Below are positions 1 through 64,000 of a stretch of 64,000 nucleotides of DNA, in pieces (position 1 is the first letter of the stretch; every line of letters begins with the position of its first letter). Source of the stretch: Straminergon stramineum (Eukaryota; Streptophyta; Bryopsida; Hypnales; Calliergonaceae); NCBI GenBank assembly GCA_963920665.1, contig OY987272.1:19039001-19103000 (forward strand), in the 5' to 3' direction. A model generated the notes under the pieces. That model made no database searches, had not been told where the DNA came from, and saw nothing but the letters and a program-made list of their open reading frames with translations. The position numbers were made by a program, and so were the translations under genes.

Positions 1-2480
1 TAAATGGGGGAGATCTGGCACTTAAAACTTTCATCCATGGTTTATTGTTTATTATTTATAGAATCAAAGTGACAAATAGTTCATGAGTAGGAAGAATTGT
101 GAATAATTGTGAAAAATAAATCAAAAGGTCTAGACTTATTTAAATCCCCACCCTTTATTTTTATCATGAGATCAATGTGACAAATAATACATGAGTAAGA
201 TGATTCTTTGAATATTACAAAAACTAAATTAGTACATTCTTACTTCAATCCCTACACTTCATTTTTATTTTCAAAATTGACTTCACAAGTAATTGAAAAT
301 TGCAAAAATTAAATTAAAAGTTATTTCTTAAATCATGGTCAGTTACTTTGTATTTATAAAATCAAAGTGGAAAATTATTCACGATTAGAAGAAGCGTACA
401 AAAATTTCAAGAAATAAATAGGAAGGTTTCTATTTAAATATTCATCCTTTATCTTTTATTTTTAAATCAATGTGACAAATAACACATGAGAGGGATGATT
501 TTTTGTGAATTGCAAAATATAATTGAGCATGTTCTTACTTCAATAATTCAATCTCTACCCTATGTTTATTTGAAAATCACAATGACAAAGAATATGTGAC
601 TAAGACTTAGAATTATTATTTGAGAATTGTGAAAAATGAATAGAAAAGTTCGTTACTTCAATTTCCACCATTTATTTCTTTATTTTAAAAATCAATATGA
701 CAAATTATTCAAAATTGAGAGGACTCTAACTTTCAGAATTGCAAGAACAAAAATTAACAAGAATGACTTCTTTTTAATTCACCACCCTTCATTTTTATTT
801 TTAGATCAACATGACAAATAATACATAGATAGGATGATTTTTTGAAGATTCCCAAAAGAAAAGGAAGAGATTTCACTCAAAATTTATACCTATTTTTTTA
901 AATTATAAAATCAAAATCACAAATCATTCATAATGATTAATAGTCTTCAAGATGACTTGCAAAATAGAAATGAAAATGTTCTTACTTAAATATCCACCCT
1001 TTGTATTCCATTTTTATTATCAACATAACAAATGATTTATGATTTTAAGGGCTCTTAAAGAATAGTTCAAAATGAGAAAGAGAATTTTTTCTCATATCAC
1101 AACTATTTTTTTTTGGTTTTAAAAATCAATGAAGAAATCTACTCATAATTAGGAAGACTTTTTAGGAATTGCAAATAATAAAAGGTCTTACTTAATTCTC
1201 TACCATTTTATTTTAATTTTTAGATGAACGTGACAATTGATTCATGAATGGGATGGTTCTTTGAGAATTGCAAAACACAAATGGATAAGTTTTTACTTAA
1301 ATTTTAAAAATCAAAATAGAAATGATTTGTAATTAGGGTGACACTTTGAGAATTTCCAAAAATAAGTAGGAAAGTTTGTACTTAAATCTCCTCCTTTTAT
1401 TTTTTATTTATATAGTCAAAATGAAACACTTTATGATTATAAGGACTCTAGAAGAATCGTAAAAAACAAATAGGGGAGTTCTTATTTAAATCTTTACCCT
1501 TTACTTTTCACTTTTAAATTCAATGTAACAAATAATTCATGATGAGGACTTTGTGAAAATTGCAAAGATTAGAAAGGAAAGTTCTTACTCACATTTCCAC
1601 CCTTGAATTTTTATTCTTAAAAGTAGAGTGACAAATATATCAATCATGAATTCATGATAAAGAGTCTTGGAGAAATAAAAAGGGGAGTTTGTACTTCAAC
1701 CTCCACCCTTTATTTTTTGCCTACAAAATGAAAGAGAAAATAGTTTATGATTAAAAGGACTATTTGAGAAATGCAAAAACTAAATAGTGAAGTTTTTACT
1801 TCAATCTCCACCTTTTCTTTTTCTTTTTAAATCAACGTGTCAAATAACTTCAAAAGTATTAGAACTCTTTGAGGAATGCAAATATCAAATAGAATATTTT
1901 TTTCATTAAATCTCTACCTTTTTATTATTTATAAAATAAAATAACAAATAAATTATTAGTAGTATGATTCTTCGAGAATCATAAAAATGGATTGGTATAG
2001 TCTTATTTCAATCTTCACCTTTCAATTTTGATTTTTCCATGAACATAACAATTAATATATGACTAGGTCACTAGGATGATTCTTTGAGAATTGAAAAATA
2101 AATAAAATGGAAGGTATCTATTTAAATCTCCACCCTTTATTTTTTACCTTTACAATCAACATAACAAAAGAAATTAATGAATAGGACAAGAAAAATATTA
2201 CAAAAATTCAAAGGGGACATTTTTATCTAGATTACCACCTTTTATTTTTTATTTCTACATTCAAAGAGACAAATCATTCATGATTAGGAAGAATCATAAA
2301 GAACTTCAAAAGAATGAATAGAAAAACTCTTACTTAAATCTCTATCTTATATTTTCTTTATTTATATAATTTACATGATAAATAATACATGAGTTGGATA
2401 ATTCTTTGAGAATTGCAAAAACTAAATGAGTAAGTTTTATTTAAGTTAATCTCTATGTTTTATTTTGAAGAAGATTAGTC
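1..2480 (+). repeat. AT-rich degenerate tandem array, left arm
   Basis: About 23 degenerate copies of a roughly 105-bp AT-rich unit. Each unit reads approximately 'aatcaacatgacaaataat', 'catgattaggatgattcttt', 'gagaattgcaaaa', then 'cttacttaaatctccaccc' and a T-rich run. No coding potential is visible; short open frames here are chance. The same unit recurs in the opposite orientation at 5266-7700, so the two arrays form the arms of a large imperfect inverted arrangement. I infer that this lies inside an older hAT-type element whose right end is at 34743. Confidence 0.75.
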
Positions 2481-2775
2481 CTTAGTCTACTTTATATAAA
2501 CCCTTCTCTAGGTGCTACTCACATGGTTGTCCCACCTACATGCACTTTATGAAGAAGTAAAAATTTATTTTGAAGGAGATTTAATATTTCTTCTATCAAA
2601 GTCCCCCCATCAATGTTCTCCTCTACCTACTCCTTAAAGATCACGAAAATAGTTTAGGTAACCTCCAAAAGACCATTAAATTATTTTCTTACATAATTGT
2701 ACAATTAATTGACTGTTGATTCTCTAGATTTTAGTTTGATGATCCATATGAGCCTTCAAGGGAGAAAATCTTCCA

Positions 2776-3860
2776 CTTGAAGTCAACCTCATACCTGAGG
2801 TCGCCCAAGATCCGAAGTCGCCCTTGTGCATGCGCCCCTTTAAAAGGAAAAAAGTTGTTGGTTCAAAAAATGACCTTTCTTCCACATTGAGGTCGCCCTT
2901 TCAACCCGAAGTCGCCCCCCTCCACCCGCGGTTGCCCTTATTTGTGCATGCGCCCCTTGGGAAGGAAAGGTTTCGGTCCCCAAATAGCCTTTCTTGGACC
3001 CGAAGTCGCCCCCTCCACCTATGGTCACCCTTGTTTGTGCATGCGCCCCTTGAGAAGGAAAGGTTTCACTCCCCAAATGGCCTTTCTTGGACCCGAAGTC
3101 GCCCCTTCGACCTGAAGTCGCCCCCCCCCTACCCGCAGTCGCCCTTGTTTGTGCATGCGCCCCTTGGGAAGGAAAGGTTTCGGTCCCCAAATGGCCTTTC
3201 TTAGACCCAAAGTCGCCCCTTTGACCCGAAGTCACCCCCTATACCCGCGGTCGCCCTTGTTTGTGCATGCGCCCCTTGGGAAGGAAAGGTTTCGATTCCC
3301 AAATGGCCTTTCTTGGACCCAAAGTCGCCCCTTCGACCCGAAGTCGCCCCCTATACCCACGGTCGCCCTTGTTTGTGCATGCGCCCCTTGGGAAGGCAAG
3401 TTTTGGGTCCCCAAATGGCCTTTCTTGGACCCGAAGTTGCCCCCCCTACCCGCAGTCGCCCTTGTTTGTGCATGTGCCCCTTGGAAAGAAAAGGTTTCGG
3501 TCCCCAAATGGCCTTTTTTGGACCCAAAATCGCCCCTTCGACCCGAAGTCTCCCCCTCCACCCGCGGTCGCCCTTGTTTGTGCATGCGCCCCTTGGGAAG
3601 GCAAGTTTTGGGTCCCCAAATGGCCTTTCTTGGACCTGAAGTCTCCCCCTCCACCCACGGTCGCCCTTGTTTGTGCATGCGCCCCTTGGAAAAGAAAGTT
3701 TTGGTTTGAAAAATGGCCTTTTCTATACCTTCAAGTCGCCCTTGGATCCCAAGTCGCCTCTTGGACCCGCAATCGCCCAAGACCCAAACTCGCCCTATAC
3801 CTCAAGAATTTGACACACCATAGTACTACTAGCCATTTCTCCACCCGCGGTGGCCCATGA
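2776..3860 (+). repeat. GC-rich minisatellite (GTCGCCC type), about nine units
   Basis: Tandem units of about 93-117 bp. Each contains 'ttgtgcatgcgccccttggg', a segment 'ccccaaatggcctttcttgg' and one to three copies of a core like acccgaagtcgcccc. Length variants differ by an extra core of about 20 bp. The core is the ACCCGCGGTCGCCC motif that also forms arrays upstream of the genes in the giant transposon to the right. Long open frames exist on both strands because the units lack stop codons; they encode only the repeat and are not genes. Confidence 0.85.
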
Positions 3861-5265
3861 CCTGAAGTTACCCCACATCCTAATGAATTGGGGCACAATA
3901 GAAGTTTAGTTCAATCTTCACCCGTAGTTGTATAAGATTTGAATTCACATCTAATTTGAAGTCACCTTGGACCAAGAATCAAGATAGTTGGAGAAGATGT
4001 ACACCATCTCATGATCTAATATTGTTGAGCTTATTTGTATCATTCATTCAATGTAATTGATCTTCTAATAAATGTTAGTTTTTAGTTAATAGTGAAGCAG
4101 TAGTGTGTTAATACTAAATTTTTATTAGAGATAATTAAAGATAATATAAAAGATCTTTCCAAATCCTAAACTATAAACCCTATCCTCTCTAGGACCTAAC
4201 AATCCAAAATTCATTCATTATAGATATAACCTTAAATATTTTAGTTCTATGCCATGCCAAGATTCATGTATTTTGAGCTTTTGGAAGGGGCAAATTCACC
4301 TATACATGTATATTATTTTTCACATTTTGTCATCAAATTTTCAAACAAAGAGACATCGTACTAATAAGACGTGAACTATGTAAATATACTATCTCATAAT
4401 TTTAAAATATTCAATAGATTTCATATTCGTTTATATTTTCAAATATTTCCAAATAATGTGAACGTATCATAGGGTGAACTATTCATGACGACAATGCTAT
4501 GATGGAAGGGAAATGAAATGAGGGGAGGAGGACTTTTTCAAGTCTCCATTTCTTAAACTATTACCTATTTTTCTTTTGTAAATCAATTCCTAATCCATGC
4601 CATGATGTTATGATGTTTTGGGGATGTTGCCAACCCCCCCTTAGAGAAGTTGTTCTTCAAATGTGTTCCCTCCAAGTTTTAATTTAAGAAATGACCGTGT
4701 TGAATTATACATAACCAAGAGGATTCGAGGAGTGGAAATGAAGTCTTAGGGAGAAGGGCTTTTCCAAGTCTCTATTTCTTAAACCATTGCTTTTTTTTAA
4801 ATCACTTATGAATCAATGTCAAAATGCTAGGATTTTCTAGGGAAGTTGCCCATAGTCACTCTTGGACCTTGCATCCCTTTGGGAGAATAATTATTTATTC
4901 AAGGAGATGATCGTTCTTCCATTCAATGTTACCCTTGCACCTTGTGCCCCTTTGGATAGAAAATTGTTTTCTTAAAAAGTTGATCTTTCTTCCACCCAAA
5001 GTCACCCTTAGACTCATATGCGTTCCTTTGGGAAAAAAAATGTTTGTTCAAGGAGATGACCTTTCTTATAGCCGCAGTTGCCCCTTGCATAGTTGCTTTT
5101 ATGCTCAGTAATCCTCTTCAGGTTGCCCCTCGTACACGCAACACATATTTCTTGAGGAAGACAAAATTCTTTTTAAGGAGTGAAGGACCAATCTTCTATA
5201 TTAATCATTCATCAATGATTTGTGACATTGATGTTAAATATAATAAACAAAGGGTGATGATTTGA
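3861..5265. other. Non-coding segment related to 19036-20340
   Basis: No gene is visible. Several blocks match the segment that follows the minisatellite at 18170-19035. These are 'agaagatgt..ccatctc', a stretch ending in aaccctaaaccctat-like sequence, and repeated blocks such as gaaatgaaatgaggggagga followed by 'caagtctccatttcttaaa' near 4510 and 4735. The order (GC minisatellite, then this segment) is the same in both places, so both derive from one ancestral repeat. Confidence 0.55.
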
Positions 5266-7700
5266 AGAAGAACTTGTCCTATTATTTATTACAATTTTCA
5301 AAGATTCATCCTATTCATCTACTATTCTTGATGTTTATTTTAAAATTAAAAATAAATAGTGGTGATTTGAAGTTATGACTTCTTCTTTAAATTTTTGCAA
5401 TTTTCCAAGAGTTGTCCTAATTATGAATTATTTATAACTTTGATTTCATAATAAAAATATTTTATATTTTCAAAATATATAATAATTTTGATACTTAAGT
5501 CAAAATTTATCCATTGGTTTTGCAATTCTCCAAAAATCATCCTACTCATATATTATTTGTCCCTTTAATTTAGAAATAAAAAATAAACCATTTCCAACCC
5601 TTTCGTTTTTTGGCTATTCTCAAAGAATCTTTGTCATCATGAATCATTTGTTGTGTTGATTCTAAGAATAAAGAACAAAAAATAAAGGACAAAGATTTAT
5701 GTAAAAAATTCCCTATTTCTTTTTTGCAAATCTTCAAGACTCCTTATGTGCTCATCATGAATTATTTGTCACTTTCATTCTATAAATAAAAAAGAATAGG
5801 TGGAGATTCAAGTAAGAACTTCTTCATTTCTAGATGCTCTAAGATTCTTTATTATGGATTTTTTTTCACTTTTATTATGTAAGCCAAAAAGAAAGGGTAA
5901 AGATTTGAATCAAAGCTTTTCTACTTAATTTTCGCAATTTTCTAGAATTTTTTCTAGTCATGAATTATTTATCACTAAATATTGTAAATCAAAAAATAAT
6001 TGGTGGAAATTTAAGAAAATATCTATTTTCAATTTTTTTTCAATTTATCCTAATGAAGTATTATTTGTTACACAAAATGAAAAATGAAAAATATAGAGTG
6101 GATGTTTAAGTATAAGTTCTTTTATTTTTTTTTTTCAATTATTAATGATTCTTCCTTGTAATGAATTATTGGTCCTTTTGCTTTTACAATTAAAAACTTA
6201 GGATTTGAGATTTTAGCAAGAACTTCTCTATTTATTTTTGAGAATTTTGAAAGACTCATCCTACTTGAATATCATTTGTCACATTCATTTCAAAATTAAA
6301 AATAAAGGATGGAGATTTAAGTAAAAACTTCGCTCTTTATTTTTTGTAATTCTCCAAGATTCTTTCTTATAATCAATTTTTTTTTCTTAGATTTTATAAA
6401 TAAAAAGTAAAGAGTGAAGATTTAAATCAGATTTTTTTTCTATTGAATTAATAAGTTTTTGCAATTTTAAAGAGTTATACTAATTTTGAATTACTTCTTA
6501 TGCTCAAACCATAAACCAAATATAAAGGTTGGAGATTTAAATAAGAAATTATCAAATTATTTTTTGCAAATCTCAGAGAACCTAAACCCTACTCATCTGT
6601 CTCATCTAAAACATATCAAATTTATCTAAGATTAAAAAATAAAAGGTAGATATTTAAGTAAGAACTATTTTTTTTTCACAATTCTTATTTATCATGAATT
6701 ATTTTTCACTTTAATTTTATAAAAAAAAGGTTTCCCCTTTCAATGAAATTCGTTCATGTTTAGAAAAATAAAATAAAATAAAATAAAGCGTGAAGATTTA
6801 AGAAATAACTTTTTTGATTAAGTTTTCTAATTTATAAATAGTCCTCCTAATTCTATATAGTTTGTCACATTAATTTAATTAATAAAAAATAAAGTGGAAA
6901 TTTAAACAAGAACTTATCCATTTTATTTTTTTGCAAATCTCAAGCATACCATTCAATAGCATGCATTGTTAGTGCCTTGGCTTTAGAGTAGATGGAATGA
7001 AGTATTCCACATTCCTTAGTAGCTAAGTGCCTAAGTGGATAAGTGGTAGGCACATAGGCTATTGAATGTTATAATGATCACCCTACTTCTGTTTTGTTTA
7101 TTATGTTGATTTAAAATATAAAATAAAGCATGGATATTTAAGTGAGAACTTTCCTAGTTATTTTTTGCAATTTTTCTAGAGTCCTTTTAGTCATGAATGG
7201 TTTGTGACTTTGATTTTCCAAAAAAAAATAAAGGGTGGACATTTTAGTACAAACATTCCCATTTACTTTTCACAATTCCCAAAGAGTTATCTCATATATG
7301 TATTATTTGTCATTGTGATGTAAATAAAACTATAAAATAAAGGATAGAGACTTAAGTAAATTTCCATATTTATTTTTGGCAATTCTCCAAAATTCTTCCT
7401 AATAATGAATTATTTATCACTTTGATTTTATAGATAAAAAATAACAAGTAGAGATTTAAATAAGAACTTTTATCTCCATTTATTTTTTGGAATCTCGAAG
7501 ACTTATCCTAATCATTTCTTATTTGTCTTGTAGATATTTGAAATTAAAATTAAAAAGTAGAAATTTAAATAAACATGCATTTCTATTATTATTTGTAATT
7601 TGTCATTTGCATAGATTCATCCTAATTCTATAATATTTATCATGTTGATTTAAAAATAAATACAAAAGATGGAAAGAACATTTTCTTTTATTTGTCCCAA
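5266..7700 (-). repeat. AT-rich degenerate tandem array, right arm (inverted)
   Basis: Degenerate units of about 105 bp that are the reverse complement of those at 1-2480: 'ggtggagatttaagtaagaa', 'ttttgcaattctc', then 'gaatcatcctaatcatgaat' and 'tatttgtcatgttgattt'. Copies are strongly diverged and interrupted, for example near 6950-7080. No coding sequence is visible. Confidence 0.75.
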
Positions 7701-7839
7701 TTTTTGCTTTTTAAAAGACATTGGTTTTATTTCCTTTTTACAATCTCCCCTTTATATATATCCTACAAACATATGTTTTATTTACATGTGCCCTTTTGCC
7801 TATCCATAGTTGCCTTTTGCCTACTTATAATTTCATGTT

Positions 7840-7847
7840 GTCTAATT
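7840..7847. repeat. Left 8-bp target-site duplication of the giant hAT element
   Basis: The sequence gtctaatt directly precedes the terminus CATGGTTGTT. The identical octamer directly follows the right terminus at 34144-34151. An 8-bp duplication is the hallmark of hAT transposition. Confidence 0.85.
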
Positions 7848-7960
7848 CATGGTTGTTCCGGCGGATAGTTCGACAACTCGACGAACATGACGTCCAACAC
7901 GTCAAGTAGACCCTCTTGTCCATCTAATAGAGTCAAACTTACCTTTGACTTTTAAAAAAA
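7848..7960 (+). repeat. Left terminal region of the giant hAT element
   Basis: Begins CATGGTTGTTCCGGCGG. About 105 bp match, in inverted orientation and at roughly 85-90% identity by eye, the terminus at 34640-34743. Shared blocks include 'cgtccaacacgtcaagtaga' and 'ccctcttgtcc'. Similarity to the element's own right end (34143) is limited to about 10 bp plus scattered motifs. Confidence 0.8.
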
Positions 7961-8039
7961 ATTTTACCCTGCCCGTGAGGCCACTTGGATGCCATGTGGC
8001 AGACACGTGTCTTCCACGTAGCATCCTAAAGGGGTGCAT

Positions 8040-8540
8040 GCAGGTGTGGGCGACCTCGGGTTTGGGCGACCACGGGTGTGGGCGACCATGGGTAGGGCGA
8101 CTTCGGGTTCAGGTTGGTGGGCGACAGAGGGTGTCGAGTACGTGGCAAGTTGCGAAGCAAAGACACGAAGTGAGAACCCAAAGAGAAGTAACGCCCCACA
8201 ATTACCCGCGGTCGCCCCCAAAGACCCGCAGTCGCCTCCCAAGGCACCCGCACCCGCCCCAAAGACCTGCAGTCGCCCCCCAAAGGACTTGCACGTGCCC
8301 CTGTAACCGCAGTCGCCCTCCAAAAGACCTGCACGCGCCCTTGTACCCGAGGTCGCCCCTCCCAGGACCCGCACGCGCCCCTGGACCCGCAGTTGCCTCC
8401 TCGAACCCGAATGCGCCCTACCAGACCCGTAGTCGCTCCCCGAGATTTGTGCGCGCCCCTTGGAGACCGCGGATTCAACCGGTGGTCGCCCACCTGTACG
8501 CGCCCCATGACTAACTCTCACCCGCGCTCGCCCCACCTAT
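8040..8540 (+). repeat. GTCGCC array, left subterminal and upstream of gene A
   Basis: Positions 8040-8115 carry four cores in reverse orientation (gggcgacc-cggg), pointing to the left terminus. Positions 8200-8540 carry about fifteen forward cores, such as acccgcggtcgcccc and acccgcacgcgcccc, pointing towards gene A, whose ATG is at 8730. Many copies show CpG-to-TpG or CpA changes. It may bind the transposase or act as a promoter; the sequence does not decide. Confidence 0.75.
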
Positions 8541-8729
8541 TTATCCACTCGCCCAAGACCTTTTGGGCACCTTTCATTGAGGCTTCTTGTCTTGCATCCT
8601 TTAGTGGCTACATGCGTGAACCTTGACTATTTACTATTTATTACATTCATCCACCCTTCTTACCTTACTAGTTGTGGACCACCTAAACTCCCAAACGAGT
8701 TTTTTGAGCCTTAGACACGACAATCATTG

Positions 8730-11222
8730 ATGGCCACTAGAATTAACAATGCCAGGGCATTGCCTATCTCCGCTGCCGCACAGACCGCCGGGGCATTACG
8801 GAAGGCTGCCAAAGACAAACATCGCAAGTGTAGGGGCACTATTCATCGGAAGCGATTGCACGTGCTCAATAGTGAAGCCCACCTTGCTTTTAAGGGTTGG
8901 AATGAAGAACCAGAGCTTTGGACAATACAAACCTGTGAAGACTACATCGAGTGGTGCCATATCGGCAAGTTCTTTCCTTTATGGCGTCATCATTATAATC
9001 GTCACACCAATAAGGCCAACTTGAAGTACTGTGAGAATCCAGCATTCCTTCAAAGATGCATTGAATTGTGGCAAGTCCTCTACAAAACCGTCTTTGTAGA
9101 TAGGAATGAGGTCCCCCTCTTCCTTGCTAGAGGAGTATATGCTGAGGTCGCTCTAAACAAAGAGGTTGATTGGAGCACAATCAAGGGAAGTACGTATGTC
9201 ACTCGTCCAAAGAGTGGTTTCATCCCAAAAGGAGTTTTAGCTTTTCCTAAGGGGGGACTCGGTCCTATTCGAAGTGCATACAAAACGCAAACCCCTGCCA
9301 TTGAGGTTGACACTCAGGAGTCTGAAGAAGATGATGACTCTGATGGTACACGCGTCCATAGGGTCATACGAATCGTGGAGCAATCTGTTTGCCCCAATGA
9401 GGTTCAAAATGGAGTTGTAAAAGGACCCGCGACATCCACGGGACAACGACCAAGGCAACCATCTAGAGTACGGCGTTCAACAACACGAGTGGGACCTGCA
9501 TCGATTCCAACTATAGTTCCTAACCCATCACTGCCAACACAGCGCACAAATGACATCTTCGACTTTGGGCCCGATGAGGACACGGCTATGGAAGAAACTA
9601 ACCGTGTTCCCATTTCTCCATCAACAATGGGCTCAAGCCATGACATTATGACTTTGGCAAAAGCTCTGGACCTCCTCAAGACCAAAGATGTTGAAATTTC
9701 TTCACTACAGAATGAAATGAGGAAATTGCGATGTGAGTGTGAACAAAAAAGTACACTCATCTCTCAACAAACTACAGAACTGCAACGCCTCCGTGAGAAA
9801 GACCTTGACACTTTCACTTTGTCAGATATGGATGACGCCTTTGTTGAGCAGAACCTCCAAAATGTGGACAAGGTTGTGGGGGACCTTACCAACCATATCC
9901 TTCAGCGTTCTCCTCTTGCCAAGCGCACTAGACGCTCCCCCATCATTCCAAATACACTTCCTACTATTGTCACAAGATATACTACCAATGACACAATTGA
10001 CCTCAATGGGACCCAAGACTCTCTTTCGTTTCTTGTGGTTCCATCAATTATTCAATTGAAGAAAGACCATGGACTTCAAGAAGAAAATAAGATGCTTCGA
10101 AGAAAGTTGGCTAAGTTGACTACCACATACTACCATTGATAGGTCGCCTGCATTCTCTCCGTGGATAGATCCCAACAAGTTGCGAAGGAGCTAGAGAAAG
10201 TTTCTAGAAACTTTGTTGCAAATGCTCCTAAACGTGAGAATGGACTGACGTCATGGGCATTGTTGGAGGACATGTTTCCCAATAACATGTGCATGGTGGA
10301 ATTGCCACAAAAGGAGGTCATAGATTGGAGCAAAAATGGTTGGGACCACGAAAACCAAATGTCTAGCCACATAGAAGAGAAGAAACAAATGCTATTGTGG
10401 CCCAAGCCTGCACCTTTTGTTTTGGACCATACCAAATGCCCCATATGTCTTGAACAATTTGGCCCCGAAGGGGGTTGGGCACTAGGATCTTGTGCACATG
10501 TATACCACCCCCAATGTCTCATCACACAATGCTTGATTAGACGACATTGTGTGATTTTTTCAGTACCATTCCATGATCGCCTCTATACCATGTTCAACTT
10601 GACGACCTACATGCCTCCTTCTTGGGAACACACACGTGATACTACGGCTGACACAACCTTGTGGGGCCGAGATTTGGTTTGGAGTTGGCAAGAAGGACAA
10701 CATGATCAAGAAAAAGGACCTGCTAGCTCGCAATTGAATTGGGAAACAGACCCAGACGAAATTGTTAGAGTTGCACCAAGGCTCATGGGAAAGGGGCCAT
10801 AAAACGAAGGGAGGAGGGCATTCTTCTTCCAATGCCTTGGTGAATATTGGGACAAGACCTCCTCAACCTTCAAGTGGGGTCCTCATCCGCAATGACACTG
10901 TTGGAATTTAGAAGGAGAAAGGGTGGCTAATCAAGATGATAGTGCCTCCCTAGAAGACTTGACTAGTATGGCTTACTTGGACTCTACGTACAGACCATAT
11001 TACCAAAGTCAAGCACTTGACTACTTGTTGGAAGCACATTCTCCGCAAACAACAAGGACCCTCCAAACTCTACAGGACTCCAACGTGTTGCAATCAATTT
11101 TGAAGGTAGACGGACCAGCTTCATGAACCCGTGCAAAGCGAAAGCTAGGGGTTGGGGAAGCATCGACCTACGAAGAAGGTGAAGGAAGTGCCTCTCAAAA
11201 CAACCCAAATGTAATTGACTAG
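8730..11222 (+). pseudogene. Gene A: novel WCHI-domain protein with degraded RING-like finger
   Basis: One frame stays coherent for 830 codons from the ATG at 8730 to TAG at 11220. In-frame stops interrupt it at 10137 (TGA), 10140 (TAG), 10800 (TAA), 10893 (TGA) and 11124 (TGA). Residues about 40-150 form a domain shared with genes B and D: IHRKR, FKGW, EWCHIGKFFPLWRHH, NKANLKYC, then VYAEVALNKEVDWSTIK. The middle is acidic and has a predicted coiled coil around residues 320-360. Around codons 570-615 is a RING-like finger: CPIC, then GSCAHVYHPQC, then RRHC; the expected last cysteine appears as phenylalanine. A role in protein binding or ubiquitin ligation is only inferred from the finger. 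The first 469 codons could still be translated as a truncated protein. I do not recognise the N-terminal family. Confidence 0.7.
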
Positions 11223-12476
11223 ACATTCATAGGAATCATGCAATTTAGCCTTACCTCCCATCATAATAGATGACAAGTAAGGGTTAGGTTTTAGTTACAC
11301 TATGTTTCTAGTTGTTTTGGCAAGTACGATGGAGTGGTTTAGGGTTTTCTTCTTTCATTCCACTTCTACGACTTCCTAGCATACCTATGTACGGCAATTC
11401 CATATGGCATTGATTTTTATTTAATACTACCTATTCTTCCTCTCTACCAAAGCACCAATTTCAGAAATCATATCGAGAATGATCTTTTTGAGTTCTTCCA
11501 AAAATAGTTTGTATGAATCAAATCAACAAAGCTCTTAAAGTTTAACTTTTCAAATTAATTTCACTTGCATTGAGAAGAAAACTAGGTCACTACTTACTAG
11601 AGTGGAGCATCATTGTCCAATTGGATATTTCCTTTCATATTCTTTAAAATCGTGAGGTTCTAATTGTAGGAAGCTTTTCCTCTAAGCTTTCAAGATACTT
11701 GGCCAAAGAAGGAATAAAAGGGGTTCAAATACAACATGCCCCTTTTCGTGGATGTTGACTTGTTGACTTCACATTACCATACCTTCAAATGGTTCACCCT
11801 GTCCTTGGAGGTCAAAATTTTGATTCATAAAAAACATTAGTAGGCCAACTTTACATATCAAAACTACCTAATTCCTCAATATCCATTGTAATTTTCTTCA
11901 AATTACACTAAAGCTAGAATTCTAAAAAATCCTATATACAAGGAGGAACAATGCAGCAAATCACCCGAGACAAATAAGCCCAATAAATTTCCTTGATTAA
12001 TATGGTATTTGGGGCATAATCGGTTTTTCGTTCTCCACTATTCATATGAAAATCATTAATACAAGTTGTACTGTAGATTTCACGACAACATTCTCACAAA
12101 ATAGTAAAAATACTATGTCAACTTTTACAGTCAAGAATCAAGAACTTCCCATCAATCCCATGTTCCTATTCGATTGTAATTATGTGCAAGAATCCCATTC
12201 CATTCATCATACCATCACCTTCTCCCAAACCATGAGAGAGACATATTCATCCATATAGAAAAGTTGTAAGATCCAAAAATGGTGCGGCATTTTCTCCTTT
12301 CCATGCACACCACTAGTGTGCCCACACCAATTTAACTATTCTAGTACACACATTGCTTCAAGACACCATATACATTGTTTTATCTCAAAACATTGCATTT
12401 CTTTATAACACCAGGATAGGCAAAATACAAAATAATCATGGTGAAAGTATTTATCCTCATTGTATTCCTAGGTATT
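11223..12476. other. Spacer between the convergent genes A and B
   Basis: AT-rich sequence between the 3' ends of genes A (+) and B (-). No convincing frame, array or terminal structure is visible. It probably holds both 3' untranslated regions. Confidence 0.5.
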
Positions 12477-13880
12477 TTATTTTGTGTTGAGGTAGTCCTT
12501 CAAAATGGGCTCCGGACCCATTTGTTGTAATTCTGCATCAGACTTCCCTATGCTAGCTCTATTCCACTTATACCAATTCGAAAAAACCCGACTTTCTGCC
12601 CTCAAAGCTTTCAACTCCGATACCATCAATGGTAATTTTTGCTCATGGAACTTCACCAACTTCTCAAGCGATGCTACTTCTCCAGCAACACTACCATATG
12701 TTGAGGAAGAAGCCAAAATCTCTACTTTTGGAACGTGCTGGACGGTAGCCTCGTAATATTCTTTCTTCTTCTCCATTATTTGAAGTTCTAGGCTTCGCCT
12801 TTCATTCTGTGCCTGCTGACGTTTGCGGACAAGGGTTTCGAGTTTTGATTCCCATATCAAATAATGGTCCATTTTATGCACCTTCCCACTCTTCATTTCC
12901 TTCAAATAAAAATCGCGATTTCTTTTGAAGGAATGGAAGCCCTTGTCATTCTCTTCGATGACGTTCGTTATGGCCTTCAACCGTTGCTTCAACACCTCTA
13001 CGAAAGTGGGATTCATTTCTTGCTCCTTCAAAGTTTTCAATTGCTCGTTCTTTGCACGCAATGCTAATTTTGCACTTTCTATTTTGGCAAGCAACATTGC
13101 CTCTTCATTTTCTGAATCGCTTCCTCCACCACTCCCGTCACCCTCTCGCAAAACGGGGTCCACTCTCCTAGCCACCCCATCATCCATGCCTTCTTCATCT
13201 GTATCTTGTACTATGATGGGCTCTTGAGCTGATTGTCCACTTTGGTTGACTCCCACATCCACAGCCGGCCTAGATTCTTGTATGGCAACCTCCTCCTCAT
13301 CGTTGTGGAAAGAATGTCCATCGTATTCATGGGTGTGTAGATCAGAGCTAGAAGTCTCTGACCAAACCACGCTTTCATCGCGAGCAAATGACTTTCCACG
13401 CTTCACCTTGGATAACATCTTCTTTACATCCACAGGTTCATCTGGTGGTAAAATTTTTGCAGTCTTTGGAATGATCGCAATAGGGACCTCCTTCAATGTT
13501 GACCAATCCACCTCCTTCTTCAACACATATTCAGCATACACCATTCTCACAAGAAAGAAACAGAAATTGTCGTTTCGGTAAGTTGAGTCCTCCAAATACA
13601 AGTGCTTCCACACCTCACAACATCTAAGTATGAAGCCCTCGTCCTTCGAGTATGCAAGATTTACTTTGTTTTGCTTCAAATGCTCTTTGTGCCGACACAA
13701 GGGAAATAATTTGCTGATGTGGCACCAATCCACATATTTGCAAACGGTTTTGTAACTCCAAGGCTCAGGTTCATTTCTCCAACTTTTAAATGCCTTAATC
13801 TTTGGATGGATCAAAATGGCCACACGCTTCTTGTGAATTTTACCGGACCGTTTCCGACCCTTGTCGCGAATGAGCTTCAT
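12477..13880 (-). CDS. Gene B: novel WCHI-domain coiled-coil protein, frame still open
   Basis: An intact 467-residue frame from ATG at 13880. Residues about 10-125 match the domain of genes A and D: KIHKKR, FKSW, DWCHISKLFPLCRHK, QNKVNLAYSKDEGF, RCCEVW, VYAEYVLKKEVDWSTLK. Residues 200-260 are acidic, and about 265-440 are heptad-rich and probably coiled coil. There is no zinc finger, unlike gene A. An in-frame ATG lies 36 bp upstream at 13916, separated by one TGA (13887-13889) that could come from CGA. The original start may have been there, and 13880 is the usable one now. Its upstream region carries a GTCGCC array (14268-14585) in the same orientation as the gene. Function is unknown; a structural or DNA-transaction role in the transposon is a guess. 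Confidence 0.7.
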   Translation of the reverse strand: MKLIRDKGRKRSGKIHKKRVAILIHPKIKAFKSWRNEPEPWSYKTVCKYVDWCHISKLFPLCRHKEHLKQNKVNLAYSKDEGFILRCCEVWKHLYLEDSTYRNDNFCFFLVRMVYAEYVLKKEVDWSTLKEVPIAIIPKTAKILPPDEPVDVKKMLSKVKRGKSFARDESVVWSETSSSDLHTHEYDGHSFHNDEEEVAIQESRPAVDVGVNQSGQSAQEPIIVQDTDEEGMDDGVARRVDPVLREGDGSGGGSDSENEEAMLLAKIESAKLALRAKNEQLKTLKEQEMNPTFVEVLKQRLKAITNVIEENDKGFHSFKRNRDFYLKEMKSGKVHKMDHYLIWESKLETLVRKRQQAQNERRSLELQIMEKKKEYYEATVQHVPKVEILASSSTYGSVAGEVASLEKLVKFHEQKLPLMVSELKALRAESRVFSNWYKWNRASIGKSDAELQQMGPEPILKDYLNTK

Positions 13881-14267
13881 CTCTTGTCATGTAAGGCGTT
13901 TGATTGTGGCAGGCATCAATGGTGGGGGCTCATTCTCCATAGTGCTCAATCTATACGATCAATTCTACTTGGATACTATGCCAAATATACCAAGCCTAAA
14001 ACCGCGGTTGTCCAAACTTAAATCTATTACCTCGTGGTAATTCACATTTACAAATACATCAACATGAACATTTACAATCACAATCAAGTTTCAAACAATT
14101 CGGTGTGATTTACAATCAATGGATGAAAGTGACATGAGGAGACATAGAATATCCTCCTCACAACACCCACCTCCCCTTTCAAGCCTGCAATTAGCCACTT
14201 CCAGGTGGATAAAAGACAAGGCGCAAAAGGGAAAGATGGGAGACTGCGGGTTTAGGGTCTGATTTTG

Positions 14268-14585
14268 TACCCGCAGTCGCCTCAGGGTGAGCACGGCTCT
14301 GGATGGGGCGCGTGCGGGTCCAAGGGGGGGGGGGGCGCGTGCGGGTCGAGAAGGTGACCGTGGGTCGAGGACCACCGCCAACGACCGTGGGTGATGGCAA
14401 CTGCGGGTCTGGGGGCGACTGCGGGTACGATGGGGCGACAACGGGTCTGGCGCGATCGTGGGTGAGGGGAATGCACATTGGGGGCGCATGCGGGTCTGGG
14501 CGACCACGGGTTTGGCGCAACCGCGACTGGGGGCGCGTGCGGGTCTGGGGCGACCGCGGGTCCCAAACCCCCAACCGCAAAGGCA
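14268..14585 (-). repeat. GTCGCC array upstream of gene B
   Basis: On the minus strand this reads as successive cores such as acccgcggtcgcccc, acccgcacgcgcc and acccgcatgcgcccc. The orientation is that of gene B, whose ATG lies about 390 bp away. One core at its B-proximal end (14268) runs the other way. It also lies downstream of gene C. Confidence 0.75.
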
Positions 14586-14843
14586 CATACCTTCACTGAA
14601 TAGTGAAATTAGATTGCCTTAACAATTAGATTGACTTACCCCCAAATGAACCATGCAAAGAATTCATATTCAAACCCAAATGCATGCAAGTAGGTGATGT
14701 GTCTGTACAATACTCAATATTTTGGTTCCAAACATGCACTTCACATTAAAAATAGTTTATACACTTGCATTGCTTTTCCAAAATGAAATGCTCATAAGGT
14801 GGCCAACGTTACTATTCCCGCTAGAAAACTATTACATCAAATC

Positions 14844-16433
14844 CTATGAGAGGACAGAGTCCCGAAAGACGAATTCGGGTGGTTTCATGAACCATGGTTT
14901 ACCCATGAGGAGGTCCACCACTTGCGCACATGTTGGTCTTTTGATAACATCAACATCAACTAGTTCACGTAACTTTATGGCAAAGTACCTTGATGACTCA
15001 TGATTTCTAAATAAATCCTTGTCGTATTCAACCATGTGTTCTATGTTCATGCGTTGGGTCAACTTTCCAATGGAATAAGAGTCGGACTTCATCGAATATT
15101 TGTAGGTCGCTTTCATCACATCTAAACTCGTATCTGAACCCTCTGGCCCAAACAAATAGAACAACTCTGGAGCTGCCCACCAATGGCCCATCCTCTCAGC
15201 ATCAAGTTTTTCCTGTTTTTCATATCCAAAATGCGAGGGAGCTCCTTCTTGAATACAACTTGCAATTCCCCAATCACAAATCCCAATGTTGATCTCTTCG
15301 TCCGAGAAGGGGGGATAATGCAACAATATGTTCACAGGTGACAAGTCATTGTGCAGCACCCCAACATTGTGCACGAGACTTGTCACATAAACCAAGGCCC
15401 ACGCCAACTTCGCCTTGTGTCTTCGAAAGAGGCTAATTTCTTTTTGTTGTTGGCCTGTAAGTTGCTTGACCAACTTGATTTCATGCCATTCCACATGCGG
15501 CACCACCTTCTCATTCAAATGAAGCAACTCTTTGAAATTACCACCATTCCACCACAAAGTGTATGCTTCCATTGTTTGGTCATGGACAGCTAGGAATTTA
15601 ATAATGGCCGGATGATTCAACGGGCATACCAAAGCCTCCACTGACCGTTCCACCCTCGCATCGCGTTTGTTCCTTTGCTTTGACAATTTCCCCGCAAAAT
15701 GTACATGCGCTGGGATCGTGGACATCCCTTCAATGCGTACCTTGCGCACCTTTGCATATCCTCCTTAACGGTCAAATCCAGTAAGTGGGACCACCTTGGC
15801 CTCTGAGTAGACCCACATGATACATGAACCACTATCTCTTGTAAATGCAGCCTTCAATGCATTCGTCTGCCACCCCATACCCCTAGCTTCAGACCTTGAC
15901 AATCTTTTTGCTGCAATTTGCCGCCAATCCATCTTCTCATGGAACTCCTGGGCCCTATCCGTTTCTCCAAATCCAGGCACTATAGGTCGCAACTCAAGCA
16001 TCAACTTCTTGGTGTTGAATATACCAGTTTGTAGGCAATTGCCAATCCACGTTTGCCATTGGTTGAAATACACTTCATCCACATCTGCATAGTCCGAAGA
16101 TTCCTTGCATTTCCTTGTAATAAATTCCTCCAACTCATCCTTCAAGGATTGGATGCCTGCCTCTTTATTTCTCAAGTATTTCCTCTCCAAATATTGTACA
16201 CTTTTTTCCTCATATCATTGGAGACAAGCCTCATGCGCATAGGTCGTATATCGTGCTGGAGGATAGGTAGGGTCCTTATCGTGTGCTATCTTGGACTTCT
16301 TTGTCTTGGATGGTCCGGCACCCCCAATTACCTCCTTGGTAGTTATATCTACAACAAATGCTGCAGGATTATCAAGGTCCTTGTCCCAAGCCGATATCCG
16401 ACCTGTACTACTTCCTTCCTTTGAAGTAGACAT
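14844..16433 (-). pseudogene. Gene C: protein kinase carried by the transposon, two in-frame stops
   Basis: A single frame of 529 codons from ATG at 16433, broken by TGA at 16217-16215 (codon 73) and TAA at 15767-15765 (codon 223). Both are one C-to-T step from CGA or CAA. Residues 1-215 are a unique region with charged helices. The kinase domain follows: a glycine-rich loop (GGYAKVRKV) right after the second stop, the ATP-binding lysine in FAGKLSK, and the catalytic loop HNDLSPVNILL (about 361-371, HND in place of HRD). It continues with CDWGIA as the DFG equivalent (387-389), then AAPELF, DSYSIGKL and IKRPT. All catalytic residues are present, so the ancestor was probably an active Ser/Thr-type kinase. 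I cannot assign a family. A GTCGCC array lies just upstream. Confidence 0.75.
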
Positions 16434-16564
16434 GGTCCTCTTTTGAAAAACGAGGCGTTCTTGACTTGAACTTGGAGAGAAAAATGGGCAAAAACTTCCC
16501 CTTCTGAAATCACCTTGGCCCACGAGCACACATTCAGCCACTTCAAGGTGGATGAAAGCCAATG

Positions 16565-16695
16565 CGCAAGACCAAGAATAGCGACCGTGGGTCTAGGCGA
16601 CCGCTTAAGTACCCGAGGTCGCCTTGGGGCGCATGCGGGTCTGGCGCATGCGAAACGGGCGACCGCGGGTATGGGGCGACCGCGAGTCCAAAAAG
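16565..16695 (-). repeat. GTCGCC array upstream of gene C
   Basis: About seven cores, mostly in the orientation of gene C (on the plus strand gcgaccgtgggt, gcgcatgcgggt, gcgaccgcgggt), with one reversed copy at about 16611. It ends about 130 bp before the gene C start codon. Confidence 0.7.
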
Positions 16696-17785
16696 GATGG
16701 ACCATCCTAAATAATAGGTAAAAGAAACCTTCATATGGGGTAGAAACATTGGCATTACAACTTCCCACTTCTATTTCGCTTGCTTTCAAATAAAATCATA
16801 AGACCACTATGATATGGTCTAGAATGTGGAATTAGATTTTGACTTGTTTCTTTATGGTTCCAAATATATGTCTACAATGTTCACAAAGAAAAAAAAGGAA
16901 TGGGCCAAAACGGAAAAAGGGAATCAGAAATATAAAAGTATGGGACATGATTGACTTCTATTGAAACAAAAAGGGAGAACTTGAAATATTTACATTCTAC
17001 CTTTGCATAATGATATTATAGAGGTTACTTTAGAAGTGTCCAAAGTCTTTTTCTAATTTCTTCAAGTTTGCTCTACAGTGAACATGAATTTGGCTTTTTT
17101 ACACAACCCTAAACCCTTTTGGGGTGGAAGAGGTCATAAATGCAAACATACATGTTGCAGAGCACATTGAAATGAACAAGAAATGAAGCATATGCACATC
17201 AAGTCAAAAGATTGTTATCCTTGATGAAGACATTGTTCAAACCATCAAGGGTGTTTGAATGCTATCATTTCTTTTTTTTGCATGCCAATCCTTCAAAATT
17301 GGTCACCCACAAAATACAAGAAATTTCTAAATGGACAAACGGGACACCTTCGAAATCATCCTTCTTAGACGTTGTAAATTGTTAAGTTACAAATTATAGA
17401 TGCAGTCTTCGGAAGTAAACTTTCCAAGGAGGACCACCCCTTCTTACACTACAAAATTTACAAGATGATGAGATGCTCTTCTATCCTATATAGAGAGTTT
17501 CTATCATTTATGGACTCAAAATTAGCCACCCCATCGTTTAAAGATGAAGAACCATCACATGCAAATCCTTATACAATGTACAATTTCTTTGGCTAAGTAT
17601 TCTATGGAGGACATTCAATATGTTCTTGTAAAAGCTATCCAAGGTTTACTTCAACTTTTGTATACAAAAAATAATCTCTCTCTAAAGAGACAAAACGTCA
17701 AGTTTGGTCACTCCGATAGGTGAGCAGGAAACATCATTTGATTCCCAAGATTTCGGAGATGTACTATGAGGGTTGAGATGGTTAG
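16696..17785. other. No gene seen
   Basis: AT-rich sequence inside the giant element. I find no coherent frame, tandem array or RNA gene here. Confidence 0.5.
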
Positions 17786-17855
17786 TATTGAATTTCGTAC
17801 GGAAATGTATGAGGTGCAAGGTTGCACCACATACATTTCCGTCCGAAATTCAATA
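17786..17855. repeat. 70-bp near-perfect hairpin
   Basis: Arms of about 33 bp, tattgaatttcgtacggaaa to the left and its near-exact reverse complement to the right, meet with almost no loop at a central gcaaggttgc. I count about two mismatches. It could be a tiny foldback element, a small-RNA hairpin or a recombination scar. Confidence 0.75.
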
Positions 17856-17944
17856 TTGATTTCTTATAACTCTCATGGACCATCCCCTAGACCTTGCGAA
17901 TCAAATCACCTTCCCTCCCACATACCACAAGGAATTAGCTTGAC

Positions 17945-18115
17945 ATCTTTTTTTTTCTTTTTTGTCGGTTGGCTACAAGAACCAAACCAAATTGATCTCA
18001 TTGGGGATCGAACCCGAGACCTCCACAAGAACAATGACTTCCAGGAAGCCAAAACCTTCCATGCATCACCTGAAGATGCCTTGAAGACCCCAAGGTCCTA
18101 ATGAAGTGACTTGTT
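17945..18115 (-). mobile_element. Possible tRNA-derived SINE remnant
   Basis: On the minus strand there is a pol III B-box-like sequence, GGTTCGATCCC (around 18003-18016). About 50 bp further on is an A-rich tail (17949-17966). A poor A-box-like match (tggcttcctgg) lies about 35 bp upstream. I found no flanking duplication, so this is a weak call. Confidence 0.3.
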
Positions 18116-18169
18116 CTTGGATGTTAAAAGTTGAACTCGTTATACTTATTAAAACTTCTTTGGATTGGA

Positions 18170-19035
18170 AGGCACGCCCCCACCCGCGGTCGCCCCCCCT
18201 CTCCACCAAATTAGTCTGGAAACCACCAAAATAGAAGACCGCGCCCCCACCCGCGGTCGCCCAGGACCTGAAGTCGCCCCCAAGCCGCGGTCACCTCTCC
18301 ATCCACCAAATTGGGCTCGAAACCACCAAGACCTGAAGTCGCCCCAACCCATGGTTGCACCCCATTCCACCAAACTGCGCTCCACAACCACCAGGACCTA
18401 AAGCCGCCCCAACCCGCGGTCACCTAGGACCTAAAGTCGCCCCCCCCACCTGCGGTTGCCCCCAATCCACCAAATTGGCCTCAAAACCACCAGGACCTGA
18501 AGTCGCCCCCACCCGCGGTCGCCTAGGACCTGAACTCGCCCCCCACCCGCAGTCGCCCCCAATCCACCAAATTGGCCTCGAAACCACCAGGACCTGAAGT
18601 CGCCCCCACCCGCGGTCGCCTAGGACCTGAACTCGCCCCCCACCTGCAGTCGCCCCCAATCCACCAAATTGGCCTCGAAACCACCAGAACCTGAAGTCGC
18701 CCCCACCCGCAGTCGCCTAGGATTTGAACTCGCCCCCCACCCGCAGTCGCCCCCAATCCACCAAATTGGCCTCGAAACCACCAGGACCTGAAGTCGCCCC
18801 CAATCCACCAAATTGGCCTCGAAACCATTAGGACCTGAAGTCGCCCCCACCTGCAGTCGCCCAAGACTTGAATTCGCCCCCCCCCCCCCCGTAGTCGCCC
18901 AGGACCTAAACTCGCCCCCCACCCGCAGTCGCCCCATTCCACCGAATTGGGCTCAACAACAGCAAGCGAGAAGACCAAGCGCCCACCCGCGGTCGCCCAG
19001 GACCTGAAGTCGCCCCCCACCAGCAATCGCCTCTA
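18170..19035 (+). repeat. GTCGCC minisatellite with units of about 97 bp
   Basis: Forward cores (acccgcggtcgcc, acctgaagtcgcccc) are embedded in a longer unit. The unit includes 'ccaatccaccaaattggcct' and 'cgaaaccaccaggacctgaa', repeated at about 18472, 18560, 18657 and 18754 with shorter variants. Long frames on both strands here are products of the repeat. No gene follows directly, unlike the other arrays in the element. Confidence 0.85.
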
Positions 19036-20400
19036 TCTTAAAGTCATGCCAGTCCAGAAACCACCGTAGTAGAAGATGTGAGCCATCTCCAACACTAATG
19101 AAGTCAAACTTAATTGCGTGCTTCATTGACTACAACTGACTTGTCCTTCAATATTGGTAGCTAGTTAATACTACAAAATCAGTCTATAAATATAGAATTA
19201 TAGTAAGACTAATTAGATAAATTGAAGAGGGTTTTCCAAACCCTAAACCCTATAGAAAAACCATGGACCTTCTCCATGTATGCCACCCCAAAAGTAATGT
19301 ACTTCTATTTTTTAGGGTGGATAAAATGATAAACATATGTGATTTGCTTTTCATTATATGTCATAAAAAAGTTTGAACTCCTAAACCTTACACTTGTAAG
19401 ATATAAACCATTGAAGGTGTCATTTCCGAACTTTTTAATCTTCAATAAATTCAATATTCATTCACCCCTTCAAATGTGTTTTAAATCCCCTTGATGTATC
19501 AAGAGGAGGACCCTATTCAAATTCCTATGTTTGAAGATGGAAAATGAAATGACGAGGAGAAGGGCTTCCCCAAGTCTCCATTTTTAAAAAACACTTCCTA
19601 TGTAGATCAAAAGATTTTTTCTTCATGCATCTCATGGTGTTAGTATTTTTTTTGTACATTGTTTCCCCCCAAAGGGAATGTCTCCTCCAAATGTACTCCC
19701 TCTAAAAATTAAAATAGGAAATGGTCATGTTGAATTTTACATAAGCACGAAGAAAAAGAAATTGTGAAGGAGAAGAGCTTCCCCAAGCCTCCATTTTTAA
19801 AAACCATTTCTTATGGAGATCAAAAGATTTTTTCTTCATGCATCTCATGGTGTTAGTATTTTTTTTGTACATCGTTTCCCCCCAAAGGGAATGTCTCCTC
19901 CAAATGTACTCCCTCTAAAAATTAAAATAGGAAATGGTCATGTTGAATTTTACATGAGCATGTGGAAAAAGAAAATGTCAAGGAGAAGAGCTTTCCCAAG
20001 TCTCCATTTTTTAAAACCACTTTTGATGTAGATAAAAAGATTTCTCTTCATGCATCCCACAGTTTCAGTATTTTATTTGTACATCGTTTCCCCCCACAAG
20101 GAAAGGTCTCCTTTTAATGTACTCCCTCCAAAAATTTAAGTAGGAAATGGTTACGTTGAATTTTACATGACCACATGGATGGATGAAGAAGAAATAAAAT
20201 GTTAGGAAGAAGGGCTTTTCCAAATCTCCACTTTGTCAACCAATTCTCTTTCTTTATTACTTAATTAACTTTTGATCACTTAGTCTTGAATGCCTCATTC
20301 TTAGGATTTTCTGGAGTTAATCATCAGAAAAGGGGGGAGCGGTACTTGAAAAGTTTGAACACCTTCCCTCCAATTTGCTAGGGCGGAAACTCAAACTCAT
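19036..20400. repeat. Degenerate segment with a tandem repeat of about 175 bp
   Basis: At 19036-19500 blocks match 3861-4300, including a copy of aaccctaaaccctatag. At about 19540-20250 there are three to four copies of a unit of roughly 175-240 bp. Each holds 'gagaagggcttccccaagtc', 'tccatttttaaaaa', 'ttcttcatgcatctcatggt' and gtttccccccaaagggaatg-like blocks. Two central copies are nearly identical. No gene is seen. Confidence 0.65.
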
Positions 20401-20404
20401 GTTT

Positions 20405-20587
20405 TTTGGCGCCCCTAACCCGCGGACGCCCCTGACCCGAGGTCGCCCCATACGCAGCTGCTCCCATCATCATGAACTGGGGAAGACCTTTTGGAATCTG
20501 AGACCCGCGGTCGCCCCATTACCCGCGGTCACTCAAGAAATGACCTGTGGTCGCCCTATATGCAGTCGCCCCCTGTACCCGTGGTCG
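20405..20587 (+). repeat. GTCGCC array upstream of gene D, left part
   Basis: Forward cores (acccgcggacgcc, acccgcggtcgcccc, acctgtggtcgcc). The array is split by the copia insertion and resumes at 26087. The copia target duplication ggtcg (20583-20587) is part of a core. Confidence 0.75.
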
Positions 20588-20832
20588 TATTGAGTTTTGA
20601 ATGGAGAAAGGCTTTACTTAGATGGTAGAAGATACCAAGGCCCATGGATGGGCTGAACATAAGCTAAAAGCCTTTCACTAGTTATCCACAAACCATGTGG
20701 GATAACTAGCAACCTTGGGCTGCCTTTGACTACAAGCAACACCCAATACACTCTAAGTCTAACTAAGAGTCTATGACTACTCCTAGGGCTGAATGTACAC
20801 TATCTACACTAATATGTACATGATCTTCAACA
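20588..20832 (-). repeat. 3' LTR of the copia element
   Basis: 245 bp. It differs from the 5' LTR only at the T in 'ctacactaatatg' (A in the other copy). The end of the polyprotein frame runs into it. Confidence 0.92.
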
Positions 20833-23800
20833 CTCCCACTTTGAGAGTGGTCAAAGTCACGAAGGCCCATCTTCTCAATCAAGTTAAGGTGTTGGGGCTT
20901 CCCAAGAGCCTTGGTTAGCACATCAGCAACCATAGCTTGAGTAGGCACATACTTGAGCTCAATCACATCAGCCTCCACTCTTTCACGAATGAAATGGTGT
21001 TGCACATCAATGTGCTTGGTCCTTGAGTGGTGGGTGGGATTCTTGGCCAAAGCAATGGCACCTTGGTTGTCACACAAAATGCGTGTGCTCCCCTCTTGTA
21101 CAAGGCCAACATCAGCCAAGAGCTGCCTTAGCCAAATGGCCTCCTTGGTGCAATGGCTCATGGCCATGTACTCCGCCTCCGTTGTAGAAAGAGCTATGGT
21201 GGGCTGCCTCTTGGAATTCCATGAAATGGCACCCACTCCAAGCATAAACACATAGCCGGTGGTGGATCTTCGATCCCCCTCATCACCCGCCCAATCCGCA
21301 TCACAATACCCTTGCAAACTCACTTCAGCACCTCCTAGTTGCAACTCCAAGCCAAGTGTGCCTTGAAGGTACCTCATCACCCTCTTGACCACAGCCCAAT
21401 GCTGAGGGCCATACTTGGACATGTGTTGACTCACAACACTCACCGGGAAGGCCAAATCAGGCCTTGTAGCCACCATGGCATACATCAAACAACCCACCGC
21501 TGCCTTGTAAGGCACACCTTGCATTTCAGCCCTCACCTCCTCAAAATCAGCATCCGTGAGCTTGGGCAACTTCTCATGAGTGTCAAGGGGTGTACCTATG
21601 GCTTTGCACTCCTCCATGTTGAACCTCTTCAAGATCTCCTCAAGGTACTTGTGTTGGCTCATGGTGATGGTGCGGGCAGCCCTATCCCTCTTGAACTCCA
21701 CTCCAAGGCAATAGCTCAACTCTCCAAGATCCGTCATCTCATACTCCTTGTGAAGCATAGCCTTCACTTCAAGCATCTTGGTCATGTCACTTGCAAGGAG
21801 GATCAGATCATCCACATAGAGGATCACAATCACCAAATGCTCACTACTTTGCATGGTGTACAAAGAGTGATCAGCATTTCCTCTTTGGAAGCCCTTCCTT
21901 GCAAACATGCCATCAATATCTCTATACCATGCCCTCCCGGATTGCTTCAACCCGGGAAGAGCCTTCTTCAACTTGCATTTGAGATGCTCTTGCCCCTCTT
22001 GCACAAAGCCTTGGGGCTGATCCATGTAGATGACCTCCTCTAGCTTGGGGTTGAGAAAAGCCGTCTTCACGTCCATTTGATGCATCTCCAAGTCCATGGC
22101 TGCCCCTAGAGCCACAATGCACCTAATGGTGCTAAACTTAGCAACGGGGGCAAAGGTCTCATTGAAGTCCACCCCCTCCACTTGGGAGAACCCCTTGGCA
22201 ACCAGCCTTGCCTTGTACCTCACAATGTGCCCCAAAGCATCCCTCTTGGTGGAGAAAACCCACTTGCAACCCACACTTGACCTCTTGGGAGGGAGGGCAG
22301 CAAGTTCCCATGTCCCCTTGGCAATGAGGGCCTTGTACTCCTCTTGCATGGCCAACTCCCACTTGCTTGCATCTTCACAACGTAGCACCTCTCCAAGTGT
22401 GGATGGATCTCCAAGGAAAGCCACATTGGCTTGTTCTTCTTGTTGTGGAGGAAGAATGTGATTCAGCCACCAATCTCCAAGAGGCTTGCGGGTCCTTGTT
22501 GGATAACGAGGCTCCTCTTGCTCTTCCAAGGGCTGATCATGCTCTTGCACCTTGGGTGAAGTGCTTGGAGAAGGGGCTGATGGTCTCTTCACCTTGGGTG
22601 TGGCCACCTTCTTCTTGGGCTCCACCAAGACTTCATCTTCCTCCTCTTCATCTCCTTCCTCTTCCATGTCCACTCTTGGAGTTGTGCCCACCATTTGGGC
22701 TGGTCCTCCACTACTCCCACTTGGGCTCATCTCCAAGAGCTTGGGATCAGCTCCTTCCTCCTCCAAGAAGGTCACATCACGGCACTTGATGATGGCCTTG
22801 GTCTCCACACACATCAGCCTATAAGCCTTGGTTCCCTCACAATAGCCAAGGAAAAGACACTTGGTGCCCTTGGCATCCAACTTGGTCCTCTTGGCACTTG
22901 GCACCAAGGCATAGGCAATGCACCCAAAGGTGCGCATGTGGGACACATGAGGTCTGATTCCACTCCAAGCTTCTTAGGGGGTCTTGCTTGTCAAAGCTTG
23001 TGTAGGGCACCGGTTCCTTGTATACACCGCATTAGACACGGCCTCCCCCCAAAGCTCATACTTCAGCCCTTGGCCATGAATCATGGACCTAGCCATCTCC
23101 ACAATGGTGCGATTGGCACGCTCCGCTACGCCGTTTTGTTGAGGAGTGTAAGGTGCTGATGTGTGGTGCTCAATGCCATGAGCCTTCAAGTAGGCCTCAA
23201 AGGCCTTGGACACATACTCTCCTCCATTATCCAACCGCAGCACCTTCACCTTGCAATCAGATTGGGCCTCCACAAGGGCCTTCCAAGTCTCAAAACGCCC
23301 AAACACCTCACTCTTGCACTTCAGCATGTAAACCCAAATCTTGCGTGAGAAATCATCAATGAAGGTCACAAAATACCTTGCTCCTCCTATGGATGTGGTC
23401 TTCATTGGCCCACACACATCTGAATGCACAAGCTCCAAGGGCTTGCTGGCCCTTGGGGAAGGGCTGCCTTGCTTGTTTCCCCTCTATGCACCCCTTGCAC
23501 ACCAACGAACTCCAATCATGCTTGCAAGAAGAGAGGTTCAGCCCCTTCACAATGTGTTGGAGGCTCTTCATGCTCTTCACATTCAAGTGCCCAAGCCTCC
23601 TATGCCAAAGCCCCACAAGGTCTTCATGAGCTGATCCTTGGACCACACAAGCCATGGAAGTGCCATTCACCTTGGTGAAGTGAAGGTGGTACAAATTGCC
23701 CTCACGAGGGGCTGATGCAATCAAAACCCCACTAGGAGACCTCACCACACACCCCACCATGTTGAAATGCACCTTCAAACCTCCCAAAGACAATTGGCTC

Positions 23801-24855
23801 ACGGAAATCAGATTCGCATGCAACTTAGGGACATGGAGGGCCTTTTGGATCTGAATCCTCTTGGTCTTCCCCTCCACTTGCACCTCCACAAGAATCTCCC
23901 CCATGCCAAGAGCCTCCACCATGCCATTGTCTCCCAAATGAATCCTCTTCCCCACAATGGGCTGATAGGTGTGGAAGGCATCTCTATGGCTGGTCATGTG
24001 TTGAGTGGCCCCCGAATCCACAATCCAAGTGAACATGTTGGCCTTCTCCCCTCCTCCATAGGTGGCAAAGGCAAAGTCCTCCTCCTCCTCCACTTGGCAG
24101 GCTTGGTGTGCACTCCCCTTGTCTTTGGCTTGGCTGCCCTTGCAATGCTTGGCAATGTGGCCTGATTTGCCACAATTGAAGCACGTCCTTGTCTCCTTGA
24201 ACGCCTTGGTGTTGGCTCCCTTGCCATGTCTTGACACAAGGGCTGATCCCTCCCCTTGGGCCTCATTTTCCTTCCGCTTGGTCATCTCATGCATCAAGCG
24301 TGCCGTCACAAACTCCATGGTCAGCTCCTTGGTGGGTCTTGTCTCCAAGGCGGTGATGAGGTACTCATAGGAGGGTGGCAAACTCTCCAACAAGGTCATC
24401 ACCACATCTCCATCCGTGACGGGGGCCTCCAAGCAAGCTAGCTGATCCGCAAGGGCCTTGATCTTGTTGACATGATCCAAGATGTCATCCTCCTCTTGCA
24501 TCTTCATAGTGAAGAACTTCCTCCTAAGGAAGAGGATGTTGGAGAGGCTCTTGGTCTCATGGATGTTGCAAAGGGTGGTCCATGCTTGGGCTGGTCCTTT
24601 GCAATGGCGGATGTGAGCAATTTGCCGGTCCACAAGGTTGATGGCTATGAGAGCAAAGGCCTTCTTCTCCTTCCTCTCAAACGCCTTCTTGGTCTTCAAA
24701 TCAGCATCTTCACTTGGAGGCTCCTCACTCCCATCCACCACCTCCCACAAATCCTTCTCTGCAAGAATCATCTCCATCTTGAACTTCCACATCCCAAAAT
24801 TCTCCCCATTGAACTTATCAATGATCCGGACGCCCTCTCCTCCACTTGAGGCCAT
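20763..24855 (-). pseudogene. Copia gag-pol polyprotein, broken by one frameshift and one stop
   Basis: Starts at ATG 24855. Gag comes first, with a zinc knuckle CFNCGKSGHIAKHC near 24143-24184. The protease motif VDSGATQHM is near 24000. The integrase has an HHCC zinc region (HRRLGH...CKGC) and the D,D,E core (HSDVCGP, RLDNGGEY, AERANRT). Reverse transcriptase has YVDDLILLASD near 21810, and RNase H ends with motifs such as DADWAGD, STTEAEYMA and TKHIDVQHHF. A frameshift lies near 23440-23465, between the integrase zinc region and its catalytic core. A TAA at 22976-22974 interrupts the integrase-RT junction. Otherwise the frames are well kept, which fits the near-identical LTRs: the copy is very young, or was mobilised in trans by an intact relative. 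Confidence 0.9.
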
Positions 24856-25841
24856 GTTGAATCAACTCCCACTTGTTGGCAGCACCCACAAGGTCTCCAA
24901 TCTGAATTCACCCTCCAAAACCTCCCTTGGGGCGAATTGGGCTGAAATGGGACCAATCAGCCCTCACAAGCACCTTGCAACCCTAAGAACGCCACACCAC
25001 ACCTCACAAGCACAAGACTTCCTCTCCTCACCAAATCAGACCCTAATGAAGCTCACAACCACCACATGCTCGTCATGGGCTGGTGCTACTTCACAAACAC
25101 AATTCTCCTCACAAATTGGATCCTCCACACTCCAAAGATCTCAAAGCTTCCAATCAGCCCTAGATGGAAGCTCCCACTCACAATGAGCACCTCATGGACG
25201 ACAATGGCTTCAACCAGCCCTACTTGGCTCACCAAGTCACTCAAGAACCCCAATTGGGTGTCACTCTCTCTCAATGACACAAATCAGCCCTCTTGAGTTC
25301 ACAATGTCCACTATTAGGTCTCACACACTCACAAGGGCACAAATCAGCCCTCTTGGGATCACAATTTCGTCTCACTCACTCACAAGGGCACCACTCAGCC
25401 CTCAATGCATGGAAACGCCTCATGCAACCCACAAATGCTCCCAAGCCTCACCAAGGACTCTCACAAGATTGCAATTGCCAAAATGACAATCACCAATGTA
25501 CCCAAGTGCACAATCAGCCCCAATGGGCTGCCAATGTACACTTGCAAGCACAAACTCAAACAAGGAGCATGAAACTAGCCCTAATTAGGTCTGATTTCAA
25601 TCATGAGCAATCTCACACTTAAAAATGAACTCCAAACCTCACAAACCAGCCCTCAAAAGCTCAAAACAAAAGATGGAATTCAAAGACTTTTTTTTCTTTG
25701 TTTTGAAAATTTTACTCACACCATATTGTTTGTAGGTGACCAAGAGCCCAAATTCAGTATGCTCCTCCAAGCTCCAAGAACTTCTCCAAATGACTTGAAT
25801 TTCTCCCTCATGTGCAACACCAAGTGCGTGGGCCCATAACC
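24856..25841 (-). other. Copia 5' leader with repeated GGGCTGAT motif
   Basis: About 1 kb of untranslated leader between the 5' LTR and gag. The octamer aatcagcc(c) on the plus strand (sense GGGCTGATT) recurs at about 24955, 25153, 25281, 25345 and 25511, with variants at 25220, 25393 and 25648. No conserved protein is visible in this stretch. Confidence 0.55.
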
Positions 25842-26086
25842 TATTGAGTTTTGAATGGAGAAAGGCTTTACTTAGATGGTAGAAGATACCAAGGCCCATG
25901 GATGGGCTGAACATAAGCTAAAAGCCTTTCACTAGTTATCCACAAACCATGTGGGATAACTAGCAACCTTGGGCTGCCTTTGACTACAAGCAACACCCAA
26001 TACACTCTAAGTCTAACTAAGAGTCTATGACTACTCCTAGGGCTGAATGTACACTATCTACACAAATATGTACATGATCTTCAACA
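25842..26086 (-). repeat. 5' LTR of the copia element
   Basis: 245 bp, near-identical partner of 20588-20832, directly followed by the duplication ggtcg. Confidence 0.92.
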
Positions 26087-26410
26087 GGTCGCCCAGGAAA
26101 TGACCTGTGGTCGCCTTATATGTAGCCGCCCCTGTACTCGCGGTCGCCCAGGAAATGACCTGTGGTCGCCCTATATGCAGCCGCCCCCTGTACCCACGGT
26201 CGCCCCATTACCTGAGGTCGCCTAGGAAAAGACTTGTGGTCGCCATATGCAACCGCCCCCCTATACCTGCGGTCACCTTGCACTCGAGGTCTCCTTCCAG
26301 AAACTCTAATTTTTCCTGAATGGCAGTTTCTGAACAGTGGGACCCAGACCCGCGGTCGCCCAAGACCCACACGCGCCCTCTTCCTACACGCGCCCTAGGT
26401 GACTTCGGGT
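26087..26410 (+). repeat. GTCGCC array upstream of gene D, right part
   Basis: Continuation of the array at 20405-20587 after the copia insertion. Units of about 60 bp such as ggtcgcccaggaaatgacc and tgtacccacggtcgcccc, ending with acccgcggtcgcccaagacc and acacgcgccc. Orientation is that of gene D, whose ATG is about 205 bp downstream. Confidence 0.8.
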
Positions 26411-26614
26411 ATTTAAGGGGATACTGGATTCCCAAGTCGTCACTTCCTTCATCGCACCGCGCCTTTCATCCGCCTTGAAGCGTCTGACTGCCGGTTCGTG
26501 GGTTGGAAGTTTGGGCATCTACACGTGTTGTGGCTTCCACGTTTACAAATTTATTTCTTCGGTTATATTATCCACAAAAGTCTAGTTCTCTTTACGCTAG
26601 AGTGACACAACAAG

Positions 26615-28163
26615 ATGACGAAGAAGAAAGGAGATCGCCATAGCAGGCAACGACGTGCCCTTCTTGACCCAGCGACTAAGGCATATCGGGGATGGCGTCA
26701 TGTAAATTCCGATTGGACCTTGACGACCTGCAAGTTATTTGTGGATTGGTGCCATATCGACAAGCTCTTCCCTTACCATCGACACATTCACCATGTGAAG
26801 CAAAACCAAGCAAATCTTCATTACTGCAAAGATGATGCATTTGTCCAGAGATGTATTGAAGTGTACCGAGCATTGTACGGAAAGCGAAAAATTCTACGGA
26901 ACGAAGTCTCAATGGGCATATGCCAAATGGTATATGCAAAGTTACAATTGGGGAAAACGGTAGATTGGATGACCTTCAAGACATCCAAGAATGTCACGCT
27001 TCCAGATACAAAAGACATTCCAAGAGCGGGTCCTTCAAATAATCCTCGGGATGGGCTAGGGCCCAAAAAGAACATTATAGAAGGAGTGGCAGATGAGGAT
27101 TATGTTTGGTCAACGTCAACTAGAGAATCGGACTCCGATGAAGAGCCATTGCCTGAACCTAGGGACAGGATGGAAGATACATCAATGGAAGAAAACTTAG
27201 CATTGGTGGTATCCGAAGAAGGCAACATGCAACGGACCACACCAACGGATGGAGAACCTTTTATGTCTGTGGAACCGATAGGGGTCCATCATCCCGAAGA
27301 TGACGAAGTGTTCCATTACGTGCAAGCTTGCTTGCAAGAAATTAATGAAGATAGGTTGGATGGGGAGAGTGAAGCTGAAGAAGAGATTCCTTTGACCTTG
27401 ATGAATTTGCCTTCCATGGAAGGATTGCGTGAAATGGAACAAGAACATCAAGGTGTACTTGGAGAAGACAATAAACGGCGGACAAAAGAATCCTATAAAG
27501 TGGAGTTGGAGATGCTTTTAAAGGATCTTGAAGAAAAAGAAAGGGAGTGTGAGATCATCGAGAAGCGAAGCGCACAAGAGATTCAGGTTGAGGATGTGGG
27601 CACCCTCAAAGAACTAATTCAAGCTGGACAAACTCGTTTGGCAGCCCAACAAAGAGAAATGGAACAATTGGAACAATTTTACCTCAAGTTCAATAAGGGA
27701 AAAGATGGAGGTTCCAATTCAAATGTCAATCCTGTTATAGATGAATGACTTTAAACAATAATGGGAAAATGTAGGATGGAAGAAAACAACCTTGCCATTG
27801 AAAAAGGAGGTGTGGAAAAGGCAAGATCGACATTGAACCGCTTGAAAGAGATGAAGGATGCAGATCCTATTGACCGGTCGTTGCAATCGGATTCATTGTC
27901 TGTGGATGTTGAAGATTTGTCATCCACTACGGAAATAGAGAAGTTGAAGATGAAGTTAGCGTCTGTGAAAAGATTGGAACAGAAGTTGGAGGAAAAGATG
28001 TCGTGGCCGAAGGTTCATGTCATTGTTCAAGAAGTGGTGGATCCAAAATAAGATGTGGAACCATGACCTGACTCTTTTGAAGAGGGAAGAGAGAGTGGCA
28101 AGAGCCCAAATAGAATTGGAAAAGAAGAAAAGGGAAGAACAAGGGGAAATGGATGGAGTATAA
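26615..28163 (+). pseudogene. Gene D: novel WCHI-domain coiled-coil protein, interrupted
   Basis: The ATG at 26615 opens a 377-residue frame. The shared domain (residues about 10-120) has RQRR, YRGW, DWCHIDKLFPYHRH, KQNQANLHYCKDDAF, RCIEVY, then VYAKLQLGKTVDWMTFK. Residues 165-290 are acidic and the rest is heptad-rich coiled coil. The frame stops at TGA 27746-27748 and TAA 27752-27754, then stays open to TAA at 28049. After a one-base shift, a further charged helix runs to TAA at 28161. The in-frame stops could come from CGA or CAA. It is closest in plan to gene B: domain, acidic stretch, coiled coil, no finger. Function is unknown. Confidence 0.65.
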
Positions 28164-29035
28164 ATTAGGTGGCTCTTGTTTCTTTTATGACTATGTACTT
28201 CTTCCAAGATATATGAAGAAAAAGGCTTTGTCCTTATTTTTGTTGAAATACAAGAATGTTTATTTTTATTTTTTGTGTATGAAAATGTGATTGCATTTGG
28301 ATCCAAACCTTTGAATTCTTGACAAATTTTGATGATTTCAAGTTATATGAATGTTAATTTCTTGTTAAATTTGTGAAGTGTTTTAAAAAAGAAAAGAATT
28401 CTAGTAACTTTGAGTCTACACAAAGAACCCTCAATAAATTTAAGCTGCATCATCGATGAGAGTTTCAATATAAGTTTATATGGTTGCATTTTTCTGTATT
28501 TTAACATATGGTTTGAACATATTGTAAATGACAACATTCCCATGCCCTTCACCTCGTGAATGTATGGACTCTTCTTGAGATTTATAATTTGGGAAAAAAC
28601 ATCCTAAAAAGGTACTCAAAAGAATACTTTTGGAATTGATAGAGAAATGGAAGTTATACATTTTGAGTTGTGGATTCCATGTATATGGTTTGATCAACCA
28701 ATGTTGTCCCCCATTTTTCTTTTTAATTTGAAAGAGAAAGTTCTTAATTTTTTCCACATTTGAGTACAAGCTAATTCTGTTTATTTTTTATTAAGTTTGT
28801 TGGAATGGATTTGAAATGAGTTTCCCTTCATGTGGTTGTTTAAAAAAAAATTGCATTCTTTAAGTCTATGACCATACTCCCGAAAATCTTTTTTTGAAGT
28901 ATCTATAAATACCACGTCAAACCCTTGGATAGTGTTTAGGGTTTAATAAAATCTCTATCTAAACTAGGATGACTTTCATCTAGAAACTCAACGATGGAAC
29001 GCTAATGGGATAACAAAAATGGCCTTGGGTCCTAA
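28164..29035. other. No gene seen
   Basis: AT-rich sequence between genes D and E, probably the 3' region of D. No coherent frame or repeat array is visible. Confidence 0.5.
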
Positions 29036-29039
29036 AGCG

Positions 29040-29330
29040 TAAGCGCAGTCGCCCTTCAAGTACCTGAAGTCGCCTCTTGAGACCCGCGGTCGCCCCCTTC
29101 TACCCGTAGTCGCCTCCCCTGGACCCGCAGTCGCACCCCCTGGACCCACAGTCGCCCCCCCAAGACCCGCACTCGCCCCCCTTACCCGCAGTCGCCTCTT
29201 TTTCGACCCGAAGTTGCCCCCCTTGGACCCGCAGTCGCCCTTTGATCTGCATGCGCGTTCCTAGTGCAAACCGTCGACCCGCAGTCACCTACGGGGCGAG
29301 TGCGCTTGTTACGATGTCGCCCATTTCCTG
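29040..29330 (+). repeat. GTCGCC array upstream of gene E
   Basis: About ten forward cores, for example agacccgcggtcgccccc, tacccgtagtcgcctcc and gacccgcagtcgcaccc. The array ends about 280 bp before the transposase ATG and has the same orientation as the gene. Confidence 0.8.
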
Positions 29331-29611
29331 CACCCATTCTGGCTCTCAGGGGGCGACTTGCGGTGCTAGCAAGACGGCAATATAAAGCTGAAGGCCCGGA
29401 CTGTGGTTTTCACCTTGCTTCAGGGATGAACTCTTGCCTTGAATCTTCGAAAGAGGCTTCTTGCAGATGTTTGGTTCTTTGGAGGGCAACGACTTGGTTT
29501 GTGTGGTTTAAAAGACCGTTCAAAGCAAGTGGCTTTGCCATTCTTTTTTCTAAATGAAGGCTTTGATTCATATGATAATATTGTTTGAAGAACTCATAGG
29601 CGAGGAACAAT

Positions 29612-32600
29612 ATGGCTAGTCGGGGTGAAGGGAGGAGGACTACCATTAACGATACAAGGAGAGCCACGAAGGAGTGGGACCCTTGGTTGGTTGTAGACAT
29701 TGACCGTCAATTTGCGGGAAACACACAAACATGTGTTTTCTGTGGGTGGACCTCCGTATTTGTACGAAAGCGGGCATTTTGTCACTTTGGATTTGGCGGC
29801 AGGACTGCATTGGAGCGATGTAAGAAAATCCCATGGGCAGTATTGCAAAAGTTTAGGACTTGTGGTGGGGTTGTTCCGAAGGAAATGAGCTTTGAACAAA
29901 TGCATGAGGAGGTTCCAGAATTTGATGTTGTAGATGAGACTATGGTTGAGCCTATGTTGGAGGGGGATAGGGAGAGGTCAGAGGAGCCTAGTGCTACGAA
30001 TGAACCAATGCTCCCTATTACAGATTCAGTAGATTCCACTCCTCAAACAATTTTGAGAAGGAGGAATAACCCTTCCATTTCTAGGCAAACTAGCATGGAT
30101 GAGGCATTACAAAGTAGCACGAGAGCAAAGTTAGATACCATGTGGGCTTCCTTTTTTTATGAGGCTAGCATTGCGTTCAATGTTGCGCGCCATCCTGCCT
30201 TTGTGAAAGTAGTGAAAGAGACAGCAGCATCAAGACTACGATACCAACCGCCCTCATACAATGCTTTGCGTACAAGAATGATAGAGCCAAAGAAAGAAAG
30301 TGTTTCTAAAATGGTCACTGAGCGGACAAAGCACTCTATCGAAGTTTATGGAGCGACTATCTGTTTGGATGGTTGGTCTGATACTAATAGCCGTCTATTA
30401 CTAAATTTAATGCTCGTGTGTCCTGCGGGGGATGTGTTTCTTGGATCGGTGGACACCACGGGGGAGAAGAAGGACATTGCGTACACAACCAATATGATGG
30501 CGCAATACATAGAAGAGGTTGGCCCCAAAAACATTGTCCAACTATGTACGGACAATGCCGCTGTCATGACGGGGACTTTGAAGGGGTTCTAAGAGAAATA
30601 TCCTCACATGTATACCCAAGGATGTGCAACACACATTTTGGACTTGCTTTTGGAAGACTGGGCAAAGGATGTCAACGTGACGAGAATAGTACGACGTTGT
30701 ACGCAGATAGTAAAGTACATCAAGAGGTACCATTCCACATTGGCTCTCTTCCAAAAGTACTCCCTGGACAAGGCATTGCGAATGCCTTCTAAAACACGCT
30801 TTGCAGTGAACTTCCTCATTATATCACGTGTGGTGGAGTGCAAGTCAGCATTGATGCGAGTGATAATGGATGAGACATATGTGCAATTTGAGGCTAGTTT
30901 GGAACGTCGCCAAAATGGAGATATATTGAGTGCACGAGCCCGTATAGCGTGGAATGACATTCATGCGGAATCTTTTTGGGTGGAGTGTAAGAATTTTTTG
31001 CACATGGTGGAGCCCGTCATTATTGCTCTCCGAGTGTTTGATGGGAAAGCCCCGGCAATGCCTAAGGCTTGGTTGGTTATGAAGACTCTTCAAGAGCACG
31101 TGTGGAGCTTGAGAAACGAACCTTTTTTTCTGAATGATGAAACTGCAACGAAGTTTGAGACGCAATTCGAGGCTCGTTGGAAATTGATGCTCACAGACCT
31201 ACACTATGCAGGGGCACTCTTAAATCCTTTCTTGATTGAAGTAGGAACCCTTCGTAACGACGGTGTGGCCAAAAGAGCCTTAAATCGGGTGCTTCGAAAA
31301 ATGAGCGAGTCATTGGGATTATCATACATGGAGGCATTGCAGGAGCTCACGCAGTTCGAAGAAAAGACAGGTCCTTTTGACCCCTTAGAAGAGGCTCCTG
31401 ATATTACACAATGTAAACTAATGCCTCATCAATGGTGGAATCTTGTGGGTGCTAATGTTCTCCCAAAAATTGCAATGAGAGTTCTATCTTTGACGTGCTC
31501 AGCATCATCATGTGAAAGGAATTGGAGCATGTATTTGTTTGTGCACAATAAAGTGTGAAATCGCCTAACCACATCCAAGGCGGAAGCATTGGTGTATATC
31601 TACACCAACAGTAAACTTGAACGTGAGAAACGTGGACGCAATCCTGCAATGTTCTACAAAAAGTACCTTGTGGATGGAAATACCTCGGAAGAGAATGAGG
31701 AGCCATTAGGTACAGGATCATCAGGGGATGGCGACCCAGTCAGAAGGGCTCGAGCTAATGAGAACATTAGGTTGGCAGAAGAGCGTCTACGTGGAAATAT
31801 TTGGACAGGACTGATTCGTAGAGAAAAGAGTCCTCTACGGAGACACAACTATGGAAATACATTTACAGCTGAGAATAATACGTACTACTCTGAGGAGGAG
31901 GAGATTCAACGTGCACCGCAAAGGCCCCCGCAACCCTACGTCTCTGCTAGGGATAGGAATGTACCTCCTCCAATAAATTCATCACCAACTCGGGCAAGTA
32001 GTCCCGACAACCCCAATGAAGGCATACATAGTCCAATGCCCATAAGAGCTGAGGAAGCAAGATCTCCAAATGTTGTAGATCAGGGTTCTACAAGGGTAAT
32101 GAACCTATGAAGTGCCGCTCGAGTTGCTGAGGTAAATGAAAGGCAAGAGGAGGCAACACCGCCAACACACGTCGAAGATGTTGTGCATACAAGCGTTCCA
32201 CTTTCTCCATTACGGAGCCCCTTAAGAACAGAAAATGTGGAATATGATTCAGACTTGCCCTTGCAAGCTGTCATGAACCGGAATCGTACGGTGCCCTTAA
32301 GTGGAGGAGGAAATGCAAACAATGCTAGGGTGACTAGGTCTATACCAACCCGTGCGACTAGGCCACCCTTGCATAATAGTCCTTTTAGGACAGTTGATAA
32401 TGAAGGCCATGCTTCAGCTCCGCAACCCACTCAACCCTCCTCTATTTCTGGCCCAGGAGAATCATCCTTGCTCGTGCGTGAAGGCACAAGAGGACAGAAA
32501 AAGCGATTGAGGAAGACGCAGGAGAGGCTACAAAGAAATCCCAAACGACAGAACCATGTTGTCCAAAGATTCATCATGGGTGAAGCCAATTCCAATCGAA

Positions 32601-32890
32601 ACATCGAGCAATCCAGTAGAGGCGGACGACATCCTGCATCCAACCTTGATGGAACAAGAGATGCATTGAGGTTGACTAAACGATTGGTGCAAACTAGCGG
32701 CGATGGCGTCGTGGATACTGAAGTGCGGAACGTGAACTCAGAGGTAGAACATGAAGTGCAAAATGAACGAGTACGAAGGGAGGATGACGAGAATGATAAC
32801 CGTGATGATAATGATAGGGGGGAGGAGTCGGATGATGATTTTGACCCTGACACTAATGAGGTGCCTAGTGATTACACATTTTCACCGTAA
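29612..32890 (+). pseudogene. Gene E: hAT transposase with a long C-terminal tail, three in-frame stops
   Basis: One frame of 1092 codons from ATG 29612 to TAA 32888, interrupted by TAA 30590, TGA 31556 and TGA 32108. Each stop is one C-to-T step from CAA or CGA. Residues 41-70 form a BED-type zinc finger (CVFC, then H58 and C70). Residues about 215-345 match DUF659, with the catalytic-type aspartates in CLDGWSD (D253) and CTDNAA (D314). The hAT C-terminal region has SSCERNWSMY (about 636-645) and, across the second stop, the usual NRL...A..LVYIY segment. About 380 further residues of charged, proline- and acid-rich sequence follow, which hAT transposases usually lack. The protein would cut and rejoin the ends at 7848 and 34143 in the nucleus. 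This copy cannot make the full protein without readthrough. Confidence 0.88.
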
Positions 32891-33770
32891 CTTAATAAAT
32901 ATAGATTTAGAGGTAGTAAAGTGGTAATGTAATGCTTTTGCATAATTTTGGTGTGTTGAAGTTTTCTAGCTTAAGTTCATAGGCAAATAGCCTATAGATG
33001 AGTTTTGTGTAGTATCTACTTTAGTATGAAAGCATGATAGTGTTAGAATTACAAAGTTTTGTTCAATGTCTTTAGTGTGGACTTCTACAGGTATAGACGT
33101 GGAGATCTTAACAAAGTTCATGGAAGTACAATTGAAGTAGAAGTTCATTTATAAGATTGGGTCACTACTCTATTAGTGTGTACAACTTATAAATACAGTA
33201 ATACTAATTATCCTTACTTTTTTCTTGTTTTTGTATCTATTTTTGGTGTAATTATTATATCCAATTGCGATATTGGCTTCTACACTTCAATAGGAGTAGA
33301 AAATTTGAATTAGAAATTCCCAACCATATGTAATAAAAACATATAGAACTCGGAGGCTCCTATGAATGAGTGAATGACCACAGAATGTGAAATACTTAAT
33401 TTAACGCTTAGGAGAATGCAATGGCACATGGAAACTGAAGGATCCTAAATCGTGAGCAAGATTGAAATGGTTGTTATATCCATGTTTGCAATTGCAACGG
33501 CACACGAGGTTGCTCTTAACCTTTAACGGATGGACTAGTGAGTATGAAAATCATCTCCAATGGAACTCTGTGATGTGATGTACTTGCCTTTCCCCTCACA
33601 AAAATACTCATTTCCGGTATGAGGACTCAGTAAGATCTCTTTTTTGGGAATTGAGACCCAATTTTCAAAGATGGACAATTGCATTTATGTCGTATATTAG
33701 AAGTTTTTATCATCCACGGAACAAAAGAAATTCCTTGCGTATGGGATAAAGCCAAGATCGCCCTTTTCCT
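32891..33770. other. No gene seen
   Basis: Sequence 3' of gene E inside the giant element. AT-rich, without a coherent frame or array. Confidence 0.5.
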
Positions 33771-33774
33771 TACA

Positions 33775-33945
33775 TTCGCGGTCGCCTTTACACCCTCAGT
33801 CACCCTGAGTTGGACCCGTAGTCGCCCTCATTTTGGGACCCGCGGTTGCCCTGGATTTTGGACCCACAGTCGCCCTCATTCTGGTACCCGCGGTTGCCCC
33901 ACCTTACCCGCACGCGCCCCACCCATAGTTGCCTATGGTGACGTG
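33775..33945 (+). repeat. GTCGCC array, right subterminal
   Basis: About nine forward cores: attcgcggtcgcc, acccgtagtcgccc, acccgcggttgccc and acccgcacgcgcccc. They point to the right terminus, mirroring the outward-pointing cores at 8040-8115 on the left. Outward-pointing subterminal motifs are where hAT transposases often bind. Confidence 0.7.
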
Positions 33946-34039
33946 GTCAAAGCTTTCCACGTCACTGTTGACAACCCGCCATGTAAGATAAAAATTTTGG
34001 TTGCCCTGCCCGAAAACCCTAAACCCTAATTTCGCGCTC

Positions 34040-34143
34040 GTCAAATTTGTCTCGTATATGCGACACTCGTCTTATATGACATGCGACATCAGACGAACAA
34101 CTCAACACCCAAACCCGACAACACGTTCGACAAAACAACCCTG
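34040..34143 (-). repeat. Right terminal region of the giant hAT element
   Basis: Ends ...cgacaaaacaaccctg. Read inwards this is CAGGGTTGTTTTGTCG, a typical hAT CAGGG start. The last 10 bp pair with the left end with one mismatch. The subterminal stretch is rich in cgac and gacgaac motifs also seen at the left end. Confidence 0.8.
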
Positions 34144-34151
34144 GTCTAATT
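34144..34151. repeat. Right 8-bp target-site duplication
   Basis: gtctaatt, identical to 7840-7847. Confidence 0.85.
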
Positions 34152-34743
34152 TGTAGTTGCCCTTTACTAATTTGTAATCATCCTTGACCACCTACAACCA
34201 TCTTTGGCCACCTCCAATCATACTTTGGCTACTTAGGCTACCCACGGTATCCCCTCAACATCCTAGAAGTATATAGAAGAATCACTCCTTAAAGACCTAC
34301 AATCATCTCTTGATACTAGCGGTCACCTCTTAAAGACCTATAATCATCTTTTGATACCCGAGGTAGTTCCTTGGCACCTCCACTCACCCCTTGGGGATCC
34401 GCCCCCGCCCCGTGGGACCCGCATTCACCCCTTGGCACCTCCACTCATCCCTTGAGGACCCACACTCGCCCTTTGGAGACCCAAAGTCGCCTTATACCCG
34501 CAGTCGCCCTACACGCAGTCGCCTCGCACCTACAGTCGTCCACACCCGCAGTCGCGCATCCACGTCACCTCTCTATTTTGCCACACGGACGCCACATGGC
34601 GTCCATGCAGGCTTAGGTAAATGGGGGATAAGTCTGAAAAAGTCAATGGTAAATTTGACTTTATTAGACGGACAAGAGGGTCTACTTGACGTGTTGGACG
34701 TTGTGTTCGTCGTGTTGTTGAACTGTCCGCCGGAACAACCTTG
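34152..34743 (+). mobile_element. Right end of an older, outer hAT-type element
   Basis: Positions 34380-34570 carry diverged forward GTCGCC cores. The last 105 bp, read inwards from 34743 as CAAGGTTGTTCCGGCGG, match the left end of the giant element at 7848. No partner left end with a matching duplication (flank catatcaa) is visible upstream in the window. The partner is therefore probably left of position 1, with 1-7839 as the outer element's interior. Confidence 0.65.
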
Positions 34744-35499
34744 CATATCAATCTTGTGATGAAGTCTCTTCAATTCTATTTAACAGAGTTCATAACATAC
34801 TATTACACATTAGAGTGAAGAACATTCAAAACTTGTTGCACAAAACTATTATTCAACTTCACTAAAAATTATATTGAGTGTCATCCATATTAACTACTTA
34901 CTCAAGGCTATATCTTTCTACAAAAGATGAATATTTCTACCAAGAGCATAGGTATCAATAATATTTAAAGATAAGGGTCTCTATGAACATAGTTGGTAAA
35001 TTTTTCATCAAGTATACAAAATTTTAGCATTTTAAAATCAATTAGAATATGAAAGTTTAAATACAGCTATTAATGTACTAATGCAATGTCAACTGTCAAT
35101 CAATTTAAATGCACATAAACTCATCAATATTTTGGTTAGATTGTTTTCGGACCTCCATCATTGCATTGACTTGCAGACCTCATGATATTACTTTGTAATG
35201 CGTGTGTGAAAGCTCGGAGCATCTCCTACACCCCTTTTAGTTTGAGCCCACCACACAGATTTCCAAGGGGAGAGTGGCAGGGTTGACAACCCACTAGCGA
35301 GGCAAAGCTACAAAATCTCTTGCGGCCCAAAGTAAGAAGGTCGGCAAAGGACTTCTTTAGCATTAGTTGGTGGGTGAATCAAAAGGACCGTGTCATGAGA
35401 AAATTTTCATAGAGAGCCACATCCTTCACAAGTTGCCTTTTGACAATCTCCTCCCTAGTCCTAATTTTTAATCTAAATTCTGAAAAACTTGAGAATGTC
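34744..35499. other. No gene seen
   Basis: Non-coding AT-rich sequence right of the hAT ends. No coherent frame or array. Confidence 0.5.
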
Positions 35500-36185
35500 C
35501 CATAATCACATAGTACTACATAGTATAAAAAAATGTACAAATTCGAAGAAAATTTCACCCCTCTACTAGAGAATTGTAGAAGATTCTATACAATGTGACT
35601 AATGTGACTAATGCTTGGAAAGGGCATTAGTCACAGTTGAAGAAATCTTCCACAATTCTACCTCTTGATTCAAAAAATCACCTAGGACATTTCCAAAAGT
35701 TGTAATAAATTCTAAACAAGCATATTCATATATGAAATTGGACATATCAACTCCAATTTTATTTATTTTTGGATTGGGAGTTAAAACAATAAAAAAATTA
35801 TAAAAGTGTCCAATGCTTCCACAAATTTTCAAGTAGGTGTCTTACATAATGTAGAACATATACACAAATTTTCAGAAAATTTCACTTGCCTATGCAATAG
35901 TTGTGGCAAATTTACTCAACTGTGACTAATGTGACTAATGCCCCAAGGGGCATTAGTCACATGAGTCACACTAATTGAGCAAATCTCCTAAAATATGTCC
36001 CTTTTGTATTCAAAAAAATTCCAAGAACTCCCCAATAGTTGTAATAAATCCTAAACAAGCATATTAACATATGAAATTGGGTACAACTCCAATTTTATTT
36101 ATATTTGGGTTGGGAATTAAAACAATCAAAAAATTCTATAAAATTCTAAAAGTGTCCAATGTTCCTACAAATTTGCAACCAAGTG
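35500..36185 (+). repeat. Diverged tandem duplication of about 320 bp
   Basis: Two copies (about 35520-35850 and 35860-36185) share 'tgtgactaatgtgactaatg', ggcattagtcac, 'gttgtaataaat', 'ctaaacaagcatatt', 'actccaattttattta' and 'aaaagtgtccaatg' in the same order. Non-coding. Confidence 0.75.
35930..35961. repeat. Perfect 15-bp stem hairpin
   Basis: tgtgactaatgcccc, a 2-base spacer aa, then its exact reverse complement. The first copy of the duplication has the same structure in weaker form near 35605-35640. Confidence 0.8.
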
Positions 36186-36922
36186 TCTTACATTGTATAT
36201 ATATATGATTAAAAATTTTGGCAGGGCTCTTTTACTGGTGCAGGAGATGCTCAGTCGAGCATAAACCCTGGTAACTGACAGCCTGCAATATGATATTGCA
36301 CATCAGGGCAATATATTGAATAGTTGATCACACGAGTACCAGGTTTGGAAACGCCAATCTGAAAATAATGCAACAGAACAATTTCTCACTTGAATTATAT
36401 AAGCCTCGTGACAGAGAGAAAGAGGCTTACACGTTCGGCAATGTACCTGCAGAGGAGCAAGTGGAGATGTAGCCCAATACCCTCGTCAGTGTAGACGGAT
36501 TGTTGTGAATCAGAAGGTCTTGTGAACTCTTTAATTACCTTCCATGTGCTTTGAACTCATTAATTGCACATTCAATAACATGAGTTGGTTGGGTTAGAAG
36601 AGTCCACTGAAAGGTATGAAGGAAAGTGATCCTGAGTGCAATCTAAAATAAACGTCAGAAAAATCCTCGTAAAATGGGAGGTATAAATGAATCACGTACT
36701 GTAAGTACCTCGAGATAAACCAGTGTCTTCCTGCTCAATCATGCCCAGTGCACTGAGTTACCAAACTTCTAGGCTGCTCCCATCACAAGTATTGCTCCGT
36801 CCAAACCCCTAAGTGTCATCTATCAATCCTAATAATGAAGTTAATGTACAATATTACCGCATCTGGTTGCCCAAACTCTCCACGACAAACACACCAGGGG
36901 TCAGAAAAGGAGGACACTGGCG
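36186..36922. other. Region 3' of the ATL gene
   Basis: No independent gene is visible. It lies downstream of the minus-strand RING-H2 gene and may hold its 3' untranslated region. Confidence 0.4.
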
Positions 36923-39541
<2,619 letters not shown>

Positions 39542-40560
39542 GCCTGCAGGAGGAGCCCTGAAAAGTCTGCATCAGCGCATCCCCCTTCAAACTCTGGCGA
39601 GAGTTCCGAGACCGTCGTCGTCGGGGTCTACAAATTCGAATTCGACCCAGACTGATTCCCATTCGAGACGACACCACCGAGTAACCCGTCGCATTAGGCA
39701 ATCGTTCGCGTTTGCAAATCCTCTATCTTCTCCTCGACTACGTACTCACTCCGGCAAATTAAGTCAGTCCCTCTCTCGAACTCTCGAGCTTACACCCATC
39801 GCATTCATTTGTCAGCAAACTGCACGTCCGGCAAGAAATCGGGAGATCAACACAGGGAGAAAACACAAAAAACATGCGTACACCCAAAACCCAAAAGAAG
39901 GCAGACCACAGACGTCCTCACACACAGTCACTGGAAACCCCACCTCCGCCGCCACGCCAGACTCACCACGGACCCATGGCAGCTCGTACCGGGAAAATCA
40001 ACGTCTAAACCTTCCCGAGAGACAAATCAATAGCTCTCCATGAGTCGACACCATCATCACCGACTTGGATGCAGCAGCAGGAGCTCGCAGAATACCATCA
40101 TAAGTTTCCTGGTTCGTCCACGATTGCCGAGATACGAGAAACTGATGGGCACCAAATGCAGGAACCCTAACAAGCCAGCCGCATTGAAGCCAAGTCGGAG
40201 TTCCTGCTCCGCCATCGACTGCCGCAGCAAGCACGACGGACGACAGCTATGTTAAGCGTACGAGCGAGCGAGCGAGTCCCCACCCCGCCCAGACAGTCAG
40301 TCACTCAGTCTGTCCTTCTCTGGTCAAAAAGTTACCAAGTCTTCCATTTTCTTCCGTCCTTCTGCCATGAGAGCAACGTACGTAACTATGTTACGTACCT
40401 ACCCACCGTCTCCTGTAAGTTAAGTCACAATGGAGACAGACAGAGGACCAGTGCTCCTCGTCGTCGGTCGGCGTCCACGTACGTACGACTACTCCTAGAT
40501 GGGTGCGCGACTGCGCGCACTCCAAGAGGAGACCACGCGCGCTCATGAGTGAGCTGCAGA
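39542..40560 (-). promoter_or_regulatory. CpG-rich upstream region of the ATL gene
   Basis: The sequence is clearly richer in G+C and CpG than its surroundings and has retained CpG, unlike the decayed transposon arrays. It contains repeated cgag near 40260, and an inverted repeat gtacgtaac-tat-gttacgtac near 40379-40399 with more acgtacgtacg near 40476. I infer a promoter and 5' untranslated region. No TATA box or start site was assigned. Confidence 0.45.
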
Positions 40561-42616
40561 CATAATTCAGCTTGTTACATTTACATGCCGGGTTGCAACA
40601 ACTGCTGCAGAATTATGTCTTGGTTTTTTTCTTTAAACGAATATAACGAATTCCATTGCAGAGGGGCAAAATACAAACCGTTAGCCACAAGTGGTCTGAC
40701 ACTCTGACGGGGTGAACCAAGACAGACAGGACAAAACACTAAATCCAGACCGGACTAACCGACGGGAGGAGGCAGACGTCACAGAGCGCAGCGCAGGGCT
40801 AAATTAAGTTCAGGTGACAGGGCAAGGGCAAAAAAAGGAGAGCGATCAGCGATCGCGCGAGTTAGGGGAGTAACGTAATTACTGTTGCTTCATCAATGCA
40901 GAGTGTCTGAATGACGGCCTCTGGCTGGATGGAGCCCAGGGTTTGTTTTTTAGGCAATTAAATGCCCAATTGCCTCAAAAAAAATGGGCAGCTTCAAGCC
41001 TATAGAAAAAAAAGGGGTTAAATGTGTTAAAAAATGCCAGACTATCATCATGGCCGTGCACATTGTTGCCACAATGTTTCCAAAAACCTCATTTTATCCA
41101 TCATGTAGAGCCAGCACAGACAAATATTGCATACAAAAATTTCATATTCAAAATTGTGTACTCATAATTGGCCCCATTCAATTCAAATCCCCAAAGTGAA
41201 GGAGACAGGAAATGCAGAACCTTCTTGAAAGAAAGTCCACATAACCATTTGTCTAAAAACCAAAAAAAAAACACTGATGGAGCCTACGACGTCCCAACCA
41301 CAGTATCTTATGCTAAGTTACGGGAGGGACGACTGTCCTCCAGCACCATAGCTCCGCCGGTCGCGTCCGCCGGTTGGCCCAAGCCTAACCCAGGCGGAGC
41401 TTCGGTGGTCGAGGCTGAGCTACGTGCCTGGGCTCCTGCACGATGGTGACAGCGGCAGGGACCGACACGTCCCTACAGCGAAATTACCTCGCCGGCAGTT
41501 CTGAAATGCTCTTGGGCATGGACGAGTTCAAGTTTGTGAAGCCAGGCTGGCCTGGAGGCTCAGTCGGGACGGCTATGCAATAACTCATTGGAGGAAACCA
41601 CCCTTAACCCTTAAACGTCGAGCGGATGTTCTGTGTCCAATGGATGACAAAGAATCTCTCCACATAGTACAAAACCACGACTATTCATCCTTGAAATTTT
41701 GTAAGAAAAGGGGAGGTCTTCTACAATAGTATGACTTCCAATGAATATTTCTGATTTTTTTGAAGTAGATGATGTCACACGGTTCCAAAAGGGAGGATTT
41801 TCATAGCAACTAGTCTATTCTTTAAGGGTTAAAAGCTAGCTTGCCCTACCTCCAAATAAGCAAGTCAAGAATTGAAGATGGTTAATCATGTAATACTGAA
41901 ATCTTTTTTTGAAAATTGCATATTGTTGCTTATATCTATACATTTTTGTTATTTATTTTATTTTTTGAAACACATGGCTCTTTCCAAGCTTGGTAAATTT
42001 GTGTGAACCTTGCTTGTTGCTTTGGCCCATGGTTTTGTTGCTTATGACCCTTTGTCGTTTTATTAGTTGTTTGAAAATGAAAATATTTTGTCGAGGTGTT
42101 GTCCTTTGGTTACTTGTACTGTATTGTTTTTCCTTACAATAGAAATTCTACATGCTCTAGCTAATCTCAAGATGAGATCGCACCTTGAAGAATTCAAATT
42201 GAATTTTGTTATTTTCGTTAATTCAATCAAATTGGGTACAAAGGAAGTTTCTCTTGTAAACATTCAATGAGAGTCGTTGGACTAGCTTCATGCCTCCTTT
42301 TGTGCCACAACTAATTTCAGGCCTCAGATTTGCATAGAATTTGTACAAAAATTCCATACTTCAAATAAGAAATAATTATATTTTCCATGTAATTTATACA
42401 AGTCTTGTTGGCATGTGTGGTGTGCCAACAAGGCAATGAATTCCAATTTCACTACATGAAGAATGGTTGTGTTAAAGATCAACTTGGAGGAAGTTGAAGT
42501 AGCACTCGTACAATGATTGTTATTTTTGATGTAATCTAGACACGAGGATTTGTGTTTACCACCACACAAGTAACAATGTATTAATGATTGATTAATATAC
42601 ATATAAGAGAGTCATT
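40561..42616. other. No gene seen
   Basis: Intergenic sequence upstream of the ATL gene. Short frames only; no RNA gene or clear repeat is recognised. Confidence 0.5.
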
Positions 42617-43838
42617 GTCACGTCCCTAACTCCTTGGGGTGCTCGAAGTGCCTTAGTGAGCAAAGAGGACCTTGGGGGTGACTTCCCAAGCCTTGCAATA
42701 GGCTAAGAAGGGAGAAATGAGAGACTTCCGAACAAACAGGGCACAATAGTGCCTTGGTGATGAAGGGCATAGTAGCATGCCGTACATGCTTGTAAATCTC
42801 TTGAGAATACACTTCTAACCGTCCAAAGAATGCGTGATTTGGACTAGTAGGCTAGAAGTTATGGACGTTCAAAGTTGGAGGTGTCCCAGTGACGTCGAGA
42901 CACTCAAAGCCTAGTTGTGAGAGGTTCTTAAGGAATCACTCAACCAAGCATGGCATGCAGCATATCATTGGAAAGATAAAAAAGACAAGGAACCTAGAAT
43001 GCCAAACATTACAAGGTTGCAAGCCATGAGCCAAAAGTTATGGCCAAAAGAAGGGCCGTAGTGAAGGTGTAACGCCACTCCCGATGAACCCAAATCTTTG
43101 GAGGGCCATAACTTTGTGAGAACATATTCAAAAGGGACAAGTGAATAGTCCATAGGCATCTACTTGTCGATTAGATATCCAAAATGGGCTCGCATGTGGG
43201 ATTTGAAGCCCTAACAACAAAGTTACGTCGTTTGAAAGTTCGGGAGTTCAAACGGAGTGGGAACTTGGGGATTTTGGTTGGAAACGGGTGGTCTTCCGAA
43301 ACCCAAGGGGGGGTTGGGAAGTCCCCTTTGACCCACAAGGGGGGGGGGGCTACCAAAGACTACAAAGAGTACTATAGGAGGGGTTGGTCTCACTTCTCAC
43401 TCCCTCTTGGACCCTTGGTGAGTCTCGGTAACTCGTGGATGGTGATGTAATTTCACCACCAACTTCAAGGCTCCTTGGGACACTTGTGTGTGTATCTTGG
43501 AGCATTGGTTGGTTGGAGTCCCATTCCTTGGTAGGCCTTTGGTCATGTGTCCCGAGTTGTGAGTTCGAATTAGTGTTGGTGTAAGAGTAGCAAGTACACA
43601 ATGGGCCTAGTATGAAGTGGGGTGACAACTAAGGGCGGTTAGGACTGTGGTGAGTAGTGCCACCATGAGTCCTAGTATAGTAAGATGGAAGTTCCACCCC
43701 ATGTCACCAAGTAACATGCCAAGTGCCCCTAGCGGGTTGCGTGCTAGAAGTCCCGGGCATTAGGACTTAGCAATGTGAGTTGGAAATGGGAGCTAATGTT
43801 GTGAGTGTGTGGTATATGCAATGCTAGTTAGTTGGGCC
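42617..43838 (+). mobile_element. Possible LTR fragment
   Basis: Begins TGTCACGTCCCTAAC near 42617, an LTR-like start. It ends with a 73-bp block that is repeated in inverted form next to the gap. Beyond it, on the minus strand, 'gtgatatcagtattggagc' (about 43896-43914) loosely resembles the initiator-tRNA primer site TGGTATCAGAGC. This suggests pieces of an LTR retrotransposon, but no coding domain is seen. Confidence 0.3.
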
Positions 43839-43996
43839 CTAGTAACACTTTACAGCTCCACTAGACTTTAAAATCCCTTCACAGCTTTTAGGGCTCACCA
43901 TGCTCCAATACTGATATCACTTAGGCCCAACTAACTAGCATTGCATATACCACACACTCACAACATTAGCTCCCATTTCCAACTCACATTGCTAAG
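43766..43996. repeat. Perfect 73-bp inverted repeat abutting the assembly gap
   Basis: 43766-43838 is the exact reverse complement of 43924-43996, with an 85-bp spacer. The right arm ends at the last base before the Ns. Confidence 0.9.
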
Positions 43997-44196
43997 NNNN
44001 NNNNNNNNNNNNNNNNNNNNNNNNNNNNNNNNNNNNNNNNNNNNNNNNNNNNNNNNNNNNNNNNNNNNNNNNNNNNNNNNNNNNNNNNNNNNNNNNNNNN
44101 NNNNNNNNNNNNNNNNNNNNNNNNNNNNNNNNNNNNNNNNNNNNNNNNNNNNNNNNNNNNNNNNNNNNNNNNNNNNNNNNNNNNNNNNNNNNNNNN
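43997..44196. other. Assembly gap, 200 N
   Basis: A run of exactly 200 unknown bases, so its true length is probably not known. Confidence 0.99.
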
Positions 44197-45590
44197 ACTC
44201 TATATAAGAAGGAGACAACTCATCTCACATTACCAAATATACCTCCTAACAACCCACCATTATCCAATTAAGTACTCAAGTAGATTATAACAACTTTATA
44301 TACCTAAATCTAATTCAAATGTGCAATTTGGGGCTCTAAATAGCTTAAATGGGATCCTAAACACTAATCACAGCACATCATATCTCACCTCAACAACTCC
44401 CTTCACATGCATTTTGCTCTATTTATACTTCCCTTTAGTTTTCCAAATGCAATTTTAAAACATCCACCTCTTTTTAAGCAATTAAGTGATACTTTGTTTT
44501 TATCACTCAATTTAGTTAATCTTAATTCAATTCAATTTGGGCAACGCTTCTGCACTTGCCCTAAAACCCTAAAAAATGAACTCAATATTCATGCATTCCT
44601 AAATACAACTTAAAACATCCATGGTACCTCCCATCCCATTCACAAGCCATTATACATGAAATCACGTAATATCTCAAAAATAAGAAATCAACAAGTTAGG
44701 AAGGGTGCAATAAATATTGCGATTAGAAACAAGTAGGGAAATTAAAAAAAGTAGAATCTTGAATTCCATAGTAGACTACCCACCACTAAAATGGCCATCG
44801 TCACCTTAATTTTTTTCCAAATGGAATGAGACTAGACTTTTTGGAAAGCCAGCTTTGATGTACACCATCACACCAAATTTCAGCTCCATTGCCTATATAG
44901 TTCTCCAGATATAGCCTTCCAAAGTTGCAGCTTTGAATTCCCTATGGCAGTAGACCTTTTCTCACATAAACAATTGCCACTGCCTCGTCTGTGCTCCAAA
45001 TGAGTTGAGCCAAGGCTTTTTGAAAAGTTAGATTACATGTGCACCTTTCCTCCAAATTTCACCTCAACCCACATTGCCGTTCTTTTGGTATTGCTCTCTG
45101 AAGTTGGATGTTCAAAATTCACCTCAAATTTTTCCCATCTTTTCAAGCACTTTCCCATATGATCTCAAAATCTTTCATTTTTCACCCATTTTCTTTCATA
45201 AAATGATGAAACCTACTCGACAAATTGTCTACTTCTACCCCTAATGCATTGCAATCATCTTCCTAGCATTTTTCTTCCATTTTATTTCCAATTTTTTCAC
45301 CAAGCTCTCAAAAAACTCCGCGCACACAAAGTTTTTTCAAAATTGAGAGAAAGAGAGAGGGCTTCAAACCCTAATTTTTCCCTATAATCAAACTTTCTAA
45401 TGGATTAATTTTCATAACTACTTTCATCTCCCTCTAATTTACTATTAATTTTCTAAATTAGTGTAAAATGCGCCAAATTAGTGCACATTGCGCTAAATTA
45501 CTACAAGAGTACTAACACTTTTGGACTTGTAAATTCACACTTAATGTTTAAATTTTTGGATTTTTCAATAGTGAACCAATACGGTGGTTC
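44197..45590 (+). repeat. Long direct repeat, left copy (LTR-like)
   Basis: Shares ordered blocks with 48840-50800: 'cttgccctaaaaccctaaaa', cgacaaattgtc, 'ctttctaa.ggatta', 'aaaatgcgccaaattagtgc', 'gtactaacacttttgga' and the final gtgaacca-atac-ggtggttcaca. Diverged by eye to roughly 75-80%. Probably one LTR of an old element; its start is lost in the gap. Confidence 0.55.
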
Positions 45591-47054
45591 ACAAGAATAA
45601 AAGTCTATAGACAAACCAAAGCATCAAGGTAGGACCAAACCTGAGAATCCATGTTGGAAATCAAATTTGCCTTGATCTACTATTGGAACTTGCCGAGGGG
45701 TTAATTAATTACGCTAATTCATTGTGATGGCTAATACAAATCAAGATCTAATTTTTTAGATTAGTTGATATAAAGTGAAATCTATTGCATTTTAATTAGT
45801 AATGTAGATTGAAGGTTGTGGAGTCTAGAAAAATACCTAAAGTTCATCAAATCCTAAATATGATGAAATTGGATAATGAGTAGCATTAGTGTTGGATAAA
45901 AAATATCAAAGACTTTCATCAAATTCAAATCAAACATGAAGCTTAAAATTTAGTGACATTTAGAATCCAATCTGGAAAGTAAAAATTAATTTAGACTTAT
46001 AGGCTAAAACAAAATACTGGATGAAATCTTGAAAGATGAATTAAAAATAAAACTTCATCCATCTATAATTTTTGCTAAAAATATTCTATTATAAAGATTT
46101 TAATATTTTAGAATAGACATGTAATACTCTACAATTCAAATTAACAAATTTTTTGAATTTCTCAACTTGGATTTAGAGGTTTAGAGTTTTGGACTAGGTA
46201 GATAGGCCAAAACCATCCAAACCATCCCAAACCACCTAAAACCTCTAACTTTTGTAGTTTGCGTGAATTTTAGTTTAGATGTGAACCACTTACAATTTAT
46301 CATTAGAAAAAAAATGGATCATTGCTTGGATTGGCCATTCAACAATATTTAAATATCTAATTTAGGATTCGAAGCCTAACAACAAGAAAAATATGGTTGT
46401 GCATGCTTTATCTCAAGGATATAGATAAAACACTCACACATATCATGTATTGAAATTTGTTTCATTCTTAAAAAGGTTCTCAACAATGTCATACAAGCCA
46501 TATTTACAGAGGGTATCTATAGGCCATATAGAAGTTACAAAATTACTCATATAAAGATTGAGGCTCATCATAAGAGATGGTTGCTTGAATATTCCTACAA
46601 GGATGTAGACTATAAAAACATAATCCCTTTTTCTACTTCAAAAATGCTTTAAAATAGTACTTCTATCAAATACTTTTGCTCTTATACACTTAGTGCATGG
46701 ATGTAGATACTTTGACAAATGCATGGCATTTGCTTAGAATCCTTAGATATCTATTGTTTGCCATAACTGTAAGCGTTGAAGGCCTTGCGACTTTCCTTTA
46801 GGCATATATAGAGTTGTAGTCTCAATATATATTCACTTTGTAACAAATTTGGTTGTTAAAATAGCTTAATTGTTTAATATAGTCATATTTAGTCAGTCGC
46901 ATGATTAAGGCAAGTCATGTGTATAACTAGGGTAAGTTACATGACTAGGGTTTTAAAATCCTAGCTACCACTTTTATGTAGCCACTACTAATTTAGGGTT
47001 TTAAAAATCTAGCCGTTGTTTTTTTGCACCCACCTCCTTAAGGTGTAACATCGG

Positions 47055-47610
47055 ACTATTTTTTCTTCTTTTTCTTTGTTTTTGTTGCCTCTTAGGTTTT
47101 GTTTCTTATTGTCTTTTAGCTCTTGTTTCTTTTTGCTTCTTAATTGTCACTTCTTGCTACTTTTTAGTTCTTGCCTCTTCTTACTTCTTAGTTCTTGTTC
47201 CTTGCTTCTAGTTTCCTCATGTTACTTCTTAATTTTGTTTCTTAGTTCTTGCTTCTCATTGCTTCTTAGTTCTTGTATGTCATTTCTTCTTGTTGCACTT
47301 TCACTTGTGTTTCTTGTTAATATATCTTAATTCTTGCTTTTTCTATTTATTTGTTGCATTTTATTGCATCTTAACTTGTATTTCTTCTTGCTTCTTGTTG
47401 CATCTTAGTTCTTGCTTTTTCTTGTTATTTGTTGCATTTTATTGCATAATTTTAACTTGTTTTTTTTTCTTTTTGTTGCATCTTACTTCTTACTTTTTGT
47501 TAAATCTTACCCCTTGCTTGTTATTACCTCTTAGCACTTGCCACCTTTTGATTCTTGTTCCTTTTATCACTATTGTTGTTCTTTCTTCTTATTTATTTAC
47601 GATTTCTAAA
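47055..47610 (+). repeat. Pyrimidine-rich degenerate repeat
   Basis: Loose repetition of tcttagttcttgcttctt and cttgttgcat. Open frames here encode only Leu, Phe, Ser and Cys runs and are not genes. Confidence 0.75.
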
Positions 47611-48334
47611 GATATGGTGGTTATGGATTTTTTTTACCTTAGTTAAACTTGTACTACATATTTTATGTTGCCTTAAATCTTTGAAGGTTGAGCTATATTG
47701 TTCATTCACTAAAAATTAACCTCCTCAATTGTATTTGTAGGCACTGAAAGTTGGAATGAAGTTATTGGAGGCTACTTATAACACCAAAGAAGCAATTTCT
47801 TCACTTTTTTTTGTAAGGAATGTAGGTTTTAGAGCATGTGGGAATATATATTTACAAAGTGTCATTGTAATATGTTTTTGTATTAGGGAAGTCATAATAA
47901 AAGTAATTTTTTCTTGCATTTTTTTTTCTAATGTAACTATCTCTTGTGCATCTCAAAAATCATATATACTCATTTTTTATTAGATGGAATCTTTTATTTA
48001 GTTGTTAAACCATGTTGATTCATGATTGCTATATGTTATGTCAATTTAGAATGTATGAAAAATATGACTGTAGTTTATGACAGAAGCAACTGTAAACCTC
48101 AATCACCTCAATTATAAATCATGCATACAAATCTAAGAAATGCAACTCTCACTTATCCAGAATATCACTTGCTTGAGTCAGATTTTATAATATAACTTGG
48201 CCAAAATATAACTGATTGCAATTACATAATGTTCACAATCATGTTGATAATGTGACTATACTTTTAAAAATATGACTACATTCAATCATAAAACTATTAA
48301 TAATATGACTTACATGAGTCATATTTCACATGAA

Positions 48335-48600
48335 TAGAAAATATAACTCGTGAAGGTTATAGTCCACATCAACAAAAAATATGACCCACTATAGTTAATT
48401 TCTATATTAGCATGTAGAGAATATGACTCACAAGAGTTATTTTTCACATCAACCTAAAATATGACTCACAAAAATCATATTCCACATTAGCCCAAAATAT
48501 GACTACACAAAGCCATATGCCACATCAACCAAAATGTGACTCACCATAGTCATATTCCACATCATCCTAAAATATGACTACATGGAGTCATATGCCAAGT
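48335..48600 (+). repeat. 38-bp tandem repeat with an internal palindrome
   Basis: About seven units of the type aaaatatgactcacaaaagt-catattccacatcaacc. Within each unit atatgact pairs with agtcatat across a 4-6-base loop. Diverged versions extend back to about 48180. Confidence 0.8.
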
Positions 48601-48839
48601 AGGCTTTTTTTTCATTTGCTCAAGCAACACAAGAAAAAGTCAAGCGTCCGAGGATAGTCAACATATACCCCACGTAGACAATATATGGCTAACTATATTT
48701 TCAACACATATGACTACAAATATGATTCATGAAAAATTTGACTAGTTGGTAATAACTAAACCTAGTAGTATTGAGCGTCATTATGAGGCTTTTTCACCGC
48801 AAGGTAAAGAAATCCCCTAGAGTTGGCCGGCGGGGAGTG

Positions 48840-50800
48840 TATGGGACACCTACCTAGATTGCCTTCCAAGCAATGGACTCCTAAATACTTTTTTTATCAA
48901 TGTTTTAACATTAAACTACTCTAAGTGAAATGAGGGCAACACCCTTACACCATCCTAATATGCACCCTAAAATCCTCCAATGACCCTAGTACCTAATTTG
49001 GAAGGTTAAGGCAACCTACTAGGTCTAATTTTGCCTAAAATTAGCACTTGGAGTTCCAAATGGGTCAAATGGGTGTCCTGAAATTAAATTCCAACACACC
49101 ACAACCACCCCAATTCCTAACTAACTTCCTAAATTGATGCCAAATACTTCCCTAATTTCATAGATCCCATCCCTAACATATTCACACATTCCTTTTAGGC
49201 CACTTAGTTTTTTTCTTCAATTTCTTAATCCATATCCTAACCCTAATTTTACCCCCAATTTGGGCAGCGCTTCCGCGCTTCTGCGCTTGCCCTAAAACCC
49301 TAAAAATTTGCATAGACCCTCTACACCCTCACACCCCACAAGAACATTGCATGCAAGTCATAGAACTATTGCTTCACGATGGATAAGAAAATATCATATT
49401 GTAATTAACATTACATTTGGATTCAACTAAATCACAAGAAAAAAAGATGAAATACCCAAAATCAACTGCCGCTAGATGGGCAACAGACCTTGTCCCACTA
49501 ACATGATCTCCCCGGCTTCGTCCTTGCTCGGAATTGGTCGAGATTGGTCTTGTTGGGAAGCTGACTTTCCCCTCTCCATCCTCCCCAAAATTCACGTTGA
49601 TCCACTTCGCCGAACTCCCACAGTCTCTCGCCAAAGTCGTTGATCTTCCGTGGCGGTAGCGGCTTGACCTCCTCGCACTAAATCGGCCGCTCCGTCCTCG
49701 TCCTTGCTTGGAATTGGTCGAGACTGGTTATGTTGGAAAGCTGACTTTCTCGTCTCCATCCTCCCAAAAATTCAGCTCATTTTGCTTTTCCAATCTCCCG
49801 CAATCAATCACCAAAGTTGGCAGTCCCCTCCCAAATCCACAAAAACCTAATTCTCTCCACTCCAATTCCCATCTGACTTCACTCCCATCATTCCTTCACC
49901 ATTTTTTCTCAAAAAATGGTGACCTACTCGACAAATTGTCCTACTTTGCTTCCCTCATCTTAGTCTCTAGATTCTCATGCTTTCAAAACGCCCTTCATCA
50001 CCAAGAATGCTCTCCAACACACATGCACACAAAGTTGGGGAAATTGAGAGAGTGTTGAGAGCGAGAGCTCCAAACCCTAATTTTGCCTACATCTAACTTT
50101 CTAACGGATTACTTTTCTAAACTACTTTCATCCTACACTAATTCACTGTTAATCCACTAATTTGGTGCAAAATGCGCCAAATTAGTGCAAATCGCACTAG
50201 GTTACTGTAAATCCGCTAATTTAGTGTAAATTTCTCTATTTTAGTGTTCCACCCCCTAAATTACTGTAAAACCCTCTAACTTTCTGTAAAATCCTATTTT
50301 AGTGTTTCTAGTCCTCTTTTAGTGTTTCTAGTCCTATTTTAGTGTTTTATCCACTACACTAGTGTTATAGTCATAGTTTTAGTTTAACTAACCTCTTTTG
50401 TGTTTTTTCTTATTTCTTATTTTTGTGGTTTTTAATTTACTTTTAGTTTCATTTCCTACTTCTAGTCTTTTGTTTTCATTTTCATTTTTCATTTTTTGTT
50501 TTCATTTTCTCATCATTTTACCGTTAGCCTAATTCGGTTACTCTACCAAATCTTGCTTAACCTCTTTTTAGTTTTAACTCCCCATTTTTTCCCTAGAATT
50601 TCCCCTAATTTCCTCCTAATTGCATTTTCTAGCATCTTGCCCTAACCTCATGAAGTTTCCATTGCTATTTAGCGGAAAACTCCTTAATTGATGGTTATGG
50701 CTTAATCCAGAGTACTAACACTTTTGGATTTGTAAATTCATGCCTAATGTTTATATTTTTGGGTTTTTAAATAGTGAACCAATATGGTGGTTCACAGTCA
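48840..50800 (+). repeat. Long direct repeat, right copy (LTR-like)
   Basis: Partner of 44197-45590, ending in gtgaaccaatatggtggttcaca. A T-rich insert at about 50220-50700 makes it longer. Non-coding. Confidence 0.55.
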
Positions 50801-52606
50801 TCTACAGTGTTTTCAGCGTGAATCATATTTTGAGATTTTAGAAATCATTGTAGTGATATTTTGCAATCATAAACCCCCATTTTGTTGAAGTGTTGTTGAA
50901 GTCCACGAAACAACATTATCCACATTGTCGACATAGATGGCGATGTTGCCGAGTATGTAGAAGGATTGGCAAGATCATGCTTAAGTTGAAGTTTTTGAGG
51001 CTTGTGTCGAACAACCTCCACATGCGAGTGCTCTCAAGGAGCCAAAAGTTGTAAGATTTCTATACTTTCATATCTTCATGGTTATTCCCGCACAATATTT
51101 TTAAACCTTCTTCTTCAATGGGACTTCTATCTTCAATACCATTGGAGACCATTAAATTCAAGATTTCTCAACATATTCATTCTCTTCTCTTGTCACAGAG
51201 ACATTGAAAAAAGACTTGTCATGGTAGGGTATAAAAATGTTATACTGACACTTAGGAGAGGAGATTGCAACATGTCTCTAAGGTAAACCAACATTGTTCG
51301 TACTTATTCTACATGTATCAATTCACTACATAATTTCTTTGCAATGCAATTGGAATAAGCCATGATAATTCTAAAGATCGAGGGCAATGTGAGCTCAGAT
51401 CCTTCATCTTATCAATATAGAAACTTCAATTTTTGGAGTTATTTCAACCCACATTGTGATTGGACACCTTTGGTTCCTCTCGACAATAATTATATAGAAT
51501 AGTTGTAGCCTACGCTAAAAGATTGGTTGACCTTACTATGGATAGTTTTTGCTTGTACTGACCTTGAGAAGACGTACAATACAATCTATGAGATGAAATC
51601 TAGAATCGACTAACCCAATATTGCATCAGTTAATTGGATATGATGAAACTATAGGCTTGAAGAATTGCCAAAGCTACTAAGTATCATTTGGCATTCACGT
51701 TGTTATCTTTTGGACCTTGTAATTGTGTTGGCACTAGCATTGCAATGTAGGGGGCAAAAGTGATTTTAACTAAATGTTGTTGTAGTAGTTCTGCTCACTC
51801 TTGTCCCCCAACTATCGCCACATTCTCAAACATGATGTGTAGCACCCTCAAACCTCAATATGGAATGCCTTTTGTGGTAGAAAAAAACTTGTACTTGAGA
51901 GTTGATCATCAAATATCACATGACATATTCCCTACACTAGAAGAAATCAACATTCACATGAACAAAATTCAGGTGACGCAAAATTTCATTTTTTGCTAGA
52001 AAACGCAATTTTTGCGTTGGCTGAAACAAGATGCCAAACCTTTGGGAATTGAATTTGATGTAGGGGATCATTGGCCCTCAATTCTTTGAAGATGTGCTGT
52101 GGGTTTTGATTTCAAAAATTGTTGAAAGCATTTCAAACTTTTAGTGAGTTTTTAATGCCAAGTGACATTTTTTTGTTATGTTTTTGAAAAATGTTCAATG
52201 TTCATTCTTTTTCCCACCAAACGTCCCAAATAATATGTCCTGCTTTAGCTCCCTCGTGCCACCACTATTATTTGCCCATTTTACACAATGATCGGAAAAA
52301 ACTAGCAATTAGTTCAAAGTTACCTAGTGGATTTTGGAAAAAAAACAATTGTCTTTTGAAATTAAAGGATGCTAAACCGGGAAGAAATTTCTAGAACCGG
52401 AAATCAACCGGTGCCACCCAAAATTTGGAAGATATTTGACTACTTCTTTAGAATATTTTGGGGATTTCAGTTGCCTTGCCAAAAAAATTATTGGCTAATA
52501 CCCGGCTAATGAAGGTCTGTTACCACTGGATATCAACCTCCGCTTTCAAGTTGCAAGGGAGTACAAAGTGGATGGACCAAACTTTTGGAGATATATGGGC
52601 TCCAAT
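50801..52606. other. No gene seen
   Basis: AT-rich intergenic sequence up to the CACTA terminus. No coherent frame or repeat recognised. Confidence 0.5.
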
Positions 52607-53337
52607 CACTACAAGAGATGGGGGTGTATTAAGCTTGTTTTTTAGTAAGAAAAAGCATAATTTTAGGTCTTGTGACTTTAAGTAGAAATTCCTCAATATC
52701 TTGTGTCTAGGACTTGCATTATTATTTTCTGCTAAATGGTTGTAGCCTGTCCTTTGAGGAGAAAATAGCGTGATCTTCAGTAATTCTTAATGGTCAATGT
52801 TCATTTCAAACCGCATTGATTGTCATGACAGTAACTAGGGCCTGTAGTAAATACTTTTCCGATCATCCTTCATTTGACACATGGCTGATTTTGAATTGAA
52901 GGATCAATTCAGACCTTTGATGTTTCTGGCCAATTGTTGGAGGTCAAATTTTCAAGGTCTTTAATTGTAGAGGCCACGTGTGCTTCATTGAATGACTCAC
53001 AGAAGATCAAACATGAAAGGTATAGACTCTTCTACTAATAATGTAGTTTTATTCCAATTCATTATTTATGGTACATGATGCACAGAAGGTCTGCTAACAT
53101 GAACAACAACGGAAACTGCAAGTCAAGTACGGATACGTAATTTACAGAAACTAACTTACGTAGGAGCAACAACAGTTGCATGCTAGCTACAACACTTTTC
53201 AATCACATATATAGTCAGTTACTATACTATACATTGTCTTCCTTCACATGGAATTTAAGAAATGAACATCATTTCTTCCACAATCCAAATAGGTCCTCCA
53301 CATAAATGTGTTGGGCTCTTTGTTTCTTTTGCTTCGA
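52607..53337. repeat. CACTA left terminal and subterminal region
   Basis: Starts with CACTACAAGAG. The subterminal 700 bp contain short inverted pieces such as gaaggatca with tgatccttc around 52860-52910. I did not resolve a regular subterminal repeat by eye. Confidence 0.6.
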
Positions 53338-56300
53338 TTACTCTTCTAGCAAGTCCTGGAGAAGGCTATTTGGCCAAACTATTGTTCGTCCATTCGCCTC
53401 CTTCAAGCTTCGTTGTTTGACGTCAGTCCAACCTGCTGGAAACGGACAAGGTTCCCCTGATCCACTATATGTGTGTGCAGTTAATTTGATGCTGCTCCAA
53501 CCGTTCGGAATAACTTTCTTACCAAATTTTGAACCTGCCAAACCCATGAGAATGCCTTTCCCGACCTCTTTTTCTTTTTCACCAATGACGGAAAACAGAC
53601 GTACGACGTCACCACAGTCCATCTGCAACTCAAATATTACGAGATATTAGTATCACTTCACATTGTACAAGTTCATCTACTGAATTAGCTCGAAAGTACA
53701 GAACATCTTTCATGTGGAACAACTATAGTGCTATCACTAGTCACTAACTGTGTCTCCAAATTCCACTAAACATAATTCATTCACTTCAAGTCTCGTCATG
53801 GGACAGTCAATTAAATTTGCTGGACCTTCACTGACAAAAAAGCGGTTGTTTAGAATTGTGAAGTAGAAGCCGTTCACATGATTTGTCGTCAACTTTTTTA
53901 ATTAATTCTTATTGCGATACTGCATCTCACCTACAGCTAACTCGACTGCCTACGAAGTTCCACCACGCTTCATTATGGTTGACTATGAACATGATGAGCG
54001 ATGCTTTCTATGATAACATATTCATCTGTGTCTAACAATATCAATGTCATCACTGCGAGAACTGAATAATGCACATGTAAGCCAATTTCGCAAGTCCGAA
54101 TTCAAGTAGTTACAATCCATACATAGAAAATGAATGAAACTGAAACTACTAATCTTGTCTCACCTCTGTCTTTTGAATTTCCTCTACACAGTCATTCTCT
54201 TGAATTTGTCGTAATGCGTCTTGCACTTTTCCAGACCTTCTCTCATTACCTACGGAGACGCTTTCGAACATCTGCGGTGGTAATTTCATTGAAGCCTGAA
54301 CTAAGCACTTCGCATATTCATTCTTGGGCTCTTCATTTTCCTTCATGTTATCCAAACCTGAGGAAAAGCAACAAAAAATATGAACTGCAGTTTCGTTCCG
54401 CCTTCCGTTCTCTCATTTCTTGAATATAAAATGTTGAAAACGGATAACATGCGGGGCTTAACAATGACAAAATAAGCGGTCAACAAAAATGTGATTAATT
54501 CATTGTGGAGTATGACGTGATAGTCCTCTAATACATCGTCCTCTATAACTTATAATCTCCAATTCTAAGGAACAACTCACTTCTTAACAGTGATTAATTC
54601 GACCCCCCTTGCTACTTTCCACGGCTATTACAGCACTGGTCAAGTTGCAGAATTCATGAAATTACTCACCTTCTCTCTTGTCCTTCATGGTCATTGACGT
54701 CACTAATGAAGATGATGACAATGCGAACATAGAACTGCAAGACCCGACTCACTTCCTCTACACTCATAGCTAATTCATTGTATACTGAACTTCTGAGAAC
54801 TGGAATTCTCCTAGTGCCTTCAATTTCTCTCCTCAGGAAGATGTTCATTCATTTTATATTATTATCAACGTTTCATTTTTATGAATCACAGATAACTCAT
54901 ATTCAACAACAGAAGACATGCTCATCACCACTGCCTTGCATCCAAAGACAAGCACGAGATTAGTGACACATTACATTGACCGAGAGAACTAACCTTTGTC
55001 AACGATAGGAATGTTAGCTTCCTCAGGACGGGGATTCCAATCATCAGAGTCATTGTACTCTTCATGAAGGAAATGAACCTGTGAAATTAGAACGTCACTG
55101 TAAGCAACTTTTACATGAGAATTTCCTTTACAGCTCACCATGGACTAAGCTAAATACCATTGCAGAAACTTTTCTTTTTCAAAAAAAGAACTTAGCACCA
55201 AAGAGAAAATACAAGTCCTACTCAGTTTCAAACCTTATTTACAAGAATAAACTGACTCACTGAACCGCTTCATCTAACTAGAAACTATGAAAACAACTTT
55301 CAGTTCTTCCGTGTTAGATGCTGGTGGCCAAACTTTCCCGAAGCATGTTGACTGCTCTTACCTTCCTCGACTTTTGCAATTCCACTAGTTGTTCCTGGAG
55401 ACTACGGATTCTGGCATCGACTTCTCCAATTTCCAGTGAAATGATCGGGGCTTCTCTTCGCATGCCTCCACTCCTCTCCTGGATGTTCTCTTTGCTCTTC
55501 TGACAGAACATGACATCGAGCATTGCACTTTGTGAAAGTTACATGTGAAAATGCAGATGTATATCTATAACACTAAAAGCAGGGCATGTACTTCAACATC
55601 TTAGAAAGTAACTATGTAGATTGGCTTCCATAGGTAGATTACTACTAGTTTCCCAGGAAGTCCTACATTGTTTATAACATTCAAGCTAACAATGCACATC
55701 TTCATGAAACTAAAAATTTGATTGCACATTTCATCATACTGTATAAGACCCCATAGCTGTAGTCATTCATACATAAACCAAATCATTACATTTCCACCGT
55801 TTCTATTATTCTTTGTAATTATGTCCTTCTATTTTATAACAGCAATCACTACATTTTCTCTGAAGAACTATCGTCTACGACAGAAACGTACCTGGGACTG
55901 CAAAGGGGATGTCCTTCCCTCCGCCTCTTCGGCTGCTTCTTTTTCTTTCCCTTTGCATGTAGTCTGCTTGGAGCCGGAGGATGTGCACAGCTTCGTTGAC
56001 TTCCGAGTAAGATCTGCTATTTTAGACCAGTAAGTGTCATTAACATCGTTTGGTTTCTTACCATCTTTATCTTTCAGGCACTTGTACTTTAATTGCATTT
56101 TTCTATTTCTCATGAACTTGGTGGCAGACTTCTCAAACATCTCTCGAGCCCGGTGCGCATACCCCTCGAATTCCCACTCCTTCTCCAGAGCATGCCATAT
56201 GTTGTCGACAACTTGTTTAGGATGATGGTTTATGTTATCCATGGTTGGGTCCAACCTCCCACATTGGCCGCGGACAGCAGCACGCCACTGGTGCTTCTGA

Positions 56301-56920
56301 ATTCCCCTGGCTTTGCCCATGCCATCGATGTGAATCACAAATGGGAGTTTGTTGATGGCCTTCCGATTACTTGTCAACTCCTTGGACCTCTTCGCTCGGT
56401 ACCTATTTAGTCTCCGTAGCCGTAGTGATTTCTGTTGCTGACTCTCATTTTCGACAAGTGGGAAATCTTTTTGAGAGTCGGAGTCCTCTCCGGCTGATGT
56501 CCTCATCATTTTCAATTTCCTCTTACGTCTAGCTTCAACTTTGTTGAATGTTGCTTCACTCCACGTATTCACCGGACTTAGACCGCCAGTGCTGAGAACT
56601 GGATTCCCCATTTGACTGCCCTGGGGAACAGACGTAACACCTGGGGGTGGGCCAAGCAATGCCCCCGTGGACTGCATCAACATGCGCATAACTAGTTCTT
56701 GAAACTGTGCACCTATAAATGAAGGGACTTGCATGTTCGTGGAGTCGAAGCTCAATGCAGTAGAAGAGGTGGGATTACTAGGGTTTGTACGTTGAATTCC
56801 AAAATCATTTCTAGTGATGGAGTTTTTTCCATCCATGTCCATATCTACATGCACTCCGTAGAAACTATCTGACGAAGATTCCGAGTAGAATTCGTCTCCA
56901 ACACTTTTGTCTTTCTCCAT
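53338..56920 (-). CDS. CACTA accessory protein, TNPA-like (plant Ptta/En/Spm family), about six exons
   Basis: Exons inferred from splice sites are 56920-55892, 55499-55362, 55078-54994, 54826 to about 54700, 54357-54164 and 53622-53338. The fourth donor is unresolved. Exon 1 (343 codons) has an N-terminal acidic and low-complexity part, a basic stretch and the family core: PFVIHIDGMGKARG, WRAAVRGQCGRLDPT, and YWSKIADLTRKS. Exon 2 is coiled coil (LQEQLVELQKSRK). The last exon has the usual C-terminal module (RLFSVIGEKEKEVGKG, IPNGWSSIKL, IVWPNSLLQDLLEE). By analogy with TnpA it would bind the subterminal DNA and aid transposition in the nucleus. No stop breaks the long exons, so it may be functional. 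Confidence 0.75.
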
Positions 56921-58130
56921 TCCGTTATATCCTGAAAGTACCTTCTAGTACAAAATAGAAAAGGGTTATGTACTCCATCGAAGTAAAAAATCTGAAAAAT
57001 TGAGCTACTCTTAATGCATGCAACAAATATGTATTGGACAAGCGACGTGTACATCTGAGGACGTCGGATTCACCTATAGTACTTCGGTCCCAAGAACTCA
57101 TTGAATGCTTACAAAACATCCAATGAACAAAACGAAAGGACAGAAAATGAGAAGTTAGACATGGAGTACCACTTCCCCCACCTAACAGTCTCTTCCACCT
57201 CGATTTCATGTGCATGACCTTGTGTTGCAAACATTTTCACGTGCGAAGAACAACAAATGTCACAAGATTTTTTATGGTTCTAATTCTTAAATTAACTTCC
57301 ATTCTAAAATACTTGTGTTTTCTGCTGAAGATGGCTATAAAAATCCCACTCAAAAATAAGCGGACAAATAATGCGAAGTCTAAATTCGTAAAATGAGCAA
57401 TGCTTAAACTATAATTACAAAAAAAATTCATACAATACTTGTCCTAATTACAAAGGTTCGAAAATGACTTTCTCTTCGGGAATCAAGGCGTTCACAATTT
57501 TCATTATAGCTCAAATGTTTCGTTCTCGCTAGCTTAATTTGATTGCTGTCATGGACGAAAATTAAAGAGTGCAAATCTCATTCACTCCAACTTCAATTGA
57601 TAACCATTGATTTCATCAGCGACTTATATTCTCGAATCATGACTATGTACATTGTAGGTGCATGAAAACCAATTCATTCTTCATATATCATAGTCCAGTA
57701 TGTGATCCACTGAGTACGAACACGGATTGCAACACTTTCCACCAACTAATAGCGACATCTTTAGCCATTCCTTCACGAGGAAATTAACTCATCAAGGAAA
57801 CGTGATGTTGACTTCACTTCAAAAGAATGCATGTTCCACAGACGTTGCATTCACATTTGGTAAGTTTTTTCCGTACGTTCGATTCAAATTTCATTCCTGT
57901 TGTGCAAACTCTGCTCTTCAGTTCCACGTTTTTGGAACAATTTAGACTAAACAAAACGATATGTAGAATTATTTCTGAGTTCGTAAGTAATGTCATTTCC
58001 AAGAGAACTTAGTCAAGCGTCATCAGTGAAGTGCAAATACACCTCGAAGTCTGTAATTTTGACGAGTTTGAGAAGGAAATAAGTCACACAATTTTATACT
58101 CAGACATGTTAAAAGATTAGATGTACTCAC
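56921..58130. other. Intron or 5' region of the CACTA accessory gene
   Basis: AT-rich. An acceptor-like ttcag lies just before the ATG at 56920, so an upstream exon could splice here. No other frame is convincing. Confidence 0.4.
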
Positions 58131-58365
58131 TTGCTGAACCTCTTTTGAATCTTGCTGTTTGGCTTCCCCTTTCGAAGACTCTTTGCCTTGTTCTTTTGTA
58201 CTCTGCCGAATAAATTTTCCTCTGTTGGAGATGGAAGACACTTGCGTCTTCAGGTCTTGCAAAGCCGCTATCCTAGCGCTTCGACGACAGATGTGGTCTT
58301 CCTTCTTCGCAGTCCTTCTACCTTTGGAAAGGTGGACGCCATGCAGTTCTTCTTGTCCTTCATCG
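58131..58365 (-). CDS. Probable extra exon within the CACTA element, basic SAR-type peptide
   Basis: An open 235-bp stretch bounded by an acceptor (tgtgcag) and a strong donor (gtgagtac) on the minus strand. It encodes a basic, charged peptide with CRRSARIAALQ and KEQGKESSKGEAKQQ. It may be a 5' exon of the accessory gene at 53338-56920, though the phase does not join cleanly to that ATG, or part of a separate transcript. Confidence 0.4.
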
Positions 58366-59689
58366 CTGCACAGAAGTGAATAAAAAATTCTGTCATTAAG
58401 GAGCCGCAAACTGCATGTCCAGAAATAGCACTTCCCAATTACGAAAACTTACGTGTTGATCTCTTAATTTGATGACCAAAAAAAACATTATGTATAATCG
58501 CCACATATTTATCGTGACTTCATTTTCGTTTGGTTCACAACATTGCTGACCTCTACGAAATAATGAACCACCAATCAAAAGTTAGTAGTAGCTTCCGTTC
58601 TAACAGAGGACTTCCTAAATTATGTCAATGCATTCAAAGCGCACATGGACCTCCACTGAAAAAGTCTGCTACACGTCTTCCACTTCTATGAATAACTTAA
58701 TTTAGCAGCCAAATTTCCACAGAATCAGGAATTCCTATTCTTAGTGCAAGATTTTCGGAGGCGAAAGCGGCATTCAATCTTCTAGAGAACTGACATCATT
58801 GTACTTGTGATGGACTGCCTAGTCTATTTCATTAGAAAATGGAAACCGCATTTCATTTCAACTGCTCGTTCTTCTATACAAACAAAACTACGACCATACA
58901 CAAATATCCACACTGCATGTCCTATTCCTACCAGAAAAGGTTGAAGAGATACAAACATTGCCTACGTAAAAGAACCTCAGTCACTATGGCGGTATCATGC
59001 ACTAAATTCGTTACATTCTCTTTAGGATACAAAGAATTAGCAGAAGGAAAGAGAATTTCACCTCGTACGAAGCAAGCCCAGTTCACGGAGAACATTGTTG
59101 TTTCGCTCAATATTTTTCTTCCTGACCTCCTCAAAAGCATTACATGGCTCTTGGCATTCCATATTGTTGGCTGAGAGTGTTTTAAGTAGAAACTATTCTG
59201 ACAGCCTCATTCAATCATCTCCGCACAATGAATTCAAACTCTCCCTATATTGTTGACCAGAACGGCATGCTCTCTCCCTCTTTATACAAGCTATGCAACA
59301 CTTCATTCAGGACATTTGACGTACGACTGAAGTATGACGTGATTTCCTTGTTCTGTTTTCTTCGTAACACCTACAGCTGGACCCACAGTTCTTTTGAATA
59401 GTTATGCCACTGAATTTGACCAGGCAGTGGGCCCTCTGTGGGACTATAGTATTTTCTTTAATTAGTGGATAGAAGTCAATGCGCAATAAGTGTCCATAGG
59501 GTGATGATTCCAGTTGCAACTTCGTTTACAACAGACCAGATGCCATCGCAGGAGGAAATCGTCCATAATTTTGAGGTTCACTACTAGAATTGCAACTTCA
59601 TTGCTTATAGTTTCGCTCCACTAAAATCATAGTAACGTCTTCCTTATCAATTTCTTCATCAAAACTTGATAGGGCTTTCAAACTCAATA
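58366..59689. promoter_or_regulatory. Divergent intergenic region of the CACTA element
   Basis: About 1.3 kb between the minus-strand accessory gene side and the plus-strand transposase start. No open frame is convincing. It presumably holds both promoters; no box was assigned. Confidence 0.35.
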
Positions 59690-62600
59690 ATGGATCACCG
59701 TCCAGGAATGATAGATGACAGATTCTCACCTCTTGCGATGGCGCTCAATGCACTTGAGCGATCCCGTGCCAATGAAAGATTAGTCAGCAGCTATAAGTGT
59801 CCTTGCACTCTCTGCAAAGGTGGAGGTCGTCCAGTTCTACGTTCGACAATTGAAATGCATTTGCGTCGATACAGACGAGATCCTGCACTGATGCATAGCA
59901 TGTTGGTATGTTCACAGAACCTCCTCTTCCTAGACATTATACTTGATGTTTGGACAACTGTACTATGCACTTTTCAAAGTGCACAGCAAAGACAACGTCG
60001 GAAGCACTTACTACAAAGAAATCATTTGATTGGAGTCCCACGCGTATCTTCTCCATTAACTGTATTAGGGTTATGAAGAATTTTTTTTCGTGAAGTAAGG
60101 CTCTGCCCACATATACTGAAGCTACTGAGTTTTTCTGTGTGCACTACTACTTTCTCAATCTCTGTCTTTAGAATGTACAAAAGTATGATCTTGTATGTAG
60201 TAGACAGAGAGACGGCTGTGTAGCTTCCTTTGTTTGATGCATATTCATTTGCACATTCTATCTTCCCATCTTCATTAAAGAACTTGTTGGGAGGCTTACA
60301 ACTTAATGGAATAATACGTAATATTGAAATCAGTAGTCACATACGAACTGAATCCTTCGTTATGGTTAAATAAATAACAACTTGAAGTCTTACTTCTCAT
60401 TTTCCAATTCCAATATCACATGACATTTTCCATTGTCCCTGATTTAATTTGCACAGGCCGATGACTCAGACATTCACGATTTCAACTTCGAAGACATGGG
60501 AGATGGAGGTCCTCATGAAGAAAGCAATGAAAATCGTGAACCAGGAATTACACTAGACCAAGGAGTCGACTTCCAAAGGATGACTGTTGAGTGGTTTCAA
60601 GAAGTCGATAAGAGGAGAGAGACGATGTGTTCCGATGTTGAAATTGATGATGAGGACAACGTCGACAGAGATGATAGTGGATTTGACCATGATGACCCCA
60701 GCATGGAGGAATGGCTGCGACAAAGCCAAGTTCCTTTATACCTTGGGTCCAGAATTTCAACTCTGGCTTGTGTGCTAGTTCTCATGAATCTTGCGCACCT
60801 ACATAACGTTACTAACTCCTTCATGGACGAGCTGTTCTCGTTTCTCAGACTCGATATGTTGCCTGTGTCGAATGGATTACCTAGAAATAGACAAGAAGCA
60901 CGTCGCCTCATTGATCGTATGGGTCTATCGTTCAATACAATCCATTGCTGTCGAAATGGATGTGTACTCTTTTGGAAAGACAGAGAAACCTTGTTGGAAT
61001 GTCCCAAGTGTCATTCATCTCGATATGTAGAGGGAAGTAGTTCAATACCCGTAAAAGTACTCAGGCATTTTCCATTAATCCCCAGACTACTGAGAATGTT
61101 CCGTTGTCATGATATAGCTTCTTTAATGACATGGCATGAAACAAATGGGTCATCTGATGGAAAAATGCGATCTGTGCTTGACAGTCCTGCATGGAAAGAA
61201 GTAAAGAACATCGACTCTTCTTTCTTCAATGAAAGTAGAAATGTAAAGCTTGGATTAGCTCTGGATGGGATGAACCCTTTTGCTGACAAGTCAACCAAGC
61301 ACTCGACCTGGCCAGTTTTCCTTCTCAATTACAATTTGCCAGGATGGATGGTTACAAAACGTTTTTTTGTCATGTTGTCACTTTTGATACCTGGTAAAGA
61401 ATCAGTAACGTCGGCAAACATTGATATATACCTAGAACCTCTAGTGGATGAGTTGCTTATGCTCTGGGATGGGGTACCAGCCATGGACATGTCCAGAAGT
61501 CCAGAAGCACGTACATTCACATTGAGGGGAATGCTGCTATGGACGATTCATGATTACCCAGCGTATGGCTTAATTTCGGGGTGTGTCACGAAGGGATACC
61601 GAGGGTGCCCCATTTGTGGTCCTAATGTGGACTCCAGGTTCTCGAAGAGCTTGAGAAAAAATATTTTCCAAGGCCACCGTCGGTATTTGCCTCAAAATCA
61701 CCCCCTTCGATTTATGACTGAATCCTTCAATGGGAAAGAAGAACGTCGTTGCAAACCTGCAAGAGTGTCGGGCATTGAACACCGTAGAAGAGGTGAAGCA
61801 CGGGAAAGGTGGCTGAATGCAGGTGGAATTGCTGGCAATGAAAACGATCCGGTCAAACGACATGGAGTAAAGCGTCACTCACTTCTGTTTAAATTGCCTT
61901 ACTGGGATGTAAGTTGAGCTTTACTTTCACCATATATGTCTAGTTTTGCACTTATAACACAATTAACACATTAAGTATGGAAGTTGTGCACTTGAACTTG
62001 TTATTTCCTAGTTTAATTCCATGATTGCTGTCATCCTCTTTTTTTAATTGTCACATCATTTTTATGGGAGTTTTTTAAATTGTGCAGAAGCTGCTTATAA
62101 GGCATGTACTAGATGTTATGCACTGTGAGAAGAATATTGCAGAAAACCTTCTAAAGACATTACTGGGTATGAAGGATGGACTAGCAGTTCGTAATGATAT
62201 GAAAGAAGCAAATTGCAAAAGAGCTCTCCACATTCGAAAAGCTAAGCCACCAGTAACTGGATTTCATGTTCCCACAGCTCCGTATGTTCTATCAACACAA
62301 AATAAGAAAACGTTCATTCAAAGACTGAGGACTTTGAAAACTCCAACTGGATACATGTCAAATTTGAAGTCTAGAATAGAAGATGATGGCACAATTCACG
62401 GATTGAAAAGCCATGACTACCATGTGCTTCTTCAGCAAATCCTTCCAGTCTGCCTCCGTGGACTATTACCTGATCGCGTACTGAAAGCTGTTGCACAAGT
62501 GTGTCTGATTTTTAGGAAACTTTGTTCGAAAGTGGTGGACTCATCACAAATGAACGCATTGCAAGATGAAGTTGCAATTGCCATGTGTTCTCTAGAACGG

Positions 62601-64000
62601 GAATTTCCTCCTTCCTTTTTTGATCCAATGTCGCACTTGCCTGTACACTTAGTGGAGGAGTTACAATTGTGTGGTCCGGTTCACAACCGCTGGATGTACC
62701 CGATGGAAAGGTATATGAAATACATGAAATCTTACGTTAGGAACAAGGCCCGCCCGGAAGGTTGCATGGCAAGTGGAACTGCTATGGAGGTTGCACTTGG
62801 ATTGTCTACTGAGTACATTTTGGAGTGCGAATCCACACGAAGACGAGTTTGGGACGCGGAGGAAGAGATTGGAGATAGTAGTGAGGTTACTCCATCAGCA
62901 TTCTCATTTCGAAATCTATCAGCTGAAGAATGCAAATGGGCTCACTTATGTGTGGTGAATAACTCCAGCTGCCTAGATGAACTTCGACAGTGAGATTTGC
63001 ATCCCCAAAGCATGTCATATTTTCTTCTTTCCATGTTTGTCTTCTCATTTGCATTAGTATGTGCATTTCCAGTCTCTCTTTAGGTCAAAGTGAGTGATAA
63101 ATTTATATATTTGTATGAAACATTTCCTTGTAAAAGCAATGACGAACTCATTATCTTCATGCTTTGCTTTTTCTAATGCAGAACTCATAAGCGGCTGACA
63201 GTGGAGGTGGTAGATGCTAGAGCATTGTACAGAGAGGGAGTGCATCCAAGGCAGAGAAGGCGAATGGATTACCCACCTGAATTGAATGTTGTTCCTGATT
63301 TCCCGACTTGGCTACGAAATGTGGTACAAGCTGGAAATCAGTCCTTCGATGAGGATGTTTTGGATTTGTCTATGCCCCCTAATTGTCGAGCAAGGTCATT
63401 CAAATCCCTGAAAGCTTATGGAAAACACTTCCGAGTTTGCAGCATCGAGTGCAATTTGGTGACTGCTAACTCTGGGGTCTCTGTAACATGCGAAACAGTA
63501 CAACAAAGTAGTGCTACAGATGCGAATGTCATATCAGGGGAAGTTACTTACTTTGGAAAGGTTACTGAAATTTTGGAGCTTGACTATGGGCAATTGAAAC
63601 CCGTGTTGCTATTGTGCGATTGGGTGGCGCCTATATATAGAGGTCCTACTGCATGTGTGAAGAAAGACAAATATGGATTCATGTTAATTAAATTGAATAG
63701 ACTAATGCGGAGATCGACGAATTCTTTTGTTTTCCCTCTTCAGGCTTCACAAATTTTTTTCTCGAACTGTGAAGAGGAACCGGAATGGTCAGCAGTTTTA
63801 CATATAGAACCAAGATCGACTCGTGTGTTTCAAGAGTCTGAACTACAATGCAACTCTACTGTGTTTGACGGAGAGGATGGAATGTTCATTGAAGAAAGTG
63901 TGGATACGGAGGAATCAGATGTAAACGAAGAAGACGAATTGACTTACACTTCGGGACAGCACATAACCGAGGAAGAACTAAGAGCTTCTCATATAGCGAT
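59690..64000 (+). CDS. CACTA transposase, TNP2/TNPD type, four exons seen, 3' end outside the window
   Basis: Exons are 59690-59905, 60457-61908, 62088-62989 and 63182 to beyond 64000. All junctions are GT-AG and keep frame (phases 0, 0, 2). Exon 1 carries the N-terminal zinc-finger-like motif CPCTLCKGGG...HLRRY. Exon 2 holds the transposase core: LALDGMNPF, STWPVFLLNYNLPGWM, LEPLVDELLMLWDGV, LLWTIHDYPAYGLISGC, KGYRGCPICG. Exon 3 has RHVLDVMHCEKNI, LPVHLVEEL and MYPMERYMKYMKSYVRN. Exon 4 has GKHFRV, YFGKVTEILELDYG and LLLCDWV, and ends acidic. The order is that of plant TNP2-type transposases. No stop interrupts any exon, so the gene may be intact. Confidence 0.87.

Follow-up and report, generated by a model that had tools for sequence, protein, structure and literature searches.

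Positions 7848 to 34143 of the 64,000-nucleotide stretch of DNA analysed here (the window) represent, with a probability that we put at roughly 85%, a copy of a family of autonomous-type hAT DNA transposons of about 21 kb in the moss Straminergon stramineum. This five-gene unit was amplified as a single piece in many insertions, with 8-bp target-site duplications and imperfect terminal inverted repeats of about 10 bp. In line with the original prediction, the window copy is flanked by a perfect duplication of gtctaatt (7840–7847 and 34144–34151), and its ends are inverted, with CATGGTTGTT starting at position 7848 and inverted CAGGGTTGTT ending at 34143. The two terminal repeats are identical in nine of ten bases and both ends recur throughout the genome, as 35-bp probes specific for the left (7848–7882, plus strand) and the right terminus (34109–34143, minus strand) matched 266 and 398 places, respectively, with up to three mismatches, while the controls yielded 0. 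The genome searched comprised 59 contigs with 326.02 Mb.

Different 8-bp duplications were likewise anticipated for other copies, and at least seven of the eight bases indeed matched in 17 of 18 paired ends (12 of 18 perfectly), versus 0 of 306 mismatched cross-pairs. Thus, the pairing of the ends in the window is not due to chance. Copy B is without a target-site duplication. Moreover, the empty sites that had been expected are present in paralogous repeats of the same genome, since the flanks of the window insertion are joined without the element at three other places with 97–98% identity. Such sites were sought for six insertions; among 40 scored of 353 candidates they were found for insertions A (18 matches), I (19 matches) and the window (3 matches), and none for insertions C, D and F. 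Paralogous empty sites demonstrate insertion only, and cut-and-paste transposition by this family is putative.

As predicted, the element is a giant one. However, the proposed size of 26 kb does not apply to the unit proper, which measures about 21 kb; the window copy spans 26.3 kb because a 5.5-kb Ty1-copia retrotransposon, which lies outside the hAT unit as such, is nested inside it (20588–26086, minus strand). The LTRs of the latter (20588–20832 and 25842–26086) are 99.6% identical, with GGTCG on either side. Beyond the window, six further long copies of 20.3–21.7 kb are collinear, with about 94–97% identity outside and 77–97% inside the repeat arrays. The predicted further copies with the same gene set hence exist: all five genes are full-length in five of the six, and in copy F the kinase gene is only partial and adjoins a run of 200 Ns. 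Among 44 end pairs, 30 span 15.8–26.5 kb (17 of them 20–22 kb), 12 span 3.2–5.2 kb, and the remaining two measure 12.2 kb and 41 kb. The non-autonomous class of 3–5 kb has its ends in common with the giant element, and these short, internally deleted relatives inserted in the same manner.

Probes of 35 bases for the five genes matched 181–211 places each genome-wide (controls 0), a count that, with up to three mismatches allowed, more diverged copies escape. If every probe place corresponds to a whole copy, approximately 190 copies would account for about 4 Mb and make up some 1.2% of the genome. On C1–C10, an exact match to gene g4 lies upstream on the same strand in 53 of 83 exact transposase matches, at a distance of 3.7–5.0 kb in 52 cases and of 20.9 kb in one, and an exact kinase match lies upstream on the opposite strand in 49 of the 83. 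The corresponding wrong-orientation controls gave one (g4) and five (kinase) matches.

The assembly is based on PacBio HiFi reads (about 83-fold) and Hi-C data (PMC11992514). Single reads rarely cross 21 kb, because the mean HiFi read length computed from the totals is near 9.8 kb, and this would leave room for an assembly artefact, or for unrelated hAT ends paired by chance around ordinary genes. The recurrence of each gene at about 190 places and in a fixed order, together with the target-site duplications and the empty sites, renders such an explanation exceedingly improbable, and the collinear copies and empty sites argue against a misjoin. Taken together, the long collinear copies, the duplications and the empty sites in paralogous repeats support the giant, gene-carrying hAT lineage that was proposed from the sequence.

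The hAT transposase frame expected inside the element is located at 29612–32887 (plus strand) and encodes a DUF659 domain, a hAT dimerisation domain and a tail of about 400 aa. It carries three stops in the window copy and is open over 1092 aa in copy E, where PF04937 (DUF659) matches with an E-value of 1.6e-35 and PF05699 (hAT dimerisation) with 4.9e-7 (29.9 bits, cut-off 21.4). In the window protein, split by the stops, DUF659 was matched and PF05699 reached 18.5 bits, below the cut-off. These two were the only Pfam models matching the copy E transposase at E <= 0.1, and none for a MULE transposase was among them. By position alone, SDGWSD (residue 252), LCTDNA (311), GCAAH (337) and SSCERNW (632) are candidates for the DDE and CxxH motifs of hAT transposases.

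All four genes predicted beside the transposase were recovered, namely a protein kinase gene and the genes g1, g2 and g4. The kinase gene (14847–16433, minus strand) contains two stops in the window copy and an open frame of 529 aa in copies A and D. The presence of a kinase among the cargo is borne out by a Pfam Pkinase match and by residues K267, E284, D381 and D405, which are invariant in 14 of 14 aligned sequences and which we take, from their positions, to be the catalytic Lys and Glu, the Asp of the HxD motif and the Asp at the DFG position. A helical N-terminal part is conserved as well. When compared by sequence with solved structures, the protein had weak matches only, to MAP2 kinase and to eIF2-alpha kinase 1 (E-values near 1.5e-4). 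A large protein collection contains 13 relatives with 39–63% identity that are open frames elsewhere, and the kinase would therefore be old. Within the genome, the 83 scored of 785 candidate matches all have 47–51% identity with a single distant query, the pattern expected of one family, in a comparison that a more diverged host copy would escape. In prokaryote genomes, we obtained four weak and short matches in metagenome-assembled genomes (three Bacteroidales, one Bacteroidia) with 33–38% identity over 48–67 residues. To our knowledge, a transposon-borne kinase has no earlier description.

The remaining three genes are mutually paralogous (33–45% identity, E about 1e-34) and share an N-terminal domain without a Pfam match above the cut-off. 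Gene g1 (8730–11219, plus strand) encodes in addition a RING finger at about residues 569–611; it is interrupted by five in-frame stops in the window copy and open over 830 aa in copies B and E. Gene g2 (12480–13940, minus strand), with long predicted helices suggestive of a coiled coil, has one stop in the window copy and an open frame of 487 aa in copy F. Gene g4 (26615–28160, plus strand) is disrupted by two stops and an 11-bp deletion in the window copy and remains open over 519 aa in copies A, C and E. For g2, the protein collection holds 11 relatives with 43–97% identity, and several of the kinase and g2 relatives are full-length frames. The predicted structure of g2 has a mean pLDDT of 56 and gave 0 Foldseek matches at E <= 0.001. 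The longest contigs of P0003 (kinase) and of P0015 (g2) are both 6460 bp long, and their listed sources differ.

Kinases and RING proteins are gene kinds frequent in large DNA viruses. Together with the size of the element, their presence could point to a composite virus-like element that, like Teratorn, integrates by means of a hAT transposase. However, none of the five genes matches a capsid, polymerase or packaging family in Pfam, and in viral contigs none of the seven stretches matching two peptide patterns contains a kinase relative, so that we regard a viral origin as very improbable.

In the window copy, each of the five genes is broken by at least one in-frame stop. Because none of the seven long copies has five open genes (the kinase gene of copy F being too incomplete for judgement), the autonomy of present copies is putative. 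Private divergence amounts to 0.64–1.39% per copy, and C>T or G>A accounts for 511 of the 655 private changes. Change dominated by C-to-T is typical of methylated, silenced elements. The family probably spread fairly recently and is now decaying, predominantly through C-to-T change. The within-genome pN/pS ratios range from 0.54 to 1.07 for private changes and from 0.14 to 0.82 for changes common to copies, the latter resting on few sites, with 0.82 for g1. As these ratios are too noisy, the case for function rests on the distant open-frame relatives.

The close similarity of the copies and a ratio for g1 that is not strongly below 1 would also suit a short hAT element that recently captured host genes as passive cargo and then underwent a single amplification, with neither the kinase nor the other genes serving the transposon. 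We consider this unlikely in view of the 13 kinase and 11 g2 relatives, the conservation of residues at the catalytic positions among the kinases, and the uniform identity of the scored kinase matches. The equal lengths of the P0003 and P0015 contigs moreover hint at a kinase–g2 linkage in a relative, with the reservation that their sources differ. These data point to the kinase and the g2 paralogue as probable long-standing parts of the element rather than recently captured host genes. Since their relatives are open frames in other sources, the term gene-carrying would therefore not denote a recent host capture.

The non-coding half of the element is rich in repeats. Tandem arrays rich in GTCGCC or GGCGAC occupy the left subterminal region (8043–8397), and an array with the GTCGCC motif is found in the right subterminal region (33812–33899). 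Between the genes, tandem repeats with 97-bp and smaller units containing GTCGCC motifs vary from copy to copy (18261–18934), a 213-bp unit is present three times in tandem (19538–20179), and an array of GACCCGCAGTCGCCCC-like units is located directly upstream of the transposase gene (29061–29240). The GTCGCC motif, which was chosen by eye from the arrays and counted afterwards, occurs at 57–87 sites on both strands of the non-coding DNA (about 10–11 kb) in each of the seven long copies, versus 1.6–3.5 expected sites, and at 3–4 sites per about 10 kb of coding DNA.

The original prediction knew of no described element of such a plan, and among the matches listed in our literature search by title and abstract opening, most subscription papers and all bioRxiv-only preprints being beyond its reach, there was likewise no multi-gene giant plant hAT. 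Plant hAT elements usually measure a few kb and carry one gene, whereas the moss element extends over about 21 kb with five genes, and about 10 kb of it is non-coding DNA rich in repeats. Plant hATs include Ac/Ds and Tam3 (PMC9033089). The moss element has in common with plant hATs the 8-bp duplication, the short terminal inverted repeats, the hAT dimerisation domain and non-autonomous derivatives that share its ends. En/Spm (TnpA/TnpD), MuDR (mudrA/mudrB) and Harbinger (two ORFs) likewise encode accessory DNA-binding proteins beside the transposase, but they comprise two or so genes, belong to other superfamilies and are not known to carry a kinase. VANDAL MULEs, also of a superfamily other than hAT, resemble the moss element as multi-gene plant DNA transposons in which a short motif is repeated in tandem within non-coding DNA. 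In Arabidopsis they carry VANA, VANB and VANC, the latter of which binds the arrays (PMC5735166). However, their proteins differ and include no kinase, and array binding, shown for VANC, is only proposed for the moss element, as would be the removal of methylation by such a motif-binding protein in anti-silencing elements of the VANDAL kind.

ToxhAT of fungal wheat pathogens, which we take to be hAT-like, is a mobile element with a non-transposase gene as well. It is described as an element of roughly 14 kb with another gene (PMC12506042, PMC11857905). It is fungal and known for a single effector, whereas the moss element unites five genes in about 190 copies, with at least two extra genes that have old relatives. 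Starships and Teratorn are large gene-carrying DNA elements too, but they rely on a tyrosine recombinase and on a piggyBac–herpesvirus fusion, respectively, reach up to hundreds of kb and reside in other hosts.

By analogy, our best guess is that the extra genes may form a VANC-like control system. The transposase would recognise the ends and the subterminal arrays and move the element via the DNA-only hAT route. The g1, g2 and g4 proteins, with their basic N-termini, might bind the GTCGCC arrays, DNA binding being a guess because the shared domain lacks a Pfam match above the cut-off and g2 is poorly modelled, and might serve in assembly or counteract silencing. Targets of the kinase and of the RING protein could be the transposase or silencing factors of the host, and their modification would make expression of the element possible. 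We tentatively envisage, and hold to be less likely than not, an old moss lineage of giant hATs with a complete control apparatus, in which a dedicated kinase and three array-binding proteins that arose by duplication, among them a RING ubiquitin ligase, would target both the motif arrays of the element itself and silencing by the host, with an origin independent of VANC of the Arabidopsis MULEs; the gene set as a unit is known here from one genome. The 21-kb, five-gene unit with its approximately 190 copies widens the range of hAT elements, and represents a candidate second case of a plant element that encodes its own control by way of motif arrays in non-coding DNA. Kinases and RING proteins of this type may be mistaken for families of host genes when genes are predicted in mosses.

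The identical 8-bp flank gtctaatt lies outside both ends of the window copy, at 7848 and 34143, as the original prediction had claimed; the left end starts CATGGTTGTT and the right end, inverted, starts CAGGGTTGTT. The hAT transposase, the kinase and the three further genes that had been placed between these ends were likewise all present. The claimed length of 26 kb holds for this copy (26.3 kb) but not for the unit, which is ~21 kb in size, because a Ty1-copia element (20588-26086; LTRs 99.6% identical, GGTCG at each side) is inserted in it. The paralogous gene g1 is read rightward, its paralog g2 and the kinase gene leftward, and beyond a tandem-repeat region g4, the third paralog, and the transposase gene are again read rightward. 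The transposase gene has DUF659 and hAT dimerisation domains, and the element is a hAT transposon, since the defining hAT features that were tested were found.

The assembly searched comprises 326,016,511 bases in 59 contigs, with the window at G000:C10:19039001-19103000. In the genome note of Straminergon stramineum (GCA_963920665.1; PMC11992514) the totals are 367 scaffolds and 326.30 Mb, so this version probably lacks the small scaffolds. According to the genome note, the assembly is based on PacBio HiFi reads (about 83-fold) and Hi-C, and the words "hAT", "transpos" and "repeat" are absent from its main text (PMC11992514).

In a loose first look at the genome, the 200-base left and right ends returned 740 and 800 candidates, respectively, and the 40 full-length matches scored for each agreed at 96-100%. 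Genome-wide, 35-base end patterns with up to 3 mismatches yielded 266 left and 398 right ends, and the reversed control patterns none. When 108 left and 113 right positions were paired in correct order and orientation, 44 pairs were obtained. Twelve span 3.2-5.2 kb and 30 span 15.8-26.5 kb (17 of which measure 20-22 kb); of the other two, one measures 12.2 kb and the other, at 41 kb, is probably not a single element. Other long copies between the same ends had been anticipated, and six were indeed read whole as contiguous stretches. They measure 20,311-21,749 bases and align collinearly with the window copy, with about 94-97% agreement outside the repeat arrays and 77-97% inside; D and F each contain 200 N.

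In a 3.4-kb short copy, ~550 bases of left-end sequence are retained at 89%, and a non-coding stretch from the middle at 85%. We also observed a genome-wide non-autonomous class of 3-5 kb with the ends of the giant element (e.g. G000:C1:32096087-32099250), in which 11 of the 12 listed pairs carry the left-end variant ...CAACACGAC, and target-site duplications match at 7-8 of 8 bases in the four pairs tested. Further such classes may account for the excess of right over left ends.

The five genes move together as one unit. Probes of 35 bases found g1 at 211 places in the genome, g2 at 200, the kinase at 181, g4 at 190 and the transposase at 188, and each control at none. Among the 83 exact transposase-probe matches on contigs C1-C10, 53 have an exact g4 match on the same strand no more than 40 kb upstream, at a distance of 3.7-5.0 kb in 52 cases; 49 have an exact kinase match upstream on the opposite strand, and 70 have one partner or the other. 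The wrong-orientation controls gave 1 for g4 and 5 for the kinase, and random positions gave a mean of 0.5 kinase partners (maximum 4 in 200 trials). Exact-match lists omit mismatched partners, and some of the absent partners are of that kind. Moreover, after exclusion of a known short copy from the 57 exact left ends, 23 of the remaining 56 enclose one of the 83 scored kinase matches, 21 of them at 6.7-7.3 kb.

The insertions of the element are real. We compared the outer 8 bases of 18 end pairs, namely seven fetched copies, the window copy and ten more, four of which are short elements. The match was perfect in 12 pairs and covered 7 or 8 positions in 17, copy B being the sole exception, and none of 306 cross-pairs reached 7; the duplications expected at other copies were thus recovered. 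Empty sites were found in part. Joined flanks of six insertions (A, C, D, F, I and the window) gave 353 candidates, and among the 40 matches scored, uninterrupted junctions at 96-99% occurred elsewhere in the same genome for copy A (18), copy I (19) and the window (C9:14002073-14002233, C6:330668-330828 and C2:41466817-41466975). These are paralogous empty sites; for C, D and F none was present among these 40.

A collection of 5.8 billion proteins contained relatives of the kinase (13; 39-63% identical), g2 (11; 43-97%) and the transposase (41; 26-58%). Most are carried on short contigs, and we infer a metagenomic and plant origin for them. Across 14 aligned kinases, the residues at the catalytic lysine, glutamate and two aspartate positions do not vary. 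As the relatives are open frames, these genes have kept their reading frames intact for a long time. For P0003, a kinase relative, and P0015, a g2 relative, the longest contigs both have 6460 bases, which suggests that the two genes may be linked in a relative, but their listed sources differ. The transposase relative P0028 is labelled as a Bacilli bacterium protein in a public MAG and is probably contaminating eukaryotic DNA.

Within the S. stramineum genome, 25 of the 83 scored kinase matches lack a stop, and in none of seven long copies are all five genes open (the kinase gene of F is only partly present). C>T or G>A accounts for 511 of 655 private changes, an excess expected of methylated repeats. 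Within-genome pN/pS is 0.54-1.07 for private and 0.14-0.82 for shared changes.

An N-terminal domain of ~140 residues is common to g1, g2 and g4 (33-45% identity, E about 1e-34), and the match of g2 with g4 extends over 271 residues. Their first 60 residues contain 12-16 basic versus 3-6 acidic residues. The RING finger of g1 (zf-RING_11) scores 28.3 bits in the window copy, above the cut-off of 27, and 25.1 bits, below it, in copy E. In the predicted structures, the second half of g2 forms long helices of mixed confidence, and the kinase combines helices in its N-terminal region (about residues 70-190, where block pLDDT is mostly 74-93) with a kinase fold of lower confidence.

Elsewhere in the window, a RING-H2 frame (38279-38764, minus strand; zf-RING_2, 2.4e-14) lies right of the element and has as its neighbour a frame without a Pfam match (39029-39571, minus strand) that may be an upstream exon; the locus 38279-39571 looks like an ordinary host gene. 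A CACTA-type transposase is present in two frames at 60448-62993 (plus strand; Transposase_21, 5.9e-70; DUF4218, 6e-37), a run of about 200 N, an assembly gap or masked stretch, at about 43997-44197, and outside the element a repetitive block (2752-3860; GC 0.44 versus about 0.25-0.29 around it) whose frames repeat a CACAPWEGK-like peptide.

A literature search of titles and abstract openings, with partial coverage, found no hAT element of such size and gene content described. The motif GTCGCC, selected by eye before counting, was counted on both strands in seven long copies: in each, the non-coding half holds 57-87 sites (expected 1.6-3.5), mostly in one orientation, and the coding half 3-4. 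These arrays resemble the VANC targets of Arabidopsis, which are described as short-motif arrays in non-coding DNA with repeat numbers differing between copies, in the same layout (PMC5735166).

Both the whole unit and short, deleted derivatives that share its ends have inserted with 8-bp duplications. The transposase would act on these ends both in cis and in trans. With more doubt, the g1, g2 and g4 proteins may bind the GTCGCC arrays; in that case the kinase and the RING protein might modify host factors or the transposase itself.
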